64,000 bases of DNA from Desulfatibacillum alkenivorans DSM 16219. Its GTDB lineage: Bacteria; Desulfobacterota; Desulfobacteria; Desulfobacterales; Desulfatibacillaceae. A program made the position numbers and the translations under genes. Below the pieces are notes generated by a model. The model saw nothing but the letters and a program-made list of their open reading frames with translations, ran no database searches and was not told where the DNA came from. Within the stretch, counting starts at the first letter, position 1; every line of letters begins with the position of its first letter. Below are positions 1-64,000 of the stretch, one piece after another. Location: positions 62,001-126,000 of the forward strand of contig NZ_FQZU01000001.1 of assembly GCF_900142135.1 (NCBI RefSeq). The letters are read 5' to 3'.

Positions 1-117
1 TTCAGCCGGTTCGATCTGACTGCATTGAGACTTGGGCCATGTATGGACGTGTAAGTCGATTATCACCGTTCGCTCCTTTTTCTTGAATGTTCACAGGCCC
101 AACTGGCCGTCCCTCTC

Positions 118-180
118 GTTCCCATGCTGTCAGCCAGTATCGCAGCAGTTTTTTTGCGATATGGGCTGTCGCGTGGGAAT
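118..180. repeat. Nested inverted repeat
   Basis: The outer arms GTTCCCATGC (118-127) and GCGTGGGAAT (171-180) pair apart from the ends and a wobble. Inside them TATCGCA (about 138-144) can pair with TGCGATA (about 155-161) across a T-rich loop. The outer arms match the short hairpin at 58778-58800, where they are separated by only three bases, so this looks like the same repeat family carrying about 43 extra bases. No gene is supported between base 1 and 235. Confidence 0.5.
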
Positions 181-202
181 GCAAACGGGAGCCGCCAACT
201 TC

Positions 203-231
203 CTCAAACGTCAAACGTAGATTTGACCCCA
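203..231. repeat. 29-bp dispersed repeat, copy 1
   Basis: This copy differs by one base from the sequence at 1265-1293 and is inverted relative to the one at 1222-1250. The core reads CAAACGTAGATTTGACCCC. It lies just past the stop codon of the first DUF2889-like gene. With the copies near 1.25 kb it brackets the two DUF2889-like genes. The sequence resembles REP-type palindromic units, but no transposase is visible in the window. Confidence 0.8.
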
Positions 232-235
232 TTGC

Positions 236-655
236 TTATGCGGGCTGCCAGTTTTCCAGGAACGCCTCCTGGTCCAGGCCGGGATCGGTGCACAAGGCCA
301 GGTAAAGATCCCGGGACCTTAAGGCCTGCTCAAAACAGCGGCCGCATTCGATGACGATTTCCGCAAAATGTTCGCATCCCTTGCGGCCGATCTCCTTCAT
401 GATGGCTTTGTCCCAATCCTTGGTGCGCAAAGACATTCCCACGGCGGTCTGCAAGACGGGCACGGCCTGGGGGCACACAAAATTGGTGTAGCGCTTCATG
501 TCGCCTTCGATCTTTACGATTTCGCCGTCCGAAATGCGGACGTCCATGTTGATTTCCATATTGTAAATATGGTCCGTCTGGCTTCCGTTGAACCGGATGG
601 TATCGTCGTCTATGAATTCAGCCCCGATGATTTGGCTGCGATTGAATGATATCAT
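236..655 (-). CDS. DUF2889-like protein A
   Basis: A 139-residue soluble protein with no signal peptide or membrane segment. The start is an ATG preceded by a strong GGGGAGGAA ribosome site. The N-terminal half is rich in acidic and beta-type stretches (EINMDVRISDGEIVKIEGD). The C-terminal half carries a GCEHFAEIVIECGRCFEQAL motif that resembles the GC-x-H-x-x-E segment I associate with DUF2889. The next gene upstream on the same strand, 53 bp away, encodes a protein with similar features, suggesting a paralogous pair. DUF2889 has no settled function that I know of. The family call rests on motif memory, so it is moderately sure. Confidence 0.6.
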   Translation of the reverse strand: MISFNRSQIIGAEFIDDDTIRFNGSQTDHIYNMEINMDVRISDGEIVKIEGDMKRYTNFVCPQAVPVLQTAVGMSLRTKDWDKAIMKEIGRKGCEHFAEIVIECGRCFEQALRSRDLYLALCTDPGLDQEAFLENWQPA

Positions 656-708
656 GGATTCCTCCCCTGAATGATCATGGAAAGTCGCGTTTTAAAAAAC
701 AAGACGGA

Positions 709-1200
709 TTACAGGTCCAGCCCTTTCATGATGGGGCTGTCGTCCTGGAACGAAATGCAGCTGCGCACCAGCCTGGGGCTGCTCTTGACCATAGCCCGCA
801 CGGCTTCCAGCCTTTCTTCGTCGGTTTCCAGGGCTTCCCCGATTTCCAGACCGGGCCGGGTGAAGTGCAAAATCACCGCGTTGCAGCATTCCAATACCGC
901 TTCGGACAACAGGGACTGGCCTTCCGGGCCGCCCAATACGCCGCGTACGATCTTCCTGAGGCCCGCGCCGATGTTCACGCCTTCCACGTCTTCGATAATC
1001 TCGGAAGCGTCCTCCAGGCCCTTGGGAACGAACCTGCCAAGCTCCGCCGTCGCTTCGATGATCTCCAAAGCCGGGGGCTGCACCACCAGGTTGACTTCCA
1101 TTTTCAGCAGATCATCCGTAAGCCTCCAGGAGACTCTCAGGGTTCCGTCTTTCCGCGGCTCCACTTCCACGACTTTATTTCTCAGGAATTTTACGATCAT
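709..1200 (-). CDS. DUF2889-like protein B
   Basis: A 163-residue soluble protein, MIVKFLRNKVVEVEPRKDG onward. I place the start at 1200 because a clear GGAGGG lies just upstream. A longer frame reaching 1269 would run through the dispersed repeat and add residues that are only repeat sequence. Residues 20-50 (DDLLKMEVNLVVQPPALEI) mirror the EINMDVRISDGEIVKIEG stretch of the neighbour at 236-655. The C-terminal half has a paired-cysteine segment (LECCNAVILHFTRPG) where the neighbour has ECGRCFEQAL. Both genes are probably cotranscribed from a promoter in or beyond the 1222-1293 repeat. The function is unknown. Confidence 0.6.
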   Translation of the reverse strand: MIVKFLRNKVVEVEPRKDGTLRVSWRLTDDLLKMEVNLVVQPPALEIIEATAELGRFVPKGLEDASEIIEDVEGVNIGAGLRKIVRGVLGGPEGQSLLSEAVLECCNAVILHFTRPGLEIGEALETDEERLEAVRAMVKSSPRLVRSCISFQDDSPIMKGLDL

Positions 1201-1221
1201 CTGTCCCTCCTGTGTTTTCAA

Positions 1222-1293
1222 TGGGGTCAAGTCTACGTTTGACGTTTGAGACGTGAGATTGGCGCTCAAACGTCAAACGTAGACTTGACCCCA
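1222..1293. repeat. 29-bp dispersed repeats, copies 2 and 3, head to head
   Basis: Positions 1222-1250 and 1265-1293 are perfect 29-bp reverse complements separated by 14 bases, giving a long hairpin. A third copy with one mismatch is at 203-231. The arrangement resembles a REPIN, that is, two REP units in inverted orientation. The hairpin lies immediately upstream of the DUF2889-like gene B, so it could also affect expression of that gene. From 1294 to 1536 I see no gene. Confidence 0.85.
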
Positions 1294-1536
1294 GTCCTTT
1301 TGGTTGGAATTAAGTCGGCCTTTGGGATAAGTCGTAGCAAAGGCCCGGTATGCTTGGCAATGAAAATAGGGTGATTCCCGCATCGAGCCGCAAAACAGGG
1401 AGAAATTCCAGCCTGGAAGAGGCGATATCCCCTGATTATCAGCGGGACAGGTGTGACTTTTCTGAATCTGAATTCCTGGGGAGAATATTCAGAATTCACG
1501 CCGTACGGCGCCAAGGCCGGTATGGGAAAGCCGAAC

Positions 1537-3126
1537 TCAAGCGTCGTACCAGTCGGGCTTCCACAAGGTGTCGATGCCGGAGAATCCCTTGAAGCGTGTG
1601 CCTTGGGTCAGGGTTCCCTTCAGATCCTTCAGAATAACCCGCATAATGGCGAAGGCGAACCACCGGTGCAGGTCCCTTCGGATGGGATGGGGCGAAAACA
1701 TGCGGCTGAAATATTGCAAAGGCTTTTTGGCCACAAAGTTTTTGTAGCACCATTGGGTGGCTTCGGCCACTTCCTCCCGGGAGCAATGATAGGTGCGCAT
1801 GGAGGGGTAGAACATGTCGAATTTTTCGAAGTTGGTTTCTTCAACCAGGCCTTCCTTCAAGGCCCAGTCGTAAAACTGAGTGCCGGGAAAGGGCTGGATG
1901 GGATGAAAGGCGGCGAAATCCAGGTTGCAGGCGTGGGCGTGCTTTAACAGGCCTTTGATGGAATCCACGGTGTCGTCGGGAAGGCCGGTGATGTAGGTGG
2001 CCTGGCGAAACACCTCGGGGTGCTTCTCGGACAGGATTCTAAAGGCCTCCTGGGTCAGGTTGTAATCCTTCAGCCCCTTGTTAACATAGTCCAGGCTTTG
2101 CTGGGAGTCGTGCTCGGCGCCCAACAGGGTGTGGCGAAATCCGGCCTTGACCATAAGAGGCAAGATCCCTTTGGCGTCCTGCTCCACCAGTTTGTCGGCC
2201 CGCACAAAGGCCCACCAACCGTCCAGTTTGACGCCTCGCCGCAGGATCTCCTCGCAGAACTCCACCAGCCAGTCGTGATCGGCGTTCCAGGTGCCGTCCA
2301 CCCAGAACAGATAGCGGACGCCGAAATCCCGGTACAGCCATTCAATTTCGTCGGCCATGCGCATGGGGCTTTTGGTCCGGTAGGCCTGATGGGAGACGTA
2401 CTTGCCGTCCACCAGTTGGGGTCTGCCTTCCTGGATGCGCCAGGAGCAGAAGTTGCAGTTTGCAATGCAGCCTCGGCTGCGTTGCACGGTGATGGCTTTG
2501 GGCCACAAATGGCCGAAGGGCTTGTAATAATCCATGCCGGCCAGGTCGTAGGCGGGCATGGGCAGATCGTCCAGATTTTCTATGAGAGGGCGGGCCGGGG
2601 TGAGGGCCGGCTCTCCGTTTTCATCCCGGTAGGCGATTCCTTTCACGGACGCGGGCTCTCCGCCGTCCCGAAGGGTGGTCACCAGATCCCGCAGGGTCTC
2701 TTCGCCTTCGTACAGAACCACGTAGTCCACGGCCTTGCAGGTATCAAGGGTCCATTGGGGCAGGGCGGTGTACATGACTCCGCCTGCTATGGTCACGGCC
2801 CGGGGCGCTTCCTTTTTCACCAGTTCAAAGGCCCGGAACCCTTCATGGTAGAATACGGTTTTCTCTCCAATGGCCACAATATCAGGCTGGGCTTCCCGGA
2901 TGTATTTTGCCAGGGACTTCCATCCCATTTGCCGCACGCAGCAATCCAGGATGGTGATGTCCACGTCCGGGACGTGCTCCCGCAGGTAGGCGGCCAGGGT
3001 CGGATAAGCCAGGGGCAGAAGAAAATTGTCGCTTTCGTTCACAATAGGCCACACGTGGCGCGGAGATCTGACAAACAGTATTTTTATGCGGGATTTTCCT
3101 TCGAGAAAATTGACCGGAATATTCAT
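1537..3126 (-). CDS. B12-binding radical SAM protein 1
   Basis: A 529-residue COG1032-type protein. An N-terminal Rossmann-like cobalamin-binding region spans about residues 1-150 (YPTLAAYLREHVPDVDITILD, then TIAGGVMYTALP and YVVLYEGEETL). I do not see a DxHxxG cobalamin ligand motif. The radical SAM core follows, with the cluster motif CIANCNFC near residue 220. A C-terminal helical region of about 100 residues holds the basic stretch SPHPIRRDLHRWF. Members of this family do methylations, ring closures or C-C bond chemistry. The substrate cannot be read here. I start at the ATG at 3126, which has AGAGGTG upstream; the frame stays open to 3168. It is transcribed away from repeats on one side and lies next to the GT-C gene on the other. 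Confidence 0.85.
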   Translation of the reverse strand: MNIPVNFLEGKSRIKILFVRSPRHVWPIVNESDNFLLPLAYPTLAAYLREHVPDVDITILDCCVRQMGWKSLAKYIREAQPDIVAIGEKTVFYHEGFRAFELVKKEAPRAVTIAGGVMYTALPQWTLDTCKAVDYVVLYEGEETLRDLVTTLRDGGEPASVKGIAYRDENGEPALTPARPLIENLDDLPMPAYDLAGMDYYKPFGHLWPKAITVQRSRGCIANCNFCSWRIQEGRPQLVDGKYVSHQAYRTKSPMRMADEIEWLYRDFGVRYLFWVDGTWNADHDWLVEFCEEILRRGVKLDGWWAFVRADKLVEQDAKGILPLMVKAGFRHTLLGAEHDSQQSLDYVNKGLKDYNLTQEAFRILSEKHPEVFRQATYITGLPDDTVDSIKGLLKHAHACNLDFAAFHPIQPFPGTQFYDWALKEGLVEETNFEKFDMFYPSMRTYHCSREEVAEATQWCYKNFVAKKPLQYFSRMFSPHPIRRDLHRWFAFAIMRVILKDLKGTLTQGTRFKGFSGIDTLWKPDWYDA

Positions 3127-3291
3127 GTCACCTCTTTTTGCGCGGGAAATCAAGCCGTGGGCGGTCAAATAGGGGCGGCTGCAACAGCCTTATTTCATTG
3201 GATCATGTTACAACAAACTATGCAGGGAGGCCCCCCACCCATGGGTTCTTCATACAACACTAACGTAAGTTTTTAAACAGTAGAATTTTTT

Positions 3292-4875
3292 CTAAGGTGT
3301 GGAATTCAACGTTTCAGGCGCTTTCTTTAAAATGCGGAATCGTCCGATCTGCTTCACCGGGACAAAGTTTTCGTCCAGATAGCGGGCCATTATCGGAGCG
3401 TAATCCTCAAAATTCCGGCCGCTGATTTTTTCCTGCCCCTTCACCCAGACAACGATGTTCACGCCGGATTTTTTTAAAAGAACCACGGTTTCATCAATAT
3501 AGGGAGGTTGGTTCCATTGCCCGGGCCAGATAATCCGGGACTTGGCCGGGTTGGGGCGCTCCGCCAGATAGTAAACCAAAGGCGCCCACGGGGCGACGAA
3601 GATGGGTTCCCCGGGATGGGTCCGGCTTTGGATTTCGGCAATCAGGGCGTTAATTTCCCGGGCGGCGGCGGGGTCGGCTGTCACACCTCCGGCCATATCA
3701 GAATCCAGGGGGGATTGGGGCGCAGGTCTGAGGGACGGCCCGGCCAAAAGCAGGCCGAACAGGGTCAGGGTGAAGGCCGCCGCCAGCATTGCTTTAAAAG
3801 GGCCAGAGAATTTTCTCAAAAGCTCCGGCAATAATAAGGCGATTCCCGGCGCAGCCAGGGGGATGAGCGGCCTTAAATGCCCTAAATCCGCTCTGGGAAA
3901 CAATGTGCCGAAAAGGCATAAAGCCAGCAAGGCGTATAGGCGCAAGGCGCCGCCGTTTTTTCGTCCTTTGCCGAAGGACAAAAGAATACAGACAAGAAGC
4001 AATACCGGGGCTCCGTAAAAGGCCAGGCCAATGCCGGAAAAATCCGGTTGGGGAGGGGCCAGGGCCAGGCCTTGCACCACGCCGCGGGCTTTGAATGGAT
4101 AAAGAATAGCCAGATTGAAAAAATCCGGCAGGCTCCCGGCAAAGGCGGAGTATATGATCCATCCCGCCAAAGGAGCGATCCAGCCGCCCAGCCAAATAAA
4201 TGGGCTCAGGCCGGACCCGCTGTTTTTCCCGGCCTTGTCCATGGCCCAAAGGGCCGCCAATCCAACTAACAGCCACACTCCGAACACCTGTTTGGTTAAA
4301 AACGCAGCCCCTCCCAAAAAACCGGAAGCCGCCGTCCAGGAGCCCCGCCCTGTTTGCTCCGCTTGAATGGCACAGCACATCGCCGCCAAACAAAACAGGC
4401 TGACGCACCAGGAGTTATGCCAGCTTACGCGCTGGACGACCGCCATGGCGGCCAGCCCCCAGGCTGTCAATCCAGCCAGGGGCGCCTCCCATTTATTCGG
4501 ATTCTCCCGCAGCATGGCAAGCCGCCGGGCGCAGGCGAAAACCAGAACCATCAGGATGGACAACAATGCCGCCCCGACTATGCGCGCCACAGCCAGGGAT
4601 TCTCCGAAAATGGCAAAAATCCAACCCAGGCCGTAATAGGATAGGGGGCCTTTGAAGTACCACACGTCTTTGTATAAATGGTCGCCTTGCGCGATCCTGT
4701 GCGAAGCGTAAACAGCGGAGCCTTCGTCGTAAAAGGCGTGGTATCCCTCGGGCGTGGACATCCCCAACGGGAGAAGCACAGCCAGGGTCAGGACGAAAAT
4801 CAGCCCATAGCCCGCCAGGCCTCCGGCGGCATTCTCCGTTCCTGTTCCGCTTTTTTTTAAGTTGCTGGGGTTCAT
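3292..4875 (-). CDS. GT-C family membrane glycosyltransferase (PMT/ArnT-like)
   Basis: A 527-residue integral membrane protein with about ten or more hydrophobic segments after a cytosolic N-terminus. The first external loop holds YDEGSAVYASHRIAQGDHLY followed by WYFKGPLSYY. This is the acidic DE plus nearby aromatic layout typical of GT39/GT83 enzymes, which use polyprenyl-phosphate sugars on the outer face of the inner membrane. A soluble tail (about 400-527) follows the last membrane segment, as in ArnT relatives. Its ATG overlaps the stop of the LAB_N gene by four bases (ATGA), so the two are translationally coupled. The sugar and acceptor are unknown. Confidence 0.75.
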   Translation of the reverse strand: MNPSNLKKSGTGTENAAGGLAGYGLIFVLTLAVLLPLGMSTPEGYHAFYDEGSAVYASHRIAQGDHLYKDVWYFKGPLSYYGLGWIFAIFGESLAVARIVGAALLSILMVLVFACARRLAMLRENPNKWEAPLAGLTAWGLAAMAVVQRVSWHNSWCVSLFCLAAMCCAIQAEQTGRGSWTAASGFLGGAAFLTKQVFGVWLLVGLAALWAMDKAGKNSGSGLSPFIWLGGWIAPLAGWIIYSAFAGSLPDFFNLAILYPFKARGVVQGLALAPPQPDFSGIGLAFYGAPVLLLVCILLSFGKGRKNGGALRLYALLALCLFGTLFPRADLGHLRPLIPLAAPGIALLLPELLRKFSGPFKAMLAAAFTLTLFGLLLAGPSLRPAPQSPLDSDMAGGVTADPAAAREINALIAEIQSRTHPGEPIFVAPWAPLVYYLAERPNPAKSRIIWPGQWNQPPYIDETVVLLKKSGVNIVVWVKGQEKISGRNFEDYAPIMARYLDENFVPVKQIGRFRILKKAPETLNSTP

Positions 4876-5195
4876 CCCGTCTCGCCTTCGGCGCGCTTTT
4901 TAAAAATGAGAGTCAGGTTGCGAAAATAGATAATTAAGCCTCCGGCCTGGCCCACAATAAACACCGGGTCTTTTTTATGAATCGCATAGGCAAGCAGAAA
5001 AACGCCTCCTGCCAGGCTCAAAAACCAAAACGCGATGGGAACGGTGCTTTCTTTTTTGATTTCACTGACGATCCATTGGAGCAGAAACCGGCTTCCGAAC
5101 AAGGCCTGGCCCAGAAAGCCCACCGTCAGCCAAAACCGCACGGATTCGGCGGAGGAAACAGCCAGTATCGAGACGTATTGCATAGCGCCGTCCAT
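4872..5195 (-). CDS. LAB_N (lipid A biosynthesis N-terminal domain) membrane protein
   Basis: About 107 residues with three or four membrane segments. SRFLLQWIVSEIKKESTVP, SLAGGVFLLAYAIHKKDPVF and GQAGGLIIYFRNLTLIFKK are signature stretches of the LAB_N family. That family is found with lipid A and glycolipid modifying enzymes and looks like a SWEET/flippase-type fold. I choose the ATG at 5195, which has ACGGAG upstream; an ATG at 5222 in the same frame lacks a good site. It ends in a four-base overlap with the GT-C gene. The 190-bp gap to the divergent GT2 gene must hold promoters for both directions. It includes the palindrome TTGTATACAA (5269-5278). Confidence 0.85.
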   Translation of the reverse strand: MDGAMQYVSILAVSSAESVRFWLTVGFLGQALFGSRFLLQWIVSEIKKESTVPIAFWFLSLAGGVFLLAYAIHKKDPVFIVGQAGGLIIYFRNLTLIFKKRAEGETG

Positions 5196-5386
5196 CGGGT
5201 TTCTCCGTAATATTTTTTGCATGGGAAAAATAGCGGAAGAAAGGCATCCCGCCCCGCACCCTCTTGATTTGTATACAATACTTATATATGTTTGAAAACA
5301 GGAGAATCCCGCCGCACCGGGCGCTCCTTTTCCTCTTTTTCACCACGGCCTTGACGCACGCATTCTTTTAAACCTGGGAGGGTTTT

Positions 5387-6136
5387 TTGCAAAAAATCAA
5401 GCTGTTGTCCATAGTCTCTCCCGCATTCAACGAGAGCGCCGCCCTGGCTCGTCTGATTCCGGAAATGGAGTCCGTCATTCCGGTTCTAAAAAAGCGGTGC
5501 GAGAAGGTGGAATGGATCGTGGCGGACGACGGCAGCACGGATAACTCGGCGAATATCCTGGATTCGGCCCCGGATTTTGTGCGGCGTTTGCCCCTGGAGC
5601 ATCAAGGAATGAGCGCGGCTCTATACGCGGGGGTCATGGCTGCGCAAGGAGAGGTGATCGCCGCCATGGACGCGGATTGTCAGAACGATCCCGCCGACTT
5701 GCCCGCCATGGTCAGCCTGCTGGAGTCCACGGGGGCGGACATGGTTTGCGGCATTCGAAACCATCGGAAAGACACGCTGGTCAAACGCTTGTCATCCCAA
5801 ATATCCAATCGAGTGCGGCGGGCGGTGTTAAAGGATACCATCCGGGATGCCGGATGCACGCTCAGGGTGTTCCGGGCGGACGTCCGCCGTCTGTGCTTCT
5901 GGCCTATTCATGGCGGGCACCGTTTTGTCGGGCCATTCGCCCAGCTTCAGGGTTTGCACGTGGTTCAGGTAAACGTGCGTCACAGGGAGCGCGTCGGAGG
6001 CCGCAGCCGCTTTGGCGTTATGGACCGGGCGCCCGCTGTGATAATGGACCTTGCCGGCGCAAAATGGCTTATGTCCCGGACTATGGCTCCCGAAGGGTCC
6101 GGCGAGGCCGGGAAAGGGGAGAACGCCCATGATTGA
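5387..6136 (+). CDS. Family 2 glycosyltransferase, polyprenyl-phosphate sugar synthase-like
   Basis: A 249-residue GT-A fold enzyme. It opens with SIVSPAFNESAALARLIPEM, then VADDGSTDNSANIL and MDADCQNDPADLP, the nucleotide-binding and DxD-type motifs of the DPM1/GtrB/ArnC group. Those enzymes move a sugar from a nucleotide donor to polyprenyl phosphate on the cytosolic face. No C-terminal membrane pair is present, so it is the short, soluble DPM1-like form. The start codon is TTG, with GGGAGGG six bases upstream. It overlaps the next gene by eight bases. It would supply lipid-linked sugar to the GT-C proteins on either side. Confidence 0.85.
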   Translation: MQKIKLLSIVSPAFNESAALARLIPEMESVIPVLKKRCEKVEWIVADDGSTDNSANILDSAPDFVRRLPLEHQGMSAALYAGVMAAQGEVIAAMDADCQNDPADLPAMVSLLESTGADMVCGIRNHRKDTLVKRLSSQISNRVRRAVLKDTIRDAGCTLRVFRADVRRLCFWPIHGGHRFVGPFAQLQGLHVVQVNVRHRERVGGRSRFGVMDRAPAVIMDLAGAKWLMSRTMAPEGSGEAGKGENAHD

Positions 6137-7973
6137 TCTTCGATCCAAAGGCGCCTGGATTCCCCATGCCCTGATGCTTATCCTGGCAGGCGCGATTTTG
6201 ACGAAAATGCTTGCCAGGCCTTACGCCTTTTGCGATGATCTGACTCACTATTTTCCCCTGCACCAGTATATAAACGGAGGGACGCCCGTTCAGACTCCGG
6301 GAGCGGAGGTCTGGGCCTCCCACTCCATGCTCGTCGGAATGAAGGTCATATTCGCCGGGCTCGCCGGTTTTTTTCAAATGCTGGGCGCAAAATACCCCTT
6401 TTTAGCCGCTTCCAAATTTTGGGCCATGCTCATGCTGATTTTGGGGTATGCGGTCTGGGTGATTTATTTAAAAAAGCCGTTAGGCGCCGCGCTTGGCGCC
6501 TGGGCTGCGCTTGCCATAGTCCTGTTCAACTGCATCAATCATATTATTACCGCCGGGCTGGTCCGCAGCAGCAACGTGGTTTTAATCGGGCTGTGGTGCA
6601 TTGCGCTGCGAAAACGATCTCCCATGGGGATCGCCCTGGTATTGCTTGCAACGTCCTTTGTATATCCCGTGGTTTTGCCGGTTTTGGGGCTGAGCCTGTT
6701 CGCCGCAACAGCCTGGGCCTGGAAGCGGAAAGAAACACTCGTTTTCCGGGCGGGAGTCCTGATATTAGGATTTCTATGCTCCATAGCCTATGTGGCGGGC
6801 AAATCCCTTTTCGGATCGCGTCTGATGGATAACCGGCCCATGTCTTTGGCCGAAATGCAAGACATCCTAAATCAGGGGGCGTTTTCCCCCAATCTGGACG
6901 TTCCCAGGCTTATTGGGCGGTTGGGCGATCAGTCCATTTTGGAGTGGTTTCAGTTCAACCTGTTCAACCATTGGGAGCCTGTCAGCAATGCATTGACCAT
7001 AGAGATAGGGTGTTGCTCTCTGGGCGTCCTGCTTGCAGGGGCTTTTTTTTTGAAAAAGCCCGCCCAGGGCCGAAGCCAGGGGGCGGCTTTAGCGCTCTGC
7101 CTGATTCCTTTTGCCGGCGGTTTTTTCGCCTTCCGGGAAATGGATTTTTTCCTGGCCGCCTGCTGGACGGCGGCCCTGGCGTCTCTGGGATACTTGTTCG
7201 CCGCCGGAGCTCAGGCGGAAAAAGCGCTTCCTTTGGAGCTTAAACTGCTCATCCCGGCTTCCGCCGTCGCGTTTTTACTGGTTCATGCCGCCTGTTACAA
7301 GTACTTCGCCCTGGTTCTGGATCCTGGCAGGCAATTGCAAAAGACCTTCGCGATCCTGGCCCCCATTTGTACGGTTTTGTTTGGGGCGGGGATGTTTGAA
7401 TATTTGAGATTGCAACGAAAAAGAGAAGTTGCGACTATCGCCGGAATAGTTCTGGCCTTGTATTCCTTTTACTCTCTGGACCTGGGCTACCTGGAATATA
7501 ATGACCAGCAGGCCATGAAAGCCCTGAAGGATCTGCCGCCCAAAGCCGAGATTTTATGTCACCCCCAGACGGCTGACATTGTGTTGATCATGGCCGGAAA
7601 GAGCGCCTCAACAGCCCATGAATTAGTGAGAATAGGGGCGCAGCCTTATACAAACAACCTGATTCAATCCTACGCCCGCGACGTGGACCTGGTATACTCC
7701 ACCAGCCCGGATAAATTAAAGGCGTGGTGCCGCCAAAGGCCGAAGAACGGATACATTTTGGCGGAGCCGGAGATCTACACTCCCCAAGAAATTGCCAGGC
7801 TGTTCGGCCCCTATAACAAGACGATGGAACAACGCCGAGGCGAGGGGTATTATTTAAACGGCGAGCAAAACCCGTGCAAAGAACTAATCGGCGCAGAGGT
7901 CAGCCTGATCCCGTGCGATTGCCTGCTGCAGGAAAAGGAGGCGGCGAGCTTCCTGTCTGAGGAAAACCAATGA
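6129..7973 (+). CDS. Polytopic membrane protein, GT-C-like, unknown acceptor
   Basis: 614 residues with about ten or eleven hydrophobic segments and a soluble C-terminal domain of roughly 150 residues. After the first membrane segment comes CDDLTHYFPLHQYINGG, an acidic pair in the first external loop like the catalytic position of GT-C glycosyltransferases. I do not recognise a named subfamily. The start at 6129 has GGAAAGGGGAG upstream; the frame is open further back but those residues lie inside the GT2 gene. The stop overlaps the following radical SAM gene by four bases. Gene order GT2, GT-C-like, radical SAM, SGNH hydrolase reads as one operon. Confidence 0.65.
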   Translation: MIDLRSKGAWIPHALMLILAGAILTKMLARPYAFCDDLTHYFPLHQYINGGTPVQTPGAEVWASHSMLVGMKVIFAGLAGFFQMLGAKYPFLAASKFWAMLMLILGYAVWVIYLKKPLGAALGAWAALAIVLFNCINHIITAGLVRSSNVVLIGLWCIALRKRSPMGIALVLLATSFVYPVVLPVLGLSLFAATAWAWKRKETLVFRAGVLILGFLCSIAYVAGKSLFGSRLMDNRPMSLAEMQDILNQGAFSPNLDVPRLIGRLGDQSILEWFQFNLFNHWEPVSNALTIEIGCCSLGVLLAGAFFLKKPAQGRSQGAALALCLIPFAGGFFAFREMDFFLAACWTAALASLGYLFAAGAQAEKALPLELKLLIPASAVAFLLVHAACYKYFALVLDPGRQLQKTFAILAPICTVLFGAGMFEYLRLQRKREVATIAGIVLALYSFYSLDLGYLEYNDQQAMKALKDLPPKAEILCHPQTADIVLIMAGKSASTAHELVRIGAQPYTNNLIQSYARDVDLVYSTSPDKLKAWCRQRPKNGYILAEPEIYTPQEIARLFGPYNKTMEQRRGEGYYLNGEQNPCKELIGAEVSLIPCDCLLQEKEAASFLSEENQ

Positions 7974-9412
7974 AGTGGCTGCTGGTGAACCCCAGGCCGG
8001 ACGAGTTTTCGGTTATGGGGAAATTCGAAAAAGTCATGGTTCCATTTATCCCCATGGGGCTTGCCTATCTGGCCGCCTGCCTGGAAGAGGCCGGCGCCGA
8101 GGTATCGGTATACGACGGATTCGCCTCGCCTGGGCGTGCTTTATTGAAGACAGCTGTTGACTATCAGCCTCAGGTCATAGGGATTTCATGCCTTACGCCC
8201 ACGGCCGACGCTTTAAAGAATATGGTTCCCGCTTTGCGGAAGGCCTGCCCCGGCGTGAAGATTGTTTTGGGAAACATCCACGCCACCTTATTCGCCAAGG
8301 AATTGCTGGAGCAGGGCCTGGCGGATTACGTGGTTCACGGAGAAGCGGAGCGAACCGTCCAGAGCCTGGACGCCTTTCTGGAAGGGAAAGGCGATTTGGA
8401 GGAGGTTCAAGGGCTGAGCTTCATCCAGGACGGCCGGGTTTGGACCAATCCCGAGCCTGAGCCGCTGCAGGACCTGGACTCTTTGCCCTTGCCGGCCTGG
8501 CGCCATTTTGACCTGGATCAATACATAGCGCCGCCTTTGTTTGCGTTCAAAAAAAGGCTGCTGCCCGTGCTGGCGTCTCGCGGATGCCCCTACAGGTGCT
8601 ATTTTTGCGCTCAAAATGTCATGAGCCCGACCCTGCGCAGGCGAGACATGGTGAAGGTGGCGGACGAAATCGAGGCGGTTCATCATGAAACCGGGGTGGA
8701 TTTATTCTGGTTTTGCGACGCCATTTTTCCTTTGACGCAAAAGGACGCTGAGGGTTTTTGCCGGGAGATGACCAAGCGGGGCCTGCATAAAAAAATCCAA
8801 TGGATTACGGAAACCCGCGTGGATCTGGTGGATCGCCCCTTGCTGCGCATGCTCAAGCAGGCCGGGCTTTCCATGGTTTTGTTCGGCCTGGAGTCCGGGG
8901 ACCAAGAGGTGCTTTCCCGGATCAAGCAGGGAGTCACCCTGGAGGCTGGCGCAAAAGCGGTGGCCGCGGCCAGGGCCGAGAGGGTAACCACCCTGGGCCT
9001 GTTCATGCTGGGCCTGCCTGGGGAAACCCGGCAAACCATGGAAAAAACCATAGCCTTCGCCCAACGCATCGGCCTGGATTTCGCCAAATTCAACCGGGCC
9101 GCGCCTTATCCTGGGTCGAAGTTTTTTGACGACGTCTATGCTGCGGGAGACCTGCCGCCCTGGGAAATGTTTTCGGCCAATTACGAGCCCAGGGATGGAG
9201 AGGGAATCGTATACTCGCCGGAAGGCGTTTCGGACGAAGAACTGGTCCGGCTGCATAAAAAGGCCTTTTTCCGGTTTTACGTGCGCCCCGGGCTGATTGC
9301 GCGGCATCTGGCATCAGGCAGGATTTCCCCCTGGAACATGGCTAAAGGAGGCGGGGTGATTGTTAAGAGTTTTTTGGAAGAGAATGCAAGGCGCTTGCTG
9401 TTCTCCAAATGA
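7970..9412 (+). CDS. B12-binding radical SAM protein 2
   Basis: A 480-residue COG1032-type enzyme. The cobalamin-binding region (about 1-150) has PMGLAYLAACLEEAGAEVSVY, GNIHATLFAKELL and YVVHGEAERTV. The radical SAM cluster motif CPYRCYFC is near residue 205, followed by the usual FCDAIFPLTQKDAEGFC and GLESGDQEVLSRIKQG strands and APYPGSKFFDD. It is translationally coupled to the GT-C-like gene. The intact sequence is the closest in-window guide for reading through the broken gene at 11887-13323, because both share the ASRGCPY-x-C-x-FCAQ block. The substrate is unknown. The operon context points to an envelope glycolipid. Confidence 0.85.
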   Translation: MKWLLVNPRPDEFSVMGKFEKVMVPFIPMGLAYLAACLEEAGAEVSVYDGFASPGRALLKTAVDYQPQVIGISCLTPTADALKNMVPALRKACPGVKIVLGNIHATLFAKELLEQGLADYVVHGEAERTVQSLDAFLEGKGDLEEVQGLSFIQDGRVWTNPEPEPLQDLDSLPLPAWRHFDLDQYIAPPLFAFKKRLLPVLASRGCPYRCYFCAQNVMSPTLRRRDMVKVADEIEAVHHETGVDLFWFCDAIFPLTQKDAEGFCREMTKRGLHKKIQWITETRVDLVDRPLLRMLKQAGLSMVLFGLESGDQEVLSRIKQGVTLEAGAKAVAAARAERVTTLGLFMLGLPGETRQTMEKTIAFAQRIGLDFAKFNRAAPYPGSKFFDDVYAAGDLPPWEMFSANYEPRDGEGIVYSPEGVSDEELVRLHKKAFFRFYVRPGLIARHLASGRISPWNMAKGGGVIVKSFLEENARRLLFSK

Positions 9413-9448
9413 GCCGTCGCCTTCCGATAGTTGGAAAGGGCTTTCTGT

Positions 9449-10387
9449 ATGAAGAATTCGCTCCTGAATTGCTGGTGGATGAAAATGCTCCTGTTCGGCG
9501 TTTGGATAGGGGGGCTTCTTATGGCGGCGGAGATCGTTGTGAGGGCGCTTTGCGATCCCATGCCCAGGATGAGCGAGTACATCCAGGCCGTGGACGACCC
9601 AAGGGGATACGCTTTGAAGCCGGATTCCCATGCGGTTTTCTCCGGCTTAAAGGAGACGTTGCCGGAACCGGTCCAATACAATATCAATATGCAAGGCCTA
9701 AGAGAGGACGGAGTAGCGCCTTTGGCTTCCCTGCCGGGAAAGTTGAGAATCGCTGCAATAGGGGACAGCGAGGTTTTTGGCTGGTCCGTGAATCAGCAGC
9801 AAACATTTCAAACCCTGATGGAGCAGATGGACGACCGGCTGGATGTCGTAAACATGGGGGTTCCGGGCTATAATGCGGAGAATGTAGGCTGCCACGCAGC
9901 AATCATGCTAAAAAGGATTCCCTGTCACGCCGTCTTATATTGGTTTAATCCCAACGATTTTTTTTCCAGGAAAAGCACCGCCTTTTTAAAGGCGCCTGGA
10001 AAAATCAAGTCTGAATTGTTGCTGCGAACAATTTTTTATTTTGATCGCTGCAAGGAAAGCAGGGAAAAAGAACGCCGGTACTCGCTGGAGCAAGTCAGCC
10101 GAGCAAAAAATGGGCTGCTTAAACTGCATCGGGTTTGCCAGGATGAACACCCCCCTCTATTTCTGGTGTTTTCCCGCCCGAAAGACTATGAGGTCCTGAA
10201 AAATGTTCCGGAACTCAAGCCGGTTTTTGTTTGCTGCAAGGTGTTATTCATTGATCAGGTGATAACCACGTTTCCACGATCTGACGGACACCTGTCCGCA
10301 GAAGGCCATAAGGCCTTGGCTAAGTTCCTGTACGAAAATGCGGCCCAGCCCCTTCTCGCTCAAGAGAATCTTTTGAGCAAATTTTAA
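9449..10387 (+). CDS. SGNH/GDSL-like hydrolase, membrane anchored
   Basis: A 312-residue protein with one N-terminal hydrophobic segment (about residues 12-32), which suggests a periplasm-facing, membrane-tethered enzyme. GDSEVFGW near residue 105 is the block I serine motif. FNPND supplies the block III asparagine, and SDGHLSAEGH near the C-terminus supplies the Asp and His of block V. SGNH enzymes in envelope loci add or remove acetyl or acyl groups on glycans. I use the ATG at 9449, which has GGAAAGGG upstream; a TTG 18 bases earlier is possible. It follows radical SAM protein 2 by 36 bases and is the last gene of this operon. Confidence 0.75.
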   Translation: MKNSLLNCWWMKMLLFGVWIGGLLMAAEIVVRALCDPMPRMSEYIQAVDDPRGYALKPDSHAVFSGLKETLPEPVQYNINMQGLREDGVAPLASLPGKLRIAAIGDSEVFGWSVNQQQTFQTLMEQMDDRLDVVNMGVPGYNAENVGCHAAIMLKRIPCHAVLYWFNPNDFFSRKSTAFLKAPGKIKSELLLRTIFYFDRCKESREKERRYSLEQVSRAKNGLLKLHRVCQDEHPPLFLVFSRPKDYEVLKNVPELKPVFVCCKVLFIDQVITTFPRSDGHLSAEGHKALAKFLYENAAQPLLAQENLLSKF

Positions 10388-10412
10388 AAGGCGAATGCCG
10401 ACAATGCCTCCG

Positions 10413-11852
10413 CTAAGCCTCGGGGGGAAAGACGGCGTCTCGGGCCAGCATGATGGCGCCGTGGGCGAGGTTTTTGATCTCCCGCAGGCTTTTTGAAGCA
10501 AACAGCCTGGACGCCATGTACCTGGGATTCATATAAAAGGAGATATAGGCGTCCTTGACCCACCGGTTTATATCTTCCATGGGGATTTCCGTAAAAGAAT
10601 CGGTTTCCAGGGGGGTTCCGGCTGCGTTGTTATTGTAGTAATAATTAAAGACGTCTTCCTGGCTCAATACGCCTTCACTGCTTTTTCGCCTGAGAAGGGC
10701 GGACAAGGGGTCGGGCATGAGCCCGGCGAACAAGGCGTAATCCGGGCGAATGCGTTCCAGCAGGTTCATGGTTTGCCTGACGGTTTGGTCCGTCTCTCCG
10801 GGCGCTCCGAACATGATGTAGACCAGGGAGCGTACGCCCGCCTTTTTTAAAGCCCGGACCGCACGTATGGATTGCTCCACGGTGACGGCTTTATTCATGG
10901 CGTTCAGCATTTTTTGCGACCCGGACTCCATTCCCAAAGAGACTATATGGCAGCCTGCCAGGGCCATGCGTCGGGCGGCTTCATAATCCAAAAGATCCAC
11001 CCTGGACTTGCAGGACCAGGCCAGGCCGGGAAAGTCCTTTCCGAGCATGTCTGTCAGTTCAAACAGCCTTTTTCGGCCCGCCGTGAATGTGGGGTCTACA
11101 AAATGCACTTCGCGGGCTTTGAATATCCGTTTGGCCCATGCGATTTCCTCCCTGACCCGTTCCACGCTCTTTTGCCGAAGGTCCCTGGACAGGCTGCAGA
11201 AGTTGCACTGCCAACCGCATCCCCTGGCCGTTTCCACCAAACAGAGCGGGGGCTTGATATTGAACGGGGGGTGCATGGAGTAGGGCGCCCTGGGCAAAAG
11301 GTCCAGGGCCGGCAACGGAAGGGAATTGGGGTCAAGCGGAGAGCCTGGAGGATTTTGCCTGACCCGGCCGTTTTCCCGCCAGATGAGGCCGGGAACCTCT
11401 TCAAAGTCCGTTTTGCTTTGGATAGCGCAAACCAATTGCCAAAACGCCTCCTCCCCTTCCCCTTTGATGAAAAAGTCGATTTCCTCTAATTTGCTTCCCA
11501 GCATTTCCGGCGGAAACACGACTCCGTAACCGCCCATGATCGTTTTGATTTCCGGGCGAACTTCCTTTAAACGCCGTATGATGGCGTGGGTGTGGGCGAT
11601 GTTGAATATGGTGGTGGAAAAGCCGACGATGCCAGGATTGCGCTTGAGAATCTCCCATAAGGTTTGATCGGTTGTATGCCGGAGCGCCACGCTGTCCAGA
11701 AGTTCGACGTCCAGCCCTTTTTCCCGCAGGTAGGCCGCCAGGGCCGCAATTCCCAAAGGCTGCATGGGCATGATTCCGCTCAGGTTGAAGCGGATGCGTG
11801 AAAGAGGGGGAGATACAATGAGAATTTTGCTGTCGCTGATCTTCGGTTTCAT
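10413..11852 (-). CDS. B12-binding radical SAM protein 3
   Basis: A 479-residue COG1032-type protein. The N-terminal cobalamin region reads PLGIAALAAYLREKGLDVEL and IMGGYGVVFPPEM. The cluster motif CGWQCNFC is near residue 215, followed by HFVDPTFTAGRKRLF and SLGMESGSQKMLNAM. The C-terminal helices (about 400-479) include FYMNPRYMASRLFASKSL. I take the ATG at 11852. A TTG at 11909 would overlap the preceding radical SAM gene by 23 bases, which also shows how tightly the two are packed. Convergent with the SGNH gene, with only 25 bases between stops and no clear terminator. Confidence 0.82.
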   Translation of the reverse strand: MKPKISDSKILIVSPPLSRIRFNLSGIMPMQPLGIAALAAYLREKGLDVELLDSVALRHTTDQTLWEILKRNPGIVGFSTTIFNIAHTHAIIRRLKEVRPEIKTIMGGYGVVFPPEMLGSKLEEIDFFIKGEGEEAFWQLVCAIQSKTDFEEVPGLIWRENGRVRQNPPGSPLDPNSLPLPALDLLPRAPYSMHPPFNIKPPLCLVETARGCGWQCNFCSLSRDLRQKSVERVREEIAWAKRIFKAREVHFVDPTFTAGRKRLFELTDMLGKDFPGLAWSCKSRVDLLDYEAARRMALAGCHIVSLGMESGSQKMLNAMNKAVTVEQSIRAVRALKKAGVRSLVYIMFGAPGETDQTVRQTMNLLERIRPDYALFAGLMPDPLSALLRRKSSEGVLSQEDVFNYYYNNNAAGTPLETDSFTEIPMEDINRWVKDAYISFYMNPRYMASRLFASKSLREIKNLAHGAIMLARDAVFPPEA

Positions 11853-11886
11853 AATAATGACTGCGCCTGGAGACTGCAGAAAGATT

Positions 11887-13323
11887 TCAGGAACGAAAAA
11901 AGGAATCAAACATGCTAAGCATCATGGCTTTAAACCCTTTCCACATGACCTTGGGGGAAAGGGAGCCGTTTTTCAGATGATGGACTATCTTGGATGGCCG
12001 GATCCAGAAAACGGCCATGGCAAGATGCTGCAACTTAAGCAACTCCTTTTGGGTCATATTTTCCGGCACATGCAGCAGACTGTCCCCCTTTTTGGGGAAG
12101 AACCAGGCGCTGAACTTGTGGTATTCCAGGTCTTCCGTTTTTCCGTCCCACCAGGAGTCAAAGAACGGGGTTCCCGGATAAGGCACGGCTATGTTGAATT
12201 TGGCGAAGTCCGGGTCCAGTTCCTTGGCGAAGCGAATGGTGTCCCGGCAGGATGCCGCCGTTTCTCCCGGAAAGCCGAGCATAAAGAAGGCGCAAGTGGG
12301 AATGCCGGCCTTTTTTGTCAATGCAATGGCTCGCCTTGCATCTTCCAAATGGAATTTCTTTCCAATGTTTTTAAGCGTTTGCTCGTTTCCTGACTCCACG
12401 CCGTAGGCTATTTGTATAATGCCGGAGTCCTTCATGGCTTTCAATAGTTCCGGTTCCGCCATGTCCACGCGCATTTCCGTAATCCAGCAGGCTTTTTCCT
12501 GAAATCGTTTATCAATGAGGGCCTGGCAAAAATCCAGCCCCATTTTTTTGTTAAGCGGAAACATACAGTCCGCAAGTCCCGTCATGGTCACCCCAAAGCG
12601 GTCCACCAGATAACCCATCTCATCCACGACATTTTCGATGCTCCTGACGCGCACGTTCTGGAACGGGGAGGCCTGGGCGCAAAAAAAGCAGCTATAGGGG
12701 CAACCCCTGGATGCAATGACAGGAAGGGATATCCCCGATACCCCAAAGAGGGGATGTCATTCGTAAAGATGGTATGGCAATAAGTGCCAGGCTGGATACG
12801 GTAAATCATCCAGGTCCGCAATTTGTTCCACGGGTCCTGTCTGAACGCATTGACCGTGATCCGGAAAACTGAGTCCGGGAACGGCCTCCGGGGAAGCCCC
12901 GCACTCCAAGGCTTGGGCCAGGCTGGCCATGGCCGATTCCCCCTCCCCATGGACGATGAAATCGCCGATATTTTTGTTGAGCAGGTACTCATGAAAGGCC
13001 CATGCGTGGATATTGCCGAGCACAATTGCAGCCTGGGGGAGGTCTTCGCGTATGAGAGAACTTAAAATTTCCACCGAAGGCATGGCGGCGGTCAGGCAAG
13101 AAATTCCCACCATCCTGGGCCGGAAGTCTCGCAACAATGAAATGGTTTGCCGGGCAGTCAGTTTTTGGGCGAACTGATCAATGACCAACACCTCATGCTT
13201 GTCCCTTTCCAAAACCGCGGCGATATAGGCCACCCCAATGGTGGGAAAAGGCGTCATGGTGTCGGAGTATCGGCCCAAAAGATCCTTCCGGCCGCTTTCC
13301 GGTATAATGAGGGCAATTTTCAA
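11887..13323 (-). pseudogene. B12-binding radical SAM protein 4, interrupted by an in-frame TGA
   Basis: Reading one continuous frame gives a complete COG1032-type protein of about 480 residues except for one TGA at 12757-12759. Before it lie the cobalamin-binding half and the linker DLDDLPYPAWHLLPYHLYE. After it come HPLFGVSGISLPVIASRG and the cluster motif CPYSCFFC (near residue 211), then GLADCMFPLNKKMGL and YGVESGNEQTLKNIG. The spacing matches protein 2 residue for residue, so only the one codon is abnormal. No ATG, GTG or TTG lies between the TGA and the cysteine motif, so restarting translation could not rebuild the iron-sulfur site. A recent nonsense mutation or sequence error is most likely; readthrough is possible. 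The start is uncertain: TTG at 13323 (before KIALIIPESG) or TTG at 13398. Confidence 0.75.
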
Positions 13324-13513
13324 AACAGGGACCCTGGCCAATGATTTGGATTGTTGAATCTCAGCAATTGTTCCACCCAATTCCCCTCTATAATACAATA
13401 CAGGCTTGATTGAAAACCCAAATTCCGATAATTATTGTCTAACCGCTATTTTTCATTGCCTTAGATTGTGTAGCGATTCCCGGCCTAAAGAATTTTCCTG
13501 GAAAGGCGACTTA

Positions 13514-14824
13514 ATGATTCTCTATGTTCATCCGGACTCCAAAATGATGCTGCGTTGTATCTTGCCTATGTCGCTTCCTGCGGTAATCAACAGGATTGAT
13601 GCGCCTGTTTTGGGGCGCTATCATGACGAGTGGACCAAGTATGAGGTGCGGCGAGCGGACGTCATTATTATGGATATCCACTGGTTCACTGCCATGAAGT
13701 CCGCTATTGAACTTTCATGCCGATTTAAAAAGATTAATCCAGAGGCGGTGATTATTGCAGGCGGCGTCTCGGCGTCCGTGTTCAGGAAACAGTTGTTAAG
13801 GGATTCCAAAATCGACTACTTGATTAGAGGGGACGGGGAAATACCTTTGGCCGAGTTTGTCAGAATATATCAAGAGGGCGGGGACCTATCTTTGGTTCCC
13901 AATCTTGCATGTAAGGATTGGGAGTCTGAAAACCAATACTCCCTATCCAAGGAAGATTTCGACGCCAACGATTATCGCGACATTTCGTTTTTTCCATCTC
14001 TAAAAAAAATTTTGTTGAGATTGCATAAAACCTGTAATGGGAAGGCTTACCCTACTTATCCCCATTTGATGGTCTTCCGGGGATGTCCCCTGCATTGCCA
14101 CTGTTGTTACGGGACCCCTGAAAATCAAAAAAGGGTGTTTGGCAGGTCCTGGGTGGTTCGTTCGCCTGAAAGGATTAGGGATGACCTCAGGGCATGGAGC
14201 AGAGCGCCTTCCATTCAATACCTGAATATTTTTCATGAGTTCACGGGAACCATGCCCATGGACTACACCAGAACCGTATTGAGTGAAAACTACAATCTTT
14301 TCATTGCATGGGACATAGTGGTCCCTCCATCTAAAGAGGCCTTGGAACTCCTGACCCAATCTTTCTTAGGAGGGGCGATCCAATTTTCCCTGGACGCCAG
14401 GCATACTACCTCGCAAAAGTTGGAATCCGTTGAATTGCTGATAGATAGGATTCGCCAGGTTCAAAAGACCAAAAGGTTCATGGTGCGTCTGTGCTATGCA
14501 AAGAGGTTTTTGGACGCCTCGCCTGAATACGCCCGAGCCCTGCAAAACGTGCATAAAGCCACCAATTGCGCTCTTTGCAGAACCGACTCCTGGTGGGGAG
14601 ACGACCTGGAACCCAACCCAAACGGATTATGCTCCGAAATGCAGTATCAGCAATGTTTAAAGGATACGGGGAAATATTCACTATGGAATATGATGTACAG
14701 CACTGGCGTTGCGACGCATGCACGGCTTCCCAATTTCACCCAAAAAACATCGGAAATCATATACAACCATCTGGGAGATTCTTTTTTTCTCAAAAAACTG
14801 ATTGCCGGGAAGCATCCTGATTAA
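13514..14824 (+). CDS. B12-binding radical SAM protein 5, divergent
   Basis: A 436-residue protein. The first part (about 1-150) has a Rossmann-type layout with VIIAGGVSASVFRKQLL and YLIRGDGEIPLAEFV, as in cobalamin-binding COG1032 proteins. The cluster motif CPLHCHCC near residue 192 fits C-x3-C-x2-C with an extra cysteine. Beyond that the sequence departs from the other radical SAM proteins here: there is no clear GxESG strand, and a cysteine pair (NCALCRTDSWWGDD) lies near the C-terminus. The ATG at 13514 has GGAAAGGCGAC upstream. It is divergent from protein 4, and by eye its codons are more A/T-rich than its neighbours. Confidence 0.7.
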   Translation: MILYVHPDSKMMLRCILPMSLPAVINRIDAPVLGRYHDEWTKYEVRRADVIIMDIHWFTAMKSAIELSCRFKKINPEAVIIAGGVSASVFRKQLLRDSKIDYLIRGDGEIPLAEFVRIYQEGGDLSLVPNLACKDWESENQYSLSKEDFDANDYRDISFFPSLKKILLRLHKTCNGKAYPTYPHLMVFRGCPLHCHCCYGTPENQKRVFGRSWVVRSPERIRDDLRAWSRAPSIQYLNIFHEFTGTMPMDYTRTVLSENYNLFIAWDIVVPPSKEALELLTQSFLGGAIQFSLDARHTTSQKLESVELLIDRIRQVQKTKRFMVRLCYAKRFLDASPEYARALQNVHKATNCALCRTDSWWGDDLEPNPNGLCSEMQYQQCLKDTGKYSLWNMMYSTGVATHARLPNFTQKTSEIIYNHLGDSFFLKKLIAGKHPD

Positions 14825-14843
14825 AATAATAGTTTCAGCGAAT

Positions 14844-16292
14844 TTATTTTGAAAAAATTTCCGGCGAGATTTCCAGAACGCCGGTCGAGCTTCCTGTGTA
14901 AATACGATCTGTTGCAGGGGAGTAGCACACACAGCGCAGCAAAGGGCCTACCTCCAACTCCCCAATTTTTTCCCCGCTGCCTAAATCGTAGACTTCCAAC
15001 TCCCCTGAAAAATATTTGGCTACGTATATCCAGTTTCGCATGGGGTCATAGTCCAGGCACCGAATCCCAAACCCGGTGTATATTTTTCTTTTTGTCTCCA
15101 GGGTTTCAGAATCCAGGATCAATACGCTGAACGCGCCGTTAGTCGCAACCTCGTTTTGCTTGACAATGGGAACCGTCCACATTCCCAACAACAGGAACCT
15201 TTCAGCCTTCAATTCCAACGGCCTCATGCTTATGGAGTATAGGCGCCATGGAAAGGAAGGCGCGTAAATTCTGTTTAGCTCCTGGCTAAAGGAAAAGTGG
15301 TTATAAATTCCCCATGAAGCTGAGGTGAAACTATTCTCAACCTTATTGCCCTCCCCAAGTGTGAATATGTCGCCTTGAAAGGTGCAAACATATTTTTGCT
15401 CCCCTATGGCGCTTCCTATCCTGAATCCATTAAAAACCGGACTCTTTTCCCCATTCAGAGCATTGCCGAAAGGAATCTCTCTTTGCATGCTCATATCTTC
15501 AACGCGTACTTCAAACATTTTTCTGTTTGGAGGGCTATCGTAAAAACTGCCGGTATAGAGTTTTTTATTGTCCGGCGAGAGAAAAAAGAAAGGGCGGCGC
15601 CCTCCTTCTCGAAAGAAATATTGAAGCGAGTGCGTTTTCAAATTAATCTTATCAATTCGCTTACGGCGTTCGTACGAGATGAGAACGGCATCGTTTTCTA
15701 TAACGTGAATCATATAGGGATCAAATCGTTTAACAAGTTCCGTTTCACCCATTGGGTAGATGGCCTGAAAACCATCTTCCATTGGAAGGCTCTTTGCCAA
15801 CCAATTTACTCCAGGACGTTCCAGGCCCGCTCTGTCCCATTTTTCCCGGTCCATATCGTCGTAGGACAAATGCCCCAGGTTAGGGAAAGAAAACAAAGCA
15901 ATCAGGAAAACAGCAAAATTTATTAAGGAAAAAACATTGAAGCCGATGCGTTTCCCTTTTCGTCTCATGACCGCTTTCAAGAAGATAAAAACGCTGATGG
16001 AAGCCGCCAGGAATACGGCTCCCCAAAGCGGGGAGCCTATGAACAGAAAGGCCATTATCGAGTAGGAGAAAAACGCACATGAAAAATATGCTATTGCTGG
16101 AATTTCTTTAATAATGAGTATTTTGCTGAGTTTGGATTGATGCACGACAAACGCTAACACTAACAAAAAAATCAGATCTAAAACTGTTTCCTCCCAACCG
16201 GCAGCAGCCATCTCCTTTAAGACGAATAGAAAAACTGCTGTAGAAGCGGTAAGGATGAAAAGATATCTGATGATGGATTTAACTATCCTCAT
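14844..16292 (-). CDS. Membrane protein with predicted C-terminal beta-propeller
   Basis: 482 residues. The first 150 residues hold about six hydrophobic segments. The remaining 320 are soluble and built from repeated beta-type units such as FFLSPDNKKLYTGSFYDS, DYDPMRNWIYVAKYFSGELEV and CYSPATDRIYTGSSTGVLEI. These resemble the YVTN/WD-type blades of a propeller, probably outside the membrane. The ATG at 16292 overlaps the stop of the radical SAM gene by four bases; a TTG at 16310 is less likely. It is the last gene of a UbiA, radical SAM, propeller operon. The family is not recognised. A sensing or scaffolding role is a guess. Confidence 0.65.
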   Translation of the reverse strand: MRIVKSIIRYLFILTASTAVFLFVLKEMAAAGWEETVLDLIFLLVLAFVVHQSKLSKILIIKEIPAIAYFSCAFFSYSIMAFLFIGSPLWGAVFLAASISVFIFLKAVMRRKGKRIGFNVFSLINFAVFLIALFSFPNLGHLSYDDMDREKWDRAGLERPGVNWLAKSLPMEDGFQAIYPMGETELVKRFDPYMIHVIENDAVLISYERRKRIDKINLKTHSLQYFFREGGRRPFFFLSPDNKKLYTGSFYDSPPNRKMFEVRVEDMSMQREIPFGNALNGEKSPVFNGFRIGSAIGEQKYVCTFQGDIFTLGEGNKVENSFTSASWGIYNHFSFSQELNRIYAPSFPWRLYSISMRPLELKAERFLLLGMWTVPIVKQNEVATNGAFSVLILDSETLETKRKIYTGFGIRCLDYDPMRNWIYVAKYFSGELEVYDLGSGEKIGELEVGPLLRCVCYSPATDRIYTGSSTGVLEISPEIFSK

Positions 16293-17293
16293 TCCCCTGC
16301 GCTCCTCCAACCTATAGTTGCTTGTCTCAAGGCGTCATAAATGGGGAGCAGTTTTCCCGAAAGAAGGTTGCTGAGCTCCACATAGGGATAGATAAAGCAC
16401 CCTTGGCAATCCGTCATGGGCATTCGCCGGAACGCTTCAACAAATCCCAAATCTCTCCCCGAGGGCGCGGCGTCCACGCCCAGGTTGACATGACACCGGC
16501 AGACCTGGCCCGAAGGAGTGACGAATCCTCCGTACAAGCCTAATTTGCATTGGGCCTTTTCAATGGTTGCGTTGGGGTATCGCATTAAGGATTCCAGGTA
16601 AGATCTTGAGCAGCAAACGGGCTTGCCCCGCCTTTTGGCCGCCTGTAAAAAACGCACGCCCCTTTTGAACTCGTCCAAATCAGGAAGCATGCTTGCCGCC
16701 TTTCCGGAACTGACAGCGCAGGGAGTAACGGGCTGAAAAAAGCATTGGGCGCCCATGTCTTCCGACAGGCGAAGTACATGCGGGATTTGATTTGTATTGT
16801 CTTTGGTCACGACCATGGCGAAGATCAGCTTCTTCCCAGCCTTGAGCACGGCCTCTCCCCCCTGGACGGCCCCGGCATAGGCTCCTTGCCCCCTGAGACC
16901 GTCATGAACCTCTTGGTTTCCATCCAGGCTGATCACCGCCGCGTCCACCCATTTTAAAAGATCCTTCCTTTCCGGAAGAAGCAGGCCGTTGGTGTTCAAA
17001 GTGACCAGGGCGTTGCCATGGGCCGCCTTAAGCAGCCGGTCAAGGTCCTGCCGCAAAAGAGGCTCGCCTCCGCTGAACCCCATGCGCAGAGTTCCCGCCT
17101 GTAAAAAAGCATGGATGGCTTCCAGCCATTGGTCTGCGTCCATTTCGTCGGAGGGCAGATCCGGAAAGCCGCAATAGGCGCAACGCAGGTTGCATCGATG
17201 GGTGACGATCATGCCAATGGAGGCGGGGAAGCGCCTTCCAAGAACTCTGGCTGTCATCAGCCTGGCAAGCGAAATGGGCGTCCGCCTTTTCAC
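16289..17293 (-). CDS. Radical SAM protein with SPASM-like C-terminus
   Basis: 334 residues. The cluster cysteines C34, C38 and C41 sit in HRCNLRCAYCGFPDLPSDEM. They are followed by MGFSGGEPLLRQDLDRLL, the GGE motif that contacts SAM, and VISLDGNQEVHDGLRG. The C-terminal part (about 240-320) carries further cysteines (CKLGLYGGFVTPSGQVCRCH and DCQGCF), as in SPASM or twitch domains that bind extra clusters. Unlike the neighbours it has no cobalamin domain. It overlaps by four bases both the UbiA gene upstream and the propeller gene downstream. Relatives include PqqE-type and HpnH-type enzymes. The UbiA neighbour favours a lipid or quinone-like substrate. Confidence 0.85.
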   Translation of the reverse strand: MKRRTPISLARLMTARVLGRRFPASIGMIVTHRCNLRCAYCGFPDLPSDEMDADQWLEAIHAFLQAGTLRMGFSGGEPLLRQDLDRLLKAAHGNALVTLNTNGLLLPERKDLLKWVDAAVISLDGNQEVHDGLRGQGAYAGAVQGGEAVLKAGKKLIFAMVVTKDNTNQIPHVLRLSEDMGAQCFFQPVTPCAVSSGKAASMLPDLDEFKRGVRFLQAAKRRGKPVCCSRSYLESLMRYPNATIEKAQCKLGLYGGFVTPSGQVCRCHVNLGVDAAPSGRDLGFVEAFRRMPMTDCQGCFIYPYVELSNLLSGKLLPIYDALRQATIGWRSAGE

Positions 17294-18207
17294 ATCACCC
17301 CCTCAAGCCCGCCTCGAAGCACCCACAACACCAGGAGCCCAAGGCCCAGAATAATGTTCGAAAACCGGAAGAAAAGGCGCATTTGTGCAAGGTCCCTCTC
17401 TCGGGAGTACAAGCTCATCAACCCTATTTCAAAAACTGAAATCGCCGAGATTAAAAGCGCATCCCCCGCCATGAGATATCCGGGCCAAAAACCAATCCAT
17501 CCAAGCAAAGCGCGAAACAGGGCCAAAAGCCTCATGCACCCGATGGTTTTATTCTTTCCCGCTTTCACGGCCACTGTTTTAACGCCAGCCTTTAGGTCGC
17601 TATCCCTGTCCTGAATTTCGTGGGCCAATTGGGGTATCAATATGCTGGGGCAAAAAACAAGAGCCATAAAAAGGCCGCCATTAGCCGTCCCCCCTGAAGC
17701 CACCATGCCCAGCGTAAAAATGGGTATGAAGATCAGACAGTTCGTCAGACTTCCGGCGATGAAAATCCGTTTAACCTGAACCGGGCCGGAATATAGCCAG
17801 GAAGCCAGGTACATGCCCGTTGCAAGCAGGCCCGCGGGAACGGATACCAGCCAGGAAAGGACCCAGCCTGCAAGGCCCGCCGACAGCGCCAAACAACGGG
17901 CTTGGTTTAAGGGAATGCGGCCTGCCGTAATCGGGTTTTTCGCCGGAGCGTCCAGTTCTCTGTCAAATAAATTGTTGTAGCCGTATGTGAAAGAAAGGTA
18001 GGCGCAGCAACAGCCGAACCCTGCGTAAAAGGCAGCGGTCATGGGAATTTTTCCGGCGGCGTACACCGCTCCCAGCAGGTAAAGCCCCAGAAAATGGACC
18101 CAACCTCCCACTCTAAAAAGGTTCAATACACTGAAGAGCGCTTGCATGGCATTCCCCAGGCGGGAGCCCAAAGCAGGGCTTTGGGCGGGCGCGGCGTGTG
18201 CTGGCAT
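17290..18207 (-). CDS. UbiA-family prenyltransferase
   Basis: A 305-residue protein with about eight or nine membrane segments. The two Asp-rich prenyl-diphosphate/Mg binding motifs are present: NNLFDRELDAPAKNPITAGR and HEIQDRDSDLKAGVKTVAV. The family transfers prenyl chains onto aromatic rings, heme or glycerol phosphate within the membrane. No aromatic biosynthesis genes are nearby, so a lipid or carrier acceptor is as likely as a quinone. I choose the ATG at 18207 because GGAGGGGG stands directly upstream; an ATG at 18261 adds 18 residues without a ribosome site. First gene of the operon with the SPASM-like radical SAM and propeller genes. Confidence 0.88.
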   Translation of the reverse strand: MPAHAAPAQSPALGSRLGNAMQALFSVLNLFRVGGWVHFLGLYLLGAVYAAGKIPMTAAFYAGFGCCCAYLSFTYGYNNLFDRELDAPAKNPITAGRIPLNQARCLALSAGLAGWVLSWLVSVPAGLLATGMYLASWLYSGPVQVKRIFIAGSLTNCLIFIPIFTLGMVASGGTANGGLFMALVFCPSILIPQLAHEIQDRDSDLKAGVKTVAVKAGKNKTIGCMRLLALFRALLGWIGFWPGYLMAGDALLISAISVFEIGLMSLYSRERDLAQMRLFFRFSNIILGLGLLVLWVLRGGLEGVM

Positions 18208-18514
18208 GTTTCCCCCTCCAAGACGCTTTAACTTCGCTTGAAAAAGATATAACAGCGGCATGAATGCAAGTCAATGGATCTCATGGACGCATGGATCGGC
18301 ATGCTCGCAGGCGGGGGCGGCAAAACACTGCTTTTGCCTGTGCATTCTAAGATTATACAATCGTAAAACTTCATCGGCCGGAATTATTTTATGGACTTTT
18401 AGAACCAAAGGGGCGTATAATTCCGTTACTTTTCACAAGGCAAATTTTTAGGCCCATTTTTTCCCAACACAAGACCTATTCCCCAAAAATTTCTTACAAT
18501 AAGGAGCAATGGTA

Positions 18515-20182
18515 ATGGAACTTATCAAAGGCTTTCCCGCCACTAGTCAGGACAGGTATCCCTTAAATGTAACCAACATTATTAAACATTCCGTTAGAAA
18601 TTACGGTCCCCAGGAAATCGCCAGCAGAAGGCTGGACGGCAGCATGTTCCGCTACACCTATAACGACGCTTACGAACGCATGCAGCGCTTGGCCAACGGC
18701 CTGACCAAGCTGGGCGTCAAGGTGGGCGACCGGGTGGGCGTGCTGGCCTGGAACTCCAACGAAAATTATGAAGTGTATTTCGGCGTGCCCGGAATGGGCG
18801 CCGTCATGCTGCTTTTGAATCTGCGGTTGACTCCCCAGGATCTGGCCTATGTGGTGGAGCACAGCGGCTGCGAATACATCATTGTGGACGAAACCCTGCT
18901 GCCCATCGCCCACGCCCTGGCCCCGCTCTGCCCGCAGATCAAAGGCTACGTGGTGATTACCATGCCGGGCAAAAAAATGTCCGACGTGGAAACGCCCCTG
19001 GAAAACACCCACTCCTATGAAGAACTGCTGGCCGAATCCGACCCGGTTTTCGACTGGCCCATGATGGAGGAAACCTCGGCCTACGCCGCATGCTACACCA
19101 CGGGCACCACGGGCAAGCCCAAGGGCGTGTATTACTCCCACCGCGACGTCTACCTGCATTCCATGTGCATCGGCATGAACACGGGCATGAACGTTAAGGA
19201 CACCTGCTGCCAGATCGTCCCCATGTTCCACGCTCTGGGCTGGGGCCTTCCCCAGGCGGCCACCCTGGTGGGATCGCGCATCATCCTGCCCGGCATGTAC
19301 ACCCTGGAAACCCTGGACTCCCTGAGCAAGCTCATCGTGGATGAAGGCGTGACCATGAGCGCCGGGGCCCCGGCCATTTTCATGCCCTTGCTTGAGTACA
19401 TCAGAAACCTGGAGAAAAAACCCGACCTCACCGGCGTGCGTCTGCTTTCCGGCGCCACCGAACCCCCGGTCTCCATGATGAAGGGATTCTGGGACATGAC
19501 CGGCGCGGAAATCATCCATGCCTACGGCGCCACGGAAACCACCCCGCTGGTGACCATCAACCGCCTCATGCCCTGGCTGGAGGAATCCCTTTCCGAAGAC
19601 GAAAGATGGAGCCTGAAAAAGAAGCAGGGCTACGCAGTGGGAGGCCTGGACGTCAAAGTGGTGGACGCCACTCTCAAGGAAGTGGCCCACGACGGCAAGA
19701 CGCCCGGCGAAATCCTCATTCGCGGCCCCTGGATCACGGGCGCCTATCACAACGCTCCAGGCTCCGAAACCTCGTTTACTGAAGACGGCTTCTGGCGCTC
19801 CGGCGACGTGGGAACCATGGACGAAAACGGCTACCTGAAGATTACGGACCGGGTCAAGGACGTGATCAAGTCCGGCGGCGAATGGATCAGCTCCGTGGAT
19901 ATGGAAAACGAAATCATCTCCCACAACGACGTACTGGACGCCGCCGTCGTTGGCGTGGAGCATCCCAAATGGCAGGAAAGGCCCCTGGCCCTGGTGGTCC
20001 TCCGGGATGACGCCAAAGGCAAGGTCAACGCGGACGACATCCGGGCGCATTTAAGCAATGTGTTCGCCAAATGGCAGTTGCCCGACGACGTTTTGTTTGT
20101 GGATGAAATCCCCAAGACCAGCGTGGGCAAAACCGACAAAAAGGTCATCCGCGCCGAGCACAAGGACATGTATACTTCCTGA
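18515..20182 (+). CDS. AMP-forming fatty acyl-CoA synthetase
   Basis: A 555-residue enzyme of the ANL superfamily that activates a fatty acid to its acyl-CoA through an acyl-adenylate. The P-loop-like motif YTTGTTGKPKGV is near residue 193. The motifs YGATETTP and, further on, SGDVGTMDENGYLKITDRVKD follow, and the C-terminal lysine motif KTSVGKTDKK is present. The length and the N-terminal QDRYPLNVTNIIKH fit medium/long-chain fatty acid ligases used in anaerobic beta-oxidation. AAGGAG sits eight bases before the ATG at 18515, and another ATG six bases earlier is too close. It stands alone and is followed by a strong terminator. The 300-bp region upstream (18208-18514) holds no gene. Confidence 0.9.
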   Translation: MELIKGFPATSQDRYPLNVTNIIKHSVRNYGPQEIASRRLDGSMFRYTYNDAYERMQRLANGLTKLGVKVGDRVGVLAWNSNENYEVYFGVPGMGAVMLLLNLRLTPQDLAYVVEHSGCEYIIVDETLLPIAHALAPLCPQIKGYVVITMPGKKMSDVETPLENTHSYEELLAESDPVFDWPMMEETSAYAACYTTGTTGKPKGVYYSHRDVYLHSMCIGMNTGMNVKDTCCQIVPMFHALGWGLPQAATLVGSRIILPGMYTLETLDSLSKLIVDEGVTMSAGAPAIFMPLLEYIRNLEKKPDLTGVRLLSGATEPPVSMMKGFWDMTGAEIIHAYGATETTPLVTINRLMPWLEESLSEDERWSLKKKQGYAVGGLDVKVVDATLKEVAHDGKTPGEILIRGPWITGAYHNAPGSETSFTEDGFWRSGDVGTMDENGYLKITDRVKDVIKSGGEWISSVDMENEIISHNDVLDAAVVGVEHPKWQERPLALVVLRDDAKGKVNADDIRAHLSNVFAKWQLPDDVLFVDEIPKTSVGKTDKKVIRAEHKDMYTS

Positions 20183-20210
20183 TGTTAACGTAAAACCAAT
20201 CGCTTACAAA

Positions 20211-20242
20211 AGGGTGCCCCGCCAAAGCAGGGCGCCCTTTTT
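20211..20242 (+). terminator. Rho-independent terminator of the acyl-CoA synthetase
   Basis: AGGGTGCCC and GGGCGCCCT pair (one G-T wobble) around a CGCCAAAGCA loop and are followed by a run of T. It begins 29 bases after the stop codon. Confidence 0.85.
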
Positions 20243-20381
20243 GCCCCTCATGCCGGTGCCCGCCGCTGAAGTAAACAAACGCAGGCTTTGCGTCTTGAAA
20301 TTCAAAGCGAGCGCTCGAAAAATTTTCTTCATTATTTCAAATAGGATGGAGCACTTCCTCAAAAATCTGCGATTTTGTCGC

Positions 20382-20411
20382 TTGACTCCATTCAAAAATC
20401 CAAAATATGAT
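20382..20411 (+). promoter_or_regulatory. Candidate sigma-70 promoter
   Basis: TTGACT and TATGAT are separated by 18 bases, each one mismatch from consensus. It lies about 200 bases upstream of the receiver-domain gene at 20615, in a 432-bp stretch (20183-20614) that otherwise holds only the terminator and no credible gene. A long leader or a small RNA between the two is possible; I cannot tell which. Confidence 0.45.
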
Positions 20412-20614
20412 GCCCGAACTCTGGTTGAATCTCCTCCCCAAGTAGTTTATTTGAAGGGATGGGAGTATTTCGCCGTCACCTTTTTCGGTTACGCGCCGAC
20501 TTAATTCAAAAGGGCTTGCTCGAAGGCCTTATTTGAACCTGAAGAAGCCGGCGCTGCAATTCCACCGGAGATCCGGTTTGGAAGCATGGAAAGCAAAAAA
20601 GCGGAGAAGGAATA

Positions 20615-21016
20615 ATGAATGTCCAGTCACACGACATTGCAGATAAGCAACGCATCCTCATAGTCGACGATGAACCCCAGGTCTTGAAGGTCATGAAGCG
20701 CATGCTGGAGTTTTCCGGCTATACGGTGACGGCCATGGACGACAGCGTGGAGGCCCTCCAAACCTTTGGCGAAGCCCCGGACTCTTTCAACGCGGTGTTT
20801 ACGGATATGTGCATGCCCCAGATGAACGGGGATGTGCTGTCTTCGCGCATGAAGGAAATCCGCCCGGACATCCCCATCATTATGTGTACGGGGTATTCCG
20901 AGCTGTTTTCCGAGGATAAAGCCCGGGAAGCCGGTTTAGCCGGTTATCTGCAAAAACCCATCTATCACAAGCAAATGGTCGAAACGCTGCGTCAGGTGTT
21001 GAATTATCCGAAATAA
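20615..21016 (+). CDS. Stand-alone response regulator receiver (CheY-like)
   Basis: 133 residues, a single receiver domain with no output domain. The acidic pocket is D18/D19 in ILIVDDEP, the phospho-acceptor is D64 (VFTDMCMPQMNG), the switch threonine is T92 (MCTGYSE) and the conserved lysine is K114 (LQKPI). The ATG has GGAGAAGGA upstream. No histidine kinase is next to it, so its partner is elsewhere. It could act by protein contact or as a phosphate shuttle. The 90 bases to the SRPBCC gene leave room for a separate promoter. Confidence 0.9.
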   Translation: MNVQSHDIADKQRILIVDDEPQVLKVMKRMLEFSGYTVTAMDDSVEALQTFGEAPDSFNAVFTDMCMPQMNGDVLSSRMKEIRPDIPIIMCTGYSELFSEDKAREAGLAGYLQKPIYHKQMVETLRQVLNYPK

Positions 21017-21106
21017 CTTGAGACTTAGCCTTAATGAATGTAAGGTTGGGCCATAGTAAATCATAACCCGAGGATGGGCTGAAAACGCCCTGGAGGAGGA
21101 TACTGC

Positions 21107-21568
21107 ATGGCCTTGAAACTGAGTCTGGAACTGAACGAAACAATCGACCTGCCTTGCAGCTTTGATAAGGCTTTCGATTTTTTCATGGACGTGAATGCAA
21201 CCGGAAAATGCTTCACCAAGGTGGAGGAAATCAAAGACCTGGGGGACGACAAATACCATTACATCATGGCGAAGGAAGGCGTGGGCAAGTATTCCGTCCA
21301 GGTGGAATACGCCGCCAAATATTCCTTTGACCGGGATAAAGGCATTGTGGAATGGACGCCCGTCAAAGGCATAGGAAACGGCGTGTGCAGCGGCAAGTCC
21401 GTGGTAACGGAAAGCGGCGGCAAAGTGAAGGTGGATTTTTCCACCACCATGAATCTGGAGCTTCCCCTGCCGGGCCTGGCCAAGCCCATCATCAAGCCTT
21501 TCGTCAACCGGGAATTTGAAAAATCCATGGAGCAGTTCCGGGATAATGTCGTGAAAGCGCTAAGCTGA
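21107..21568 (+). CDS. SRPBCC (polyketide cyclase/START-like) protein
   Basis: 153 residues with the layout of the helix-grip fold: a first strand ELNETIDLPCSFDKAFDFFMDV, alternating beta strands in the middle (KYHYIMAKEGVGKYSVQVEYAA), and a long C-terminal helix (FEKSMEQFRDNVVKAL). The fold forms a hydrophobic pocket for lipids or other small molecules. No catalytic residues can be assigned. A GGAGGAGGA site precedes the ATG. Its neighbours, acyl-CoA synthetase and the PHA unit, make a lipid ligand attractive, but that is inference. Confidence 0.7.
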   Translation: MALKLSLELNETIDLPCSFDKAFDFFMDVNATGKCFTKVEEIKDLGDDKYHYIMAKEGVGKYSVQVEYAAKYSFDRDKGIVEWTPVKGIGNGVCSGKSVVTESGGKVKVDFSTTMNLELPLPGLAKPIIKPFVNREFEKSMEQFRDNVVKALS

Positions 21569-21593
21569 TTTTACGGACTTGAGTCCGGCAAAT

Positions 21594-21631
21594 AACAACG
21601 CCCGCAAGAATAATTTCTTGCGGGCGTTGTT
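21594..21631 (+). terminator. Hairpin after the SRPBCC gene
   Basis: Perfect 17-bp arms, AACAACGCCCGCAAGAA and its complement, around a TAAT loop. It starts 25 bases after the stop. No strong T run follows, so it may end transcription less efficiently or protect the 3' end. Confidence 0.6.
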
Positions 21632-21654
21632 AGCTGGCCGGGTTATTTGCCGAC

Positions 21655-21683
21655 AAAAAGCCCCAAGGCTTAAAGCCTTGGGG
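21655..21683 (-). terminator. Rho-independent terminator of the PHA unit
   Basis: CCCCAAGGCT and AGCCTTGGGG pair around TAA. Read on the minus strand the stem is followed by CTTTTTG. It lies 68 bases beyond the phaR stop codon and closes the phasin-phaR unit. Confidence 0.85.
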
Positions 21684-21750
21684 CGTATATTCTCAGGCGC
21701 CGGAGGTGAACCGCCGGGCGCCGTTGTGTGTAGATGGGACGCGGTATATT

Positions 21751-22338
21751 TTACGCGCGGGCTTTTTTCTTGGCCGGAGCTTTTTCCTTTTCCCCCGGAG
21801 CGCCTTCCTTCTGCAACTCCTCCACCTGTTTGGTAAGCGCGGTCACCTGTTTTTCCAACTCCTCCACTTGCTCGGCGGAAACCAGGTTCATCATGCCTAA
21901 AACTTCGTTCACCCGCTGGTCGATTTTTTCGGATATCCAACCCTTGAGATTGGAAGCGTAACCCATGACTTCGCTTTTAAACCGGCTGCCTTCGGACTCG
22001 GATAATTCGTTGTTTTTCACCATGCGGGAGACGACTTTGTCCAACTCTCCCTCCGCCATGCTCATGGCGCCCTGCCACAAAGAAACGAACTTGCGAGCCG
22101 ACAACAGGGTTCCCTGTCCTTTTTGCAAAAGCTGCATAAGCACCCCCGAGGGCACGCCCTTGTCCCTGGCTAAAAGCTGAGACATGGTTGCGGCGGTCAG
22201 GTCTTCGCCTGTCTTGGAGTCCTGAATGAACACCTCCTCGCCGGCGCGGACCAATTCGGAGACCCGGGCCAGAGATATATATTGCTTGTCTTCGGTGTCA
22301 TAGAGTTTGCGGTTAGAGTATTTTTTTATCCTGCGCAT
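21751..22338 (-). CDS. phaR: Polyhydroxyalkanoate synthesis regulator PhaR
   Basis: A 195-residue DNA-binding regulator. Residues 1-60 (RRIKKYSNRKLYDTEDKQYI, then SLARVSELVRAGEEVFIQD) are the hallmark N-terminal domain of PhaR/PhbR. The central region (about 60-140) is helical, and the tail holds a heptad-like coiled coil (VEELEKQVTALTKQVEELQK) and ends in a Lys/Ala-rich run. PhaR proteins repress phasin genes and leave DNA when they bind nascent PHA granules. The start is the ATG at 22338; the frame extends to 22449 but those residues are translated hairpin sequence. It lies 110 bases downstream of the phasin gene on the same strand. Confidence 0.9.
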   Translation of the reverse strand: MRRIKKYSNRKLYDTEDKQYISLARVSELVRAGEEVFIQDSKTGEDLTAATMSQLLARDKGVPSGVLMQLLQKGQGTLLSARKFVSLWQGAMSMAEGELDKVVSRMVKNNELSESEGSRFKSEVMGYASNLKGWISEKIDQRVNEVLGMMNLVSAEQVEELEKQVTALTKQVEELQKEGAPGEKEKAPAKKKARA

Positions 22339-22375
22339 GGAGTGCCTTTTATGCTCGGAGTGGTTGTCAAAGGCG

Positions 22376-22403
22376 GCCCAGCCCCCTTTCAAGGGGACTG
22401 GGC
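22376..22403 (-). promoter_or_regulatory. Hairpin between phasin and phaR
   Basis: GCCCAG pairs with CTGGGC, and inside that CCCCTT pairs with AAGGGG around a short loop. On the transcript the loop reads GAAA, a stable tetraloop. No T run follows, so it is more likely an mRNA-stabilising or partial attenuating element than a full terminator. It could keep phasin expression above phaR expression. Confidence 0.5.
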
Positions 22404-22448
22404 TGCGGCCTGTGCCTTTCCCTGCTCCGGGCGGCGGTTGTCTGCGCA

Positions 22449-23291
22449 CTATTTGGAGGCCAGGGCCGTCACTTTGGAAGTCAGAGATTTCACTTTGCCG
22501 GGTATAGGAAGCCGTGCGGCGATTTTCTTGCCGTTTTCAGCCATAACGCCAAAGGTCTCCAAAGCGACCATCCCCATATCTTCAACTAGATCGGTTCCGG
22601 TTTCAAGGGTTTTTTTGCCCGACTCCAGAGCTTTCTTGACGTATTTCTCGTTGTACTCAAGCGCGGTAAGGGTCGCCGTGTCCGCCGCGGTCTTCACTTT
22701 GCCCTGAATTTTAGCCTTGCGTTCGTTGACCAAAGCCTTGCCGAGGTCCACGTAAGCGGAGGCGGTCGTTGCGGCGTTCTTGGACATTTCCTCAACAAAA
22801 TCCACGCCCGTGGTCACAGCGGCCAGGATCTTGTCATTGTATCCGGAAACCGGAGCAGGCAGGCTGTCCGCAACCTTTTTGGCGGTGTTGATGACATAAA
22901 TCGCCTTGGGGTTCTTTTCCGGCGCCTTGGGAGCTGCAGCCTTGGGAGCCGCTTTCTTGGGAGCCGCTTTCTTTGCAGCAGTCGTTTTGGCTGCGGCGGC
23001 TTTCTTGGCCGGAGCTTTCTTCGCCGCGGCTTTCGCTTCAGTCTTCTTGGCGGCCGCTTTGGGCGCCGCTTTTTTGGCCGGAGCCTTCTTGGCGGCGGTC
23101 TTTTTAGCAGCGGTTTTCTTGGCGGGCGCTTTTTTCGCCGCAGCCTTTTTGGGGGCGGCCTTGGCTTTTACTTCCTTGGCCTCCTCAGCTTTTGCTTCCA
23201 CTTTTTCAGCCGCCGCTGCGGGCGCTTCTTTGGCGGTTTCGGGTTTTTCCTCCACTGCCGCTTCAGGCGTTTTGCCGTCTACTTCACTCAT
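22449..23291 (-). CDS. Phasin-like granule protein with N-terminal histone-like Lys/Ala tail
   Basis: 280 residues in two parts. Residues 1-130 are almost only Ala, Lys, Pro and Glu, including many KKA, PAKK and AAKK repeats like those of histone H1 or the PhaF tail. Residues 140-280 are an amphipathic helical region (ILAAVTTGVDFVEEMSKNAA, ALESGKKTLETGTDLVEDM) typical of phasins that coat PHA granules. In Pseudomonas PhaF the phasin part comes first and the histone-like part last; here the order is reversed. The ATG at 23291 has GAGGAGA upstream. It precedes phaR and has a well-formed promoter. The basic part may bind DNA and help distribute granules. Confidence 0.75.
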   Translation of the reverse strand: MSEVDGKTPEAAVEEKPETAKEAPAAAAEKVEAKAEEAKEVKAKAAPKKAAAKKAPAKKTAAKKTAAKKAPAKKAAPKAAAKKTEAKAAAKKAPAKKAAAAKTTAAKKAAPKKAAPKAAAPKAPEKNPKAIYVINTAKKVADSLPAPVSGYNDKILAAVTTGVDFVEEMSKNAATTASAYVDLGKALVNERKAKIQGKVKTAADTATLTALEYNEKYVKKALESGKKTLETGTDLVEDMGMVALETFGVMAENGKKIAARLPIPGKVKSLTSKVTALASK

Positions 23292-23402
23292 TGTTCTTCT
23301 CCTCTTCATATGGCGATGTTAAAAGATGTAAAAAAAGTTGAAACCCTAAAAAATAAATCCCGGAGATAATTCCCAGGGCCATGCATGCTCAGTATGTCAA
23401 CC

Positions 23403-23432
23403 ACAATATGACGCAGCGCGTCAATTTGTCAA
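23403..23432 (-). promoter_or_regulatory. Phasin promoter with palindromic operator in the spacer
   Basis: On the minus strand a perfect TTGACA (23427-23432) and TATTGT (23403-23408) are 18 bases apart, about 110 bases before the phasin start. The spacer contains the perfect inverted repeat TGACGC-AGC-GCGTCA (23409-23423). A repressor bound there would block RNA polymerase directly. PhaR is the obvious candidate. The rest of the 326-bp gap 23292-23617 holds no gene; a repeated ATCTTGACGG occurs near 23531 and 23553. Confidence 0.55.
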
Positions 23433-23617
23433 GGCTTTTTTTTCACAACAAAAAATTCATGCTGTTCAAACACGATTCAAACACCGTCCTAAAGGGCTGG
23501 AGTCTTTTTTACTTTGCTCGATAGGGCTTTATCTTGACGGAAAAGAATGATAATCTTGACGGAGAAAAATAGAGGGGCAGGGCGGGGTTAATTTATTTTT
23601 TACAAAGCAGGGTCAAA

Positions 23618-24034
23618 ATGGTCTCCCGAACCGGCAAAAAGCGTGATAAAGACAGTTTTACTCCTCCTGAGCCTCGGGTTTTCAGGTACGAACTCCCCGG
23701 GGGCTGGGAGGTGCTTGCCGGCAAAACCGATGAGGACAACGACCTTTTGAGCCTCAAGACGGCCAGGCCCAACGACTGGTGGTTTCACGTGCGCGGCATG
23801 CCGGGCAGCCATGTGGTTTTACGGGGCAGGGAAGGGGAGAAGCCGGACTCCCAGGTTAAAAAGCAGGCTGCGGCCATTGCCGCCTATCACAGCAAGGCCC
23901 GGAACGGCGGGATTGTGCCTGTGTCGTGCACTCAGGCGTGTAATGTGACCAAACCCCGGGGCGCCAAGCCCGGGACCGTGCATATAAAAAAAGAAGTGGT
24001 TTATAAAGTCAGGCCCTCAACCGGAGAGGAATAA
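23618..24034 (+). CDS. Stand-alone NFACT-R (DUF814) RNA-binding domain protein
   Basis: 138 residues, essentially one domain. FRYELPGGWEVLAGKTDEDN, then DWWFHVRGMPGSHVVLRGRE and HSKARNGGIVPVSCTQACNV are the defining segments of the NFACT-R domain. RqcH, FbpA and Tae2 proteins carry it at the C-terminus of a much larger protein that handles stalled ribosomes. Here the NFACT-N and coiled-coil parts are absent, so this is the short bacterial form. The tail is basic. AGGG lies upstream of the ATG. The 36-bp gap to the next gene suggests cotranscription with the cyclophilin gene. Confidence 0.85.
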   Translation: MVSRTGKKRDKDSFTPPEPRVFRYELPGGWEVLAGKTDEDNDLLSLKTARPNDWWFHVRGMPGSHVVLRGREGEKPDSQVKKQAAAIAAYHSKARNGGIVPVSCTQACNVTKPRGAKPGTVHIKKEVVYKVRPSTGEE

Positions 24035-24070
24035 CGCCGGATGATTCAAGATACTTTTTGCGGAGGCGCT

Positions 24071-24736
24071 ATGAAGGCAATCAGGGTTCTTTGCGTGGTG
24101 TTGGCTGTTTTATTGAGCCTGGGGGCGTGCACCCCCAAAGATGAAAAAGCCGGAGAAGCGGCGAAAGCGGATGCGGCGGTCAAGTCAGAGGAGGCAGCCC
24201 CCGCCCAAGCGGCGCCAGCGGGGCCTTCGCCCGAAGTCCTGGTAAAAACCTCCATGGGCGAATTCGTCGTGGAGTTGAGGCCCGACCTGACCCCCGTCAC
24301 CGTGGAGAACTTTCTCAGCTACGTGGACGAAGGCTTTTACGATGGTAAGATTTTTCATCGGGTGATTGACGGGTTTATGATCCAGGGCGGCGGCTTTGAT
24401 GCGGACATGAAACAGGATGCGACCCGCGCACCCATAGTCAATGAGGCGCCCAAGGGGCTGGAAAACCTGGCCGGAACCATCGCCATGGCCCGGACCGGCG
24501 AGATCGACAGCGCCACGGCCCAGTTTTTCATCAACGTGAAGGACAATTATTTCTTGAATCATGTGCCCGGCAATCAGAAGAAGTTCGGCTATGTCGCGTT
24601 TGGCAGGGTGGTTCAAGGAATGGATGTAGTCTACCGAATAGCCAAGGTGGAGACCGGGGTCAAAGGATATTATAGAGACGTGCCCCAGACTCCCGTAATC
24701 ATTGAAAGCGTCACGCGGGTCGGCGCAGCCGATTAA
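24071..24736 (+). CDS. Cyclophilin-type peptidyl-prolyl isomerase, lipoprotein
   Basis: 221 residues. Residues 1-20 form a lipoprotein signal peptide ending in the lipobox LSLGAC. A flexible Ala/Glu/Lys linker (about 20-55) follows, and then the cyclophilin domain (60-221): SMGEFVVELRPDLTPVTVEN, YDGKIFHRVIDGFMIQGGGF, GTIAMARTGEIDSATAQFFI and FGYVAFGRVVQGMDVV. The catalytic arginine is in FHRVIDGFMIQGG. It helps fold exported proteins at the envelope. The ATG at 24071 has GCGGAGG upstream. It needs lipidation, which links it to Lnt at the other end of the window. Confidence 0.92.
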   Translation: MKAIRVLCVVLAVLLSLGACTPKDEKAGEAAKADAAVKSEEAAPAQAAPAGPSPEVLVKTSMGEFVVELRPDLTPVTVENFLSYVDEGFYDGKIFHRVIDGFMIQGGGFDADMKQDATRAPIVNEAPKGLENLAGTIAMARTGEIDSATAQFFINVKDNYFLNHVPGNQKKFGYVAFGRVVQGMDVVYRIAKVETGVKGYYRDVPQTPVIIESVTRVGAAD

Positions 24737-24783
24737 ATCATATTGCAGTTTATGTTTTGTCCATGGTCGGGACCAATTTCGAC

Positions 24784-25449
24784 ATGACTGAATCCACCAC
24801 GCAAAACCCTGAAAAAAAATGCTCCGCCCCGGCGGGGCGCGATCCGTCCTCTCCGGAAGACTTTTCCTCCGGGGAAGACGACTGCGGTCTTAGCGACCAC
24901 GATATTGAACAGGATTTTTACAAGCATTATCTGCCGAAGTCCGCAGGCCTGAAAGGCTTTCTCAAGCGGGCTTTCCATCGTTTTCTCGCCATTCGGGGAA
25001 CCCCCCGGGAGTTGGCCCTTGGCCTGGCTTTGGGCGTTTTTGTGGGGATGAGCCCTTATATGGGGGTGCATACGGCCGTGGCCGTATTGTTTGCGGCCAT
25101 CTTTAAGTGGAGCAAGATTTCCGCCGCCGTGGGCGTGCAGATTTCCAACTTCGGAACCGCGCCCTTCGTCTATTGGTTCACCTATCACGTGGGCAAGTTT
25201 TTTTATACGGCCCGGGTGCCCTTCCAGCTTCCCTCGGAATTCAGCTTCCACGGCTTCATGGAAATGCTGAAACAAACTCCGGAAATGCTATGGATTCTCA
25301 CCATCGGAGGGGTGGTTGCGGGAATCCCCCTGGCCTTCATTACGTACTGGATCGCGTTTAAAGCCGTGACCAAATACCGGGAGGACATCAAGGAAAAGAT
25401 TGCAGCTCATAAGCGCAAGCTGTTAAGAAAAGCCAGACGCAAACGATGA
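24784..25449 (+). CDS. DUF2062 membrane protein
   Basis: About 221 residues. The N-terminal 60 are polar and acidic. The DUF2062 region spans about 70-200: GTPRELALGLALGVFVGMSP, VHTAVAVLFAAIFKWSKISA, VGVQISNFGTAPFVYWFTYH, then another membrane segment (LWILTIGGVVAGIPLAFITY). The tail is strongly basic (HKRKLLRKARRKR). DUF2062 proteins are often found with glycosyltransferases, but their role is not established. Start choice is weak: ATG at 24763 or 24784; neither has a strong ribosome site. Confidence 0.85.
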   Translation: MTESTTQNPEKKCSAPAGRDPSSPEDFSSGEDDCGLSDHDIEQDFYKHYLPKSAGLKGFLKRAFHRFLAIRGTPRELALGLALGVFVGMSPYMGVHTAVAVLFAAIFKWSKISAAVGVQISNFGTAPFVYWFTYHVGKFFYTARVPFQLPSEFSFHGFMEMLKQTPEMLWILTIGGVVAGIPLAFITYWIAFKAVTKYREDIKEKIAAHKRKLLRKARRKR

Positions 25450-25591
25450 TCCATGGGTTTGACAAAACTGGTAAATCTGATAAACGACCTGATATTGAAT
25501 TGCTCGCAGATTGCCGCATTGCGGCTTTCAGGACGCCGGATCGGGCCGGAGCCTTGGCCCGGGACGTAATTGCCGCCCAAAAGGAGGGGAC

Positions 25592-26356
25592 ATGCGCAGA
25601 GTGGTTTTTAATCAAAAAGGGGGGGTGGGAAAATCCACCATAGCAAGCAATCTGGCCGCCATGGGCGCCAGCAAGGGAAAGCGCACCCTGCTGGTGGACC
25701 TGGATCCTCAAGGCAACGCCACCCAGTATCTGCTGGGAAACGGAGACCTGGACTCCCGGGAGACTCTGGCCGAGTTCTTCCAGGACATGCTTAGGATCAG
25801 CCTCAGGCGAAAAGGCGTGGAAGCATACATCCACCATACGCCTTTTGACAACCTGGACGTTCTGCCCGCCCATGGGGAAATGGCGGACCTGAGCTCCAAG
25901 CTGGAGGCCCGGTACAAAATTTACAAGCTCAAGGAGGCCCTGGACCAGATACCTTATTACGACGCGGTATTCATGGACACGCCTCCGGCCCTGAACTTTT
26001 TCACCCTGTCGGCCCTGATAGCCGCGGACTCATGCCTGATTCCCTTTGACTGCGACGATTTTTCCCGCCGCGCCCTGTACACCCTCATGGGAAGCGTGCA
26101 GGAAATCAGGGAGGATCACAATCCCAAGCTGCGGGTGGAAGGCATTATCGTCAACCAGTTTCAGGCCAGGGCCAAGCTGCCCAACAAAATAGTCAACGAG
26201 CTGAAAAGCGAAAATCTGCCGGTGCTGGACGCCTTTTTGTCCCAGTCCATCAAGGTGCGGGAGTCTCACGACAAAGCAACGCCCCTTGTGCACCTGGCGC
26301 CCAAACATAAACTGTCCCAGGAATACCTGGCTTTGTACGAGATGCTGAACCCATGA
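25592..26356 (+). CDS. ParA/Soj-family ATPase
   Basis: 254 residues. The deviant Walker A motif with signature lysine ([14 protein letters not shown]) is at residues 7-20, Walker A-prime is [15 protein letters not shown], and Walker B is [15 protein letters not shown]. These ATPases form ATP-dependent dimers that bind DNA or membrane and position cargo. The ATG at 25592 has a perfect AAGGAGGGGA; earlier in-frame codons lie in non-coding sequence. No ParB, parS or origin genes are present, so this is an orphan ParA, coupled by a four-base overlap to the unknown gene at 26353. It may position a cell-specific cargo rather than a chromosome. Confidence 0.9.
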
Positions 26357-26892
26357 CCCAAGAAGTGGACAACAAGCTGGTTCCCGTGCTCACCGAAGCG
26401 GTGGGCGTGGTGAAAATGGCCGTATTCAAAAAGCTCAAAGAGCATTTTTCAAAAAACTACCCGGATTGGGAGGACGCCTTCGCCAATATGATGGCCGGCG
26501 CCATCATCAACGACCTGTTCTGCACCCCCAATCTGGACCCCCATTTCGTGGATTTCGTGCGCACAAATCGCCCGGTGATCGCCCAGTACGTGCGATCCCT
26601 GGCGACGCATGAGGATTTCACCCCCTTGCTGCCCCATATCACGGACGCCCTGCGCGTCTCCTTCATGTGCGATCACAACCAGGGGACGGATACGTCCTTT
26701 ATCCTCACCCGAGCCTTGCAAATGGGAATCCTCATGGAAGAGCGCACCATACCCCTGCCCAGGCATTTTATCGATTCGGTCAAAATCCTGGGAGACTCCC
26801 TTGGTCTGGTCTCCCCGCCCGTCCTGCCGCCTGAGCAAGAAGACGGAGAGGCGGAAAAGAAACAAAAAAGGCAAGAAAAAACAAACTGCTGA
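26353..26892 (+). CDS. Unknown protein coupled to ParA
   Basis: 179 residues, not recognised. It is soluble, probably all-helical, with conserved-looking patches [20 protein letters not shown] and [20 protein letters not shown] and a charged Lys/Glu/Gln tail (about 155-179). The start ATGA overlaps the ParA stop by four bases, implying the two proteins are made together. ParA partners are often adaptors that link the ATPase to cargo; that role is a guess. I see no HTH like that of ParB. Confidence 0.7.
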
Positions 26893-27046
26893 TCACAGAT
26901 TAAAAAAATATGCCTCCGGCGGCAAACTTTTGAAAAAGTTTGATCAAAACTTTAAAATGGCGCTGCGCGCAAAAGCAGATGAGGATGAACCGGAGTATCA
27001 TCCTTGTTGTTGATCTGCGTCGGCAAGGCGGTGTCTTGGCGGAGAT

Positions 27047-27076
27047 GTAGGTTGGGTTGAGCTTGAGAAACCCAAC
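27047..27076. repeat. Dispersed repeat family B, copy 1
   Basis: GTAGGTTGGGTTGAGCTTGA followed by GAAACCCAAC. The ends can fold on themselves (GTTGGGTT with AACCCAAC). It recurs in inverted orientation at 31042-31070 with one difference, and a worn copy is near 30196-30214. It lies within the 617-bp gene-free stretch 26893-27509, which also has a small palindrome at 26923-26942. Confidence 0.75.
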
Positions 27077-27137
27077 ATTATCAGTTTGTTATAGCCTTTT
27101 CTTATACCTTGCGCGGAAGTGCGTCCCGGCGCATAAT

Positions 27138-27332
27138 CCGTCATTCCCGAATGACCTCATCGGGAATCCCAAATGCCTGCTCTTGGGTGGCCCAGGCATG
27201 AAATGCCTGGGGCCGGAGGCCAAAAGGTGCGGCCTCAGAAGCGTCTCGAAATCTTAAAAGTCGGGCGGACGACATATTATAATCGAGGCCTTGCCCCAAG
27301 CCGTCATTCCCGAACGTCCGTGTCGGGAATCC
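27138..27332. repeat. Dispersed repeat family C, two direct copies
   Basis: CCGTCATTCCCGAATGACCT (27138 on) and CCGTCATTCCCGAACGTCCG (27301 on) each continue to TCGGGAATCC. In each copy ATTCCCGA pairs with TCGGGAAT to form a hairpin. The two copies are about 130 bases apart in the gene-free stretch. Such hairpins are common as intergenic units, and no coding role is seen. Confidence 0.75.
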
Positions 27333-27509
27333 AACGTCCTCCGCCCGATATCCAAGAATATCTCCATGGGCGTTTCCTCAGAATCCTCATAAGGCCTTTC
27401 AAAATATATTGACATAAAACAGCCATTTGATATCAAAAATATTGAGATGTTTTTATTGGTTTGCTTGCCTTTTCCTCACTCAGGTCTAATTGCAAAATAT
27501 TGGAGGCCT

Positions 27510-28187
27510 ATGCGTTTACTCGGCGCCGGATTGTTCGTATGGTTTGGAATGATGGGCCTGGTTGGGCTTATTGGGGGCCTGGGCTGGTTTGAGTCCGGCC
27601 CTGTCTGGATCGCCCCATTGGGCATTGCCGCGGGAATGCCTTTGTTAATTGGCGTTGCCGTAAAGTTGTTTAATCCCAAAGGGGTAGACTTGTTCGGGGC
27701 AAAATCTTCTGGAAAATATCCCTCAAAATATTTTCGTGATTTGGAGGAGCAGGGTTTATTGGAAACGGAGGATTTTACGGCATCCAGGGCCTTCGGGGTG
27801 GAAGAATATGACGATGAAGGCCTGCATTATTATCTTGAGCTGGCGGACGGCGGCGTCCTTTTTTTAACGGGACAGTATTTGTATGACTATGAACCCACGT
27901 TTGACGATTCCGAGATAAATCAACCGAGATATTTTCCATGCACGGAGTTCTCGGTGCTGAGGCATAAAGCGGAAGGATATGTGGTGGATATTGTCTGCAG
28001 AGGCGATGTTTTAGAACCGGAGCTTGTGGCGCCGCCTTTCGATTTTAAGGATTTTGATAATGATCTGGTTCCCGAAGACGGCCAAATCATTTCGGATGTC
28101 TCCTATGACGAGTTGAAGCGTCAAAGGACGAACCCAAAGACTAAGCAAACCACTTCTTCGTGGTGGGCGAAATTGTTTGGATCATAG
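27510..28187 (+). CDS. Unknown membrane protein
   Basis: 225 residues, not recognised. Two membrane segments lie in the first 65 residues (LLGAGLFVWFGMMGLVGLIG and WIAPLGIAAGMPLLIGVAVK). An acidic soluble domain of about 160 residues follows, with many aromatic residues (EEYDDEGLHYYLELADGGVL, TGQYLYDYEPTFDDSE). The end of the first segment and the start of the domain suggest a cytosolic C-terminus. The ATG at 27510 has TTGGAGG upstream; a longer frame to 27447 lacks a site. It is bracketed by repeat families B and C upstream and the permease downstream, with no clear operon. Confidence 0.65.
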   Translation: MRLLGAGLFVWFGMMGLVGLIGGLGWFESGPVWIAPLGIAAGMPLLIGVAVKLFNPKGVDLFGAKSSGKYPSKYFRDLEEQGLLETEDFTASRAFGVEEYDDEGLHYYLELADGGVLFLTGQYLYDYEPTFDDSEINQPRYFPCTEFSVLRHKAEGYVVDIVCRGDVLEPELVAPPFDFKDFDNDLVPEDGQIISDVSYDELKRQRTNPKTKQTTSSWWAKLFGS

Positions 28188-28444
28188 CCGGCGTCTCGCC
28201 AAAACGCTCGTTCCCATGCTTCGTGCGGCCTGCAAACCAAAACACTTGATGACGCGGCTCCGCGAGTTGCAAGGGTGTCAGTCTTCCAGGGCTTGGCGCC
28301 TTCCAAAGTCGCCGCGGCATTTTTCCTCCCATCTTGGCATTTGGGATTGCCAAGCGCCCGCCCGGATATTAAGAAATCCAAAGCAAGCCCGATTCTCCAT
28401 TACCTTTTTTCCAAGCCATTCATCAAGCCCGGGAGTGAAGCCTC

Positions 28445-30142
28445 ATGTCCATCGGATTTCTTGCAATCGCCGCCTGCGTTCCCATACTCGTCGCCCTTGT
28501 TCTGATGGTCTGGATGCACTGGCCCGCGGTCCGCGCCATGCCCATGGCCTGGGCCGTCTGCGCCGTCCTGGCCGTGGTGGTTTGGAAAATGCCCGTGGGA
28601 TTCGTCCTGGCTGCCACGCTGGGGGGATTCGGCAACACCCTGAACATCCTGATCATCATATTCGGCGCGATCGTGCTTTTGTTTTCGCTGCAGGAAAGCG
28701 GAGGCATGGAGACCATCAAGCAGGGCATCGGAGGCCTGTCCGACGACAAACGGGTGCAGATATTGCTCATCGCCTTTTTGTTCAGCGCGTTTTTGGAAGG
28801 TGCGGCCGGATTCGGAACGCCTGCGGCCATTGCCGCGCCCCTTTTGATCAGCCTGGGCTTTCCGGCCCTGGCGGCCGTCATGGCCTGTTTGATTTTGAAC
28901 TCCTTTCCCGTAACCTTCGGCGTGATCGGCGCGGTAGTCTGGTTCGGGCTGAAAAATCTGACGCCCCTTGTCAACAGCGCCGCGGCCCAGGGAATCGCCC
29001 CCGCCTCCATCCCGGACGCCTGGGCTTTTTTTGGGGTTGTGGGAAAATGGGGTGCGGTCCTTAATACGCTTCCCATCTTCATCCTGCCCTTGTTCGTGAT
29101 TTGCTTTGTCACCCGGTATTTCGGCGTGAACCGCTCCTGGAGGGAGGGGCTGGGGGCCTGGAAAATTTCCTTGTTCGCCTCGGCCTGCTTTGCGGCGGCC
29201 TACCTGTTTTTCGCCTATGTCATGGGCATAGAGTTTCCCAGCCTCATGGGCGGATTGATCGCATTGGCCATGACCGTGTTCGCGGTAAAGAAAAAATGGT
29301 TCCTGCCCGCCCAAACCTGGACCTTTGGGCCGAAGGAGCAATGGGCGCCGGATTGGATCGGCTCCATTGACATGAGCGGGGACAGCCAAAGCGGCGCCAA
29401 TATGAGCCAGATGCGGGCCTGGGCGCCCTATATCCTCATTGGAGCGCTGCTCATGCTGACCAGGCTGTCCAGCCTTCCGTTCAAAGCCTGGGTCATGGGC
29501 CTGGAAATTCGTATACCTGCCATCCTGGGGTACGAATCGGTCCAGTTCAGCATGAAGCCCTTATACCTGCCGGGGATCATGCCTTTTATGCTGACGGCCT
29601 TGCTCATCGTTCCTATGCACGGAATGTCTTGGAAAAAGGCGGGCGTCGCGTGGTCCAACGCTTTAAAAAGAATCACCGGCCCGGCCCTGGCCTTGATGTT
29701 CGCCGTGGCTTTGGTGGAGATTTTCAAGCAGTCCGCGCACAACGCCCTGGACTACCCGTCCATGCCCCTGGCCATGGCAAAGGGGGCGGCCGCCCTGGCC
29801 GGCGGCGCATGGCCGCTTTTCGCATCCTTTGTGGGAGCGCTGGGAGCGTTCATCACCGGCAGCAACACGGTTTCCAACCTTTTATTCAGCGAGTTTCAAT
29901 ACGGCTTGGCCGAGCAGATGCATCTGCCGCGGCAGATCATAGTGGCCTTGCAGTTAGTGGGAGGGTCCATGGGGAATATGGTCTGCATTCACAATATTGT
30001 GGCGGCCTCCGCCGTGGTGGGCCTGACCGGGGCGGAAGGCGCCATCATCAAACGGAACTCCGTCCCCTTGCTGATTTACGGCCTGTGCACGGGCCTTTTG
30101 GGCATGCTGTTCTGCTATGTTTTATTTCCGGGGATTTTTTGA
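28445..30142 (+). CDS. lldP: L-lactate permease (LctP/LldP family)
   Basis: A 565-residue inner-membrane transporter with about 13 or 14 hydrophobic segments. Family signatures include FLFSAFLEGAAGFGTPAAIA, PVTFGVIGAVVWFGL and, near the end, LGAFITGSNTVSNLLFSEFQ and GGSMGNMVCIHNIVAASAVV. It imports lactate (and often glycolate) with protons, feeding a sulfate reducer's main electron donor. No lactate dehydrogenase genes are adjacent. The 257-bp upstream stretch has part of the GTTCCCATGC repeat at 28211 and no gene. The ATG at 28445 follows GGGAGTGAAGCC. Confidence 0.93.
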   Translation: MSIGFLAIAACVPILVALVLMVWMHWPAVRAMPMAWAVCAVLAVVVWKMPVGFVLAATLGGFGNTLNILIIIFGAIVLLFSLQESGGMETIKQGIGGLSDDKRVQILLIAFLFSAFLEGAAGFGTPAAIAAPLLISLGFPALAAVMACLILNSFPVTFGVIGAVVWFGLKNLTPLVNSAAAQGIAPASIPDAWAFFGVVGKWGAVLNTLPIFILPLFVICFVTRYFGVNRSWREGLGAWKISLFASACFAAAYLFFAYVMGIEFPSLMGGLIALAMTVFAVKKKWFLPAQTWTFGPKEQWAPDWIGSIDMSGDSQSGANMSQMRAWAPYILIGALLMLTRLSSLPFKAWVMGLEIRIPAILGYESVQFSMKPLYLPGIMPFMLTALLIVPMHGMSWKKAGVAWSNALKRITGPALALMFAVALVEIFKQSAHNALDYPSMPLAMAKGAAALAGGAWPLFASFVGALGAFITGSNTVSNLLFSEFQYGLAEQMHLPRQIIVALQLVGGSMGNMVCIHNIVAASAVVGLTGAEGAIIKRNSVPLLIYGLCTGLLGMLFCYVLFPGIF

Positions 30143-30303
30143 GATTACCTGATGTTGAATTGCCGCCGTTCAAACGTTTGATTTTGTTGGTTTTCACAAG
30201 CTCAACCCAACCTGCGCCGCGTCAAACAGGCGCTGATTGCGTTAAGTGAAACCCCTTGCCCTCCTTTTCAGGATCGCCCGCAAGGGGGAATCGAGAGTCC
30301 GTT

Positions 30304-31002
30304 CTACATGTTCTCGAATGAAGACTTTCGTCCCAAAAGCAGCCACAGGCAGAATGATAGCTCCGCTATTAAGGGGATGATGTAAATAGCCTCGATTTGG
30401 GGATAAAGGCTGGGATGCATAAATCGCACGCTGCTTCCGAACAGATAAACCAGCCCGGCGGCGGCAAGGCCGTATCCAAGCAGTTTGGGGATGTCGGCTT
30501 TTAAAATCAAGCACCCTAAAATCAGATTGGAAACGCCGAAGAAAATCAAGCCCAGGTCGTAGCCGTGGCTGTGCAAATCCAGAAACAGCATGGTGAGGGC
30601 GTTGACTTGCTCCGCCGTCAGGGGCGACGTAAAGGCTGGACTGGTCAGCGTCAGAATGGCCGCGTGATAGTTTAACAGATTAAAGCCCAGGATTGCGGCC
30701 TGAATCAACCGGAAGACCGCGGCGGCCATGGACAGTTTTTTATGAACTGGCTCAAAAAGGATGAATAAAAAAAGCGACAGGGCGGCGTCCGCCATGACCA
30801 TTAAAGCATCGGCCAAAAAGCCCATACGAAACAGGGTTGAGAAGTTCAGGATATTTTCTGCCGTGGCGGCGGGATCTTCGGCGACAATCAACTTGGCCCG
30901 GATAAAGAACTCAGCGGAAATCCCCAATATGATGATGAGAAGATAAAGAAATCCGGCGAATCGGGCGTAAAATATGGGCGACGCTGCTTTTTGGTCATCC
31001 AT
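30304..31002 (-). CDS. DUF4386 membrane protein
   Basis: 232 residues with about six membrane segments. Signature stretches are YARFAGFLYLLIIILGISAE near the N-terminus, FRMGFLADALMVMADAALSL in the middle, and GLIFFGVSNLILGCLILKAD with IPKLLGYGLAAAGLVYLFGS in the second half. This is the DUF4386 pattern. No function is known to me. Convergent with the permease and alone on its strand. No ribosome site stands out beyond the weak GAGTTC. Confidence 0.85.
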   Translation of the reverse strand: MDDQKAASPIFYARFAGFLYLLIIILGISAEFFIRAKLIVAEDPAATAENILNFSTLFRMGFLADALMVMADAALSLFLFILFEPVHKKLSMAAAVFRLIQAAILGFNLLNYHAAILTLTSPAFTSPLTAEQVNALTMLFLDLHSHGYDLGLIFFGVSNLILGCLILKADIPKLLGYGLAAAGLVYLFGSSVRFMHPSLYPQIEAIYIIPLIAELSFCLWLLLGRKSSFENM

Positions 31003-31041
31003 GAACTCCGGCTCCCGATTGTTGGAAACAGACTGATTTTT

Positions 31042-31070
31042 TTGGGTTTCCCAAGCTCAACCCAACCTAC
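31042..31070. repeat. Dispersed repeat family B, copy 2 (inverted)
   Basis: Reverse complement of the copy at 27047-27076 with one base changed. Together the two copies bracket the stretch holding the unknown membrane protein, lactate permease and DUF4386 genes. The gap 31003-31196 otherwise shows no gene. Confidence 0.75.
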
Positions 31071-31196
31071 ATCGCTCCATGCAGAGCCGTAGGTTAGGTA
31101 GAGAGCGTGTAGATGAATCTAATTGCAAAAAAAATTCGCGTCGATAGCGAAAGTCGGGATTCAAGAGTATATCTCGAAACCCAACAATCGGATCTG

Positions 31197-32786
31197 TTAG
31201 GCCGCCTGGCCGGGGTTGGGCGTCCAGGCCCAGCAGGCGTCGGCGCCGCCGTTTACGATGCGAATATGCCCGTTTTTGTAAAAGGGAACCACAATGGACT
31301 CCACCAAATCATGATCCCGTCCCGTGCGTCCGGCGATGGCGTCCACCAGTGCGTTGAGGGCCTTTTCCGGGATTTTGGCCAGATCCGCCGGGATGACGCC
31401 GCATTTTTCCACCAGATCCTCTTCCAGGATTTGGAAAGTGCCGCCCACCTTGCGGGTGCCTTCCACGCGCAGATCGTCCTCAGGCGAATTCACGCCTTTG
31501 CCGTAACCTTCCTCCAGGCGCTTCCATTCTTCCTCGCATTCCTTCTCAAACCGGCCCACAAACTCGATGGCGTCCTGGGGCGACACCTGGGACGTACGCA
31601 CCACCGGCCGGTTGGCGTCGTACAGGCTCCAGTCGTCGGTGAGGATTTCCAGATCGTATTCATCCAGGTTTTCCAGGACCGTGGTTCCGGGAAAGGGCGC
31701 CAGAAAATGGTATCCGTAAATGGCGTCCAGCTTTTTGGCGAAGCGCGCCGAATCGGCCATGGTTTCGTGGGTTTCGCCCGGAAGCCCGACCATGAACGAA
31801 GCATGGGGCAGGATGCCCACTTCCTTGCATATCTTTACGGCTTTTTCCGCCTGCGCCAGGGTGATGCCTTTTTTCACGCGTTTCAGCATTTCCTGGTTGC
31901 CGGACTCAATGCCGAAGCTCACGCAATCGCAGCCGGTCTCCCGCATGAGGGCGAAGGTTTCCTTATCCGCGGTGTTGACCCGGGAGAAGGCGCTCCATCC
32001 GAATTTCAGGCCCCGATTTTTGATTTCGTTACAAACCTCGCGCACCCGTTTTTTGTTGGAGGTGAACAAATCATCAGCTACGTTGATGCGGTTGAACCCC
32101 ATTTCCAGCAGGGTTTCGATTTCGTCCACCACCTTTTTGACGCTGCGATACCGCACCTTATGCCCCACCATGCGCCTGCCCAGGCAAAAGATGCACTGGT
32201 TGGGGCATCCCCGGCTGGTGATGATGGAAACGGGGAATCCCAAGGCTTTGTACCGGGACAAAGGCAGCAAATGCCTGGCCGGCATGGGCAGGGAATCCAG
32301 ATCCTGGATAAAATCCCGCCAGCCTGTGTTTACAATGTCGCCGTTATGCCTGAGGATCAGGCCGGTCACGTTTTCCAGGGTTTCGCCTTTGGCCAGAAGC
32401 GGGGTGATTTCCGCAATGGTCTGCTCGCCCTCTCCAACCACAATGCAGTCCACGGCGGGAAATATTTCCAGGGTCTCGGGCGCCCAGAACGACACATGAG
32501 GGCCGCCCATGATGGTGTACACCGCAGGATCGATTTCCTTGACGTCCGTGATGATTTGCGCGGCCTGGGGAAAGCTCATGGTCACCGAGGTGGAGCCCAC
32601 CACGTGGGGCTTGAACTCGTCCATGGCTTTTTGGAGCTTTTCCTTGCTGTAACCGGACACTACAAAGTCGAAAATCCTGACTTCCGCACCCGCCTGTTCA
32701 AAGGCGGCGGCCACATAACACACTCCCAAGGGGGGAGCGGGCGCCTCTTCCAAGGGATAAGGCGGGGCAATTACTGCAACACGCAT
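31197..32786 (-). CDS. B12-binding radical SAM protein 6
   Basis: A 529-residue COG1032-type protein. The cobalamin-binding half opens with MRVAVIAPPYPLEEAPAPPL and continues with IMGGPHVSFWAPETLEIFP and IVVGEGEQTIAEI. The cluster motif CPNQCIFC is near residue 193, with GFNRINVADDLFTSNKKRVR and SFGIESGNQEMLKRVKKGIT after it. Unlike the others it has a C-terminal extension of about 130 residues (GVNSPEDDLRVEGTRKVGGT to the end). The ATG at 32786 has ATGGAGAAC upstream. It stands alone, 13 kb from the main radical SAM cluster. The substrate is unknown. Confidence 0.83.
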   Translation of the reverse strand: MRVAVIAPPYPLEEAPAPPLGVCYVAAAFEQAGAEVRIFDFVVSGYSKEKLQKAMDEFKPHVVGSTSVTMSFPQAAQIITDVKEIDPAVYTIMGGPHVSFWAPETLEIFPAVDCIVVGEGEQTIAEITPLLAKGETLENVTGLILRHNGDIVNTGWRDFIQDLDSLPMPARHLLPLSRYKALGFPVSIITSRGCPNQCIFCLGRRMVGHKVRYRSVKKVVDEIETLLEMGFNRINVADDLFTSNKKRVREVCNEIKNRGLKFGWSAFSRVNTADKETFALMRETGCDCVSFGIESGNQEMLKRVKKGITLAQAEKAVKICKEVGILPHASFMVGLPGETHETMADSARFAKKLDAIYGYHFLAPFPGTTVLENLDEYDLEILTDDWSLYDANRPVVRTSQVSPQDAIEFVGRFEKECEEEWKRLEEGYGKGVNSPEDDLRVEGTRKVGGTFQILEEDLVEKCGVIPADLAKIPEKALNALVDAIAGRTGRDHDLVESIVVPFYKNGHIRIVNGGADACWAWTPNPGQAA

Positions 32787-32900
32787 ATAGTTCTCCATTG
32801 CCTCTTCCATCAAAATACTTGTGGAGAGGATACGTTTATATTGAGGCGCAGACGCCTTGCAAAAAGCCTGTTAGCAGGCGGCGCGGAATTCCACCCTGTA

Positions 32901-33854
32901 TTAAAACGGAATGGTCAGCGACGCGCCTTGGCCCGTTCCGTCCGGCAAGGCGCCCGCCGAGACCCGAACCTTAACCTGTTCCAGGCTTTTGGTAAAGGCG
33001 GCTTTTTGTCTCCTGTTATATTTGTGCGCGCTGGACGCGGCGCTGTATATATTTCCGGCGTAAAAGCCGAAACCCACCACTCCTATGACAGATCCCAGAG
33101 CTTCCTGGTCATTGTCGAAACTTTCGTAAGCCGCTATAATCAGGCCTGCATTCAGCAAAAATGCAATGGCTGCGTCCTGATAGCGATTCGTATACACATG
33201 CCCAAGGCCCGGGACCACGGCCAGCACCCCGGCCGTTCCAGGGCTCTTATACTGCAAGTCGCCGGCTTTGTCGATTTCGGCGACAAGGGCCGGTATCCGG
33301 TATTTGTCCCAAACAGACCTGTCCATGCTCTTAAAAACGCCTGCGGCCGCACTAAAATCCCCTTCCAGAACATACACCCATCCGGCGTCGTACCGGGCTT
33401 TTTGCGCCAGTTCGCCAGGTCCTGCGTTTTGGACCACGTCGCTTAGGCAGGAGCGGGCCTGCTCATAATCCTGGATTTTAACGCTGCACTGGCAGATTAA
33501 AAGCGAGGCCTGGGCGGCCAGGGGGCTTTGGGGATATTGGGCCGCCATGGATTCCAGGGCTTTTTGGGCTTCTTCGTAATCCTGCCCCAAATAGTAGGAC
33601 TGGCCTATCCGCAAGGCAGCTTGGGGAGCGCGGCCGTCATTCGGGAAAAAGTACAGAAAACGGCGATATTCCGAAACGGCCCGGTAATATTCGCCCTGGC
33701 TGAAATAGCTTTCGGCGAAGGCCAGTTGGCTGTCGGCGTCGATGGTAAGAGTCTGGTTGGCCAAAGCAGGGGCGCACACGATGGCCAGGAAAACAATCAG
33801 GGCCGGGACCATAAAACATCCCCTTGGCAATCCCTTGTACGCCGCGCCTATCAC
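32901..33854 (-). CDS. Exported TPR protein at the end of the secretion operon
   Basis: 317 residues. The GTG start at 33854 overlaps the gspE stop by four bases and gives a signal peptide with basic n-region (YKGLPRG) and h-region ending in APALA. An ATG 14 codons later would lose the positive charges. TPR-like helices span about 40-190 (FAESYFSQGEYYRAVSEYRR, IGQSYYLGQDYEEAQKALES). A C-terminal part (about 205-285) has small hydrophobic stretches GVLAVVPGLGHVYTNRYQDA and FYAGNIYSAASSAHKYNRRQ. The latter pattern recurs in outer-membrane-associated TPR proteins. It might help assemble or place the secretin. That is inference from position. Confidence 0.75.
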   Translation of the reverse strand: MIGAAYKGLPRGCFMVPALIVFLAIVCAPALANQTLTIDADSQLAFAESYFSQGEYYRAVSEYRRFLYFFPNDGRAPQAALRIGQSYYLGQDYEEAQKALESMAAQYPQSPLAAQASLLICQCSVKIQDYEQARSCLSDVVQNAGPGELAQKARYDAGWVYVLEGDFSAAAGVFKSMDRSVWDKYRIPALVAEIDKAGDLQYKSPGTAGVLAVVPGLGHVYTNRYQDAAIAFLLNAGLIIAAYESFDNDQEALGSVIGVVGFGFYAGNIYSAASSAHKYNRRQKAAFTKSLEQVKVRVSAGALPDGTGQGASLTIPF

Positions 33855-35587
33855 TGTTGAGTCACCCGGAAGACTTCTTCGATGGAGGTTACGCCCGCCA
33901 GCACTTTATTGACGCCGTCCTGCCGTAAGGTGATCATGCCGTTTTCCACGGCCTTGGCCTTGATGGTGTTGGCGTCTGACGTGCTTAATAGCAGGGACTT
34001 GATGTCCTGGTCCATTAGCATGATTTCAAAGATGCCCTTTCGGCCGTGGTAGCCGGTCTGGAGGCATTCGGGACAGCCCACGGGCTTGAATATCTGGCCG
34101 TGCGCCAAATCCTCGGGCGTCATTTTTAAGAAAGCCATGGAGGCCTCGTCCGGCGTGTGGGGCTCCTTGCAATGAGGGCAGAGCACGCGCACCAGGCGTT
34201 GGGCCATGACCGCCAGGACCGACGATGAAATGAGAAAAGGCTCCACGTTCATGTCGATCAAACGGGTGATGGCGCTTGCCGAGTCGTTGGTATGCAGGGT
34301 GGAGAAAACCAAGTGGCCTGTCAGGGAGGATTGCACGGCGATTTCCGCGGTTTCCATATCGCGGATTTCACCCACCAGTATGACGTCCGGGTCCTGACGC
34401 ACAATAGACCTGAGCCCGCGGGCGAAGGTCAGGTCGATTTTCGGATTGACCTGAATCTGGCCGATGCCCGAAATCTGGTATTCCACCGGATCTTCAATGG
34501 TGATGATATTGATGTCTTCGGTGTTGATGGTGGAAAGGACCGCATAAAGGCTGGTGGTCTTGCCGCTGCCCGTGGGGCCCGTAACCAGGATAATGCCGTG
34601 GGGCTGATGGATCAGGCTATGGATGATTCTCAACTGTTCGCCGGTGAAGCCCACGTCCGTCAGTTTCAGGATGGTCGTGGATTTGTCCAACAAACGCAAG
34701 ACGATGCGCTCCCCGAATGTGGTGGGGATGGTGGAAACGCGGATGTCCACGTTGCGGTCGCCGATGCGGATTTCGATCCTGCCGTCCTGGGGCAGCCGCT
34801 TTTCAGCGATGTTCAGCTTGGCCATAACCTTGATGCGGGAAACCAAAGCCGATTGAATGCGTTTGGGCGGCTTGATGAGATCATACAGCACGCCGTCCAC
34901 GCGATACCGCACCTTGAGGATGGTCTGATAAGGCTCGATATGGATATCGCTGGCCCTGGCCTTGACCGCCTGGGACAGGATGTGGTTCACCAGTTTGATG
35001 ATGGGGGCGTCGCTGGTCTCCTCCAAAAGGTCGGCGGTTTTTTCGATCTCCGAAATAATGGAGTCCGCGCCTTCCTCCATGTCCGCAACCAACTGCTCGG
35101 CGCTGTCCCGCGCCATGTCGTATGCCATGTTGATGGCCGAGGTAATCGCGGCGCTGGGCGCCAGGATCGTGGTGACAGGCCCCGTGTTCAAAAGGGCGGC
35201 CAGGTCGTCCACCGCATCGAAGTCCGAAGGATCGGCCACGGCCACAAATACCTGCCGCGCCCGTTCCTCGTCCGAATCCGGTTCTTGTTCCTCTTCGGAC
35301 TCTTCGGCCAAAAACAGGGGAACCATTTTGTGCTTTTTCAAAAACTGGATGGGCGTTTGCTGGGTATAGTCGGCCGGCCCCGCGTCCAGGGGCAGTTCGT
35401 TCCACACCTCCAGGCCGTAATATTCACCCACGGCCTGAAGCCAGGCGTTTTCCTGCAACAGGTTCTTTTGGGCCAGGACGTCGCCCAGGGAGACGCCTTT
35501 TTCCGCGGAAACCCGCCTTGCATCTTCCAAAGCCTCCGGCGGCAGCCCGTGGTCTCTGACCAGTATTTCGTCCAGTGACGGAAGCAT
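33851..35587 (-). CDS. gspE: Type II secretion ATPase GspE
   Basis: A 578-residue cytosolic ATPase that drives the pseudopilus. The N-terminal region (about 1-170) contains an acidic insert (EESEEEQEPDSDEERARQ). The core has DIHIEPYQTILKVRYRVDGV, Walker A GPTGSGKTTSLY, an Asp box (EDPVEYQISGIGQIQVN) and GLRSIVRQDPDVILVGEIRD. Four zinc-binding cysteines sit in CPHCKEP and CPECLQTGYHGRKGIFEI, typical of GspE. Its first ATG shares one base with the gspD stop (TAATG), so the secretin and ATPase are coupled. Confidence 0.96.
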   Translation of the reverse strand: MLPSLDEILVRDHGLPPEALEDARRVSAEKGVSLGDVLAQKNLLQENAWLQAVGEYYGLEVWNELPLDAGPADYTQQTPIQFLKKHKMVPLFLAEESEEEQEPDSDEERARQVFVAVADPSDFDAVDDLAALLNTGPVTTILAPSAAITSAINMAYDMARDSAEQLVADMEEGADSIISEIEKTADLLEETSDAPIIKLVNHILSQAVKARASDIHIEPYQTILKVRYRVDGVLYDLIKPPKRIQSALVSRIKVMAKLNIAEKRLPQDGRIEIRIGDRNVDIRVSTIPTTFGERIVLRLLDKSTTILKLTDVGFTGEQLRIIHSLIHQPHGIILVTGPTGSGKTTSLYAVLSTINTEDINIITIEDPVEYQISGIGQIQVNPKIDLTFARGLRSIVRQDPDVILVGEIRDMETAEIAVQSSLTGHLVFSTLHTNDSASAITRLIDMNVEPFLISSSVLAVMAQRLVRVLCPHCKEPHTPDEASMAFLKMTPEDLAHGQIFKPVGCPECLQTGYHGRKGIFEIMLMDQDIKSLLLSTSDANTIKAKAVENGMITLRQDGVNKVLAGVTSIEEVFRVTQQ

Positions 35588-37710
35588 TATTCGGGCGTCT
35601 CCTCCTCTGCCGGTTCCTGAAATTCGTCTACCTTCTCGGGAGAATTGGGCAGGTAATCCTCTACATTGATAACCTGTTCCGGCTTGCGCTTATACAATTC
35701 AATGACGTTTTTCTCCACTTCCTTGATGGATTCGATCTTCTTATCGGATATTTCCTTGGCCTCGGTGGGCGTCTGGATAATCCGGGGAGTGAGGAAGACG
35801 TACAAATTGGTTTTTTCCCGCTTTTCGGTCTTGCTTCTAAAGGCCCAACCCAGCCAGGGGATATCGCCCAGACAAGGCACCTTATAAGTGCCGCCCTCGG
35901 TGCTTTCGTCTATCAGGCCGCCGATGACGATGGTGTTTCCGTCCTTGACGATAACCGTGGTGTCGGCCTTGCGTTTATAAGTGGTGGGCTGGGTGGTGGT
36001 TCCGGCCGTCTCAATAAGCCGGGTGACTTCCTGAAACACGTCCAGCCTGACCAAACGCTCCTGGCTGATCTGGGGGGTGATTTTCAGGGTGACGCCCACG
36101 TCGCGGTATTCGTAGCTTGTGTAGTCCACGCTGGAGCTGGATGTGTCCTGGCGGGTGACGTAAGGCACGTTTTTGCCAACGTAGATTTCAGATTCTTCGT
36201 TGTTCGTGGCCAGAATGTGGGGCGCGGACAGAATGTGGACGTCCGAGTCGTTTTTATAGGCCCGCATGACGGCGCCCAGGGTGGGAAAGTAAATGTCGCC
36301 GATTTTGATGTTCTCGCCGATCACGCCCATGGAAAAGGCCGTGGGAAAGCCAGCCACGCCGGAAGCGATTTCCGCCGTAGTGGGAAAGAGCGTATAAGCG
36401 CCTTCGCTTCCTGCGCCGCCCGATCCGGCCCAGCCCACCGCCTGATCGCCGTTGACCTCAAAGTTGTCGCCCAGACGCCATTCCACGCCCAGTTCAAAGG
36501 CCTTGTCCGTGGAGACTTCCATGATCAGGGCTTCGATATAAACCATGGACCTGGGAATATCCAGTTTTTCGATCACGTCCTTAAGAACCTTGAAGTCCTC
36601 TTTATCCGCCACGATGATGATGCTGTTCGTCGCCTTATCCGCAGAGATCTGCACATCCTTGGAAACCACCGGAGCTTCGGCTTTGTTCTTGGTGTCGGTC
36701 TGCTTGCCGGGCAGAGCCTGGAGCACCTTCACCACCTCTTCGGCCGTGGCGTTTTGCAGATAAACCACCTGAATTTTGCCTTCGCCTGTGGGCTGCTCTT
36801 TATCCAGCAAATCAACAAAGGAGAGGATGGCCTCGGTATCGTCTTTGGAGGCCAGGATAATCAGGCTGTTGGTGCGTTCGTCCGCCACGATTTTAACCAC
36901 GTCCCCGGAGTCCGCCACGGTCTGTGCATTTTTTGACTTGGTTCTGACGCGGGGGCGCCGGGCAGTGTCGCCTTTGCTTTCAAACAGCGTGGTGGCCAGC
37001 TTGGCCATTTCGGCCGCCCCGGCGTGATGGAGCGGAACGACAGTCAGTTCTTCTCCAACGCCGTGGACGTCAATGGCGTTAAGAATTTTGACAAGACGCT
37101 GGATGTTGGATTCCACGTCCGTGACAATCAAAGTGTTGGTGGGGCTGTAAGCCACCAGCAGGCTGCCCTTGGAAACCATGGGCTGAAACAGCTTGACCAC
37201 GTCCTCCACCTGGGCGTAGTCCATGGAAATCAATTGGGTGACCACTTTGTCGGTCTCGGAAATGCGATGATTGAAAAGCCGGGTTTCCGGGTTTTTCGTC
37301 TTGGCGTCGGGCGCAGGAACGACCTTGGTGAGAGAGCCCACCTGAACCGTGGCGTATCCGTATACTTCCAGTACGGACAGGAACACCTGATAGGCTTCAT
37401 CGGGCGTGACTTTTTTGGGCGACATGATGGTGATTTTGCCCCGCACCTTGCTGTCCAGAACAAAGTTATGCCCGGTTACTTCGCTGATGTATTTTACGAA
37501 TTCCGCAATCTCGGCATCCTCGAAGTCAATCTGGATCAGGCCTTCCTCTTCCTGGTCGACCCCGGAATCGGAGGGCTCGAGGACTTCTTCCACGCCGTTG
37601 GAAGAGTCTGCACCCGTCACCCGGGCGGCCTGGACGTTCGTCCCCAGCAGGATCGCAACTGCGAGGAGCGCCAGCATAAAGCGCAGGGATTTCGCCATGT
37701 GAGTCATCAT
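35587..37710 (-). CDS. gspD: Type II secretion secretin GspD
   Basis: About 707 residues. A signal peptide (MAKSLRFMLALLAVAILLGT) leads to an Asp/Glu-rich spacer and the N0-N3 domains (IDFEDAEIAEFVKYISEVTG, NTLIVTDVESNIQRLVKIL, TNSLIILASKDDTEAILSFV). The secretin channel domain has VPYVTRQDTSSSSVDYTSYE and VGVTLKITPQISQERLVRLD and, later, TTVIVKDGNTIVIGGLIDES. It forms the outer-membrane pore. The start at 37710 follows GAGGCG; an ATG at 37737 lies inside the preceding gene. No pilotin (GspS) is nearby. Confidence 0.96.
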   Translation of the reverse strand: MMTHMAKSLRFMLALLAVAILLGTNVQAARVTGADSSNGVEEVLEPSDSGVDQEEEGLIQIDFEDAEIAEFVKYISEVTGHNFVLDSKVRGKITIMSPKKVTPDEAYQVFLSVLEVYGYATVQVGSLTKVVPAPDAKTKNPETRLFNHRISETDKVVTQLISMDYAQVEDVVKLFQPMVSKGSLLVAYSPTNTLIVTDVESNIQRLVKILNAIDVHGVGEELTVVPLHHAGAAEMAKLATTLFESKGDTARRPRVRTKSKNAQTVADSGDVVKIVADERTNSLIILASKDDTEAILSFVDLLDKEQPTGEGKIQVVYLQNATAEEVVKVLQALPGKQTDTKNKAEAPVVSKDVQISADKATNSIIIVADKEDFKVLKDVIEKLDIPRSMVYIEALIMEVSTDKAFELGVEWRLGDNFEVNGDQAVGWAGSGGAGSEGAYTLFPTTAEIASGVAGFPTAFSMGVIGENIKIGDIYFPTLGAVMRAYKNDSDVHILSAPHILATNNEESEIYVGKNVPYVTRQDTSSSSVDYTSYEYRDVGVTLKITPQISQERLVRLDVFQEVTRLIETAGTTTQPTTYKRKADTTVIVKDGNTIVIGGLIDESTEGGTYKVPCLGDIPWLGWAFRSKTEKREKTNLYVFLTPRIIQTPTEAKEISDKKIESIKEVEKNVIELYKRKPEQVINVEDYLPNSPEKVDEFQEPAEEETPE

Positions 37711-37729
37711 TCGCCTCTTGTGAGTCGCC

Positions 37730-38872
37730 TTAATCATTCATTACCTCTTTAAACTCGTCCATATCCTTGAGGACAGCCAGGTCTTGATCTTCTTCGGCCC
37801 AGTCCAGGACAGCCTTATCCATGTTCACAGCCATTTTCAAATACTTGACGGCCTCTTGCAGGGCGCCCTCACGGGCGTACAGACACGCCAGGTTGTAGCA
37901 GGGGTCCACATAGGCCGAGTCGGCGGTCATGGCCTGGATGAAGCCGTCTTTGGCTTCCTCCATTCGGCCGTTTTCCATGTCTATGACAGCCCTGTTATTC
38001 AAGCTGGGGGCATAGGTGGGATCTTCTATCAAACTTCTGGTGTAATAAGCCCGCGCTTCGTCCATCCTTCCCAGCATTTGGCTGTCCAGGCCCTTGGAAT
38101 ACCACCGGGACGCCACAATGGCCGGAGGATCTTCATTCACTTCAGGCTCTACAGGGGCGGCCGGCTCAACGGGCTCTTCCCGCAAGTTGTCCTCTTGAAA
38201 ACTTCCCCTCCGGCGGGGAGTATTTTTAAATTCCATCTTGTCGAAACCCGGCAAGGAGGCGAACCGTTCATTCTCCTTGGCCATGGTCCAGGCGTTTTCG
38301 CGCCGGTATCTGGGCCTGCGTCCTTCCTCCATACCCTCCGGCCTGCGCCGCTTGGGTGCAAAGGGCTCCTGGTTTTCCGACCACAGAGCCTGAGATTCCA
38401 CCAGCGCCCTGGCCCTGGCTTCGGTTTCCTTGGCCGCTTCCGTCTTCGGCTGCTCTTCCGCCCTGGCCACCAGTTGGCCTCTGACCGGCCTTTGGCTTCC
38501 TGAATAAGGGCGCCCGTTTCGGTCCAGAATATTTGCAGGCGCTTCCTCTTGCTCCTCCAATTCGAACTGCTTTTCCTGCTCCTGCAAAAAGTCGTCTTCC
38601 ATTTCTTCTTCCGGAGCCTGGACTTCATTCTTCACCGGGGGAGTTGCATCAGCCCGCATCTTGCCGGAGTCCGGTCCGTGAAGACGGCCGGCGATCAGGA
38701 ATCCCGAGTATCCGACCAGAAAAATGAGAACAACTCCAACCACGATCCAAATAAGGCGTTTGCCTTTGCCCCGGCCCGGCCCTTCTTGGGGCCCGCCGCT
38801 TCCGGGAAACGGCCCTTTTCGGGCGTCCTGCTCTTTTTGAGCTTTTTCAAGTGCGCTGTGTATAGTACTCAT
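37730..38872 (-). CDS. GspB-like TPR protein
   Basis: 380 residues. The N-terminus MSTIHSALEKAQKEQDARKG resembles the start of GspB/PulB-type proteins, and one membrane segment follows (about 40-62, LIWIVVGVVLIFLVGYSGFL). The middle (70-240) is a charged, low-complexity linker rich in Glu, Arg and Pro. The C-terminus (about 260-370) has TPR units (YSKGLDSQMLGRMDEARAYY, LNNRAVIDMENGRMEEAKDG). The type II GspB usually has a short periplasmic domain and no TPR, so this may be an adapted form working with the GspA-like ATPase next to it. A 20-bp gap separates it from gspD. Confidence 0.6.
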   Translation of the reverse strand: MSTIHSALEKAQKEQDARKGPFPGSGGPQEGPGRGKGKRLIWIVVGVVLIFLVGYSGFLIAGRLHGPDSGKMRADATPPVKNEVQAPEEEMEDDFLQEQEKQFELEEQEEAPANILDRNGRPYSGSQRPVRGQLVARAEEQPKTEAAKETEARARALVESQALWSENQEPFAPKRRRPEGMEEGRRPRYRRENAWTMAKENERFASLPGFDKMEFKNTPRRRGSFQEDNLREEPVEPAAPVEPEVNEDPPAIVASRWYSKGLDSQMLGRMDEARAYYTRSLIEDPTYAPSLNNRAVIDMENGRMEEAKDGFIQAMTADSAYVDPCYNLACLYAREGALQEAVKYLKMAVNMDKAVLDWAEEDQDLAVLKDMDEFKEVMND

Positions 38873-40726
38873 TTAGTCAGACAATTCCGGTAAATGTTGT
38901 GCCAGCTGATACATCAGGCCAATGGTGGTGGGCCCAGCCACCCCGTCAGCCCGAATGCCAAAATCCGTTTGAAAACTTTTGATCGCTTGGGATGTCCTGG
39001 GACCGTAAACTCCGTCCTTGCTCAGGCTGTATCCCCCGTGAATCAGCACGTCCTGTATCCAGTTGACCAAGGGGCCTTTGTCGCCCAGGCCAATCCTGTT
39101 TATCCATAATTTTTCCGGAATCAGCCACACGAGGCCGCCGGAAAAACGCTTTTCAAAATCATCCAGGGAAACCTCCACCGGATTCCCCGCCGCGTCCGAC
39201 ACCACAAAGCCGCCGGAGAAAGAACCCACCACCACGGCGTGCCCGCCCTGGGAGTCTTCCAAGCCTTTGAGACTGGCGCGGAAAGGCCTTTGGAAAAACT
39301 TGACGACCTCGGCCCGGGCTCGAAAGGAGACAATTCCCGCCTGCTCATCCCCGTACAGCGCCTTGATTCCGGCGTTGGACTCATACAGGCTGAACAATTT
39401 CGCAAGGCTGGTTTCCGTATCCAAAGCCCAGGCGCCAACCGTCCGGACGGGCTCCGGCTCCGGGGTTTTTTCTTCCATTTGAACTACAGGCTGCGCTGCA
39501 GGAGGTTCAGGCTCTGAAGCCTCGACCATGGGCGCTTCTTGGGCGGGCGGGGGGGCCTCTTTATTTTCTTTCGGCTCAGCAACAGGCGCCAAGGCTTCCG
39601 TAACGGCCATGGACTCCGGTTCAGCCGGGCTCTCCACAACAGGTTCGGCCGGCGCCGCCGGAGGGGCGGCGGTCCCGGGAGCGGCGAGCCGGGGCGCTTT
39701 CGGCGCCTGAGGCGCCGGGGCCTCCAGTGCTTTGGGCGCCTCCACGGTTGGGGGCGCGGGGGCGGCGACCTGGGTTTGAGCCTCTGGTTGAACTTCGGCT
39801 GTATTATTCTGGCCCTGCCAGAATCCGTAGGCGACTCCCAGCACGGCGGCGGCCGCAAAAACAGCCATGAGCGACACGTATGCCCAGGAAGCCTTTTTTT
39901 CCGGCATGGCGGCGGGCGTATGCCCCGTGACTTCCTTTGCCGCTTGCAAAATGAGGTCTTTGTCAATCTGCTTTAAATTGCGCGAATACGCAGCCAGCAA
40001 GGACCGGTCGCAAACCGCGTTGATTCGGCGGGGAATGCCCCGGCACGAAGCGTATAAGGCCTTATACGCGCCGTTGGTGAACGGAATGCGGCCTTTGCAG
40101 CCGGCCACCATCATGCGATGCTGAATGTACGCTTTTACATCCTCAAAATCCAGGGCGTCCAGGCTGTATCGAACCACGATGCGCTCATTTAGCTGGCGCA
40201 ATTCGTTCATGCTCAGCACATGCACCAGCTCCTCCTGGCCCACCAGCACGATTTGCAAAAGTTTTTCCTTATCCGTTTCCAGGTTGGAAAGGATGCGCAC
40301 CTGCTCCAGGACGTCCCGGGAGAGGTTTTGCGCTTCGTCCAAAAGCAAAACCACGTTTCGCCCGGAGGAGAAGCTATCCAGCAAAAAAGCATTGATGGCG
40401 TCCAGGTATCCCTTTTTTCCCCGGGTTTCAGGCGCGTCAATGCCGAACTCGTCGCAAATGGTGGGCAGCAGGTCATCCGCCGTTAAAAACGGATTGATGA
40501 CAAGCGCCGTTTTGACGTTCTGGTCCAAATCCGACAGCAGCGATCTCAGCAAGGTGGTCTTGCCCGTGCCCACGCCGCCGGTGATCATCACAAACCCCTT
40601 GCGTTGCGTGATGCCGTACACAAGGTGGTCCATGGCCTCCTGGTGCCCCCGGCTTAAATACAAATAGCGGGGATCGGGCGTGGTGTGAAACGGATTTTCT
40701 TTAAGGCCGAAATGTTCGTAATACAT
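38873..40726 (-). CDS. gspA: GspA/ExeA-like AAA ATPase with peptidoglycan-binding C-terminus
   Basis: 617 residues. The AAA domain (1-270) starts MYYEHFGLKENPFHTTPDPR, then Walker A GGVGTGKTTLL, Walker B VVLLLDEAQNL and the arginine region CRGIPRRINAVCDR. A membrane segment lies at about 283-305, followed by a long Pro/Ala/Glu linker. The C-terminus has a small domain (about 430-530) and a PG_binding_1 repeat (LGDKGPLVNWIQDVLIHGGY to GVAGPTTIGLMYQL). In Aeromonas, ExeA with ExeB remodels peptidoglycan so the secretin can assemble. Gene order gspC, gspA, gspB, gspD supports the same role. Confidence 0.85.
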   Translation of the reverse strand: MYYEHFGLKENPFHTTPDPRYLYLSRGHQEAMDHLVYGITQRKGFVMITGGVGTGKTTLLRSLLSDLDQNVKTALVINPFLTADDLLPTICDEFGIDAPETRGKKGYLDAINAFLLDSFSSGRNVVLLLDEAQNLSRDVLEQVRILSNLETDKEKLLQIVLVGQEELVHVLSMNELRQLNERIVVRYSLDALDFEDVKAYIQHRMMVAGCKGRIPFTNGAYKALYASCRGIPRRINAVCDRSLLAAYSRNLKQIDKDLILQAAKEVTGHTPAAMPEKKASWAYVSLMAVFAAAAVLGVAYGFWQGQNNTAEVQPEAQTQVAAPAPPTVEAPKALEAPAPQAPKAPRLAAPGTAAPPAAPAEPVVESPAEPESMAVTEALAPVAEPKENKEAPPPAQEAPMVEASEPEPPAAQPVVQMEEKTPEPEPVRTVGAWALDTETSLAKLFSLYESNAGIKALYGDEQAGIVSFRARAEVVKFFQRPFRASLKGLEDSQGGHAVVVGSFSGGFVVSDAAGNPVEVSLDDFEKRFSGGLVWLIPEKLWINRIGLGDKGPLVNWIQDVLIHGGYSLSKDGVYGPRTSQAIKSFQTDFGIRADGVAGPTTIGLMYQLAQHLPELSD

Positions 40727-40743
40727 GGACCTTGCCGCCGGTT

Positions 40744-41604
40744 TTATTCAAAGCTGTAATTCAAACTTGTGGGGTTTCCGCCGCGCTTGATCTGCAGGGA
40801 GACCTCTTCCGCATTTTTAAGACTCTGATATAAAGACAAGATGTCTTCCGTATCCTGAATTTCCCTATCGTTGATTCCCTGGATGACGTCTCCGTCTTCC
40901 AGCCCCATTTCCTTGAAGATGGAATTGGGCTTGATTCGCCTGAGCATAAGCCCCGCCGGCTTGCCGTCTTCAAATACAGGCCGGACGTTGATCTGGGTCA
41001 TTAATTGATTGATATTCTGCAGGGCGTTGTTAATCTGCTCCTTGCCCACTTTAAAATCGCGGCCCGAAGAGTCCCGGACCGGGGCGGGCCCGCTGGAGGG
41101 CCCTCTTCTGCGAGCCTTTTTCTCGTCGTCGTCCATGACAAGAAGCTCGTCCCGGCCGTTTACGTGCAAAACCACCTTGCCGCGCATGATCTGCCGAAGC
41201 TGCGCTCCCTGTACGTCGTCGCCGATCCGGTACAAATCGGAAGATCTCGCCTTGGCGTCTTCAATAAATGCGCAGGCGTATTTTTCCGGGCCTGTGATGG
41301 TGCCCAAAAGGCTCAGTTTGAGGGACGTGAGGTCAATGTCCTCCACAGGTTTGGGAGGAGGCGCAACCGCGGGCTCCTTGGGTTTTATGGTGTGAAACAG
41401 ATCCCTTTGCACCACGGACCTCTTGTATTCGCTGTAAGGAGAGGTCTTTTGGGGCGTCTGGGAGGCTTGGGGGCTAACCTCCGTCAAAACCACGGGCATT
41501 GCGCCGACTTTGGACTCCGCCACCTGATAAAAGGCGTCCACGGCCAGGTATGCAACCAGCGTTATAACTAACAAATTCAAGGCTATTGGCGCAAATTTCT
41601 TCAT
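40744..41604 (-). CDS. gspC: Type II secretion protein GspC
   Basis: 286 residues. The single N-terminal membrane segment is ALNLLVITLVAYLAVDAFYQ. A Pro-rich linker and the homology region (about 75-140, DLFHTIKPKEP then LKLSLLGTITGPEKYACAFI) follow, ending in a PDZ domain (190-286) with GLMLRRIKPNSIFKEMGLED and GDVIQGINDREIQDTEDILS. GspC joins the inner-membrane platform to the secretin. The ATG at 41604 follows GCAGGATG; the longer frame to 41661 overlaps gspN. It lies between gspN and the ATPase genes, an order often seen in deltaproteobacteria. Confidence 0.92.
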   Translation of the reverse strand: MKKFAPIALNLLVITLVAYLAVDAFYQVAESKVGAMPVVLTEVSPQASQTPQKTSPYSEYKRSVVQRDLFHTIKPKEPAVAPPPKPVEDIDLTSLKLSLLGTITGPEKYACAFIEDAKARSSDLYRIGDDVQGAQLRQIMRGKVVLHVNGRDELLVMDDDEKKARRRGPSSGPAPVRDSSGRDFKVGKEQINNALQNINQLMTQINVRPVFEDGKPAGLMLRRIKPNSIFKEMGLEDGDVIQGINDREIQDTEDILSLYQSLKNAEEVSLQIKRGGNPTSLNYSFE

Positions 41605-41647
41605 GTTTTCATCCTGCCCAGGCCAGGCCCTGCCTTGGGCTTCCAAT

Positions 41648-42517
41648 TCATTTGGGGGCAAACTGCATATCGCCCAGGGTTCCGGTTACGGTAAAGGGAA
41701 TGGCGTCGCCGGGTTTTTTATTCCTGAAAACCGTTTGGGCGATTTTTCCCAGGTCGGACTCGTAAAAGGTCCGCGTGGGTTCCATGCTGCCTTTTAAGTT
41801 GACCCTGCTTCTGGCAATGTCCTTGTTCAGACGAATGGCGCCGGAAAAGCGCCCCCGGACCAAATCCCCTTTCAGCACAAAATCCTTTACGTCAATTTTT
41901 CCGTTTTTCATGGAAATTTGAGCGGTGATTTCGTCGTACGGGATATTCATGCCCGCGCCTATGCCGGTCCACATGACCATATTGCCGGAGGAGATGGAAA
42001 AGTCTCCCTCTCCCTCCATATCCATCCATCTTTCCGTCAGGTTGGAGAAGGTGAACTCGCCGCTTAAAGAACCTGTCACCAGCCCGGGTTCGGGAATGCG
42101 CGAGACCGCATCCATAACGCTGAGGTCAATGCGCTGGAAGCCTATAAATCCTTGGTAAGGGCCTCTGACGCTCTTGGCGTTATCCGAGGCCTTTACTTTG
42201 CCGTCCACTTCTCCGCCGTAGATGGATGCCGCTATGTCTACGTTGGGCTTTTTGCGTATCAAGGAAATGATGGACGGCGAAAACACGACCTCTTCAGCCT
42301 GTAAAAGAACCCCGGTCCGGTCGCTTACGCCAGGGCGTTCCAGGCGGACGCTGGTCAGCCCCGCCGGGGCGATTCCGCCGATAAAGACGTCCTTTTTGAG
42401 TTCTTTGGTCAGGCGCATTTCCACGAAACGCCCCGCTTGATCGGCGGGAAACAAAATCGCCAAAAAGAAAACCAGGGAGCACAAGGTATATGCTGTATAT
42501 CCGAAAAACTTCTTCAT
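41648..42517 (-). CDS. gspN: Type II secretion protein GspN
   Basis: 289 residues. One N-terminal membrane segment (about 5-25, YTAYTLCSLVFFLAILFPAD) precedes a periplasmic, beta-rich domain with FSPSIISLIRKKPNVDIAAS, SLSGEFTFSNLTERWMDMEG and KDFVLKGDLVRGRFSGAIRL. This is the deltaproteobacterial form of GspN, similar to AsmA-like lipid-contact domains. Its exact role in secretion is unclear. The start overlaps the gspM stop by four bases. Confidence 0.85.
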   Translation of the reverse strand: MKKFFGYTAYTLCSLVFFLAILFPADQAGRFVEMRLTKELKKDVFIGGIAPAGLTSVRLERPGVSDRTGVLLQAEEVVFSPSIISLIRKKPNVDIAASIYGGEVDGKVKASDNAKSVRGPYQGFIGFQRIDLSVMDAVSRIPEPGLVTGSLSGEFTFSNLTERWMDMEGEGDFSISSGNMVMWTGIGAGMNIPYDEITAQISMKNGKIDVKDFVLKGDLVRGRFSGAIRLNKDIARSRVNLKGSMEPTRTFYESDLGKIAQTVFRNKKPGDAIPFTVTGTLGDMQFAPK

Positions 42518-43050
42518 TTTTCCTTCTCAGCTTCGATGGTGGTCACCTGGAAAGTGGCGCTGACGCCGTAATCGTCCTCCCGTTGGGAGCGCGTGACGGT
42601 AATGCGGCGCACGGACAAAAAGTTGGGGGAGGTTTCAATCTTGTGCAAGTAATTGAGCAACTCCTCCGTGGTTACGTCGTCCAGCTTGATGTCTGCGATG
42701 GTTTGCACGAAATCGCTGTTGGCGATGGGTTTTTTGCTGGACTTGATGTACTTGGTCTTGCCCATGACGCCGGCCTGGCGCGCCAGCTGCCCCAGGTAAT
42801 TATCCAGGGAGAAGTCCTTGCGGTTGATCAGTTTGTCCCAGTCGCCGTTTGTATTCATCTTGGCCTTTTTATATTCCTCGGCCAATTCCATGATGGATAC
42901 AAGGTTGCTTTCCATCTTTCGGAGCTCCGCCTGCCTCTTCCGGCTTCCTTCCAGGGCCGGGGTGATGATGAAGGCGTGGACCAGAATCGCGAACGCCACA
43001 AAGATTCCCGCAGCCAGGATTAATTTTTCTCTATTTCCAAGCCTGTTCAT
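42514..43050 (-). CDS. gspM: Type II secretion protein GspM
   Basis: 178 residues. After a short cytosolic head (MNRLGNREKLI) comes one membrane segment (LAAGIFVAFAILVHAFIITP), a coiled coil (RKRQAELRKMESNLVSIMEL) and a small ferredoxin-like periplasmic domain (TEELLNYLHKIETSPNFLSV, DDYGVSATFQVTTIEA). GspM pairs with GspL in the inner membrane. It overlaps gspL by four bases and gspN by four bases. Confidence 0.88.
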   Translation of the reverse strand: MNRLGNREKLILAAGIFVAFAILVHAFIITPALEGSRKRQAELRKMESNLVSIMELAEEYKKAKMNTNGDWDKLINRKDFSLDNYLGQLARQAGVMGKTKYIKSSKKPIANSDFVQTIADIKLDDVTTEELLNYLHKIETSPNFLSVRRITVTRSQREDDYGVSATFQVTTIEAEKEK

Positions 43051-44504
43051 GAGTTGGTCCCCGACTCCTTTTGCACCTGGGCCTTAATACGGAACTTCCA
43101 CACCCCCGGATCTTTGCCCGCCGTAACGGACTGCAGGCTGACGTCCTCGAACAACGGCTGCCTCTCCAGGCCGGTTTTTATTTCCGTGGCGGACTCATAG
43201 GCATCGGTTTCGCCGTTTATTTCAACCCGCTCCGGGTTGACGGAAAAACTGGTGATTTTCACATTAAGCGCGGGAGGAATTCCGTCGCTGATGGCTTTAA
43301 GCACATCCACCACCTGGACGTTGGCGCCCTCGGCGCCCGGGAATATGGGGGCCTGACTCAGGGCCTCCATTTCAGACATCATGGCGGCCAGGGGATCTCC
43401 CGAGGAAGCCCGCCCTTCCATGGCGGTTTGATAAACCTCTTCAATCTGGCTTTTCAGGCTGGCTATTTTAGCTTCCTGCACGCTTTTTTTTGCAAAATAA
43501 CGCACGCCGAAAGCCGCCAGAAGCACGGCAAGCAGGATACTGACGTGTATGACCCAGCCTTTGTACTGCTCCCAACGCCTTCGCACGGCGAAAGGCCCCT
43601 GGCGCATGTTAAAGCCGGTGCTCTCCGTGGGATGATACAAAGCCAGGGCCAAAGCCCCGTCCATGGCGCTGGAGTCCCAGTTCCCGGCCACGCGGCCTTC
43701 CATGGGCAGTTGGATGTCCCGGGTCAGGTCGACTTCCTTCAGGGGAAGCCCGGTTTGCTCCTGAACCGCATCCTGCAAGTTTTCCCAATGCATGCCTGCT
43801 CCGGCGCAGTAAATGGCTTTGGGGTTGAATGCGGGGTTGTTCTTTTCCGTAAAGGCCCTGATGGTCAGGTTGATCTGGCCGGCCAGTGCTTTTAGATTGC
43901 CTTCGAAATTCTGCCTGAGGTTGCGCAGCAGAATCAATTCCTTGCCCGAAAACAAACCGAGCAGGACCCTGTCGCGCTCCACGTCCAGGAACACGCCGTC
44001 TTCCTTTGGCTGGACCCACGCCAGGTAGCCCAACACCTTGGAAGCGCCGCTGGGCGCAAGGATGTCCGCGTTAAGCCCGGCGTCGGCCATAATCTCCAGA
44101 GCGCCGCCCACCTCAAAAGCCGTGTTCACGGCGGCCAGGCAGTCCGTATGGTCGCCTTTGCGGATTACGTGGTAATCGGGAATCGCCTCCTCCACCTTGT
44201 AAGGAATGAGGCTTTCCAGTTCAAAGGGCAGCACCTGGCGGATTTTTTTAGCTTCGGAAAAGGGAATGACGACGTTTTTGAAAGAGGTGTTGGCGTCTCC
44301 AAAAGAAACGCTGCACGGAATCCTGTCCACGTCTGTTTGGCCGCCAAGGTCTTCCAGGACTTTATTCAAGGCCAGGGCAAGGCCGCCCTGACCGTTAACC
44401 TCGACCTGGGCGTGGGCCGCCACCCTGGGCTTAAGCCCGCCTCCGATGACCACAGCCCGCACCGAATCAGATTGTATGTCCAACCCAAGCCTATTTTCCG
44501 GCAT
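43047..44504 (-). CDS. gspL: Type II secretion protein GspL (PilM/PilN-like)
   Basis: 485 residues. The cytosolic actin-like domain (1-310) has LGLDIQSDSVRAVVIGGGLK, IPFSEAKKIRQVLPFELESL and DVERDRVLLGLFSGKELILL. A single membrane segment follows (about 327-347, VIHVSILLAVLLAAFGVRYF), with a coiled coil and a periplasmic PilN-type domain after it (LNVKITSFSVNPERVEINGE). GspL ties the ATPase GspE to the inner-membrane platform. An 84-bp gap before it is the largest inside the gsp series. It is A/T-rich, and a weak internal promoter there would not be surprising. Confidence 0.9.
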   Translation of the reverse strand: MPENRLGLDIQSDSVRAVVIGGGLKPRVAAHAQVEVNGQGGLALALNKVLEDLGGQTDVDRIPCSVSFGDANTSFKNVVIPFSEAKKIRQVLPFELESLIPYKVEEAIPDYHVIRKGDHTDCLAAVNTAFEVGGALEIMADAGLNADILAPSGASKVLGYLAWVQPKEDGVFLDVERDRVLLGLFSGKELILLRNLRQNFEGNLKALAGQINLTIRAFTEKNNPAFNPKAIYCAGAGMHWENLQDAVQEQTGLPLKEVDLTRDIQLPMEGRVAGNWDSSAMDGALALALYHPTESTGFNMRQGPFAVRRRWEQYKGWVIHVSILLAVLLAAFGVRYFAKKSVQEAKIASLKSQIEEVYQTAMEGRASSGDPLAAMMSEMEALSQAPIFPGAEGANVQVVDVLKAISDGIPPALNVKITSFSVNPERVEINGETDAYESATEIKTGLERQPLFEDVSLQSVTAGKDPGVWKFRIKAQVQKESGTNS

Positions 44505-44588
44505 TGTCTATTTTCGCCTTCCAACCTGTGGTAAAAATGGTTTCAAAACCCTTAATAACAAATAATTTATAAAAATACCATATCTGTG

Positions 44589-45695
44589 TCACAGGCTTTG
44601 CCAGGCCAGAATTTCGCATATATAATCCTGGCTGTTGTTCGCCTTTTTCCGAAGCACGACCGCCTTCACGGTTTTGACGAATTCCTGCTGTTTGGCCGTG
44701 CACGTTATTTCAAAATAGTCGCTGACGCTGGTCAAAAGGTTGGCGTCGATTTCAAGGTCCGCGCATCCAGGCGCGTTTAAGAACCAATTGGCGTCGTTGA
44801 TGGGATTGAGAAAATAGTCCTCCTCCCGCTCCTCCCTGTATTCCAGGATGGACTCCGCCAGATCCTCGCTGCCTACAGGCATAAGCGCCCGGATGACTTC
44901 CAGGGGGGCGCTGCCCATATTGATTTTCCCCGGATACTCCACGGGATTTTTTTTGGCCGGGTCGGCTCCGTATACGGTGAAGGACTCCGCTATTCCGGGA
45001 ATCTCCTCCGATCCGTAAAACAATTCCTGGGTCATGCCCTTGACGCGGAGCAGTTCGGACTCGCTGTTGAAGTAGCTGTTTCTGGCCGAATACGGAGGGT
45101 CCAGGGACAGGTAATAGTCGGATTCCGCCCCGTTCAAGCCGGTAATGGCTTCGTCGTCCCCGTTATCCATCCAGTCCTTCATGGAATTGATGATGTCCGT
45201 GGTGGCGTTCAGGTCCAGGCCATCATACAAGGTGGCGATGGGGCGCAGAAAGCGGTCCCACAACTCCTGCTGAGGCGCATTGAATTTTTGCCCGCTGGGC
45301 GGCGCCACCAGGGCGTTAATCTGGATCAGGCCCGTCAGGTCCTTGATTTCCAGCTTTAACGATTCCGGCGATATGTCAAAATCCAGCATCATTTCGGCGA
45401 TTTCATTCGGGTCGGCCCACGGGTCCTGGATCGAATCCATGGTGTTGGCTTTTTTATCCAGCACCAGCATGGCCATGCCCAGGGCCACGCCGCTGCGGGC
45501 CGTCCAATCCAGTTGGCGCCGCTGGCGCGAGGCTTCGGTGGAAAACACGGCGGCCCGCACCCGGTGGTGCAGTTCCGCGGACACCCCGACGAGCAGGGCG
45601 ATGACCGCGAGAACCATAAGCAAAGCCACTCCGCGCTGGCTTCCGTCCTCATCGCGCCTGAAATAAGCCCTTATTCTTGAGAATAGCCTTACCAT
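44589..45695 (-). CDS. gspK: Minor pseudopilin GspK
   Basis: 368 residues. The leader is cut after the glycine in DGSQRG, giving VALLMVLAVIALLVGVSAEL. As is usual for GspK, the glutamate at mature position 5 is missing. The large globular domain contains ARSGVALGMAMLVLDKKANT, EIKDLTGLIQINALVAPPSG and FNSESELLRVKGMTQELFYG. GspK sits at the tip with GspI and GspJ and stops overgrowth of the pseudopilus. The start overlaps gspJ by seven bases. Confidence 0.92.
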   Translation of the reverse strand: MVRLFSRIRAYFRRDEDGSQRGVALLMVLAVIALLVGVSAELHHRVRAAVFSTEASRQRRQLDWTARSGVALGMAMLVLDKKANTMDSIQDPWADPNEIAEMMLDFDISPESLKLEIKDLTGLIQINALVAPPSGQKFNAPQQELWDRFLRPIATLYDGLDLNATTDIINSMKDWMDNGDDEAITGLNGAESDYYLSLDPPYSARNSYFNSESELLRVKGMTQELFYGSEEIPGIAESFTVYGADPAKKNPVEYPGKINMGSAPLEVIRALMPVGSEDLAESILEYREEREEDYFLNPINDANWFLNAPGCADLEIDANLLTSVSDYFEITCTAKQQEFVKTVKAVVLRKKANNSQDYICEILAWQSL

Positions 45696-46420
45696 TCCTG
45701 CTCCTCTCTATAGAAAGGCAGGTTGACGGTGGTCTCGAACCGGAAAGGAAGCGCGTCCTCTTCGTCAAAGGCCTCCAACTCCAGGATGATGTCCACGGCC
45801 ATGGGGGTGGCGAATTCCGTCTCCTCCGAGTCGGAGTCCCAGGACTCGGTCGTATCTCCGTCCTGATCGTAAAAAAGGTACTCGATGTTGCGCACCCTTT
45901 CGCACAAGATGGGGTCGGAACCAAGCTCCCGGCCTTCTTCCCCAAAAATCTCCCAATCCAGGATATCCCGGCGCCGCAGCACCTTGCGCGTTTCGTCCGA
46001 GGGATCGGGGGTGAGGTAGTAGGTGATCTCCGCCAATCCCATTTTACCCGCCCCGGTAAGGTCCACATGGGCCTGGGACACGAAGCGCAGAGTGGATACG
46101 GAGGAGCCGCTGGTGTAATCCTTGGTTCCCACAAAGCGCAACGGATCGTAGTCCTCGGCTTCGGCGGGCTTGTTGTATGTGTTGGCCATAGCCACCCGCG
46201 CCGATTCCAGATCCATGACCATGCGGTCCATGGCGCCTTTTGCGGATTCGTACACGGTGATGGATTTTTGCACGCCCTCGGCGCTGGACATGGCGCCGGA
46301 GAACGAAACCAGCACAATGGTCATGATGATGGAGAACAAGGCCATGGCAATGAGGACTTCCAGCAAGGTGAATCCCTTGTCATTAAATAGAGTATGGATG
46401 ACGTTCCGGGAAGTTCTCAT
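45689..46420 (-). CDS. gspJ: Minor pseudopilin GspJ
   Basis: 243 residues. The type III signal ends at G16 (LFNDKG, cut before FTLLEVLIAMALFSIIMTIV), with Glu at mature position 5. The soluble part has VQKSITVYESAKGAMDRMVM, STLRFVSQAHVDLTGAGKM, LAEITYYLTPDPSDETRKVL and IEYLFYDQDGDTTESWDSDS, typical of GspJ. It joins GspI and GspK at the tip. It overlaps gspI by four bases. Confidence 0.9.
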   Translation of the reverse strand: MRTSRNVIHTLFNDKGFTLLEVLIAMALFSIIMTIVLVSFSGAMSSAEGVQKSITVYESAKGAMDRMVMDLESARVAMANTYNKPAEAEDYDPLRFVGTKDYTSGSSVSTLRFVSQAHVDLTGAGKMGLAEITYYLTPDPSDETRKVLRRRDILDWEIFGEEGRELGSDPILCERVRNIEYLFYDQDGDTTESWDSDSEETEFATPMAVDIILELEAFDEEDALPFRFETTVNLPFYREEQEW

Positions 46421-46830
46421 TGCTGGGGGTCCAGAAAACGGTAGGTCTTGATGTCATAGGAATAGGTGGATTCCGACGCCGTAACGGACACGGCGACAGC
46501 ACGAAGCCTTTCGCCGGTGGCGTCCAGGTATTCGGATTCCATCTCGTCAACGGTGGCCGACCAGGAATAGTTGGGGTATTCGTCTCCAAAATCGCCGGAG
46601 TCCGATGCAAGCTCATCAGGCTCCGTCATCATGTATTCGGCCATCTTCTTCTGGGCGAGCATGGGGGCTACGGTTTCAAACTGGACGTTGCCGGCCATCA
46701 TAATGGACATGGATTGGAGCCGGAATATGGTGGAAAGAGCCACTCCCAGGATAAGCAGGGAGATGATCATCTCCAAGAGGGTGAATCCGGCCGGGCTATT
46801 GACAGCCCTATTCCTCGTCCAATGACACAT
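46417..46830 (-). CDS. gspI: Minor pseudopilin GspI
   Basis: About 137 residues. The signal is cut after the glycine in NSPAG, before FTLLEMIISLLILGVALSTI. The region MMAGNVQFETVAPMLAQKKM is the GspI-type helix that carries a conserved ALxxAxxxM-like pattern. I take the ATG at 46830 with AAGGGAT close upstream; it overlaps gspH by 23 bases. A longer frame to 46917 would add translated gspH sequence and is not credible. Confidence 0.88.
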   Translation of the reverse strand: MCHWTRNRAVNSPAGFTLLEMIISLLILGVALSTIFRLQSMSIMMAGNVQFETVAPMLAQKKMAEYMMTEPDELASDSGDFGDEYPNYSWSATVDEMESEYLDATGERLRAVAVSVTASESTYSYDIKTYRFLDPQQ

Positions 46831-47335
46831 ATCCCTTATAAAACCTTGCCTTGCCCAAAAAGGGTTCAAAAACCATGGTGGCGGGGCCGTCCTGATCTTC
46901 CAGGTGCAACGCCGCATGGGCGATGTAGCCCATTTGGTTGATGGGCAGTTGCGCCACCCCGTCGGTTTGAAGGATTCCCCCGGGCCATTCCACGTCCAGG
47001 AGTGTGACGGCCTCGGAAATTTTTGTTCCCTGCCGCTCCTTTTCCATGAGCTCTTCTTCGGTCAGGGGAGGCCCGTCCGTGCCGTAGGTCCTCTCCTCAA
47101 AGTCGATGTACAGGCTTCTTAAGGACTGGTTGGCGAGGGCGGTCTCCCGCTCTTTCGCCACGTTGGCCGACATAAGGCGGACCAACTCATCCATGTCTCC
47201 TGCGCTGGCTGCGTCTTCAAAACGAGGCACAATCACAAAAAACAGGATGCCCATCAGGGAGATCACGGCCATGAGCTCCATGAGGGAAAAGCCCTCCTGG
47301 CGGCCTTTAGTGCTTTGGTTTACCCGATCAGCCAT
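46808..47335 (-). CDS. gspH: Minor pseudopilin GspH
   Basis: About 175 residues. The signal is cut after the glycine in TKGRQEG, before FSLMELMAVISLMGILFFVI. The globular part includes NVAKERETALANQSLRSLYI, an acidic linker (DGPPLTEEELMEKERQGTK) and GYIAHAALHLEDQDGPATMV. The ATG at 47335 has GGAAG upstream. It joins the major pseudopilin to the tip complex. The gap to gspG is 29 bases. Confidence 0.88.
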   Translation of the reverse strand: MADRVNQSTKGRQEGFSLMELMAVISLMGILFFVIVPRFEDAASAGDMDELVRLMSANVAKERETALANQSLRSLYIDFEERTYGTDGPPLTEEELMEKERQGTKISEAVTLLDVEWPGGILQTDGVAQLPINQMGYIAHAALHLEDQDGPATMVFEPFLGKARFYKGYVSLDEE

Positions 47336-47364
47336 GGTCGTCGCTTCCGGCGCGGATGCAGCCT

Positions 47365-47811
47365 TTAATCCAACTCCCAGGAATTGATGTCCGCGGCGAA
47401 ATCCACGCCCCCCATCTGTCCGTCTTCTCCCAGGGAAATGATGTCGTAGTCGCCGTTTTCGCCGGGGCATCTGTACAGGTATTCATTTTTCCAGGGATCC
47501 AGCGGCACTTTTCCCTTGGCGAGATATCCGCCCGGCTGGTAGCGGGTTGCCGCCTGGCCCGTGGTGGGCTTTTCCACCAAAGCCTGCAGGCCCTGGTCCG
47601 TGGAAGGGTAGAAGCCGTTATGGAGCTTGAACATTTTGAGGGCGGTTTCAAAGGTCTGGATTTGCATTTTGGCCATGTCCACCTTGGCCTGATCGCTGGC
47701 GCCCATGACGCGCACGCCGACATAAGCGAACAACATGCCCAAAATCACAATCACAACCATAACTTCAAGAAGGGTGAAGCCCGCATCGCCCTTGTTCACT
47801 CTTTTATTCAT
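47365..47811 (-). CDS. gspG: Major pseudopilin GspG
   Basis: 148 residues. The signal is cut after G11 (NKGDAG), before FTLLEVMVVIVILGMLFAYV. Typical GspG stretches are FETALKMFKLHNGFYPSTDQ and GLQALVEKPTTGQAATRYQP, then VPLDPWKNEYLYRCPG and YDIISLGEDGQMGG, which contains the calcium-binding loop. It makes the body of the pseudopilus. A prepilin peptidase must come from elsewhere in the genome. Confidence 0.95.
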   Translation of the reverse strand: MNKRVNKGDAGFTLLEVMVVIVILGMLFAYVGVRVMGASDQAKVDMAKMQIQTFETALKMFKLHNGFYPSTDQGLQALVEKPTTGQAATRYQPGGYLAKGKVPLDPWKNEYLYRCPGENGDYDIISLGEDGQMGGVDFAADINSWELD

Positions 47812-47855
47812 CTTTCAATTGTCCTCATTGCTAAACTGCCCGGAATAAGAGCGGT

Positions 47856-49082
47856 TTACCGCAAGGTTGTGGTAAGCTCCATCATGGGCATCAATATGGA
47901 GAAAACGATAAATCCCACGCCGCCGGCCATGGCCACGATGAGGATGGGCTCCAGGCTGGCGGTAAGGGCGTCGATGGTGTTCTCCGTCTCCGTTTCATAC
48001 ATGTCGGCCATTTTTTCCAGCATGGCCTCCAACTCGCCGCTCTGCTCCCCCACTTCCATCATCTGGATGGTGATGGGCGGAAATCCGGGCTTGGCTGCCA
48101 GGGATTCCCCCAGGCCGCGGCCTTCGCCGATTTCTCCGGCGGCGTCTCCAATCCCCTCGGCGATATGCACGTTTTCCACCACGTTTTGCACAATGCCCAT
48201 GGCCGGCACCAAAGGCACGCCGTTGGTCAAAAGGCTGGCCAGGGTTCTGGCGAACCGCGCCAAAGACAGGTTTTGCGCCAAGGGGCCTAAAATGGGGATG
48301 CGCAGGTATTTTGCATCCCACCATTTGCGGCCTCGCTTGGAATTCTTGAACTGGCGAAAAGCCAGGGCGGCGCCAAATATCAGAACGAAAAGCACAACCC
48401 AATAGTCGACGAGAAAATCGCTGGCGGCTATCAAAACCCGGGTAGGCAACGGAAGGGCCTGCTGCACGTCGTCAAAGAGAGAGACGATGCTGGGCACCAC
48501 CTTGACCATCAGGGCGGTCAAAACCACAATAGCCACGATGACCATGATTACGGGATAGGCCAGGGCGGCCCGGATTTTACCCTTGGTGTTCTCATTGCGT
48601 TCGGTCAAATCGGAAAGACGCGCCAGGACGATTTCCATGGCGCCGGAAGCCTCGCCGGCCCGGACCATGTTCACGTACAAGGGGGAAAACACCTTGGGGT
48701 GGGAGGACAAAGCGTCGGCCAGGCTTTTGCCTTCCACGATGTCGTCCTTTACATGGGCCAAAACTTTTTGCAGGGCCGGATGGGGCGACTGGGGAATCAG
48801 AGATTCCAGGGCGCTCACAATGGGCAGCCCCGCGCCCACCAGGGTGGAAAGCTGGCGCGTGGTGATGGACAGATATTTGGACGGAATCCTGCCTTCCAAA
48901 AAGGGCAGGGAAAAGCGTTTTTCGTCCTGGTTGGCCGACGCCTCGGGCGCTTCCGTGATTTCCACCGGATAGGATCCGGCCTCCCGAAGTTTGGCCCGGG
49001 CGACCGAAGGGCTGTCTGCATCCAGGATGCCTGTCCGCTTTTTGCCCTTGGAGTCCAGGGCTACGTATTCATAAACCGGCAT
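47856..49082 (-). CDS. gspF: Type II secretion platform protein GspF
   Basis: 408 residues, the polytopic core of the inner-membrane platform. The N-terminus MPVYEYVALDSKGKKRTGIL and the repeated GspF domains are clear: STLVGAGLPIVSALESLIPQ and later FARTLASLLTNGVPLVPAMG. Three membrane segments are visible (AYPVIMVIVAIVVLTALMVK, VVLFVLIFGAALAF and the C-terminal MAGGVGFIVFSILMPMMELT). The 47-bp gap from the NUDIX gene has no terminator, so it is probably read with it. Confidence 0.95.
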   Translation of the reverse strand: MPVYEYVALDSKGKKRTGILDADSPSVARAKLREAGSYPVEITEAPEASANQDEKRFSLPFLEGRIPSKYLSITTRQLSTLVGAGLPIVSALESLIPQSPHPALQKVLAHVKDDIVEGKSLADALSSHPKVFSPLYVNMVRAGEASGAMEIVLARLSDLTERNENTKGKIRAALAYPVIMVIVAIVVLTALMVKVVPSIVSLFDDVQQALPLPTRVLIAASDFLVDYWVVLFVLIFGAALAFRQFKNSKRGRKWWDAKYLRIPILGPLAQNLSLARFARTLASLLTNGVPLVPAMGIVQNVVENVHIAEGIGDAAGEIGEGRGLGESLAAKPGFPPITIQMMEVGEQSGELEAMLEKMADMYETETENTIDALTASLEPILIVAMAGGVGFIVFSILMPMMELTTTLR

Positions 49083-49129
49083 AAGCCTCTATTCTCTTGG
49101 CGCGGCAGGCGCCCGCCGTTTTTGCGCCT

Positions 49130-49660
49130 TTAATAGACCGGCTTTTCAATGCGATACCCGGCCAGATAAATGCGCACAAAGCGTTTGTGACTGTCAAAAG
49201 CAAGCTCGGGAAGGTCATCCGGCGGAAAAAACGCTACCTCCTGGGCGTCGTCTCCAGGGGCGGGTTCTCCGCTGTATTCCCGGACCAGATAGCCCATGAG
49301 CAGGACGGTTCCGTAGTCTGAATTGGAACTGCTGGTAAGGCCCAGGAGGCCTTCGATCCTGCCTGTCAAAGCGGTTTCTTCGGCAAGCTCGCGCAGGGCG
49401 CATTCTTCGGGCTGCTCGCCGATTTCCATGAATCCCCCGGGCAGGCACCACATGCCGATTTTGGGCTCCACATTGCGCTTGACTAACAGCAATCGGCCCC
49501 GGGAGTCCACCACAACCAGGGCGCTGGCAGGGACTGGGTTTCGGTAGTTGGTGAGTCCGCATTCATCGCAATGCAGGCGGAGCCTGCCTTCCACATGTTT
49601 TTCACCAAGCAGGCTTCCGCAAAAACGGCAAAAGGCTTTTTTGACCATGCTAATCGTCAA
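49130..49660 (-). CDS. NUDIX hydrolase with N-terminal zinc ribbon
   Basis: About 176 residues. A zinc ribbon spans CRFCG (C11, C14) and CDECG (C31, C34), as in NudC-like and ADP-ribose types. The NUDIX box reads GFMEIGEQPEECALRELAEE, with Ala where the last Gly of the consensus usually is. It hydrolyses a nucleoside diphosphate linked to another group; the substrate is not clear. The start is unsure: a TTG at 49660 has GGAAGGGGA upstream, while the ATG at 49648 has none. It overlaps the aldolase stop by 11 bases if TTG is used. Not a known part of secretion. Confidence 0.85.
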   Translation of the reverse strand: MTISMVKKAFCRFCGSLLGEKHVEGRLRLHCDECGLTNYRNPVPASALVVVDSRGRLLLVKRNVEPKIGMWCLPGGFMEIGEQPEECALRELAEETALTGRIEGLLGLTSSSNSDYGTVLLMGYLVREYSGEPAPGDDAQEVAFFPPDDLPELAFDSHKRFVRIYLAGYRIEKPVY

Positions 49661-50945
49661 AATCCCCTTCCGGCCCGTCTTCCTTTTCCAGGGAGGCGGC
49701 GCGCGCTTGGTATTTCTCCGGGGTCCAATCCGCCGGGTCTTCGATGCGTTCGGCTTTGGGGCCGGGATCGTGGGATCCCGCCTTGAGTATGGCTTCGATG
49801 GCCAGGGGCGCGGTGTCTCCGGCGTTGAATACGTCCGTCAGGAGCGTATAGACGAAGTCTTCCACTCGTTTGGCCATGCGTGCCCGCACTTCCTGGGGCT
49901 GGCCCATGATCTTGTTTTCAAAGGGCAGATTGAGCTTTTTGTAATTGCCGCCCTTCCAATCCTGCTTGGCGGCGTAGGCTTTCATTTCCTCCCAAAGCTC
50001 TTCGGTCAGGCCTTGGCCCTTCACCTTGATGAAATTGCCGTCGGCGTCCAGTTGCGCGTTGCCGTAATCGTTGACTTCCAGGCCCCAGGAAATCATCTGC
50101 AGGGCCGTGGCCACGTTGGCTTTGGTGGTGTGCGTTTCGGCGGCGATGCGGCGGAGGCGGTCCGAGTTGTTGCCCGAGGTGCCGTGCTGGGCGCCGGAGG
50201 TGGCGTAAGGCTCCAGGGCCTTATGGATTTCCGTGGTCAATTCCACCTGGATTCCCTGATCGCTGGCCTCAATGCCGTGGGTGGTCCCGTTGTTCAGGGC
50301 GATCCAGTCAGCCACGATGCCGTGGGCGTTGAGCCCGGCGATGAGGAATTTAGCCTCGTCCACCGTGGAAAGGCCGGATTTTCCTTTGATCTCGCCTACT
50401 TCCGTTTCCAATCCGGCCCAGTCCGGCACAAATTCGTTAAGCGCCAGGTTGGCGGCCAGGTTCTGGGCGTCAGGCATATGGGAAGCGTCAATGGCGATGG
50501 AGGTGATTCCCGCTTCAAACAAGGTGGGGATTTCCACGGCGGCCGGCGCCACGTCTTCGGGCTTTTTAATGCCGTAATGGTCGGCGTGGATGGCCACGGG
50601 CGCGGTCACGCCCATTTCATTGCACAAAGCGTCCACCTGCCGGGCGATGTTCCAGTAATTGGTGGCGCAATAGGAGCTGGCGCCGCCTTCGGAACGGGCG
50701 ATTTCGATAATGATTGCGGCATTGGCCCGCTGCGCGGCGGCCAAAGAGCCCCGGATGACCAGGTTGCTTCTGCCGTTGGCTGCGATGGTCATGGCGCCGC
50801 CTTTGGCGAGCATGGCCCTGTCTATGTATTTTCCGCTCACAATGAGCGCCCGGGAATTGGGAAACAGTTTTTTGATATTGGGCGGGCGTCCGATTTCCAA
50901 GGCTTTCAAGAAATCCTGGGAATATACTGCGGTCGATTGTGTCAT
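49650..50945 (-). CDS. Class II fructose-bisphosphate aldolase-like enzyme
   Basis: 431 residues, longer than the common 300-360. Zinc-site features: VAIHADHYGIKKPEDV supplies HxDH, ITSIAIDASHMPDAQNLAAN gives the IDxSH strand, GLETEVGEIKGK the E-x-E motif, and PYATSGAQHGTSGNNSDRLR the region that replaces the usual HGGSG. ALNNGTTHGIEA is another active-site loop. It splits fructose-bisphosphate or a similar sugar bisphosphate. The start follows AGAGGTGATGCC. The 341-bp gap 50946-51286 upstream shows no gene. It heads the operon-like series with NUDIX and gsp genes. Confidence 0.8.
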   Translation of the reverse strand: MTQSTAVYSQDFLKALEIGRPPNIKKLFPNSRALIVSGKYIDRAMLAKGGAMTIAANGRSNLVIRGSLAAAQRANAAIIIEIARSEGGASSYCATNYWNIARQVDALCNEMGVTAPVAIHADHYGIKKPEDVAPAAVEIPTLFEAGITSIAIDASHMPDAQNLAANLALNEFVPDWAGLETEVGEIKGKSGLSTVDEAKFLIAGLNAHGIVADWIALNNGTTHGIEASDQGIQVELTTEIHKALEPYATSGAQHGTSGNNSDRLRRIAAETHTTKANVATALQMISWGLEVNDYGNAQLDADGNFIKVKGQGLTEELWEEMKAYAAKQDWKGGNYKKLNLPFENKIMGQPQEVRARMAKRVEDFVYTLLTDVFNAGDTAPLAIEAILKAGSHDPGPKAERIEDPADWTPEKYQARAASLEKEDGPEGDFDD

Positions 50946-51286
50946 GGCATCACCTCTATATATTCATGCTAAAAACCGCGTTAAAGCCGCAAACCCCTTG
51001 CGGGCTCCGGCGAAACACAACGATGATAACCGATCTTTTCGCACGGACGATATCACTTCCCCCTTGGGAATTCAAGACGCCGAAGAATAAAATTTGGTGA
51101 CGTTCCGGCGGAAAAAAGCCCGCGTCCCCAAAGGATTCCGCAGCATGGATCCGCGCTTTTTTTACGACCCAAAAACATCCGATAATCGCATGCCGCCAAC
51201 ATAAGAACAAGAGAGTCGCTGCGTCGCCCCTCTTTCACCTCAATCCAGCCAGGCGCATTGAATGCGGCGGAGTTGAAAAAGCCTAG

Positions 51287-51565
51287 CTATTCCTCTTCCT
51301 CCTCGCCGCCGCCGGATTCGGGCATATCCACCATGCCCTCGCCCGAACGCAAATCATCGAGAATGGCCCTGATCTCTTGCTTATATTCCTGCTCGGCCCG
51401 CACTACGCCCCAGCCCTTTTGGACCTGGTACATGCCGTCATAGGCCGTATCGTGATAGGACAATATAGTGTGGACGATTTCCTTCTCGTCCAGAATCGCC
51501 CCTAACAGCCTTGCTTCGATTTCGTTTTCCAGGGTTGCAACGTTAATGATTTCCGCTTCACTCAT
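51287..51565 (-). CDS. DUF2007-like small protein
   Basis: 92 residues. LENEIEARLLGAILDEKEIV and HTILSYHDTAYDGMYQVQKG resemble the DUF2007 (putative signal transducing) fold, in which one small domain of about 70 residues covers most of the protein. A poly-Glu tail (GGGEEEEE) ends it. Cytosolic, no catalytic residues visible. Single gene with a clear ATG but only modest GAGG upstream (GGCGAGGAGAC). It is in a mostly gene-poor stretch between the aldolase and the acylase. The family match is from memory. Confidence 0.65.
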   Translation of the reverse strand: MSEAEIINVATLENEIEARLLGAILDEKEIVHTILSYHDTAYDGMYQVQKGWGVVRAEQEYKQEIRAILDDLRSGEGMVDMPESGGGEEEEE

Positions 51566-51729
51566 CTATGTCTCCTCGCCGGGCGGGTTTCTTTTATCCT
51601 TGACGGGCTCGCCTTGCATTTTCAGTTCAATTCCAGACTGTTCCGTTGGCTCCAGCCGTTGCTCTTTTCGTTGGGTTTAGATTAGCAAATATTCCTTGGC
51701 AGGCAAAGCAAAAGAAATGCAAAAAAGCA

Positions 51730-51757
51730 ACGGGGAGGCCGGCTGGCCTCCCCGTTT
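51730..51757 (-). terminator. Rho-independent terminator of the acylase unit
   Basis: AACGGGGAGGCC and GGCCTCCCCGTT pair perfectly around GGCT. On the minus strand the stem is followed by GCTTTTTTG. It lies 51 bases past the acylase stop codon. On the plus strand only TGTTT follows. Confidence 0.88.
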
Positions 51758-51808
51758 GTTTATGGTTGCTTATAAAGTTTTCTCAGCTTGCGCCAGGGCG
51801 CCTCCCCC

Positions 51809-54709
51809 TTATTGCGGAACAGGGAAGTCCCGGGGCGAGAACACGTCATAGTAAGGCGTAAGCGAAAAATAATACGGATCAAAGTTCTGGCTCGTATCAA
51901 TGAAGCCGCTGGGGCCTAAGGGGAACATGCTTTCCACCCGGACGGGGCCGGAGGGGCCGTATTCCACGCAATGGGCGTAGGTGGAGCGGGCGGAGAACGG
52001 CGTTTCCCAAACCTTAACGCCAAGAACAGGATGCCAGTACTCGATGACGCCGCGCTCTCCGACTCCCCAGGGTTGAGCGCCCAGGTCATCCAAGACGTTG
52101 TCCAGAGCCGCGACCACGATGTCGTCAAAGGTCTGGGGCGCCGAGGGGTCGGCGTTCTGGAACCAGTCGTAGTTATTCTGGATGGCGGAGCCTGGGAAGG
52201 AGTGGAGGATGACGTTGAAGAGCAGCTGCGTGTTCTGGGCGTCGTAAATGGCCGCCGAGAACTCGTCTTCAAAGGTCAGACGAACCACTTCCCGGGTCCA
52301 GGCGTCCATGAGGATCCAGGCGTCGGCCCTGTCTTCGCCTTCGGCCCAAAAGGATTCGCCGCCGTCCACAAAGTGGCCGTCCCAGTTCTGGAGCAGGGTG
52401 AGTGCGTCGGTGAAAGCCTGGGTGGGCGTAATGGCGTTATAGGCGTTTACGGCTGCGGTGAACTCGTCATCCACAAAGGCCCAGGGGTTGCCGCCGCCGC
52501 CAAAGGAGTAGGTGGCGGCGATGTTCAAAGCCAGGTCGCGGACTTCCTCAAAGGTCAGGTCGTCATTGGCGGCCAGGTACTCGTCCACCACGTGGGCGCG
52601 ATGGAAGGGTCCGAAGAAATAGCCGAAGTTGTTGTAGGTGTTATCGTAGTCGATGTTGGATTTGTTGTTCCAGCCGCAGTAGTAATGCTGGTCCGTGTTG
52701 CGGTCCGTGGAGCGGGCCTGCAAGACGGCGGCGTCCCATTCCAACTGCGGGGCTGCGGCGCCTTGCGGGAATCTCCATTCGCCGGCGGGCCGGACCGGGT
52801 TGCGGCCGGACATCCAGTAGGCGATGTTGCCGTCCTTGTCTGCGTAACAGAAATGCTGGGACAGGGCCATATTTTCAATGCCGGCTCCAAACTCGTCCAT
52901 GCTGGTCGCCGTATCCACCTGGTAGACGGGCTCCACCAGATTCAGTTCATATCCCCAATGGGAGTACTTGGTGGAGAGAATGGGGTTGGTTCCGTCGAAG
53001 GAATAGGTCGCCGGATCGAAAGGCATGGGGTTGACGATGGGGCCGTGCTCCGTGCGGTACAGGGTGTATTCATGCGGACAATCGCCGGCCACGTTGATGG
53101 TCACGGTCCGGGACATGACGATGTCGCACGCGCTGTCCCAATAATAATCCAGGGTGTGGGCGTGGCCCACCTGCATGGACCATGCATGGTGCGGAGTCCG
53201 GCCGATGACGATGCCGGGGATGCCGGGAACGTACATGCCGGAGACGTTCAGGCCTGCGCCCTTCATGCTGGCTTCGCCGATGATGGAAGGCACGGAAAAG
53301 CCCATTTGGGGCCCGGAGTAGATGATGGGATTGCCGCTTTCGGTTTTGGTTCCGTCCACCACCCAGGCGTAGGAGCCCATCTTCACGTAGGCGTTGATGG
53401 CCTTGAGGTTTTCGATGTTGTTTTCCTGGCGCTCCCGCATGGATTGGGCCAGGGCCGCGGCTGCGTCCGGATCCATGTCCATGTATCCGGGGGATTCAGG
53501 CGCGCTTTTGGTACTTGCCGCCGGTACTACGGGGGCGGGGATGTAGGTCAGCGCGTCCGGATCGTTGACCCAGCGCAGGTCTTCAAACATGCCCCAGCCT
53601 TGGAGCGTGCCGTAGTTCGTTTCCAGTTCCGCCCAGAGGGACATGTTGTCGATCTGGCCGGTCAGGCCGCGTCCTTCGGGATCGAAGTTGCGCTGCATGG
53701 TTGCGCCCCAGGCCAGGATGTCCAGCTCATCCCAGTAAGTGAGCGGACAACTGGTCCCGGCGAATTCGACGGGAAGCAGGGACGGATCGTCCATGATTTC
53801 GTCAATGTGGGTGTTGATGCCGTTGACGTAGCCTTTGATGATGGACTTGTACTTGTCGTCCATGGCGTCAAAAGCGGCCTGGATTTCTTCGTCCGTGTAC
53901 CCGGTGGTGAGCATGAGCAGGTCGTCTTCCACGTAGCCGGGGCCGAACAGTTCGGCCAGTTGGCCGTTGGCGGTTCTGCGGAAGGTTTCAATCTGCCACA
54001 GGCGGTCCTGCGCCACGGCGTAGCCCAGCTTGGTGAACATGTCGTACAAAGAGGCTCCGGGAGGCCCGTTGATGATGGGCACACCCAGGTCGTCCCTGGT
54101 CAGTACGACGTTAGAGAGGTCCGACAGGGTTTCACGGAAATGCTTTTGGGCCGTTGCTGCGTCAATCAGGGTGTAGGTCCCCGCCGCCGCAGGGGCCATT
54201 ATCTGGTCGATGATAGCCTGCGCGTTGGCCGAGAAGTTGGGCTCGGTGAAATCCAAAGTCAGGTTGGCGGCGTTGGCCCGCATTTGAGCGGTGATCTGGA
54301 TGCCGTTGGACAAGTCCTGATCGCTGTCTATGGTCTGGAGAAAGCGCAGGATGTTGGTGACTTCCTCGTCCGTGTAATCCAAGGCGCCGCCGATCAGGTC
54401 CATGGGCGTCAGGATGGGGCCCACGTTCGCCCAGCCTCCCAGTTGGATTCCGCCTAAATAAAAACGGATGGTCTTTCCCTTGAGGTAATCGAACTCCCCC
54501 AAACCATTGGTCAGGCCGGAATCCGCCCCGGATTCATAACCCAGGCCCGCAACCGCCGTGTCCAAAAACTTACCGTTAAGAATGGTTTGTGAAAAATCAT
54601 CGTCGTCATCGCTGCTCGTGGTGGCGATGGTGGTTGCAAAGCCTACCGCAAGTACGCAAATCAGGCATAAGGTGCGCACCAGCCAATAGGGTCCCTTTAC
54701 TTGTTTCAT
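51809..54709 (-). CDS. Penicillin-acylase-family (Ntn) amidase with N-terminal extra domain
   Basis: 966 residues. An N-terminal signal (TLCLICVLAVGFATTIATTS) is followed by an Asp run. Residues about 45-190 form an extra domain, with ESGADSGLTNGLGEFDYLKG and IRFYLGGIQLGGWANV, seen in various deltaproteobacterial exported proteins. The acylase alpha part (about 200-440) has DDLGVPIINGPPGASLYDMF and YAVAQDRLWQIETFRRTANG. The beta chain is predicted to begin at Ser446 in MGSYAWVVDGTKTESGNPI, the nucleophile freed by self-cleavage. Members cut amides such as penicillins or acyl-homoserine lactones; the substrate is unknown. GAGGAGGG precedes the ATG, which overlaps the VanZ-like gene by four bases. 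Confidence 0.85.
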   Translation of the reverse strand: MKQVKGPYWLVRTLCLICVLAVGFATTIATTSSDDDDDFSQTILNGKFLDTAVAGLGYESGADSGLTNGLGEFDYLKGKTIRFYLGGIQLGGWANVGPILTPMDLIGGALDYTDEEVTNILRFLQTIDSDQDLSNGIQITAQMRANAANLTLDFTEPNFSANAQAIIDQIMAPAAAGTYTLIDAATAQKHFRETLSDLSNVVLTRDDLGVPIINGPPGASLYDMFTKLGYAVAQDRLWQIETFRRTANGQLAELFGPGYVEDDLLMLTTGYTDEEIQAAFDAMDDKYKSIIKGYVNGINTHIDEIMDDPSLLPVEFAGTSCPLTYWDELDILAWGATMQRNFDPEGRGLTGQIDNMSLWAELETNYGTLQGWGMFEDLRWVNDPDALTYIPAPVVPAASTKSAPESPGYMDMDPDAAAALAQSMRERQENNIENLKAINAYVKMGSYAWVVDGTKTESGNPIIYSGPQMGFSVPSIIGEASMKGAGLNVSGMYVPGIPGIVIGRTPHHAWSMQVGHAHTLDYYWDSACDIVMSRTVTINVAGDCPHEYTLYRTEHGPIVNPMPFDPATYSFDGTNPILSTKYSHWGYELNLVEPVYQVDTATSMDEFGAGIENMALSQHFCYADKDGNIAYWMSGRNPVRPAGEWRFPQGAAAPQLEWDAAVLQARSTDRNTDQHYYCGWNNKSNIDYDNTYNNFGYFFGPFHRAHVVDEYLAANDDLTFEEVRDLALNIAATYSFGGGGNPWAFVDDEFTAAVNAYNAITPTQAFTDALTLLQNWDGHFVDGGESFWAEGEDRADAWILMDAWTREVVRLTFEDEFSAAIYDAQNTQLLFNVILHSFPGSAIQNNYDWFQNADPSAPQTFDDIVVAALDNVLDDLGAQPWGVGERGVIEYWHPVLGVKVWETPFSARSTYAHCVEYGPSGPVRVESMFPLGPSGFIDTSQNFDPYYFSLTPYYDVFSPRDFPVPQ

Positions 54710-55263
54710 GCGATACCCTCCTCTTGTTGATCGTGCAGGTTAATGGGTTGTGATTGCTTGGATGGATGGGATTGTTTGGTGATTGATAAAATAAAATAGG
54801 CGGCCGCCGCCCCTGCAACGCCTGCCAGGACGTCCAAGGGGTGATAGCTGCCGTTCATAAAATAATGGCTCGTTTGATCCAATATGGGAACCTGGGAAAA
54901 CCAGCCGGGAACCAGTTTTACAGCCTGTTGGGGAAACTTCTGCCCCAGTTCAAAGGCCGTGTCCGCAACCAGCCAGAACAGGCAGGCGTTCAAACGGATT
55001 ATCCTGCTTTCCCCCAAGACCGCAGCGGTTAGAACGGAAAAGGAAAATACATGCACGAAAGCGGGCAAAAATTTTCCCAAGCCCCCTAAAAATCCTCCGG
55101 CATAGTCGTGAAGGCTGAGGTTGAACGGAAGATTTTGAACAAACCATGTGGCTTCCGGCGGCCTGTCCGCCAAATACACAAGCGCGCCTGCAAGCAAGGA
55201 TAATAAGGCTATGGCTATTTGCCTAAAATTCATAATGGGAACCAATTTTTTGGGGGGATGCAT
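54706..55263 (-). CDS. VanZ-like membrane protein
   Basis: 185 residues with four membrane segments: IAIALLSLLAGALVYLADRP, FLPAFVHVFSFSVLTAAVLG, LNACLFWLVADTAFELGQK and LDVLAGVAGAAAAYFILSIT. The VanZ-like pattern is the ELGQ motif in the third segment and H-x-F near the second. The tail is soluble and polar. Its stop overlaps the acylase start by four bases, so the two are made together. No clear ribosome site for the ATG at 55263; an ATG at 55233 is an alternative. Confidence 0.65.
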   Translation of the reverse strand: MHPPKKLVPIMNFRQIAIALLSLLAGALVYLADRPPEATWFVQNLPFNLSLHDYAGGFLGGLGKFLPAFVHVFSFSVLTAAVLGESRIIRLNACLFWLVADTAFELGQKFPQQAVKLVPGWFSQVPILDQTSHYFMNGSYHPLDVLAGVAGAAAAYFILSITKQSHPSKQSQPINLHDQQEEGIA

Positions 55264-55555
55264 AGTGAAGCTTAAGACCTTGCCAGTATGGCGGATGGCG
55301 GGGGTAATGTCAACCTAATCCGGTTAAGCAGGACTTATTTTTGCGCATCTCAGGTGGTTTTATTTCATGATTTTTGATGGAAATATGTATTTTTGAGGCA
55401 TTGCAAAAGTACGCAAAAGGCCGTCCGTTCCTTTTAGGGACGCTTGAACCCCCGGGGGAAACATGCTAAACAGTCATGCTGGGACACTAGGGAGCCTATT
55501 CATCAAATAGGTTTTGAGCAAGCCATGACTGAGGCGATCAGGAAGGAACCGAGCC

Positions 55556-56977
55556 ATGACTAAAATCGAAGAACTAATGGAATTAATCATCTCGAGGGCG
55601 AACATCAACCTGCGAGAGTTTTCCCAGGACGTGGGGCCTTATGTGCGCGGCATGATCCCCATTGAAAATCTTTGGAAGTTTTATGCATTTTACGGAATGA
55701 CCCTGCATCATCCCGTATCCTTCAGCTTCCAGCGGTCAGCGCTGGCGGGCAGCTATTTTTTGGGCAATTGCGACGTTGACCGGTCCTTGATTTACAAAAC
55801 GGACGTGCGCGGCGACGAACTCAAGCAGAAAGGCGACGAAATCATGGTGGGCGACATCAAGGTCGTCCTGCAAAAAGACGAAAAGATTTACATTAAGGAC
55901 AGCTTTCTCATCAAGAATCTGGTGCATAACTTTTCCCACGATCCGGAAAACCTGGCGGAATTTGCAATCAGAAACACCGTCTCCATGCATTATGCAAACA
56001 TCCACGGCGCATCCATGCGAGGGTGCTTTCTGGGCCCCTACGCCACCGTGGATCTGACCAGTTGCCACGACTGCGTGGTGGGCGAATACGCTTATGTACA
56101 GGTCGGCGAACTGCGGCACGAGCGCGTGGACGCCGGAGAGGTATGGATCAAATCGGGGGACGACTTTGATTTTGTGTATCAATTCCCCACGGAAGTCCTG
56201 CCCAAGTATATATCCTTTGAAAAAGGCCAACAGCCCGGCGGGCTGTTGATCGACTTTGTGGAGGATAGGCAGGAGGATTTTGAGGAAATCTTCGGCCGGT
56301 ATTCGTGCGACGCCGACAGGCAGGCCAATGAGACGGCTGCGGTTTCCCGCTACGCCGTGATCAAAGGCGACGTGGAAATCATGGAAAACGTCCTCATCGC
56401 CCAGCGGGCGTACATCCAGGACTCCAAATTGGGCAAGGGCGCCAACGCCCAGGAAAACTGCTACATCATCGATTCCCACCTGAAGGGCAATAACGTCACG
56501 GCCCACGGCGGAAAAATCATCCACGCCACCATGGGCGAGGACGGATTCGTCGGGTTCAACGCCTTTCTGAGAGGATCCGAGGAATGCCCCCTCACCGTAG
56601 GCAGCAATTGCGTGATCATGCCCCACACCATCATGGACCTGGAAGAGCCCCTGACCGTTCCCCCGGCCCATTTTGTCTGGGGATATATCCGCAACCAAAA
56701 GGATTTCGAGGAAAACAGCATGTCCATGGAGGACTTCATCAACCTGGAAGGGGAGCTGAACCGGGGCAACATGCACTTCCACGGCAGCGGAAAGGCCTTT
56801 GTGAGCGCCTTCGCCCACCGCATCGAGCACATCCTGGAGGCCAACGGCGCCTTCTTTGAAAGCGGCGAGCAGTCCGGCCACGCCCAGATGGGCCGCAACC
56901 AGTCCTACAACACCATCGAACCTTACCCGGAAGGAGAAATGCGGGGCATGTTCCCCACCATCCGGATTACGCCCTAA
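55556..56977 (+). CDS. Long left-handed beta-helix (hexapeptide transferase-like) protein
   Basis: 473 residues. Two stretches of hexapeptide repeats are seen: about 55-190 (GSYFLGNCDVDRSLIYKTDV, MRGCFLGPYATVDLTSCHDC, VVGEYAYVQVG) and 255-370 (SRYAVIKGDVEIMENVLIAQ, AYIQDSKLGKGANAQENCYI, VGFNAFLRGSEECPLTVGSN). The C-terminus is helical (ELNRGNMHFHGSGKAFVSAF). Left-handed helices of this sort are found in acyl and acetyl transferases, but no catalytic motif is clear and the length is unusual. The ATG has AGGAAGGA upstream. A small hairpin at 55495-55511 and a GCCATGACT direct repeat precede it. Confidence 0.7.
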   Translation: MTKIEELMELIISRANINLREFSQDVGPYVRGMIPIENLWKFYAFYGMTLHHPVSFSFQRSALAGSYFLGNCDVDRSLIYKTDVRGDELKQKGDEIMVGDIKVVLQKDEKIYIKDSFLIKNLVHNFSHDPENLAEFAIRNTVSMHYANIHGASMRGCFLGPYATVDLTSCHDCVVGEYAYVQVGELRHERVDAGEVWIKSGDDFDFVYQFPTEVLPKYISFEKGQQPGGLLIDFVEDRQEDFEEIFGRYSCDADRQANETAAVSRYAVIKGDVEIMENVLIAQRAYIQDSKLGKGANAQENCYIIDSHLKGNNVTAHGGKIIHATMGEDGFVGFNAFLRGSEECPLTVGSNCVIMPHTIMDLEEPLTVPPAHFVWGYIRNQKDFEENSMSMEDFINLEGELNRGNMHFHGSGKAFVSAFAHRIEHILEANGAFFESGEQSGHAQMGRNQSYNTIEPYPEGEMRGMFPTIRITP

Positions 56978-57003
56978 TATAATTAGGTTCATCCATTTTT
57001 AAA

Positions 57004-57048
57004 AACACGGCCCGCTTCCCCAAAAAGGGGAGGCGGGCCGTGTTTTTT
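57004..57048 (+). terminator. Strong Rho-independent terminator
   Basis: AACACGGCCCGCTTCCCC pairs with GGGGAGGCGGGCCGTGTT across AAAAA with one wobble, then a T run. It lies 26 bases after the beta-helix gene and separates it from the convergent Fe-S gene. Confidence 0.92.
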
Positions 57049-57182
57049 ATTGGCGGGTAAACCGGAAAACACCGCGGCAGTCCAGGTTTTCCAGCATCAT
57101 TTTTAAAGTTTGCCCCAAAGAGCATTGGCCGTTTGGTTGTGCGCCTTAAAACCGCAATGTACGGCCACCCTTTTTATCAGCA

Positions 57183-58319
57183 CTATTCCGGACGCGGAGG
57201 CGTGGTGTACACGATCCGCCGGTTCTGAACCAGACTGATGGCGTTTTCCGGGCAAAAATGGGCGCACACGCCGCAGCCGATGCAAAGATCCTTGTTCAAG
57301 GACGGAGAGCCGTCTTCGCTTTGCGTCATGGCCTGGGTTCCGCATTTTTCCGCACAGGTTCCGCAGGACACGCATTTTTCCGCATCCACCACGGCCATGA
57401 ACCAGGCCTCGTTGGCCGTGCCCGCGATGGTCATGCCGTGGGCGTTGCCGCAGCAGCAGGAACAGCAGGAGCAAATGCTGGTTTCGTCGCGGCTGGAGTT
57501 AAAGCCCGGATGATAGGCCTTGTGAATCAGACCATCGTCTTCGGCCTTGGTCAAAATGGCCAGGGCTTCCTCTTTGGTCACCATGCGGGAGAATCCCTGG
57601 GCCGAGGTGTAGCGCGCGGACTTGCCGAAGGTAAAGCAGTTTTCCCGGGAGTCGGTCTGCTTGCAGGGATCCCCGACAACGTCCTTGTGATGCCGGCAAA
57701 AGCAGTGGCCCACGGCGATGTCGTCGAATTTCGCAACGATGTCCTTCACGTCCTGGAAGGGCATGTGGGTCTCTTCCACGTCGCCCAGGCTCTGGTTGAT
57801 CTCAATGGAAATGCTCTGGCCGCTGTCCTGGTTGGTGGTGTAAGGCACGGTGCGGTCGATGGGCGGGATGTTCTTGACCATCTTCACCACGTCTTCGTAA
57901 TGCTCTTTCACCAGCCCGCGATGTTCGTCGAACATTTTGGTGAACAAAGCGGCGATGCGCTGGGTCTCCGGCGTGATCTCCAGCTTTTTCATGAACATGT
58001 ACTCGAAAATGCCCACGTTGAACAGGGGCAGCAGCCTAAAGACCATTATGCCCTTGCTGTTGGGCTGGTTAAAGATCACGCCCCGTTTGGCCAGGACTTC
58101 CACCTTGGCGTTGATCTCGTCTTCGCTCAGGCCCGTGCTCGCCTTAAGCTGTTCCATGGTTTGGGATTTTTGTTCATTAAAGGCCAGAATAAAATCGATT
58201 TCATCTTCCTTGATCACTTCTTTGATCAGTTCCACCAGGGTGGGGGTGGTGGGAGGAGGCGTTCCTCCGGCCTTTTGGATGGTTTCCACTACAGGCATGT
58301 ATTTTTCGTTAAGATCCAT
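57183..58319 (-). CDS. Ferredoxin-type Fe-S protein with N-terminal helical domain
   Basis: 378 residues. The first 110 residues (TLVELIKEVIKEDEIDFILA, MEQLKASTGLSEDEINAKVE, VLAKRGVIFNQPNSKGIMV) look like a winged-helix region. The middle has CFCRHHKDVVGDPC (about 200-215). Near 285 there is a run of cysteines, CSCCSCCCGNAHGM. The C-terminus holds two 4Fe-4S sites, CVSCGTCAEKC and CIGCGVCAHFCP. It probably passes electrons in anaerobic metabolism; the partner is unknown. The ATG at 58319 follows AAGGAGAATC. It is transcribed alone. Confidence 0.85.
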   Translation of the reverse strand: MDLNEKYMPVVETIQKAGGTPPPTTPTLVELIKEVIKEDEIDFILAFNEQKSQTMEQLKASTGLSEDEINAKVEVLAKRGVIFNQPNSKGIMVFRLLPLFNVGIFEYMFMKKLEITPETQRIAALFTKMFDEHRGLVKEHYEDVVKMVKNIPPIDRTVPYTTNQDSGQSISIEINQSLGDVEETHMPFQDVKDIVAKFDDIAVGHCFCRHHKDVVGDPCKQTDSRENCFTFGKSARYTSAQGFSRMVTKEEALAILTKAEDDGLIHKAYHPGFNSSRDETSICSCCSCCCGNAHGMTIAGTANEAWFMAVVDAEKCVSCGTCAEKCGTQAMTQSEDGSPSLNKDLCIGCGVCAHFCPENAISLVQNRRIVYTTPPRPE

Positions 58320-58461
58320 GAGCCTTGATTCTCCTTCATGAAGACATTAAGGGGTTCCATTGGGGATTCTTTTCACATCTGTATAATTATAGCCCCGCCC
58401 GCCCCGTGGGTCAAGCAATTCATCCAATTGTGCAAGTAAATCGTGCGAGTAATTGGCGGGC

Positions 58462-58638
58462 ATGCGCCGCCCTATCGTTTTGTGCGGGTGCGGCGGAGAC
58501 TATTCCATCCGCCGGGGAGTTCAGAAACAGGCCAGCCCCGGCAGCGTTTTTTGCTGCGGGGCGCGTCAGCGCAATAAGTGCGGCCTGGAAAGCAAGTGGG
58601 AATGGATGATGGATTGCGGCCCTGAAAAAGCAGGTTGA
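58462..58638 (+). CDS. Possible small Cys-rich protein
   Basis: About 58 residues beginning MRRPIVLCGCGGDYSI, then SVFCCGARQRNKCGL and WMMDCGPEKAG. Six cysteines in CGC, CC, C and C spacing suggest a metal site. A weak GGCGGG lies upstream. The whole 564-bp gap 58320-58883 otherwise has no credible gene, and the frame could be chance. A minus-strand frame overlaps the same bases and is less likely. Confidence 0.25.
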   Translation: MRRPIVLCGCGGDYSIRRGVQKQASPGSVFCCGARQRNKCGLESKWEWMMDCGPEKAG

Positions 58639-58777
58639 ACCCTGATTTTAAAACAGGCAGGTTCGCCCTGGCGCATGGGAATTCAAACACGATCCGGTCG
58701 CCTTATTGGCCTTCGGCCCCCGGCATTGCTTGCCGCGGCAGGCCGATCAACTAAACCGGCAAGGTCAAAATCTTCTT

Positions 58778-58800
58778 ATTCCCATGCTTCGCGTGGGAAT
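58778..58800. repeat. GTTCCCATGC-type hairpin repeat
   Basis: ATTCCCATGC and GCGTGGGAAT pair around TTC with one wobble. Matching half-sites are at 118-127/171-180 and 28211-28223. An intergenic hairpin family; no function assigned. Confidence 0.65.
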
Positions 58801-58883
58801 GCATATGGAATTATCTGAAATCAACAATATTTTTGGTGATTGTGGGGTTGCAGAAAATCGTAAAAGGCAGTCCTTTTTACAAA

Positions 58884-59564
58884 TTAAAAAATATCCACCA
58901 AAGCGCCGGCGCTTTCAAACCGCTCTCGCAGGGCCTGGGCTTCCACGCCGCTCAACCCATTGATGATGTAGTCGCTCCCTTTCACCAGGGGCGCCGACAC
59001 CTTGAAAAATTCGGTCCTAAACTCCTGGGTCAGGCTTTGCCTCACCGAATCCCGCTCAAATCCCTGTTGAATTTCCCCCGTAAAAACCAGGGAGTAAACG
59101 CCGTCAGGCTCCAGATCTTTCTTGGAGAAAATCAGGCCGGAAAAAGGGGAGGAAAGATCGCTTTCCCGGGGCTCGGCGCCAGTTTTCAGTTCCACTTCCT
59201 TCCAGCTCGCCTGGCTGTTTTCCGGGTAGATTTTCTTTTGCAAATCCTGGGCGATTTCCAAATCAAGATCCACGGCCACGCACTTTTCGCACGGGCCGTC
59301 CGCACTCTGGATGTGTCCGCAACAAGGGCACTTATATGTCCTGGCCGCCATGATTTCCAGACCGGCCTCGTCAAAGGCGGCCTTGAGCTTAAGCGCCTGC
59401 TCCAGGGACAAGTCCTTCCGGACATAAGGCCGGCCTGCGTTTAAGGCCGCCAATAACTGGGCGGCGTGGCGTCCGAACAGGGGGGTAAGGTCTTTTTTGG
59501 TTTTGAGAGGGGTTTTTTCCGGTAAAACTGCTCCGTGGCAAATAATGCTGTACTGCGGTTCCAT
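58884..59564 (-). CDS. Unknown protein with central zinc ribbon
   Basis: 226 residues, not recognised. Residues 1-70 contain ITSKKDL-like charged helices (LFGRHAAQLLAALNAGRPYV, LSLEQALKLKAAFDEAGLEI). A zinc ribbon follows (YKCPCCGHIQSADGPCEKC, about 77-95). The C-terminal part (120-226) has FSGLIFSKKDLEPDGVYSLV and SVRQSLTQEFRTEFFKVSAP. The N-terminal segment resembles the ferredoxin-like layout of domains that fold around small ligands. No operon partner and no clear ribosome site beyond GAACGCAGG. The function is unknown. Confidence 0.65.
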   Translation of the reverse strand: MEPQYSIICHGAVLPEKTPLKTKKDLTPLFGRHAAQLLAALNAGRPYVRKDLSLEQALKLKAAFDEAGLEIMAARTYKCPCCGHIQSADGPCEKCVAVDLDLEIAQDLQKKIYPENSQASWKEVELKTGAEPRESDLSSPFSGLIFSKKDLEPDGVYSLVFTGEIQQGFERDSVRQSLTQEFRTEFFKVSAPLVKGSDYIINGLSGVEAQALRERFESAGALVDIF

Positions 59565-60085
59565 GCCTGCGTTCCCGTTCCTGCTGAATGCATCGTCTTG
59601 GGTGGAGTTTCTTGATTAAGAGAGAAAACAAGGAATTGCCGCTGCTGACTATCGCAATGTCCGGCGTCAAACGCTATAGTATTTACCAGGAATGCTATGG
59701 AAAATCAATCATGAAAACTGGCTCTATTTAATATTAAATTACGTATATACCATATATATAATGTTATTTTATTCAGTTTTATGAAAGTGCAGGTAATGGG
59801 CTTTTTATCCCCTCAAATCCTTGTGCGGCGCTCCGGCTGGCATCCCGCTTTCGGCGCCTCAGACTTTTTACTTGGTTAACCTTTACGCATTGTAAACAGG
59901 CTTTACATTTTCACTTCCTCCAAATTCATCCCAAATGCAGAAAATTTGTAAATTGGCTTTTAAATACAGCATGTTGCTGCGGCTGGCATTTTGGTTTGCT
60001 TTGGTACGGATTATGCCGTTACAGGATATGAAAGGCTGGCAGGCCTTCGCCGACGACTCTTACACCCTAAGCCAAGGGGGAGAAT
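59565..60085. other. Gene-free, A/T-rich stretch
   Basis: 521 bases between the zinc-ribbon gene and the stress protein gene. About 59700-59790 is A/T-rich with short TATATA runs, likely to hold promoters for one or both divergent genes. I cannot fix a specific promoter. No credible gene or RNA is seen. Confidence 0.6.
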
Positions 60086-61036
60086 ATGAACGAGCATCCC
60101 AAGAGAATTTTACTGGCCCTGGATGGGTCCGAGCAATCCTACAACGCGGTGGAGTATGCGGCTGGAATTCTGGCCCCGGGTAACGCCTTTTTCGTCCTTT
60201 TCCATGTCTTGCCCACCATTCCGGATATTTATTACGACCTGGACGCCTACGCCGGGGGCCGGGCGTGGATTCACACCAGCCACGCCTGGTTTTTGGGGCA
60301 GAAAAGGCAGATGGAGGAGTTCATGAAAACCGCCAAGGCCGCCTTGGTCCGGGCGGGGCATCCGGAGGAAAACATCACGGAGAACATCCAGGATAAGAAG
60401 GTCGGCATCGCCCGGGATATCGCTTATGAAGTGCAGTCGGGCTACGACGCCGTGGTCCTGGGCCGGACGGGCGTTAGCCGGATCAAAGACATTGTTCTGG
60501 GCAGCGTGGCCAACAAGCTGCTGGGACGCGTCTCTGGCACGGCGGTCTGGTTTATCGGCGGCAAGCCCAACCCGGGAAAGATTTTGGTGGCCGTGGATCC
60601 CTCGGAAGGCGCGCAGCGCGCCGCGGAGGCGGCCGTCTCCATGGGCAGGGGAAGCGACGCCGAGTACATTCTGCTTCATGTGCAGCGAGGGCTCATGGGT
60701 TATTCTCCGGTCATGGTGGAGGCTCGCATGACCGTGGAAAACGAGGAACTGCAGAAAAGGCTCCGGGAGCATCAGCGGGAGCAACTCGGCTTCCTGGACC
60801 ATCTCAAGGAGCGGGTGATCGCCGAGGGCGCGCCTGCGGACAAGGTCCGCACCCACTTCATTTCAGACGTTTACAGCCGGGCTGAAACCATTGTGGACTA
60901 TGCCGTGAAGAACGACATTGGAACTATTGTGGTGGGACGCCGGGGCCTGTCCAGGGTTCAGGAGTTTTTCATGGGCCGGGTAGGGTACAAGGTCATGCAA
61001 CTCGCTAACAAGTCTGCGGTCTGGGTGGTCGCCTGA
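60086..61036 (+). CDS. Tandem universal stress protein
   Basis: 316 residues with two Usp domains (1-160 and 165-316). Domain one has LLALDGSEQSYNAVEYAAGI and the ATP-binding motif GRTG, nine residues, GS. Domain two has ILVAVDPSEGAQRAAEAAVS and GRRG, nine residues, GR, where the last position is Arg instead of Ser or Thr. Family proteins bind ATP and respond to stress or energy state. AAGGGGGAG precedes the ATG. It converges with lnt, 11 bases from its stop, with only a weak hairpin (61032-61052) between. Confidence 0.92.
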   Translation: MNEHPKRILLALDGSEQSYNAVEYAAGILAPGNAFFVLFHVLPTIPDIYYDLDAYAGGRAWIHTSHAWFLGQKRQMEEFMKTAKAALVRAGHPEENITENIQDKKVGIARDIAYEVQSGYDAVVLGRTGVSRIKDIVLGSVANKLLGRVSGTAVWFIGGKPNPGKILVAVDPSEGAQRAAEAAVSMGRGSDAEYILLHVQRGLMGYSPVMVEARMTVENEELQKRLREHQREQLGFLDHLKERVIAEGAPADKVRTHFISDVYSRAETIVDYAVKNDIGTIVVGRRGLSRVQEFFMGRVGYKVMQLANKSAVWVVA

Positions 61037-61047
61037 TCCTCAGGGAA

Positions 61048-62553
61048 TCAGGTCCTTTTGCGGGTGAAAACCGCAGACGCGACGATCAGGCCCGCCAGAT
61101 ATAAGATCCAGGGGCCGAAGCGGGTGTACGGCGTTATCTCATCGGAAAGCGAATAACCGCCCCTGATGGCCTGCCGGGCGCCAAGCTCCGACCTGGCCTG
61201 GATGCTTCCGTCCGGGGCGATGAGGGCGCTAAAACCGCTGTTGGAGGCTCGCAACAGCCAACGCCGGTTTTCTATAGCCCGCATGCGGGCGGCGTCCAGG
61301 TGCATGTAAGGCATGGTGGAGTTGAACCACGAATCATTGGAAAGGTTTACCAAAACCTGGGCGCCTTCCCGGACGGAGCGCCGCACGTGGCCGGAGTACA
61401 GGATTTCAAAACAGATGCTTGCGCCCATTTTTCCCATGGGCGTGTCCATGGCAAGCGGCGAGACGCCGGGGACGAATTGAGAAGGGGCGGTGTAATAGTC
61501 TCCCAGCACGTCCTGACCCATGGGCGTATTCTCGGAGTAGGGCAGGAGGATGTGCTTGTCGTAGGCGCTCACCCGGCCCCGGCCTGAGATGAAAAACGCC
61601 GAGTTGAATGTTCCGTGGCCGTCCGGCGTTTTTCGCAAGCCTCCGGTAATCAGCAAGGCGTCCGGACCGATGGATTGAATCACCTCCCGGAAGAAGTCGT
61701 CATTCACCATGGCGCTGGAGTTCAGGACCGTCTCCGGCCACACGGCGACAAAAGGGGAGGCGGCGTTCTCAAAATCAGAGAGCTTGACGTAGGTCCTGAC
61801 CCTGTTGACAAAGCCCAGGCCGCTCCAACGCTCCTTTTGCGAAAAAGAGGCCTGGACCAAAGCCGCCTCCACGGTTCTGCCTTCATGCGGGGATTCTATT
61901 TGAGCCGTCCGGGCCATGCCGTATAAAACCGGCCCGCCCAATGCCAGAGCCAAAACCGCTATGCCCGCCTTGTTTTTCATCAACCATAAAGTTAAACTTC
62001 GTTTTTCCTGTTCAAATAATTCCATGGCCAGATAGGCTATCGTCCCATTCACCATGGCCAGCAAAAAGGAAACCCCAACTCCTCCGCACAGGTCGGCGAC
62101 CTGGACGTAATACCCGCCTCCCAAGGCAGCGTAACCCAGGTCGGCCCAGGGAATCATGATGGGGATTATTTGCTTTAACAGCTCGGTCAGGACCCACAGG
62201 GAGGGAAAAACCAGGCAAAAAAAATAGAGCGACCGTTTTTTTAAGTAACCAAAGGCCATGGAGAAGCAACTATATAAAAGGCCGTACGGCAGAACGGCGA
62301 ATCCCAAGACAAACAAAACCGCGGTTGTCCATGGTTTTTCGAACTCGTGAATCAAGGCGTAAAACAGCCAGTGCGCCGTTCCCAGCACCAGCCCCGCGCC
62401 CAGAACAAAACCCAGGGCCGCCCTTTTCCAAACCGGGGGATTTTTAGCCGGAACAACCAAAAAGGGAACCAGGGCCGCAAAGCCAAGCAGCCAGAGGGAA
62501 AAAAAAGGGAATGACAAGGAATAGAGAAATGCTGTAATGATAGATGCTGCCAT
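61048..62553 (-). CDS. lnt: Apolipoprotein N-acyltransferase Lnt
   Basis: 501 residues, with six or more N-terminal membrane segments (1-210), a carbon-nitrogen hydrolase domain (220-470) and one final membrane segment. The catalytic triad is visible: Glu in WPETVLNSS (about 270), Lys in SAYDKHILLPYSE (about 332) and Cys in MGASICFEILYSG (about 380). It adds the third acyl chain to the N-terminal cysteine of lipoproteins in the inner membrane. The cyclophilin lipoprotein at 24071 is one possible substrate. Transcribed alone from upstream of 62553. Confidence 0.95.
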   Translation of the reverse strand: MAASIITAFLYSLSFPFFSLWLLGFAALVPFLVVPAKNPPVWKRAALGFVLGAGLVLGTAHWLFYALIHEFEKPWTTAVLFVLGFAVLPYGLLYSCFSMAFGYLKKRSLYFFCLVFPSLWVLTELLKQIIPIMIPWADLGYAALGGGYYVQVADLCGGVGVSFLLAMVNGTIAYLAMELFEQEKRSLTLWLMKNKAGIAVLALALGGPVLYGMARTAQIESPHEGRTVEAALVQASFSQKERWSGLGFVNRVRTYVKLSDFENAASPFVAVWPETVLNSSAMVNDDFFREVIQSIGPDALLITGGLRKTPDGHGTFNSAFFISGRGRVSAYDKHILLPYSENTPMGQDVLGDYYTAPSQFVPGVSPLAMDTPMGKMGASICFEILYSGHVRRSVREGAQVLVNLSNDSWFNSTMPYMHLDAARMRAIENRRWLLRASNSGFSALIAPDGSIQARSELGARQAIRGGYSLSDEITPYTRFGPWILYLAGLIVASAVFTRKRT

Positions 62554-62737
62554 ATCCCCCCCGAATATAGATTAGGCTGGCATCATAGCCTTTTTGTCTT
62601 ACGGCGTCAAAGGCTTATACGCTCGCGGAGATACCAGGGTACTTTTATTAATTTGCCTAAGCGTAAATACCTGATATATGCCTTGACTATAAGTCTTGCT
62701 AAAATTTGCCAGCAGGGAAGGAGATTGGACACGCATT

Positions 62738-64000
62738 ATGGAAATCAGAAAAGAGGAACTGCCGGTTGTCTTAAACATTAACTTCCAGGAAATTGACGGG
62801 CTCTTTGGACAGGCTTCCCGGGAAGGCCGCAATTACCTGTTTGAATATGAAGCCTACGACCTGATTCGCAACATCGGGGCGGAAACCCCTCCCAAAACCC
62901 ATCTGATCGTCAAAGGGGTGGTTCCCTCGGACGAGGAGTTGACGGCCCTGCCTGGAGACAAGGTGGTCCTCAAGATCGTTTCTCCGTATATATTGCACAA
63001 AACGGAAGTGGGCGGGGTTAAGGTCGTGGACAAGGATCCGTCCAGGATTCGCTCCGCGTGGCGGCGCATGCTGTACGAAGTGCCGGAAAACTATGCGGTC
63101 ATGATCGAGCGCAACCCCAACCACTGCCCGGACGGATACAAAGGGCTGGAAGGCGACGCCCTGCGCCAGGCGGTCAGCCGGGACATCAAGGGCGTATTGA
63201 TGGTCCAGTTTATGCCGCCCGATTCCGAGGCCTTCGGCAACGAGATGATCGTGGGCATCCGGAACACCCGGGAGTTCGGCATGATCATCAGCGCCGGCCT
63301 GGGCGGCACGGACACCGAGCTTTACGCCGAGCGTTTCCGCAAGGGCCAGGCCATTGTGGCCGCCTCCACGGTCATGACCGGCGGCATGGCCTTTTTCGAG
63401 CTTTTCAAGCAGACCATTTCGTACAAGAAGTTGGCCGGCCTCACCCGGGGTCAGAGGCGCATTGTCACGGACGAGCAGTTGATCGAGTGCTTTGCAGCCC
63501 TGATTGAACTGGCCAACCGGTATTCCCCTACAAACCCGGAGGCTCCCTTTGTCATAGAAGAACTGGAATACAATCCCTTCGCCTTCAGCGACTATCTTAT
63601 GGTGCCCCTGGACGGCCTGGCCAAGTTTTCCTCGCCTGGGGCTCAGCCCGCGGGCAGGCCCATCAGCCAGATTTCCGGCCTGCTTAAGCCCGAAAGCATC
63701 GGCATTGTGGGGGTTTCCACCACCCGGGTGAATTTCGGGCGCATCATCCTGGACAACGTGCTCCTGGCCGGCTTCCCCAAGGAAAAGGTTTTCATCCTAA
63801 GGCCGGGCTTGGATTCCTTTGAAGGCGTGGCCTGCATCCCGGACCTTTCATCCCTGGAATCCCCCCTGGACCTGCTGGTGGTGGCCGTGCCCTCCATCAA
63901 AGTTCCCGACGTGGTGGAGGAGGTGCTCGCCCACAATGCGGCGCGGTCGGTCATTCTCATCCCCGGAGGCATGGGGGAGACGGAAGAGAGCAAGGACCGG
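62738..64000 (+). CDS. ADP-forming acyl-CoA synthetase, partial (runs off the window)
   Basis: At least 421 residues, no stop before 64000. The first part (about 15-300) is an ATP-grasp domain: VVLKIVSPYILHKTEVGGVK near 90, VLMVQFMPPDSEAFGNEMIV, GLGGTDTELYAERF and FVIEELEYNPFA. From about 320 a CoA-binding Rossmann domain begins (ESIGIVGVSTTRVNFGRIIL, LLVVAVPSIKVPDVVEEVLA). The family joins CoA to an acid, such as acetate, with ATP giving ADP. The common order is CoA-binding first; here it is ATP-grasp first. GGAAGGAG lies upstream of the ATG, about 14 bases away. Confidence 0.88.
   Translation, partial: MEIRKEELPVVLNINFQEIDGLFGQASREGRNYLFEYEAYDLIRNIGAETPPKTHLIVKGVVPSDEELTALPGDKVVLKIVSPYILHKTEVGGVKVVDKDPSRIRSAWRRMLYEVPENYAVMIERNPNHCPDGYKGLEGDALRQAVSRDIKGVLMVQFMPPDSEAFGNEMIVGIRNTREFGMIISAGLGGTDTELYAERFRKGQAIVAASTVMTGGMAFFELFKQTISYKKLAGLTRGQRRIVTDEQLIECFAALIELANRYSPTNPEAPFVIEELEYNPFAFSDYLMVPLDGLAKFSSPGAQPAGRPISQISGLLKPESIGIVGVSTTRVNFGRIILDNVLLAGFPKEKVFILRPGLDSFEGVACIPDLSSLESPLDLLVVAVPSIKVPDVVEEVLAHNAARSVILIPGGMGETEESKDR

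Follow-up and report, generated by a model that had tools for sequence, protein, structure and literature searches.

A block of 13 genes (g1–g13) occupies positions 1537–18261 of the window, which is the whole 64-kb stretch of the sulfate reducer Desulfatibacillum alkenivorans DSM 16219 (NZ_FQZU01000001.1) that was analyzed. Five of the genes encode B12-binding radical SAM (B12-rSAM) proteins: g1 (1537..3168, minus strand), which has the widest conservation of any gene in the block; g6 (7970..9412, plus), a paralogue of g9 without an internal stop; g8 (10413..11909, minus), the start of which overlaps the end of g9; g9 (11887..13323, minus), which contains an in-frame UGA and is a candidate selenoprotein of 478 residues; and the divergent g10 (about 13514..14824, plus), whose ORF opens at 13406 and whose ATG at 13514 agrees with the start of its orthologue. 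Both domains were confirmed in all five by Pfam and NCBIfam, as the sequence-only reading had claimed, with a weaker match for g10 (top TIGR04190, 79 bits), and the CxxxCxxC motif is kept in 5/5. That these genes are not simple tandem copies was also upheld: in the tree, g1, g8 and g10 are separate lineages, and the related paralogues g6 and g9 are just 37% identical.

Upstream in the window, g2 (3292..4875, minus) encodes a PMT_2-type GT-C membrane glycosyltransferase (PF13231, 31 bits against a cut-off of 26.1) and g3 (4872..5222, minus) a small LAB_N membrane protein (PF07578, 110 bits). The g4 product (5387..6136, plus) is a GT2 resembling polyprenyl-phosphate sugar synthases, its top NCBIfam match being ArnC-like (95 bits, cut-off 529). 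Overlapping g4 is g5 (6129..7973, plus), a polytopic membrane protein with 13 predicted TM helices. Of the two GT-C-like proteins proposed earlier, g2 stood, but g5 is GT-C-like by layout only; since it has no Pfam match and an AlphaFold pLDDT of 37, the GT-C label is unproven. Similarly, g7 (9431..10387, plus), which had been called an SGNH hydrolase, has the GDS, N and DxxH motifs, but its GDSL match is weak and below the cut-off, making it a putative SGNH/GDSL-motif protein. At the far end of the block are g11 (14844..16310, minus), a membrane-anchored protein with 4–5 TM helices and β-propeller-like repeats; g12 (16289..17293, minus), a SPASM-like radical SAM protein whose closest solved relative is PqqE; and g13 (17290..18261, minus), a UbiA-family prenyltransferase (PF01040, 98 bits, gathering threshold 34.2) with the Asp-rich motifs NNLFDRELD and DRDSD, and with digeranylgeranylglyceryl phosphate synthase as its nearest solved relative. 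Profile matches or solved relatives thus bear out the SPASM-like, UbiA, GT2 and LAB_N assignments made earlier for g12, g13, g4 and g3. The earlier gene list had neither g11 nor the in-frame TGA of g9. A long-chain acyl-CoA ligase (18509..20182, plus) flanks the block in both Desulfatibacillum genomes and is probably outside the block proper. Scanning the window for Rfam families and tRNAs gave no matches.

The block is present, gene by gene and in the same order and orientation, in a second Desulfatibacillum genome. Identities between the two range from 42% to 87% and dN/dS, where calculable, from 0.07 to 0.22, which indicates that the block genes are real. A check proposed with the original reading, that at least four genes stay together, was borne out within the genus, where the whole 13-gene block is held. 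For functional linkage, conservation in two congeneric genomes is weak evidence. Outside the genus, small blocks alone recur: g6 with g9 (G008, G075), g6 and g9 with g1 (G075), a g1-like gene adjoining a g6/g9-type gene (G399, from another class), and g1 with a TM-propeller gene (G014, G168, G292), the relatives of g11 adjoining g1 homologues. The UbiA gene was found in Desulfatibacillum only among 389 class genomes, and g8 likewise among 379. Arrays of B12-rSAM genes adjoining GT-C, GT2 or GT9 genes recur in other families, a single ORF in G075 fuses a GT2 with a radical SAM domain, and related clusters elsewhere in the phylum reach eleven or more B12-rSAMs within a stretch of about 31 kb. 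The host genome has more than 20 B12-rSAM-like places.

The most informative feature of the cluster is the in-frame UGA of g9. The gene comprises two ORFs (12757–13398 and 11887–12654) joined by a single in-frame TGA (12759–12757, minus strand), the proposed selenocysteine (Sec) codon. Read from the TTG at 13323, which aligns with the GTG start of the congeneric orthologue, the TGA corresponds to residue 189. The site precedes the first CxxxCxxC cysteine by 19 residues and falls within the linker that joins the B12-binding domain to the radical SAM barrel. The proposed Sec motif is Y-E-U-H-P, and the Tyr two residues before the Sec is invariant in the alignment used. With its B12-binding domain followed by a radical SAM domain with CxxxCxxC, g9 has the class B type of radical SAM architecture and is predicted to be a cobalamin-type enzyme, the domain alone being no proof of cobalamin use. 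The AlphaFold model had a pLDDT of 91, and Foldseek matched it to AprD4 (2.5e-26), followed by TsrM, MgmA, OxsB, CysS and TokK.

An identical TGA codon and flanking sequence are found in Desulfatibacillum sp. MAG7, an independently assembled congener. The two g9 genes align without an indel across 478 codons, with a dN/dS of 0.114 upstream and 0.046 downstream of the TGA (289 codons) at a dS above 1. Synonymous identity was highest around the UGA, where 21 of 22 codons were identical, compared to 54% gene-wide (scan permutation p = 0.001; other window sizes were weaker, p 0.008 to 0.14). The criterion for a selenoprotein, an in-frame UGA within a conserved coding frame, retained in a second species, describes what is seen in g9. 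Among about 115 B12-rSAM-like places in six genomes, just the two g9 copies had an in-frame TGA. A G075 gene considered as a third Sec gene was rejected, because its single TGA lies upstream of the gene start.

Starting 12 nt past the UGA is a putative bacterial SECIS hairpin (12726..12744, minus strand; GGGGUAUC-GGG-GAUAUCCC). According to published rules, a bacterial SECIS has a loop of 3–9 nt, a stem of 4–16 bp, a G within the first two loop positions, a distance of 16–37 nt from the UGA and an energy of at most −7.5 (PMC13188914, Fig. 2). The g9 hairpin conforms throughout, with a 3-nt apical loop that lies 20 nt from the UGA, an 8-bp stem, the G, and −8.9 kcal/mol. Of random codons, 6.2% passed the rules and 3.1% reached the strength of the g9 hairpin. 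Since folding of a longer stretch after the UGA gave no significant z-score, a synonymous-recoding null was also used, in which 0.6% passed and 0.3% reached this strength. In the longer context, the minimum-energy structure was a different hairpin arrangement. Furthermore, an orthologue with Ala at the Sec site (G008) also has a rule-passing hairpin (−12.9 kcal/mol, spacing 36), so the hairpin test alone is unspecific. No compensatory change was seen in the two TGA-bearing genomes known, their small number accounting for this. A search of viral contigs with the SECIS DNA pattern gave no match.

The host genome encodes SelA, SelB, SelD and tRNA-Sec, and its SelD and Fdh genes carry an in-frame TGA. 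At the position of the proposed Sec, two orthologues have Ala, the paralogues Ala or Thr, and other homologues varied residues. No Cys was found there among the homologues inspected; a Cys homologue is a usual supporting criterion for a selenoprotein rather than part of the definition, and nearly all known selenoproteins have one (PMC13188914). Ser, Asp and Glu can stand in for the catalytic Cys in selenoprotein homologues, Ala being unmentioned (PMC1242214). With a non-Cys site in all homologues inspected, g9 would be unusual as a selenoprotein.

Taken together, g9 is probably a selenoprotein, made as one continuous chain with the UGA decoded as Sec. The basis for this is the conserved UGA, the continued coding constraint, the local synonymous constraint, a SECIS that fits the published model, the Sec machinery of the host and the fold; that the residue inserted at 189 is Sec, we infer. 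The hairpin, together with SelA, SelB, SelD and tRNA-Sec of the host, would direct the insertion. Without it, translation would end after the 188 residues of the B12-binding part, and full-length g9 output would therefore depend on selenium. Sec 189 may serve in redox chemistry or as a metal ligand close to the cobalamin or iron–sulfur center.

We also considered plain readthrough of the UGA, in which a near-cognate tRNA or a suppressor (e.g., Trp) decodes it, yielding no Sec and little full-length protein. Readthrough is favored by a C directly after the UGA, which makes for a leaky context, and the Ala orthologues suggest that the site may accept a small residue or an arbitrary one. However, readthrough leaves the nucleotide-level constraint and the SelD-like hairpin unexplained, and Trp was absent from the site in the homologues inspected, making this improbable. 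Still less credible is that the B12-binding and radical SAM parts are made as two free, separate proteins, as the two ORFs given by standard gene callers would imply: there is no ATG, GTG or TTG between the TGA and CxxxCxxC, so that a separate second protein, starting past this motif, would be without the iron–sulfur cluster, and both the orthologues and g6 are single chains. An internal stop without a Cys homologue also resembles a nonsense mutation, but a pseudogene inherited by both species is strongly disfavored and the least credible reading of all, given the post-stop dN/dS of 0.046 at saturated dS, the absence of indels and a conservation that, within the gene, is highest around the stop.

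What the block as a whole makes is less clear. The neighboring genes may assemble a surface glycoconjugate or a lipid-linked sugar and modify it by radical chemistry, a suggestion that we put at somewhat short of even; the lipid part of this compound could come from UbiA. The sequence-only reading had proposed an isoprenoid or glycolipid product, and a single such pathway is possible. The strongest form of this proposal, in which all 17 kb serve a single pathway and a UbiA prenyl lipid is modified by the five B12-rSAMs and the glycosyltransferases, strikes us as rather doubtful. In its favor, two genomes keep the order of the 13 genes although these have diverged to 42–87% identity, other families also have arrays of B12-rSAM genes together with GT-C and GT genes, and the solved structure closest to the UbiA protein is that of a digeranylgeranylglyceryl phosphate synthase. 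However, the genes fall into five or more transcription units with separate orientations, and the partners that recur elsewhere are g1, g6/g9 and the TM-propellers, without UbiA. In the class samples, UbiA and g8 turned up in Desulfatibacillum alone. “UbiA plus B12-rSAM” is therefore no pairing that is conserved, and the case for an isoprenoid product depends on an adjacency specific to the genus. The proposed association between glycosyl transfer and B12-rSAMs thus recurred elsewhere, while the prenyl part did not; judging from the recurring arrays and the G075 fusion, the glycosyl-transfer link appears a little better backed. Equally doubtful is a Desulfatibacillum-specific neighborhood of unrelated B12-rSAM enzymes that hitchhike together and have no common product. 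It is consistent with the abundance of B12-rSAM-like places in the genome and with the full block occurring in two congeners only. Against it stands the recurrence, in another class as well as in other families, of g6–g9 and of g1 adjoining the g6/g9 type.

Standard gene calling turns g9 into two wrong genes, and the chief computational way of finding new selenoproteins misses it because its relatives carry Ala rather than Cys. Should the g9 linker contain Sec, the contribution of selenium to B12-radical chemistry could be tested concretely, and that chemistry would be tied to an uncharacterized envelope cluster. A bolder and distinctly speculative proposal, which we would not expect to hold in full, is that Sec was gained at a site that is non-Cys in any known relative, giving a B12-dependent radical SAM enzyme with an interdomain Sec, possibly a cobalt or iron ligand or a radical relay; that such proteins form a class hidden from searches for Cys/Sec pairs; and that g9 belongs to a recurring, undescribed envelope cluster of B12-rSAM, glycosyltransferase and TM-propeller genes.

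Among known systems, AprD4, TsrM, OxsB, TokK, CysS and MgmA resemble the g9 model in overall fold (Foldseek E from 2.5e-26 to 1e-18) at 16–22% identity. We know of no Sec in any of them, and literature searches for cobalamin radical SAM enzymes with Sec gave no relevant result. BchE (TIGR02026) and HpnJ (TIGR03471) were among the top-scoring NCBIfam models for g1, g6 and g9, but the scores place the block proteins outside these families (BchE: g1 181, g6 193 and g9 230 bits, cut-off 481; HpnJ: g9 138 bits, cut-off 578). The same applies to the ladderane family TIGR04072, a B12-rSAM family named for lipid biosynthesis (g1, g6 and g8 106–124 bits, g9 110 bits, cut-off 360). The CUAEP/CCAEP-tail radical SAM (seleno)protein family NF040546 shares a B12-rSAM-like architecture with g9, but g9 is not a member (57 bits, cut-off 500), and none of the six genomes scanned had a match above the cut-off. 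Going by its name, the Sec of NF040546 is in the CUAEP tail and paired with Cys, whereas that of g9 would be interdomain, with Ala orthologues. TIGR04167 (rSAM_SeCys) and NF045646 (TrsS) are radical SAM selenoproteins (PMC13188914), as proposed for g9; neither was among its best 25 NCBIfam families. A 2026 inventory of 119 selenoprotein families and subfamilies has no B12-binding radical SAM entry like g9 (PMC13188914, Table 1). In SelD and formate dehydrogenase, Sec is catalytic or metal-bound, with Cys homologues (PMC13188914), unlike g9. In the same genomes, however, both of these have, like g9, an in-frame UGA followed by a short hairpin, and the SelD SECIS shares the form of the g9 hairpin, an 8-bp stem with a GGG apical loop.

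The block comprises 13 genes within 1537–18261 of the window. Their orientations define at least five units, g3-g2-g1 (−), g4-g5-g6-g7 (+), g9-g8 (−), g10 (+) and g13-g12-g11 (−), with overlaps of a few bases between many genes. Domain searches bore out the five B12-binding radical SAM (B12-rSAM) proteins (g1, g6, g8, g9 and g10), the SPASM-like radical SAM protein (g12), UbiA (g13), GT2 (g4) and LAB_N (g3) proposed in the sequence-only reading. Of its two GT-C-like proteins, g2 matched PMT_2; the assignment of the second, the polytopic membrane protein g5, stays weak, as does that of g7 as an SGNH hydrolase. Absent from its list was g11, a protein with 4–5 transmembrane (TM) segments and β-propeller-like repeats. 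An additional B12-rSAM gene (31197–32813, −; BchE/HpnJ-like at 210 bits, below the cut-off) lies outside the cluster, adjoining type II secretion/pilus-like genes, and a large secreted protein (51809–54709, −) resembles, by eye, penicillin-amidase-family acylases.

The expectation that at least four of the cluster genes are kept together was confirmed within the source genus, Desulfatibacillum: Desulfatibacillum sp. MAG7 (G001, contig JAEINP010000029.1) is collinear with the window across the complete set of 13 genes and the flanks on either side. There, g11 is duplicated in tandem (L004 9077–12123, 67% identity between copies). Identity between G001 and the window is 75–87% for g1, g6, g8 and g9, ≈70% for g3 and g4, and 42–59% for g2, g5, g7 and g10–g13. 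UbiA was restricted to the genus among 389 genomes of the class, and g8 among 379 genomes.

Among the 389 class genomes, strong relatives of g1 are present in three further families of the same order (G075; G014, G386 and G292; G168). In G075, homologues of g9, g6 and g1 are directly adjacent; nearby are GT-C-like genes, a DegT aminotransferase and, a few kb away, a single fusion ORF (L052 12401–14446, +) with GT2 as its N-terminal part and a radical SAM domain as its C-terminal part. This fusion may be a Rosetta-stone link connecting functions of the g4 and g12 types. Near this cluster is also a 1433-residue BadF/BcrA-type activase with DUF2229, similar to CoA-dehydratase activators (L052 4529–8830, +). 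A 5-TM, β-propeller-like protein related to g11 lies directly downstream of the g1 homologue in G014, G168 and G292 (loci L093 1848–3386, L095 1032–2564 and L096 434–1972); the L093 protein, the only one scanned, had no Pfam match. GT9, DegT and more radical SAM genes also lie downstream in G014. G399, which belongs to a different class of the phylum, carries an array of at least eleven B12-rSAM genes in ≈31 kb (L099 2814–19626 and L100 1–8076), together with polytopic GT-C-like membrane proteins. The array includes a g1-like gene and two g6/g9-type genes, one of which is convergent with the g1-like gene. The g6 orthologue of G008 (L048 333–1685, +) contains an in-frame TAG, likely an assembly error, since contig coverage is ≈1.2.

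Our best guess for the cluster product, a tentative one, is a surface glycoconjugate or lipid-linked sugar, which would be made by the GT2, LAB_N and GT-C genes and altered by B12-radical chemistry. UbiA may supply the lipid part of the same product, with support limited to the genus.

The g9 gene (13323–11887, −) is covered by two ORFs (12757–13398 and 11887–12654). Translated through the stop, it yields a single 478-residue B12-rSAM protein with a lone TGA at codon 189, and the motif CPYSCFFC begins nineteen residues further on. Judged from sequence, this UGA is probably a selenocysteine (Sec) codon, making g9 a candidate selenoprotein. If the ORFs were instead translated separately, the second protein would miss its iron-sulfur site, as no ATG, GTG or TTG was found between the TGA and CxxxCxxC. 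A dead gene is strongly disfavoured by the comparison with the congeneric orthologue (dS > 1), which showed no indels and a Nei–Gojobori dN/dS of 0.114 upstream and 0.046 downstream of the TGA, so that the coding frame is more constrained after the stop than before it. Sequencing error is excluded, because the TGA is at the identical place in G001, an independent metagenome assembly. A survey of six genomes covered ≈115 B12-rSAM-like loci, and an in-frame TGA was present in the two g9 copies alone.

The Sec would lie two residues past Tyr187, which is invariant in a 33-sequence alignment, in the linker that connects the B12 domain to the barrel, and it may have a redox or metal-ligand role. 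The structure model (pLDDT 91.4) matches AprD4, TsrM, MgmA, OxsB, CysS and TokK. Curated cut-offs ruled out membership in NF040546, BchE, HpnJ or TIGR04072. At the Sec site, Ala (GCC and GCA) is found in the orthologues from G008 and G075, Ala or Thr in g6 paralogues, and varied residues in the remaining homologues; no Cys was seen in the homologues inspected. G075 encodes SelA, so the Ala form is not merely a result of loss of the Sec system. The tree supports a g9 clade (100/99), split into the pair of Sec forms and its sister pair of Ala forms, and a g1 clade (97/86). Apart from the usual Cys-homologue criterion, g9 displays every testable sequence hallmark of a bacterial selenoprotein. A 119-family selenoprotein inventory (PMC13188914) has no entry for a B12-rSAM protein of this type.

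Codon identity at conserved residues of g9 in the two genomes is 54%, and around the UGA 21 of 22 codons are identical, the most conserved stretch of the gene (permutation p = 0.001 at this size, 0.008–0.14 at other sizes). A hairpin, GGGGUAUC-GGG-GAUAUCCC, starts 12 nt 3′ of the UGA and is the same in both genomes. With an 8-bp stem, a 3-nt loop beginning with G, a spacing of 20 nt and a free energy of −8.9 kcal/mol, it falls within all constraints of the published bacterial SECIS model, which 6.2% of random codons and 0.6% of synonymous recodings of the g9 peptide pass; 0.3% of recodings equal the native strength. Less common codons in the element are GTA, TCG, GGG and ATA. The Sec machinery found comprises SelA, SelB and tRNA-Sec. 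SelD of both Desulfatibacillum genomes also contains an in-frame TGA, with an 8-bp hairpin downstream of it (loop GGA in G001); the formate dehydrogenases have a like arrangement. In the window's genome, the g9 and SelD elements share the 8-bp stem and the GGG loop; the spacing is 20 in g9 and 17 in SelD of either genome.
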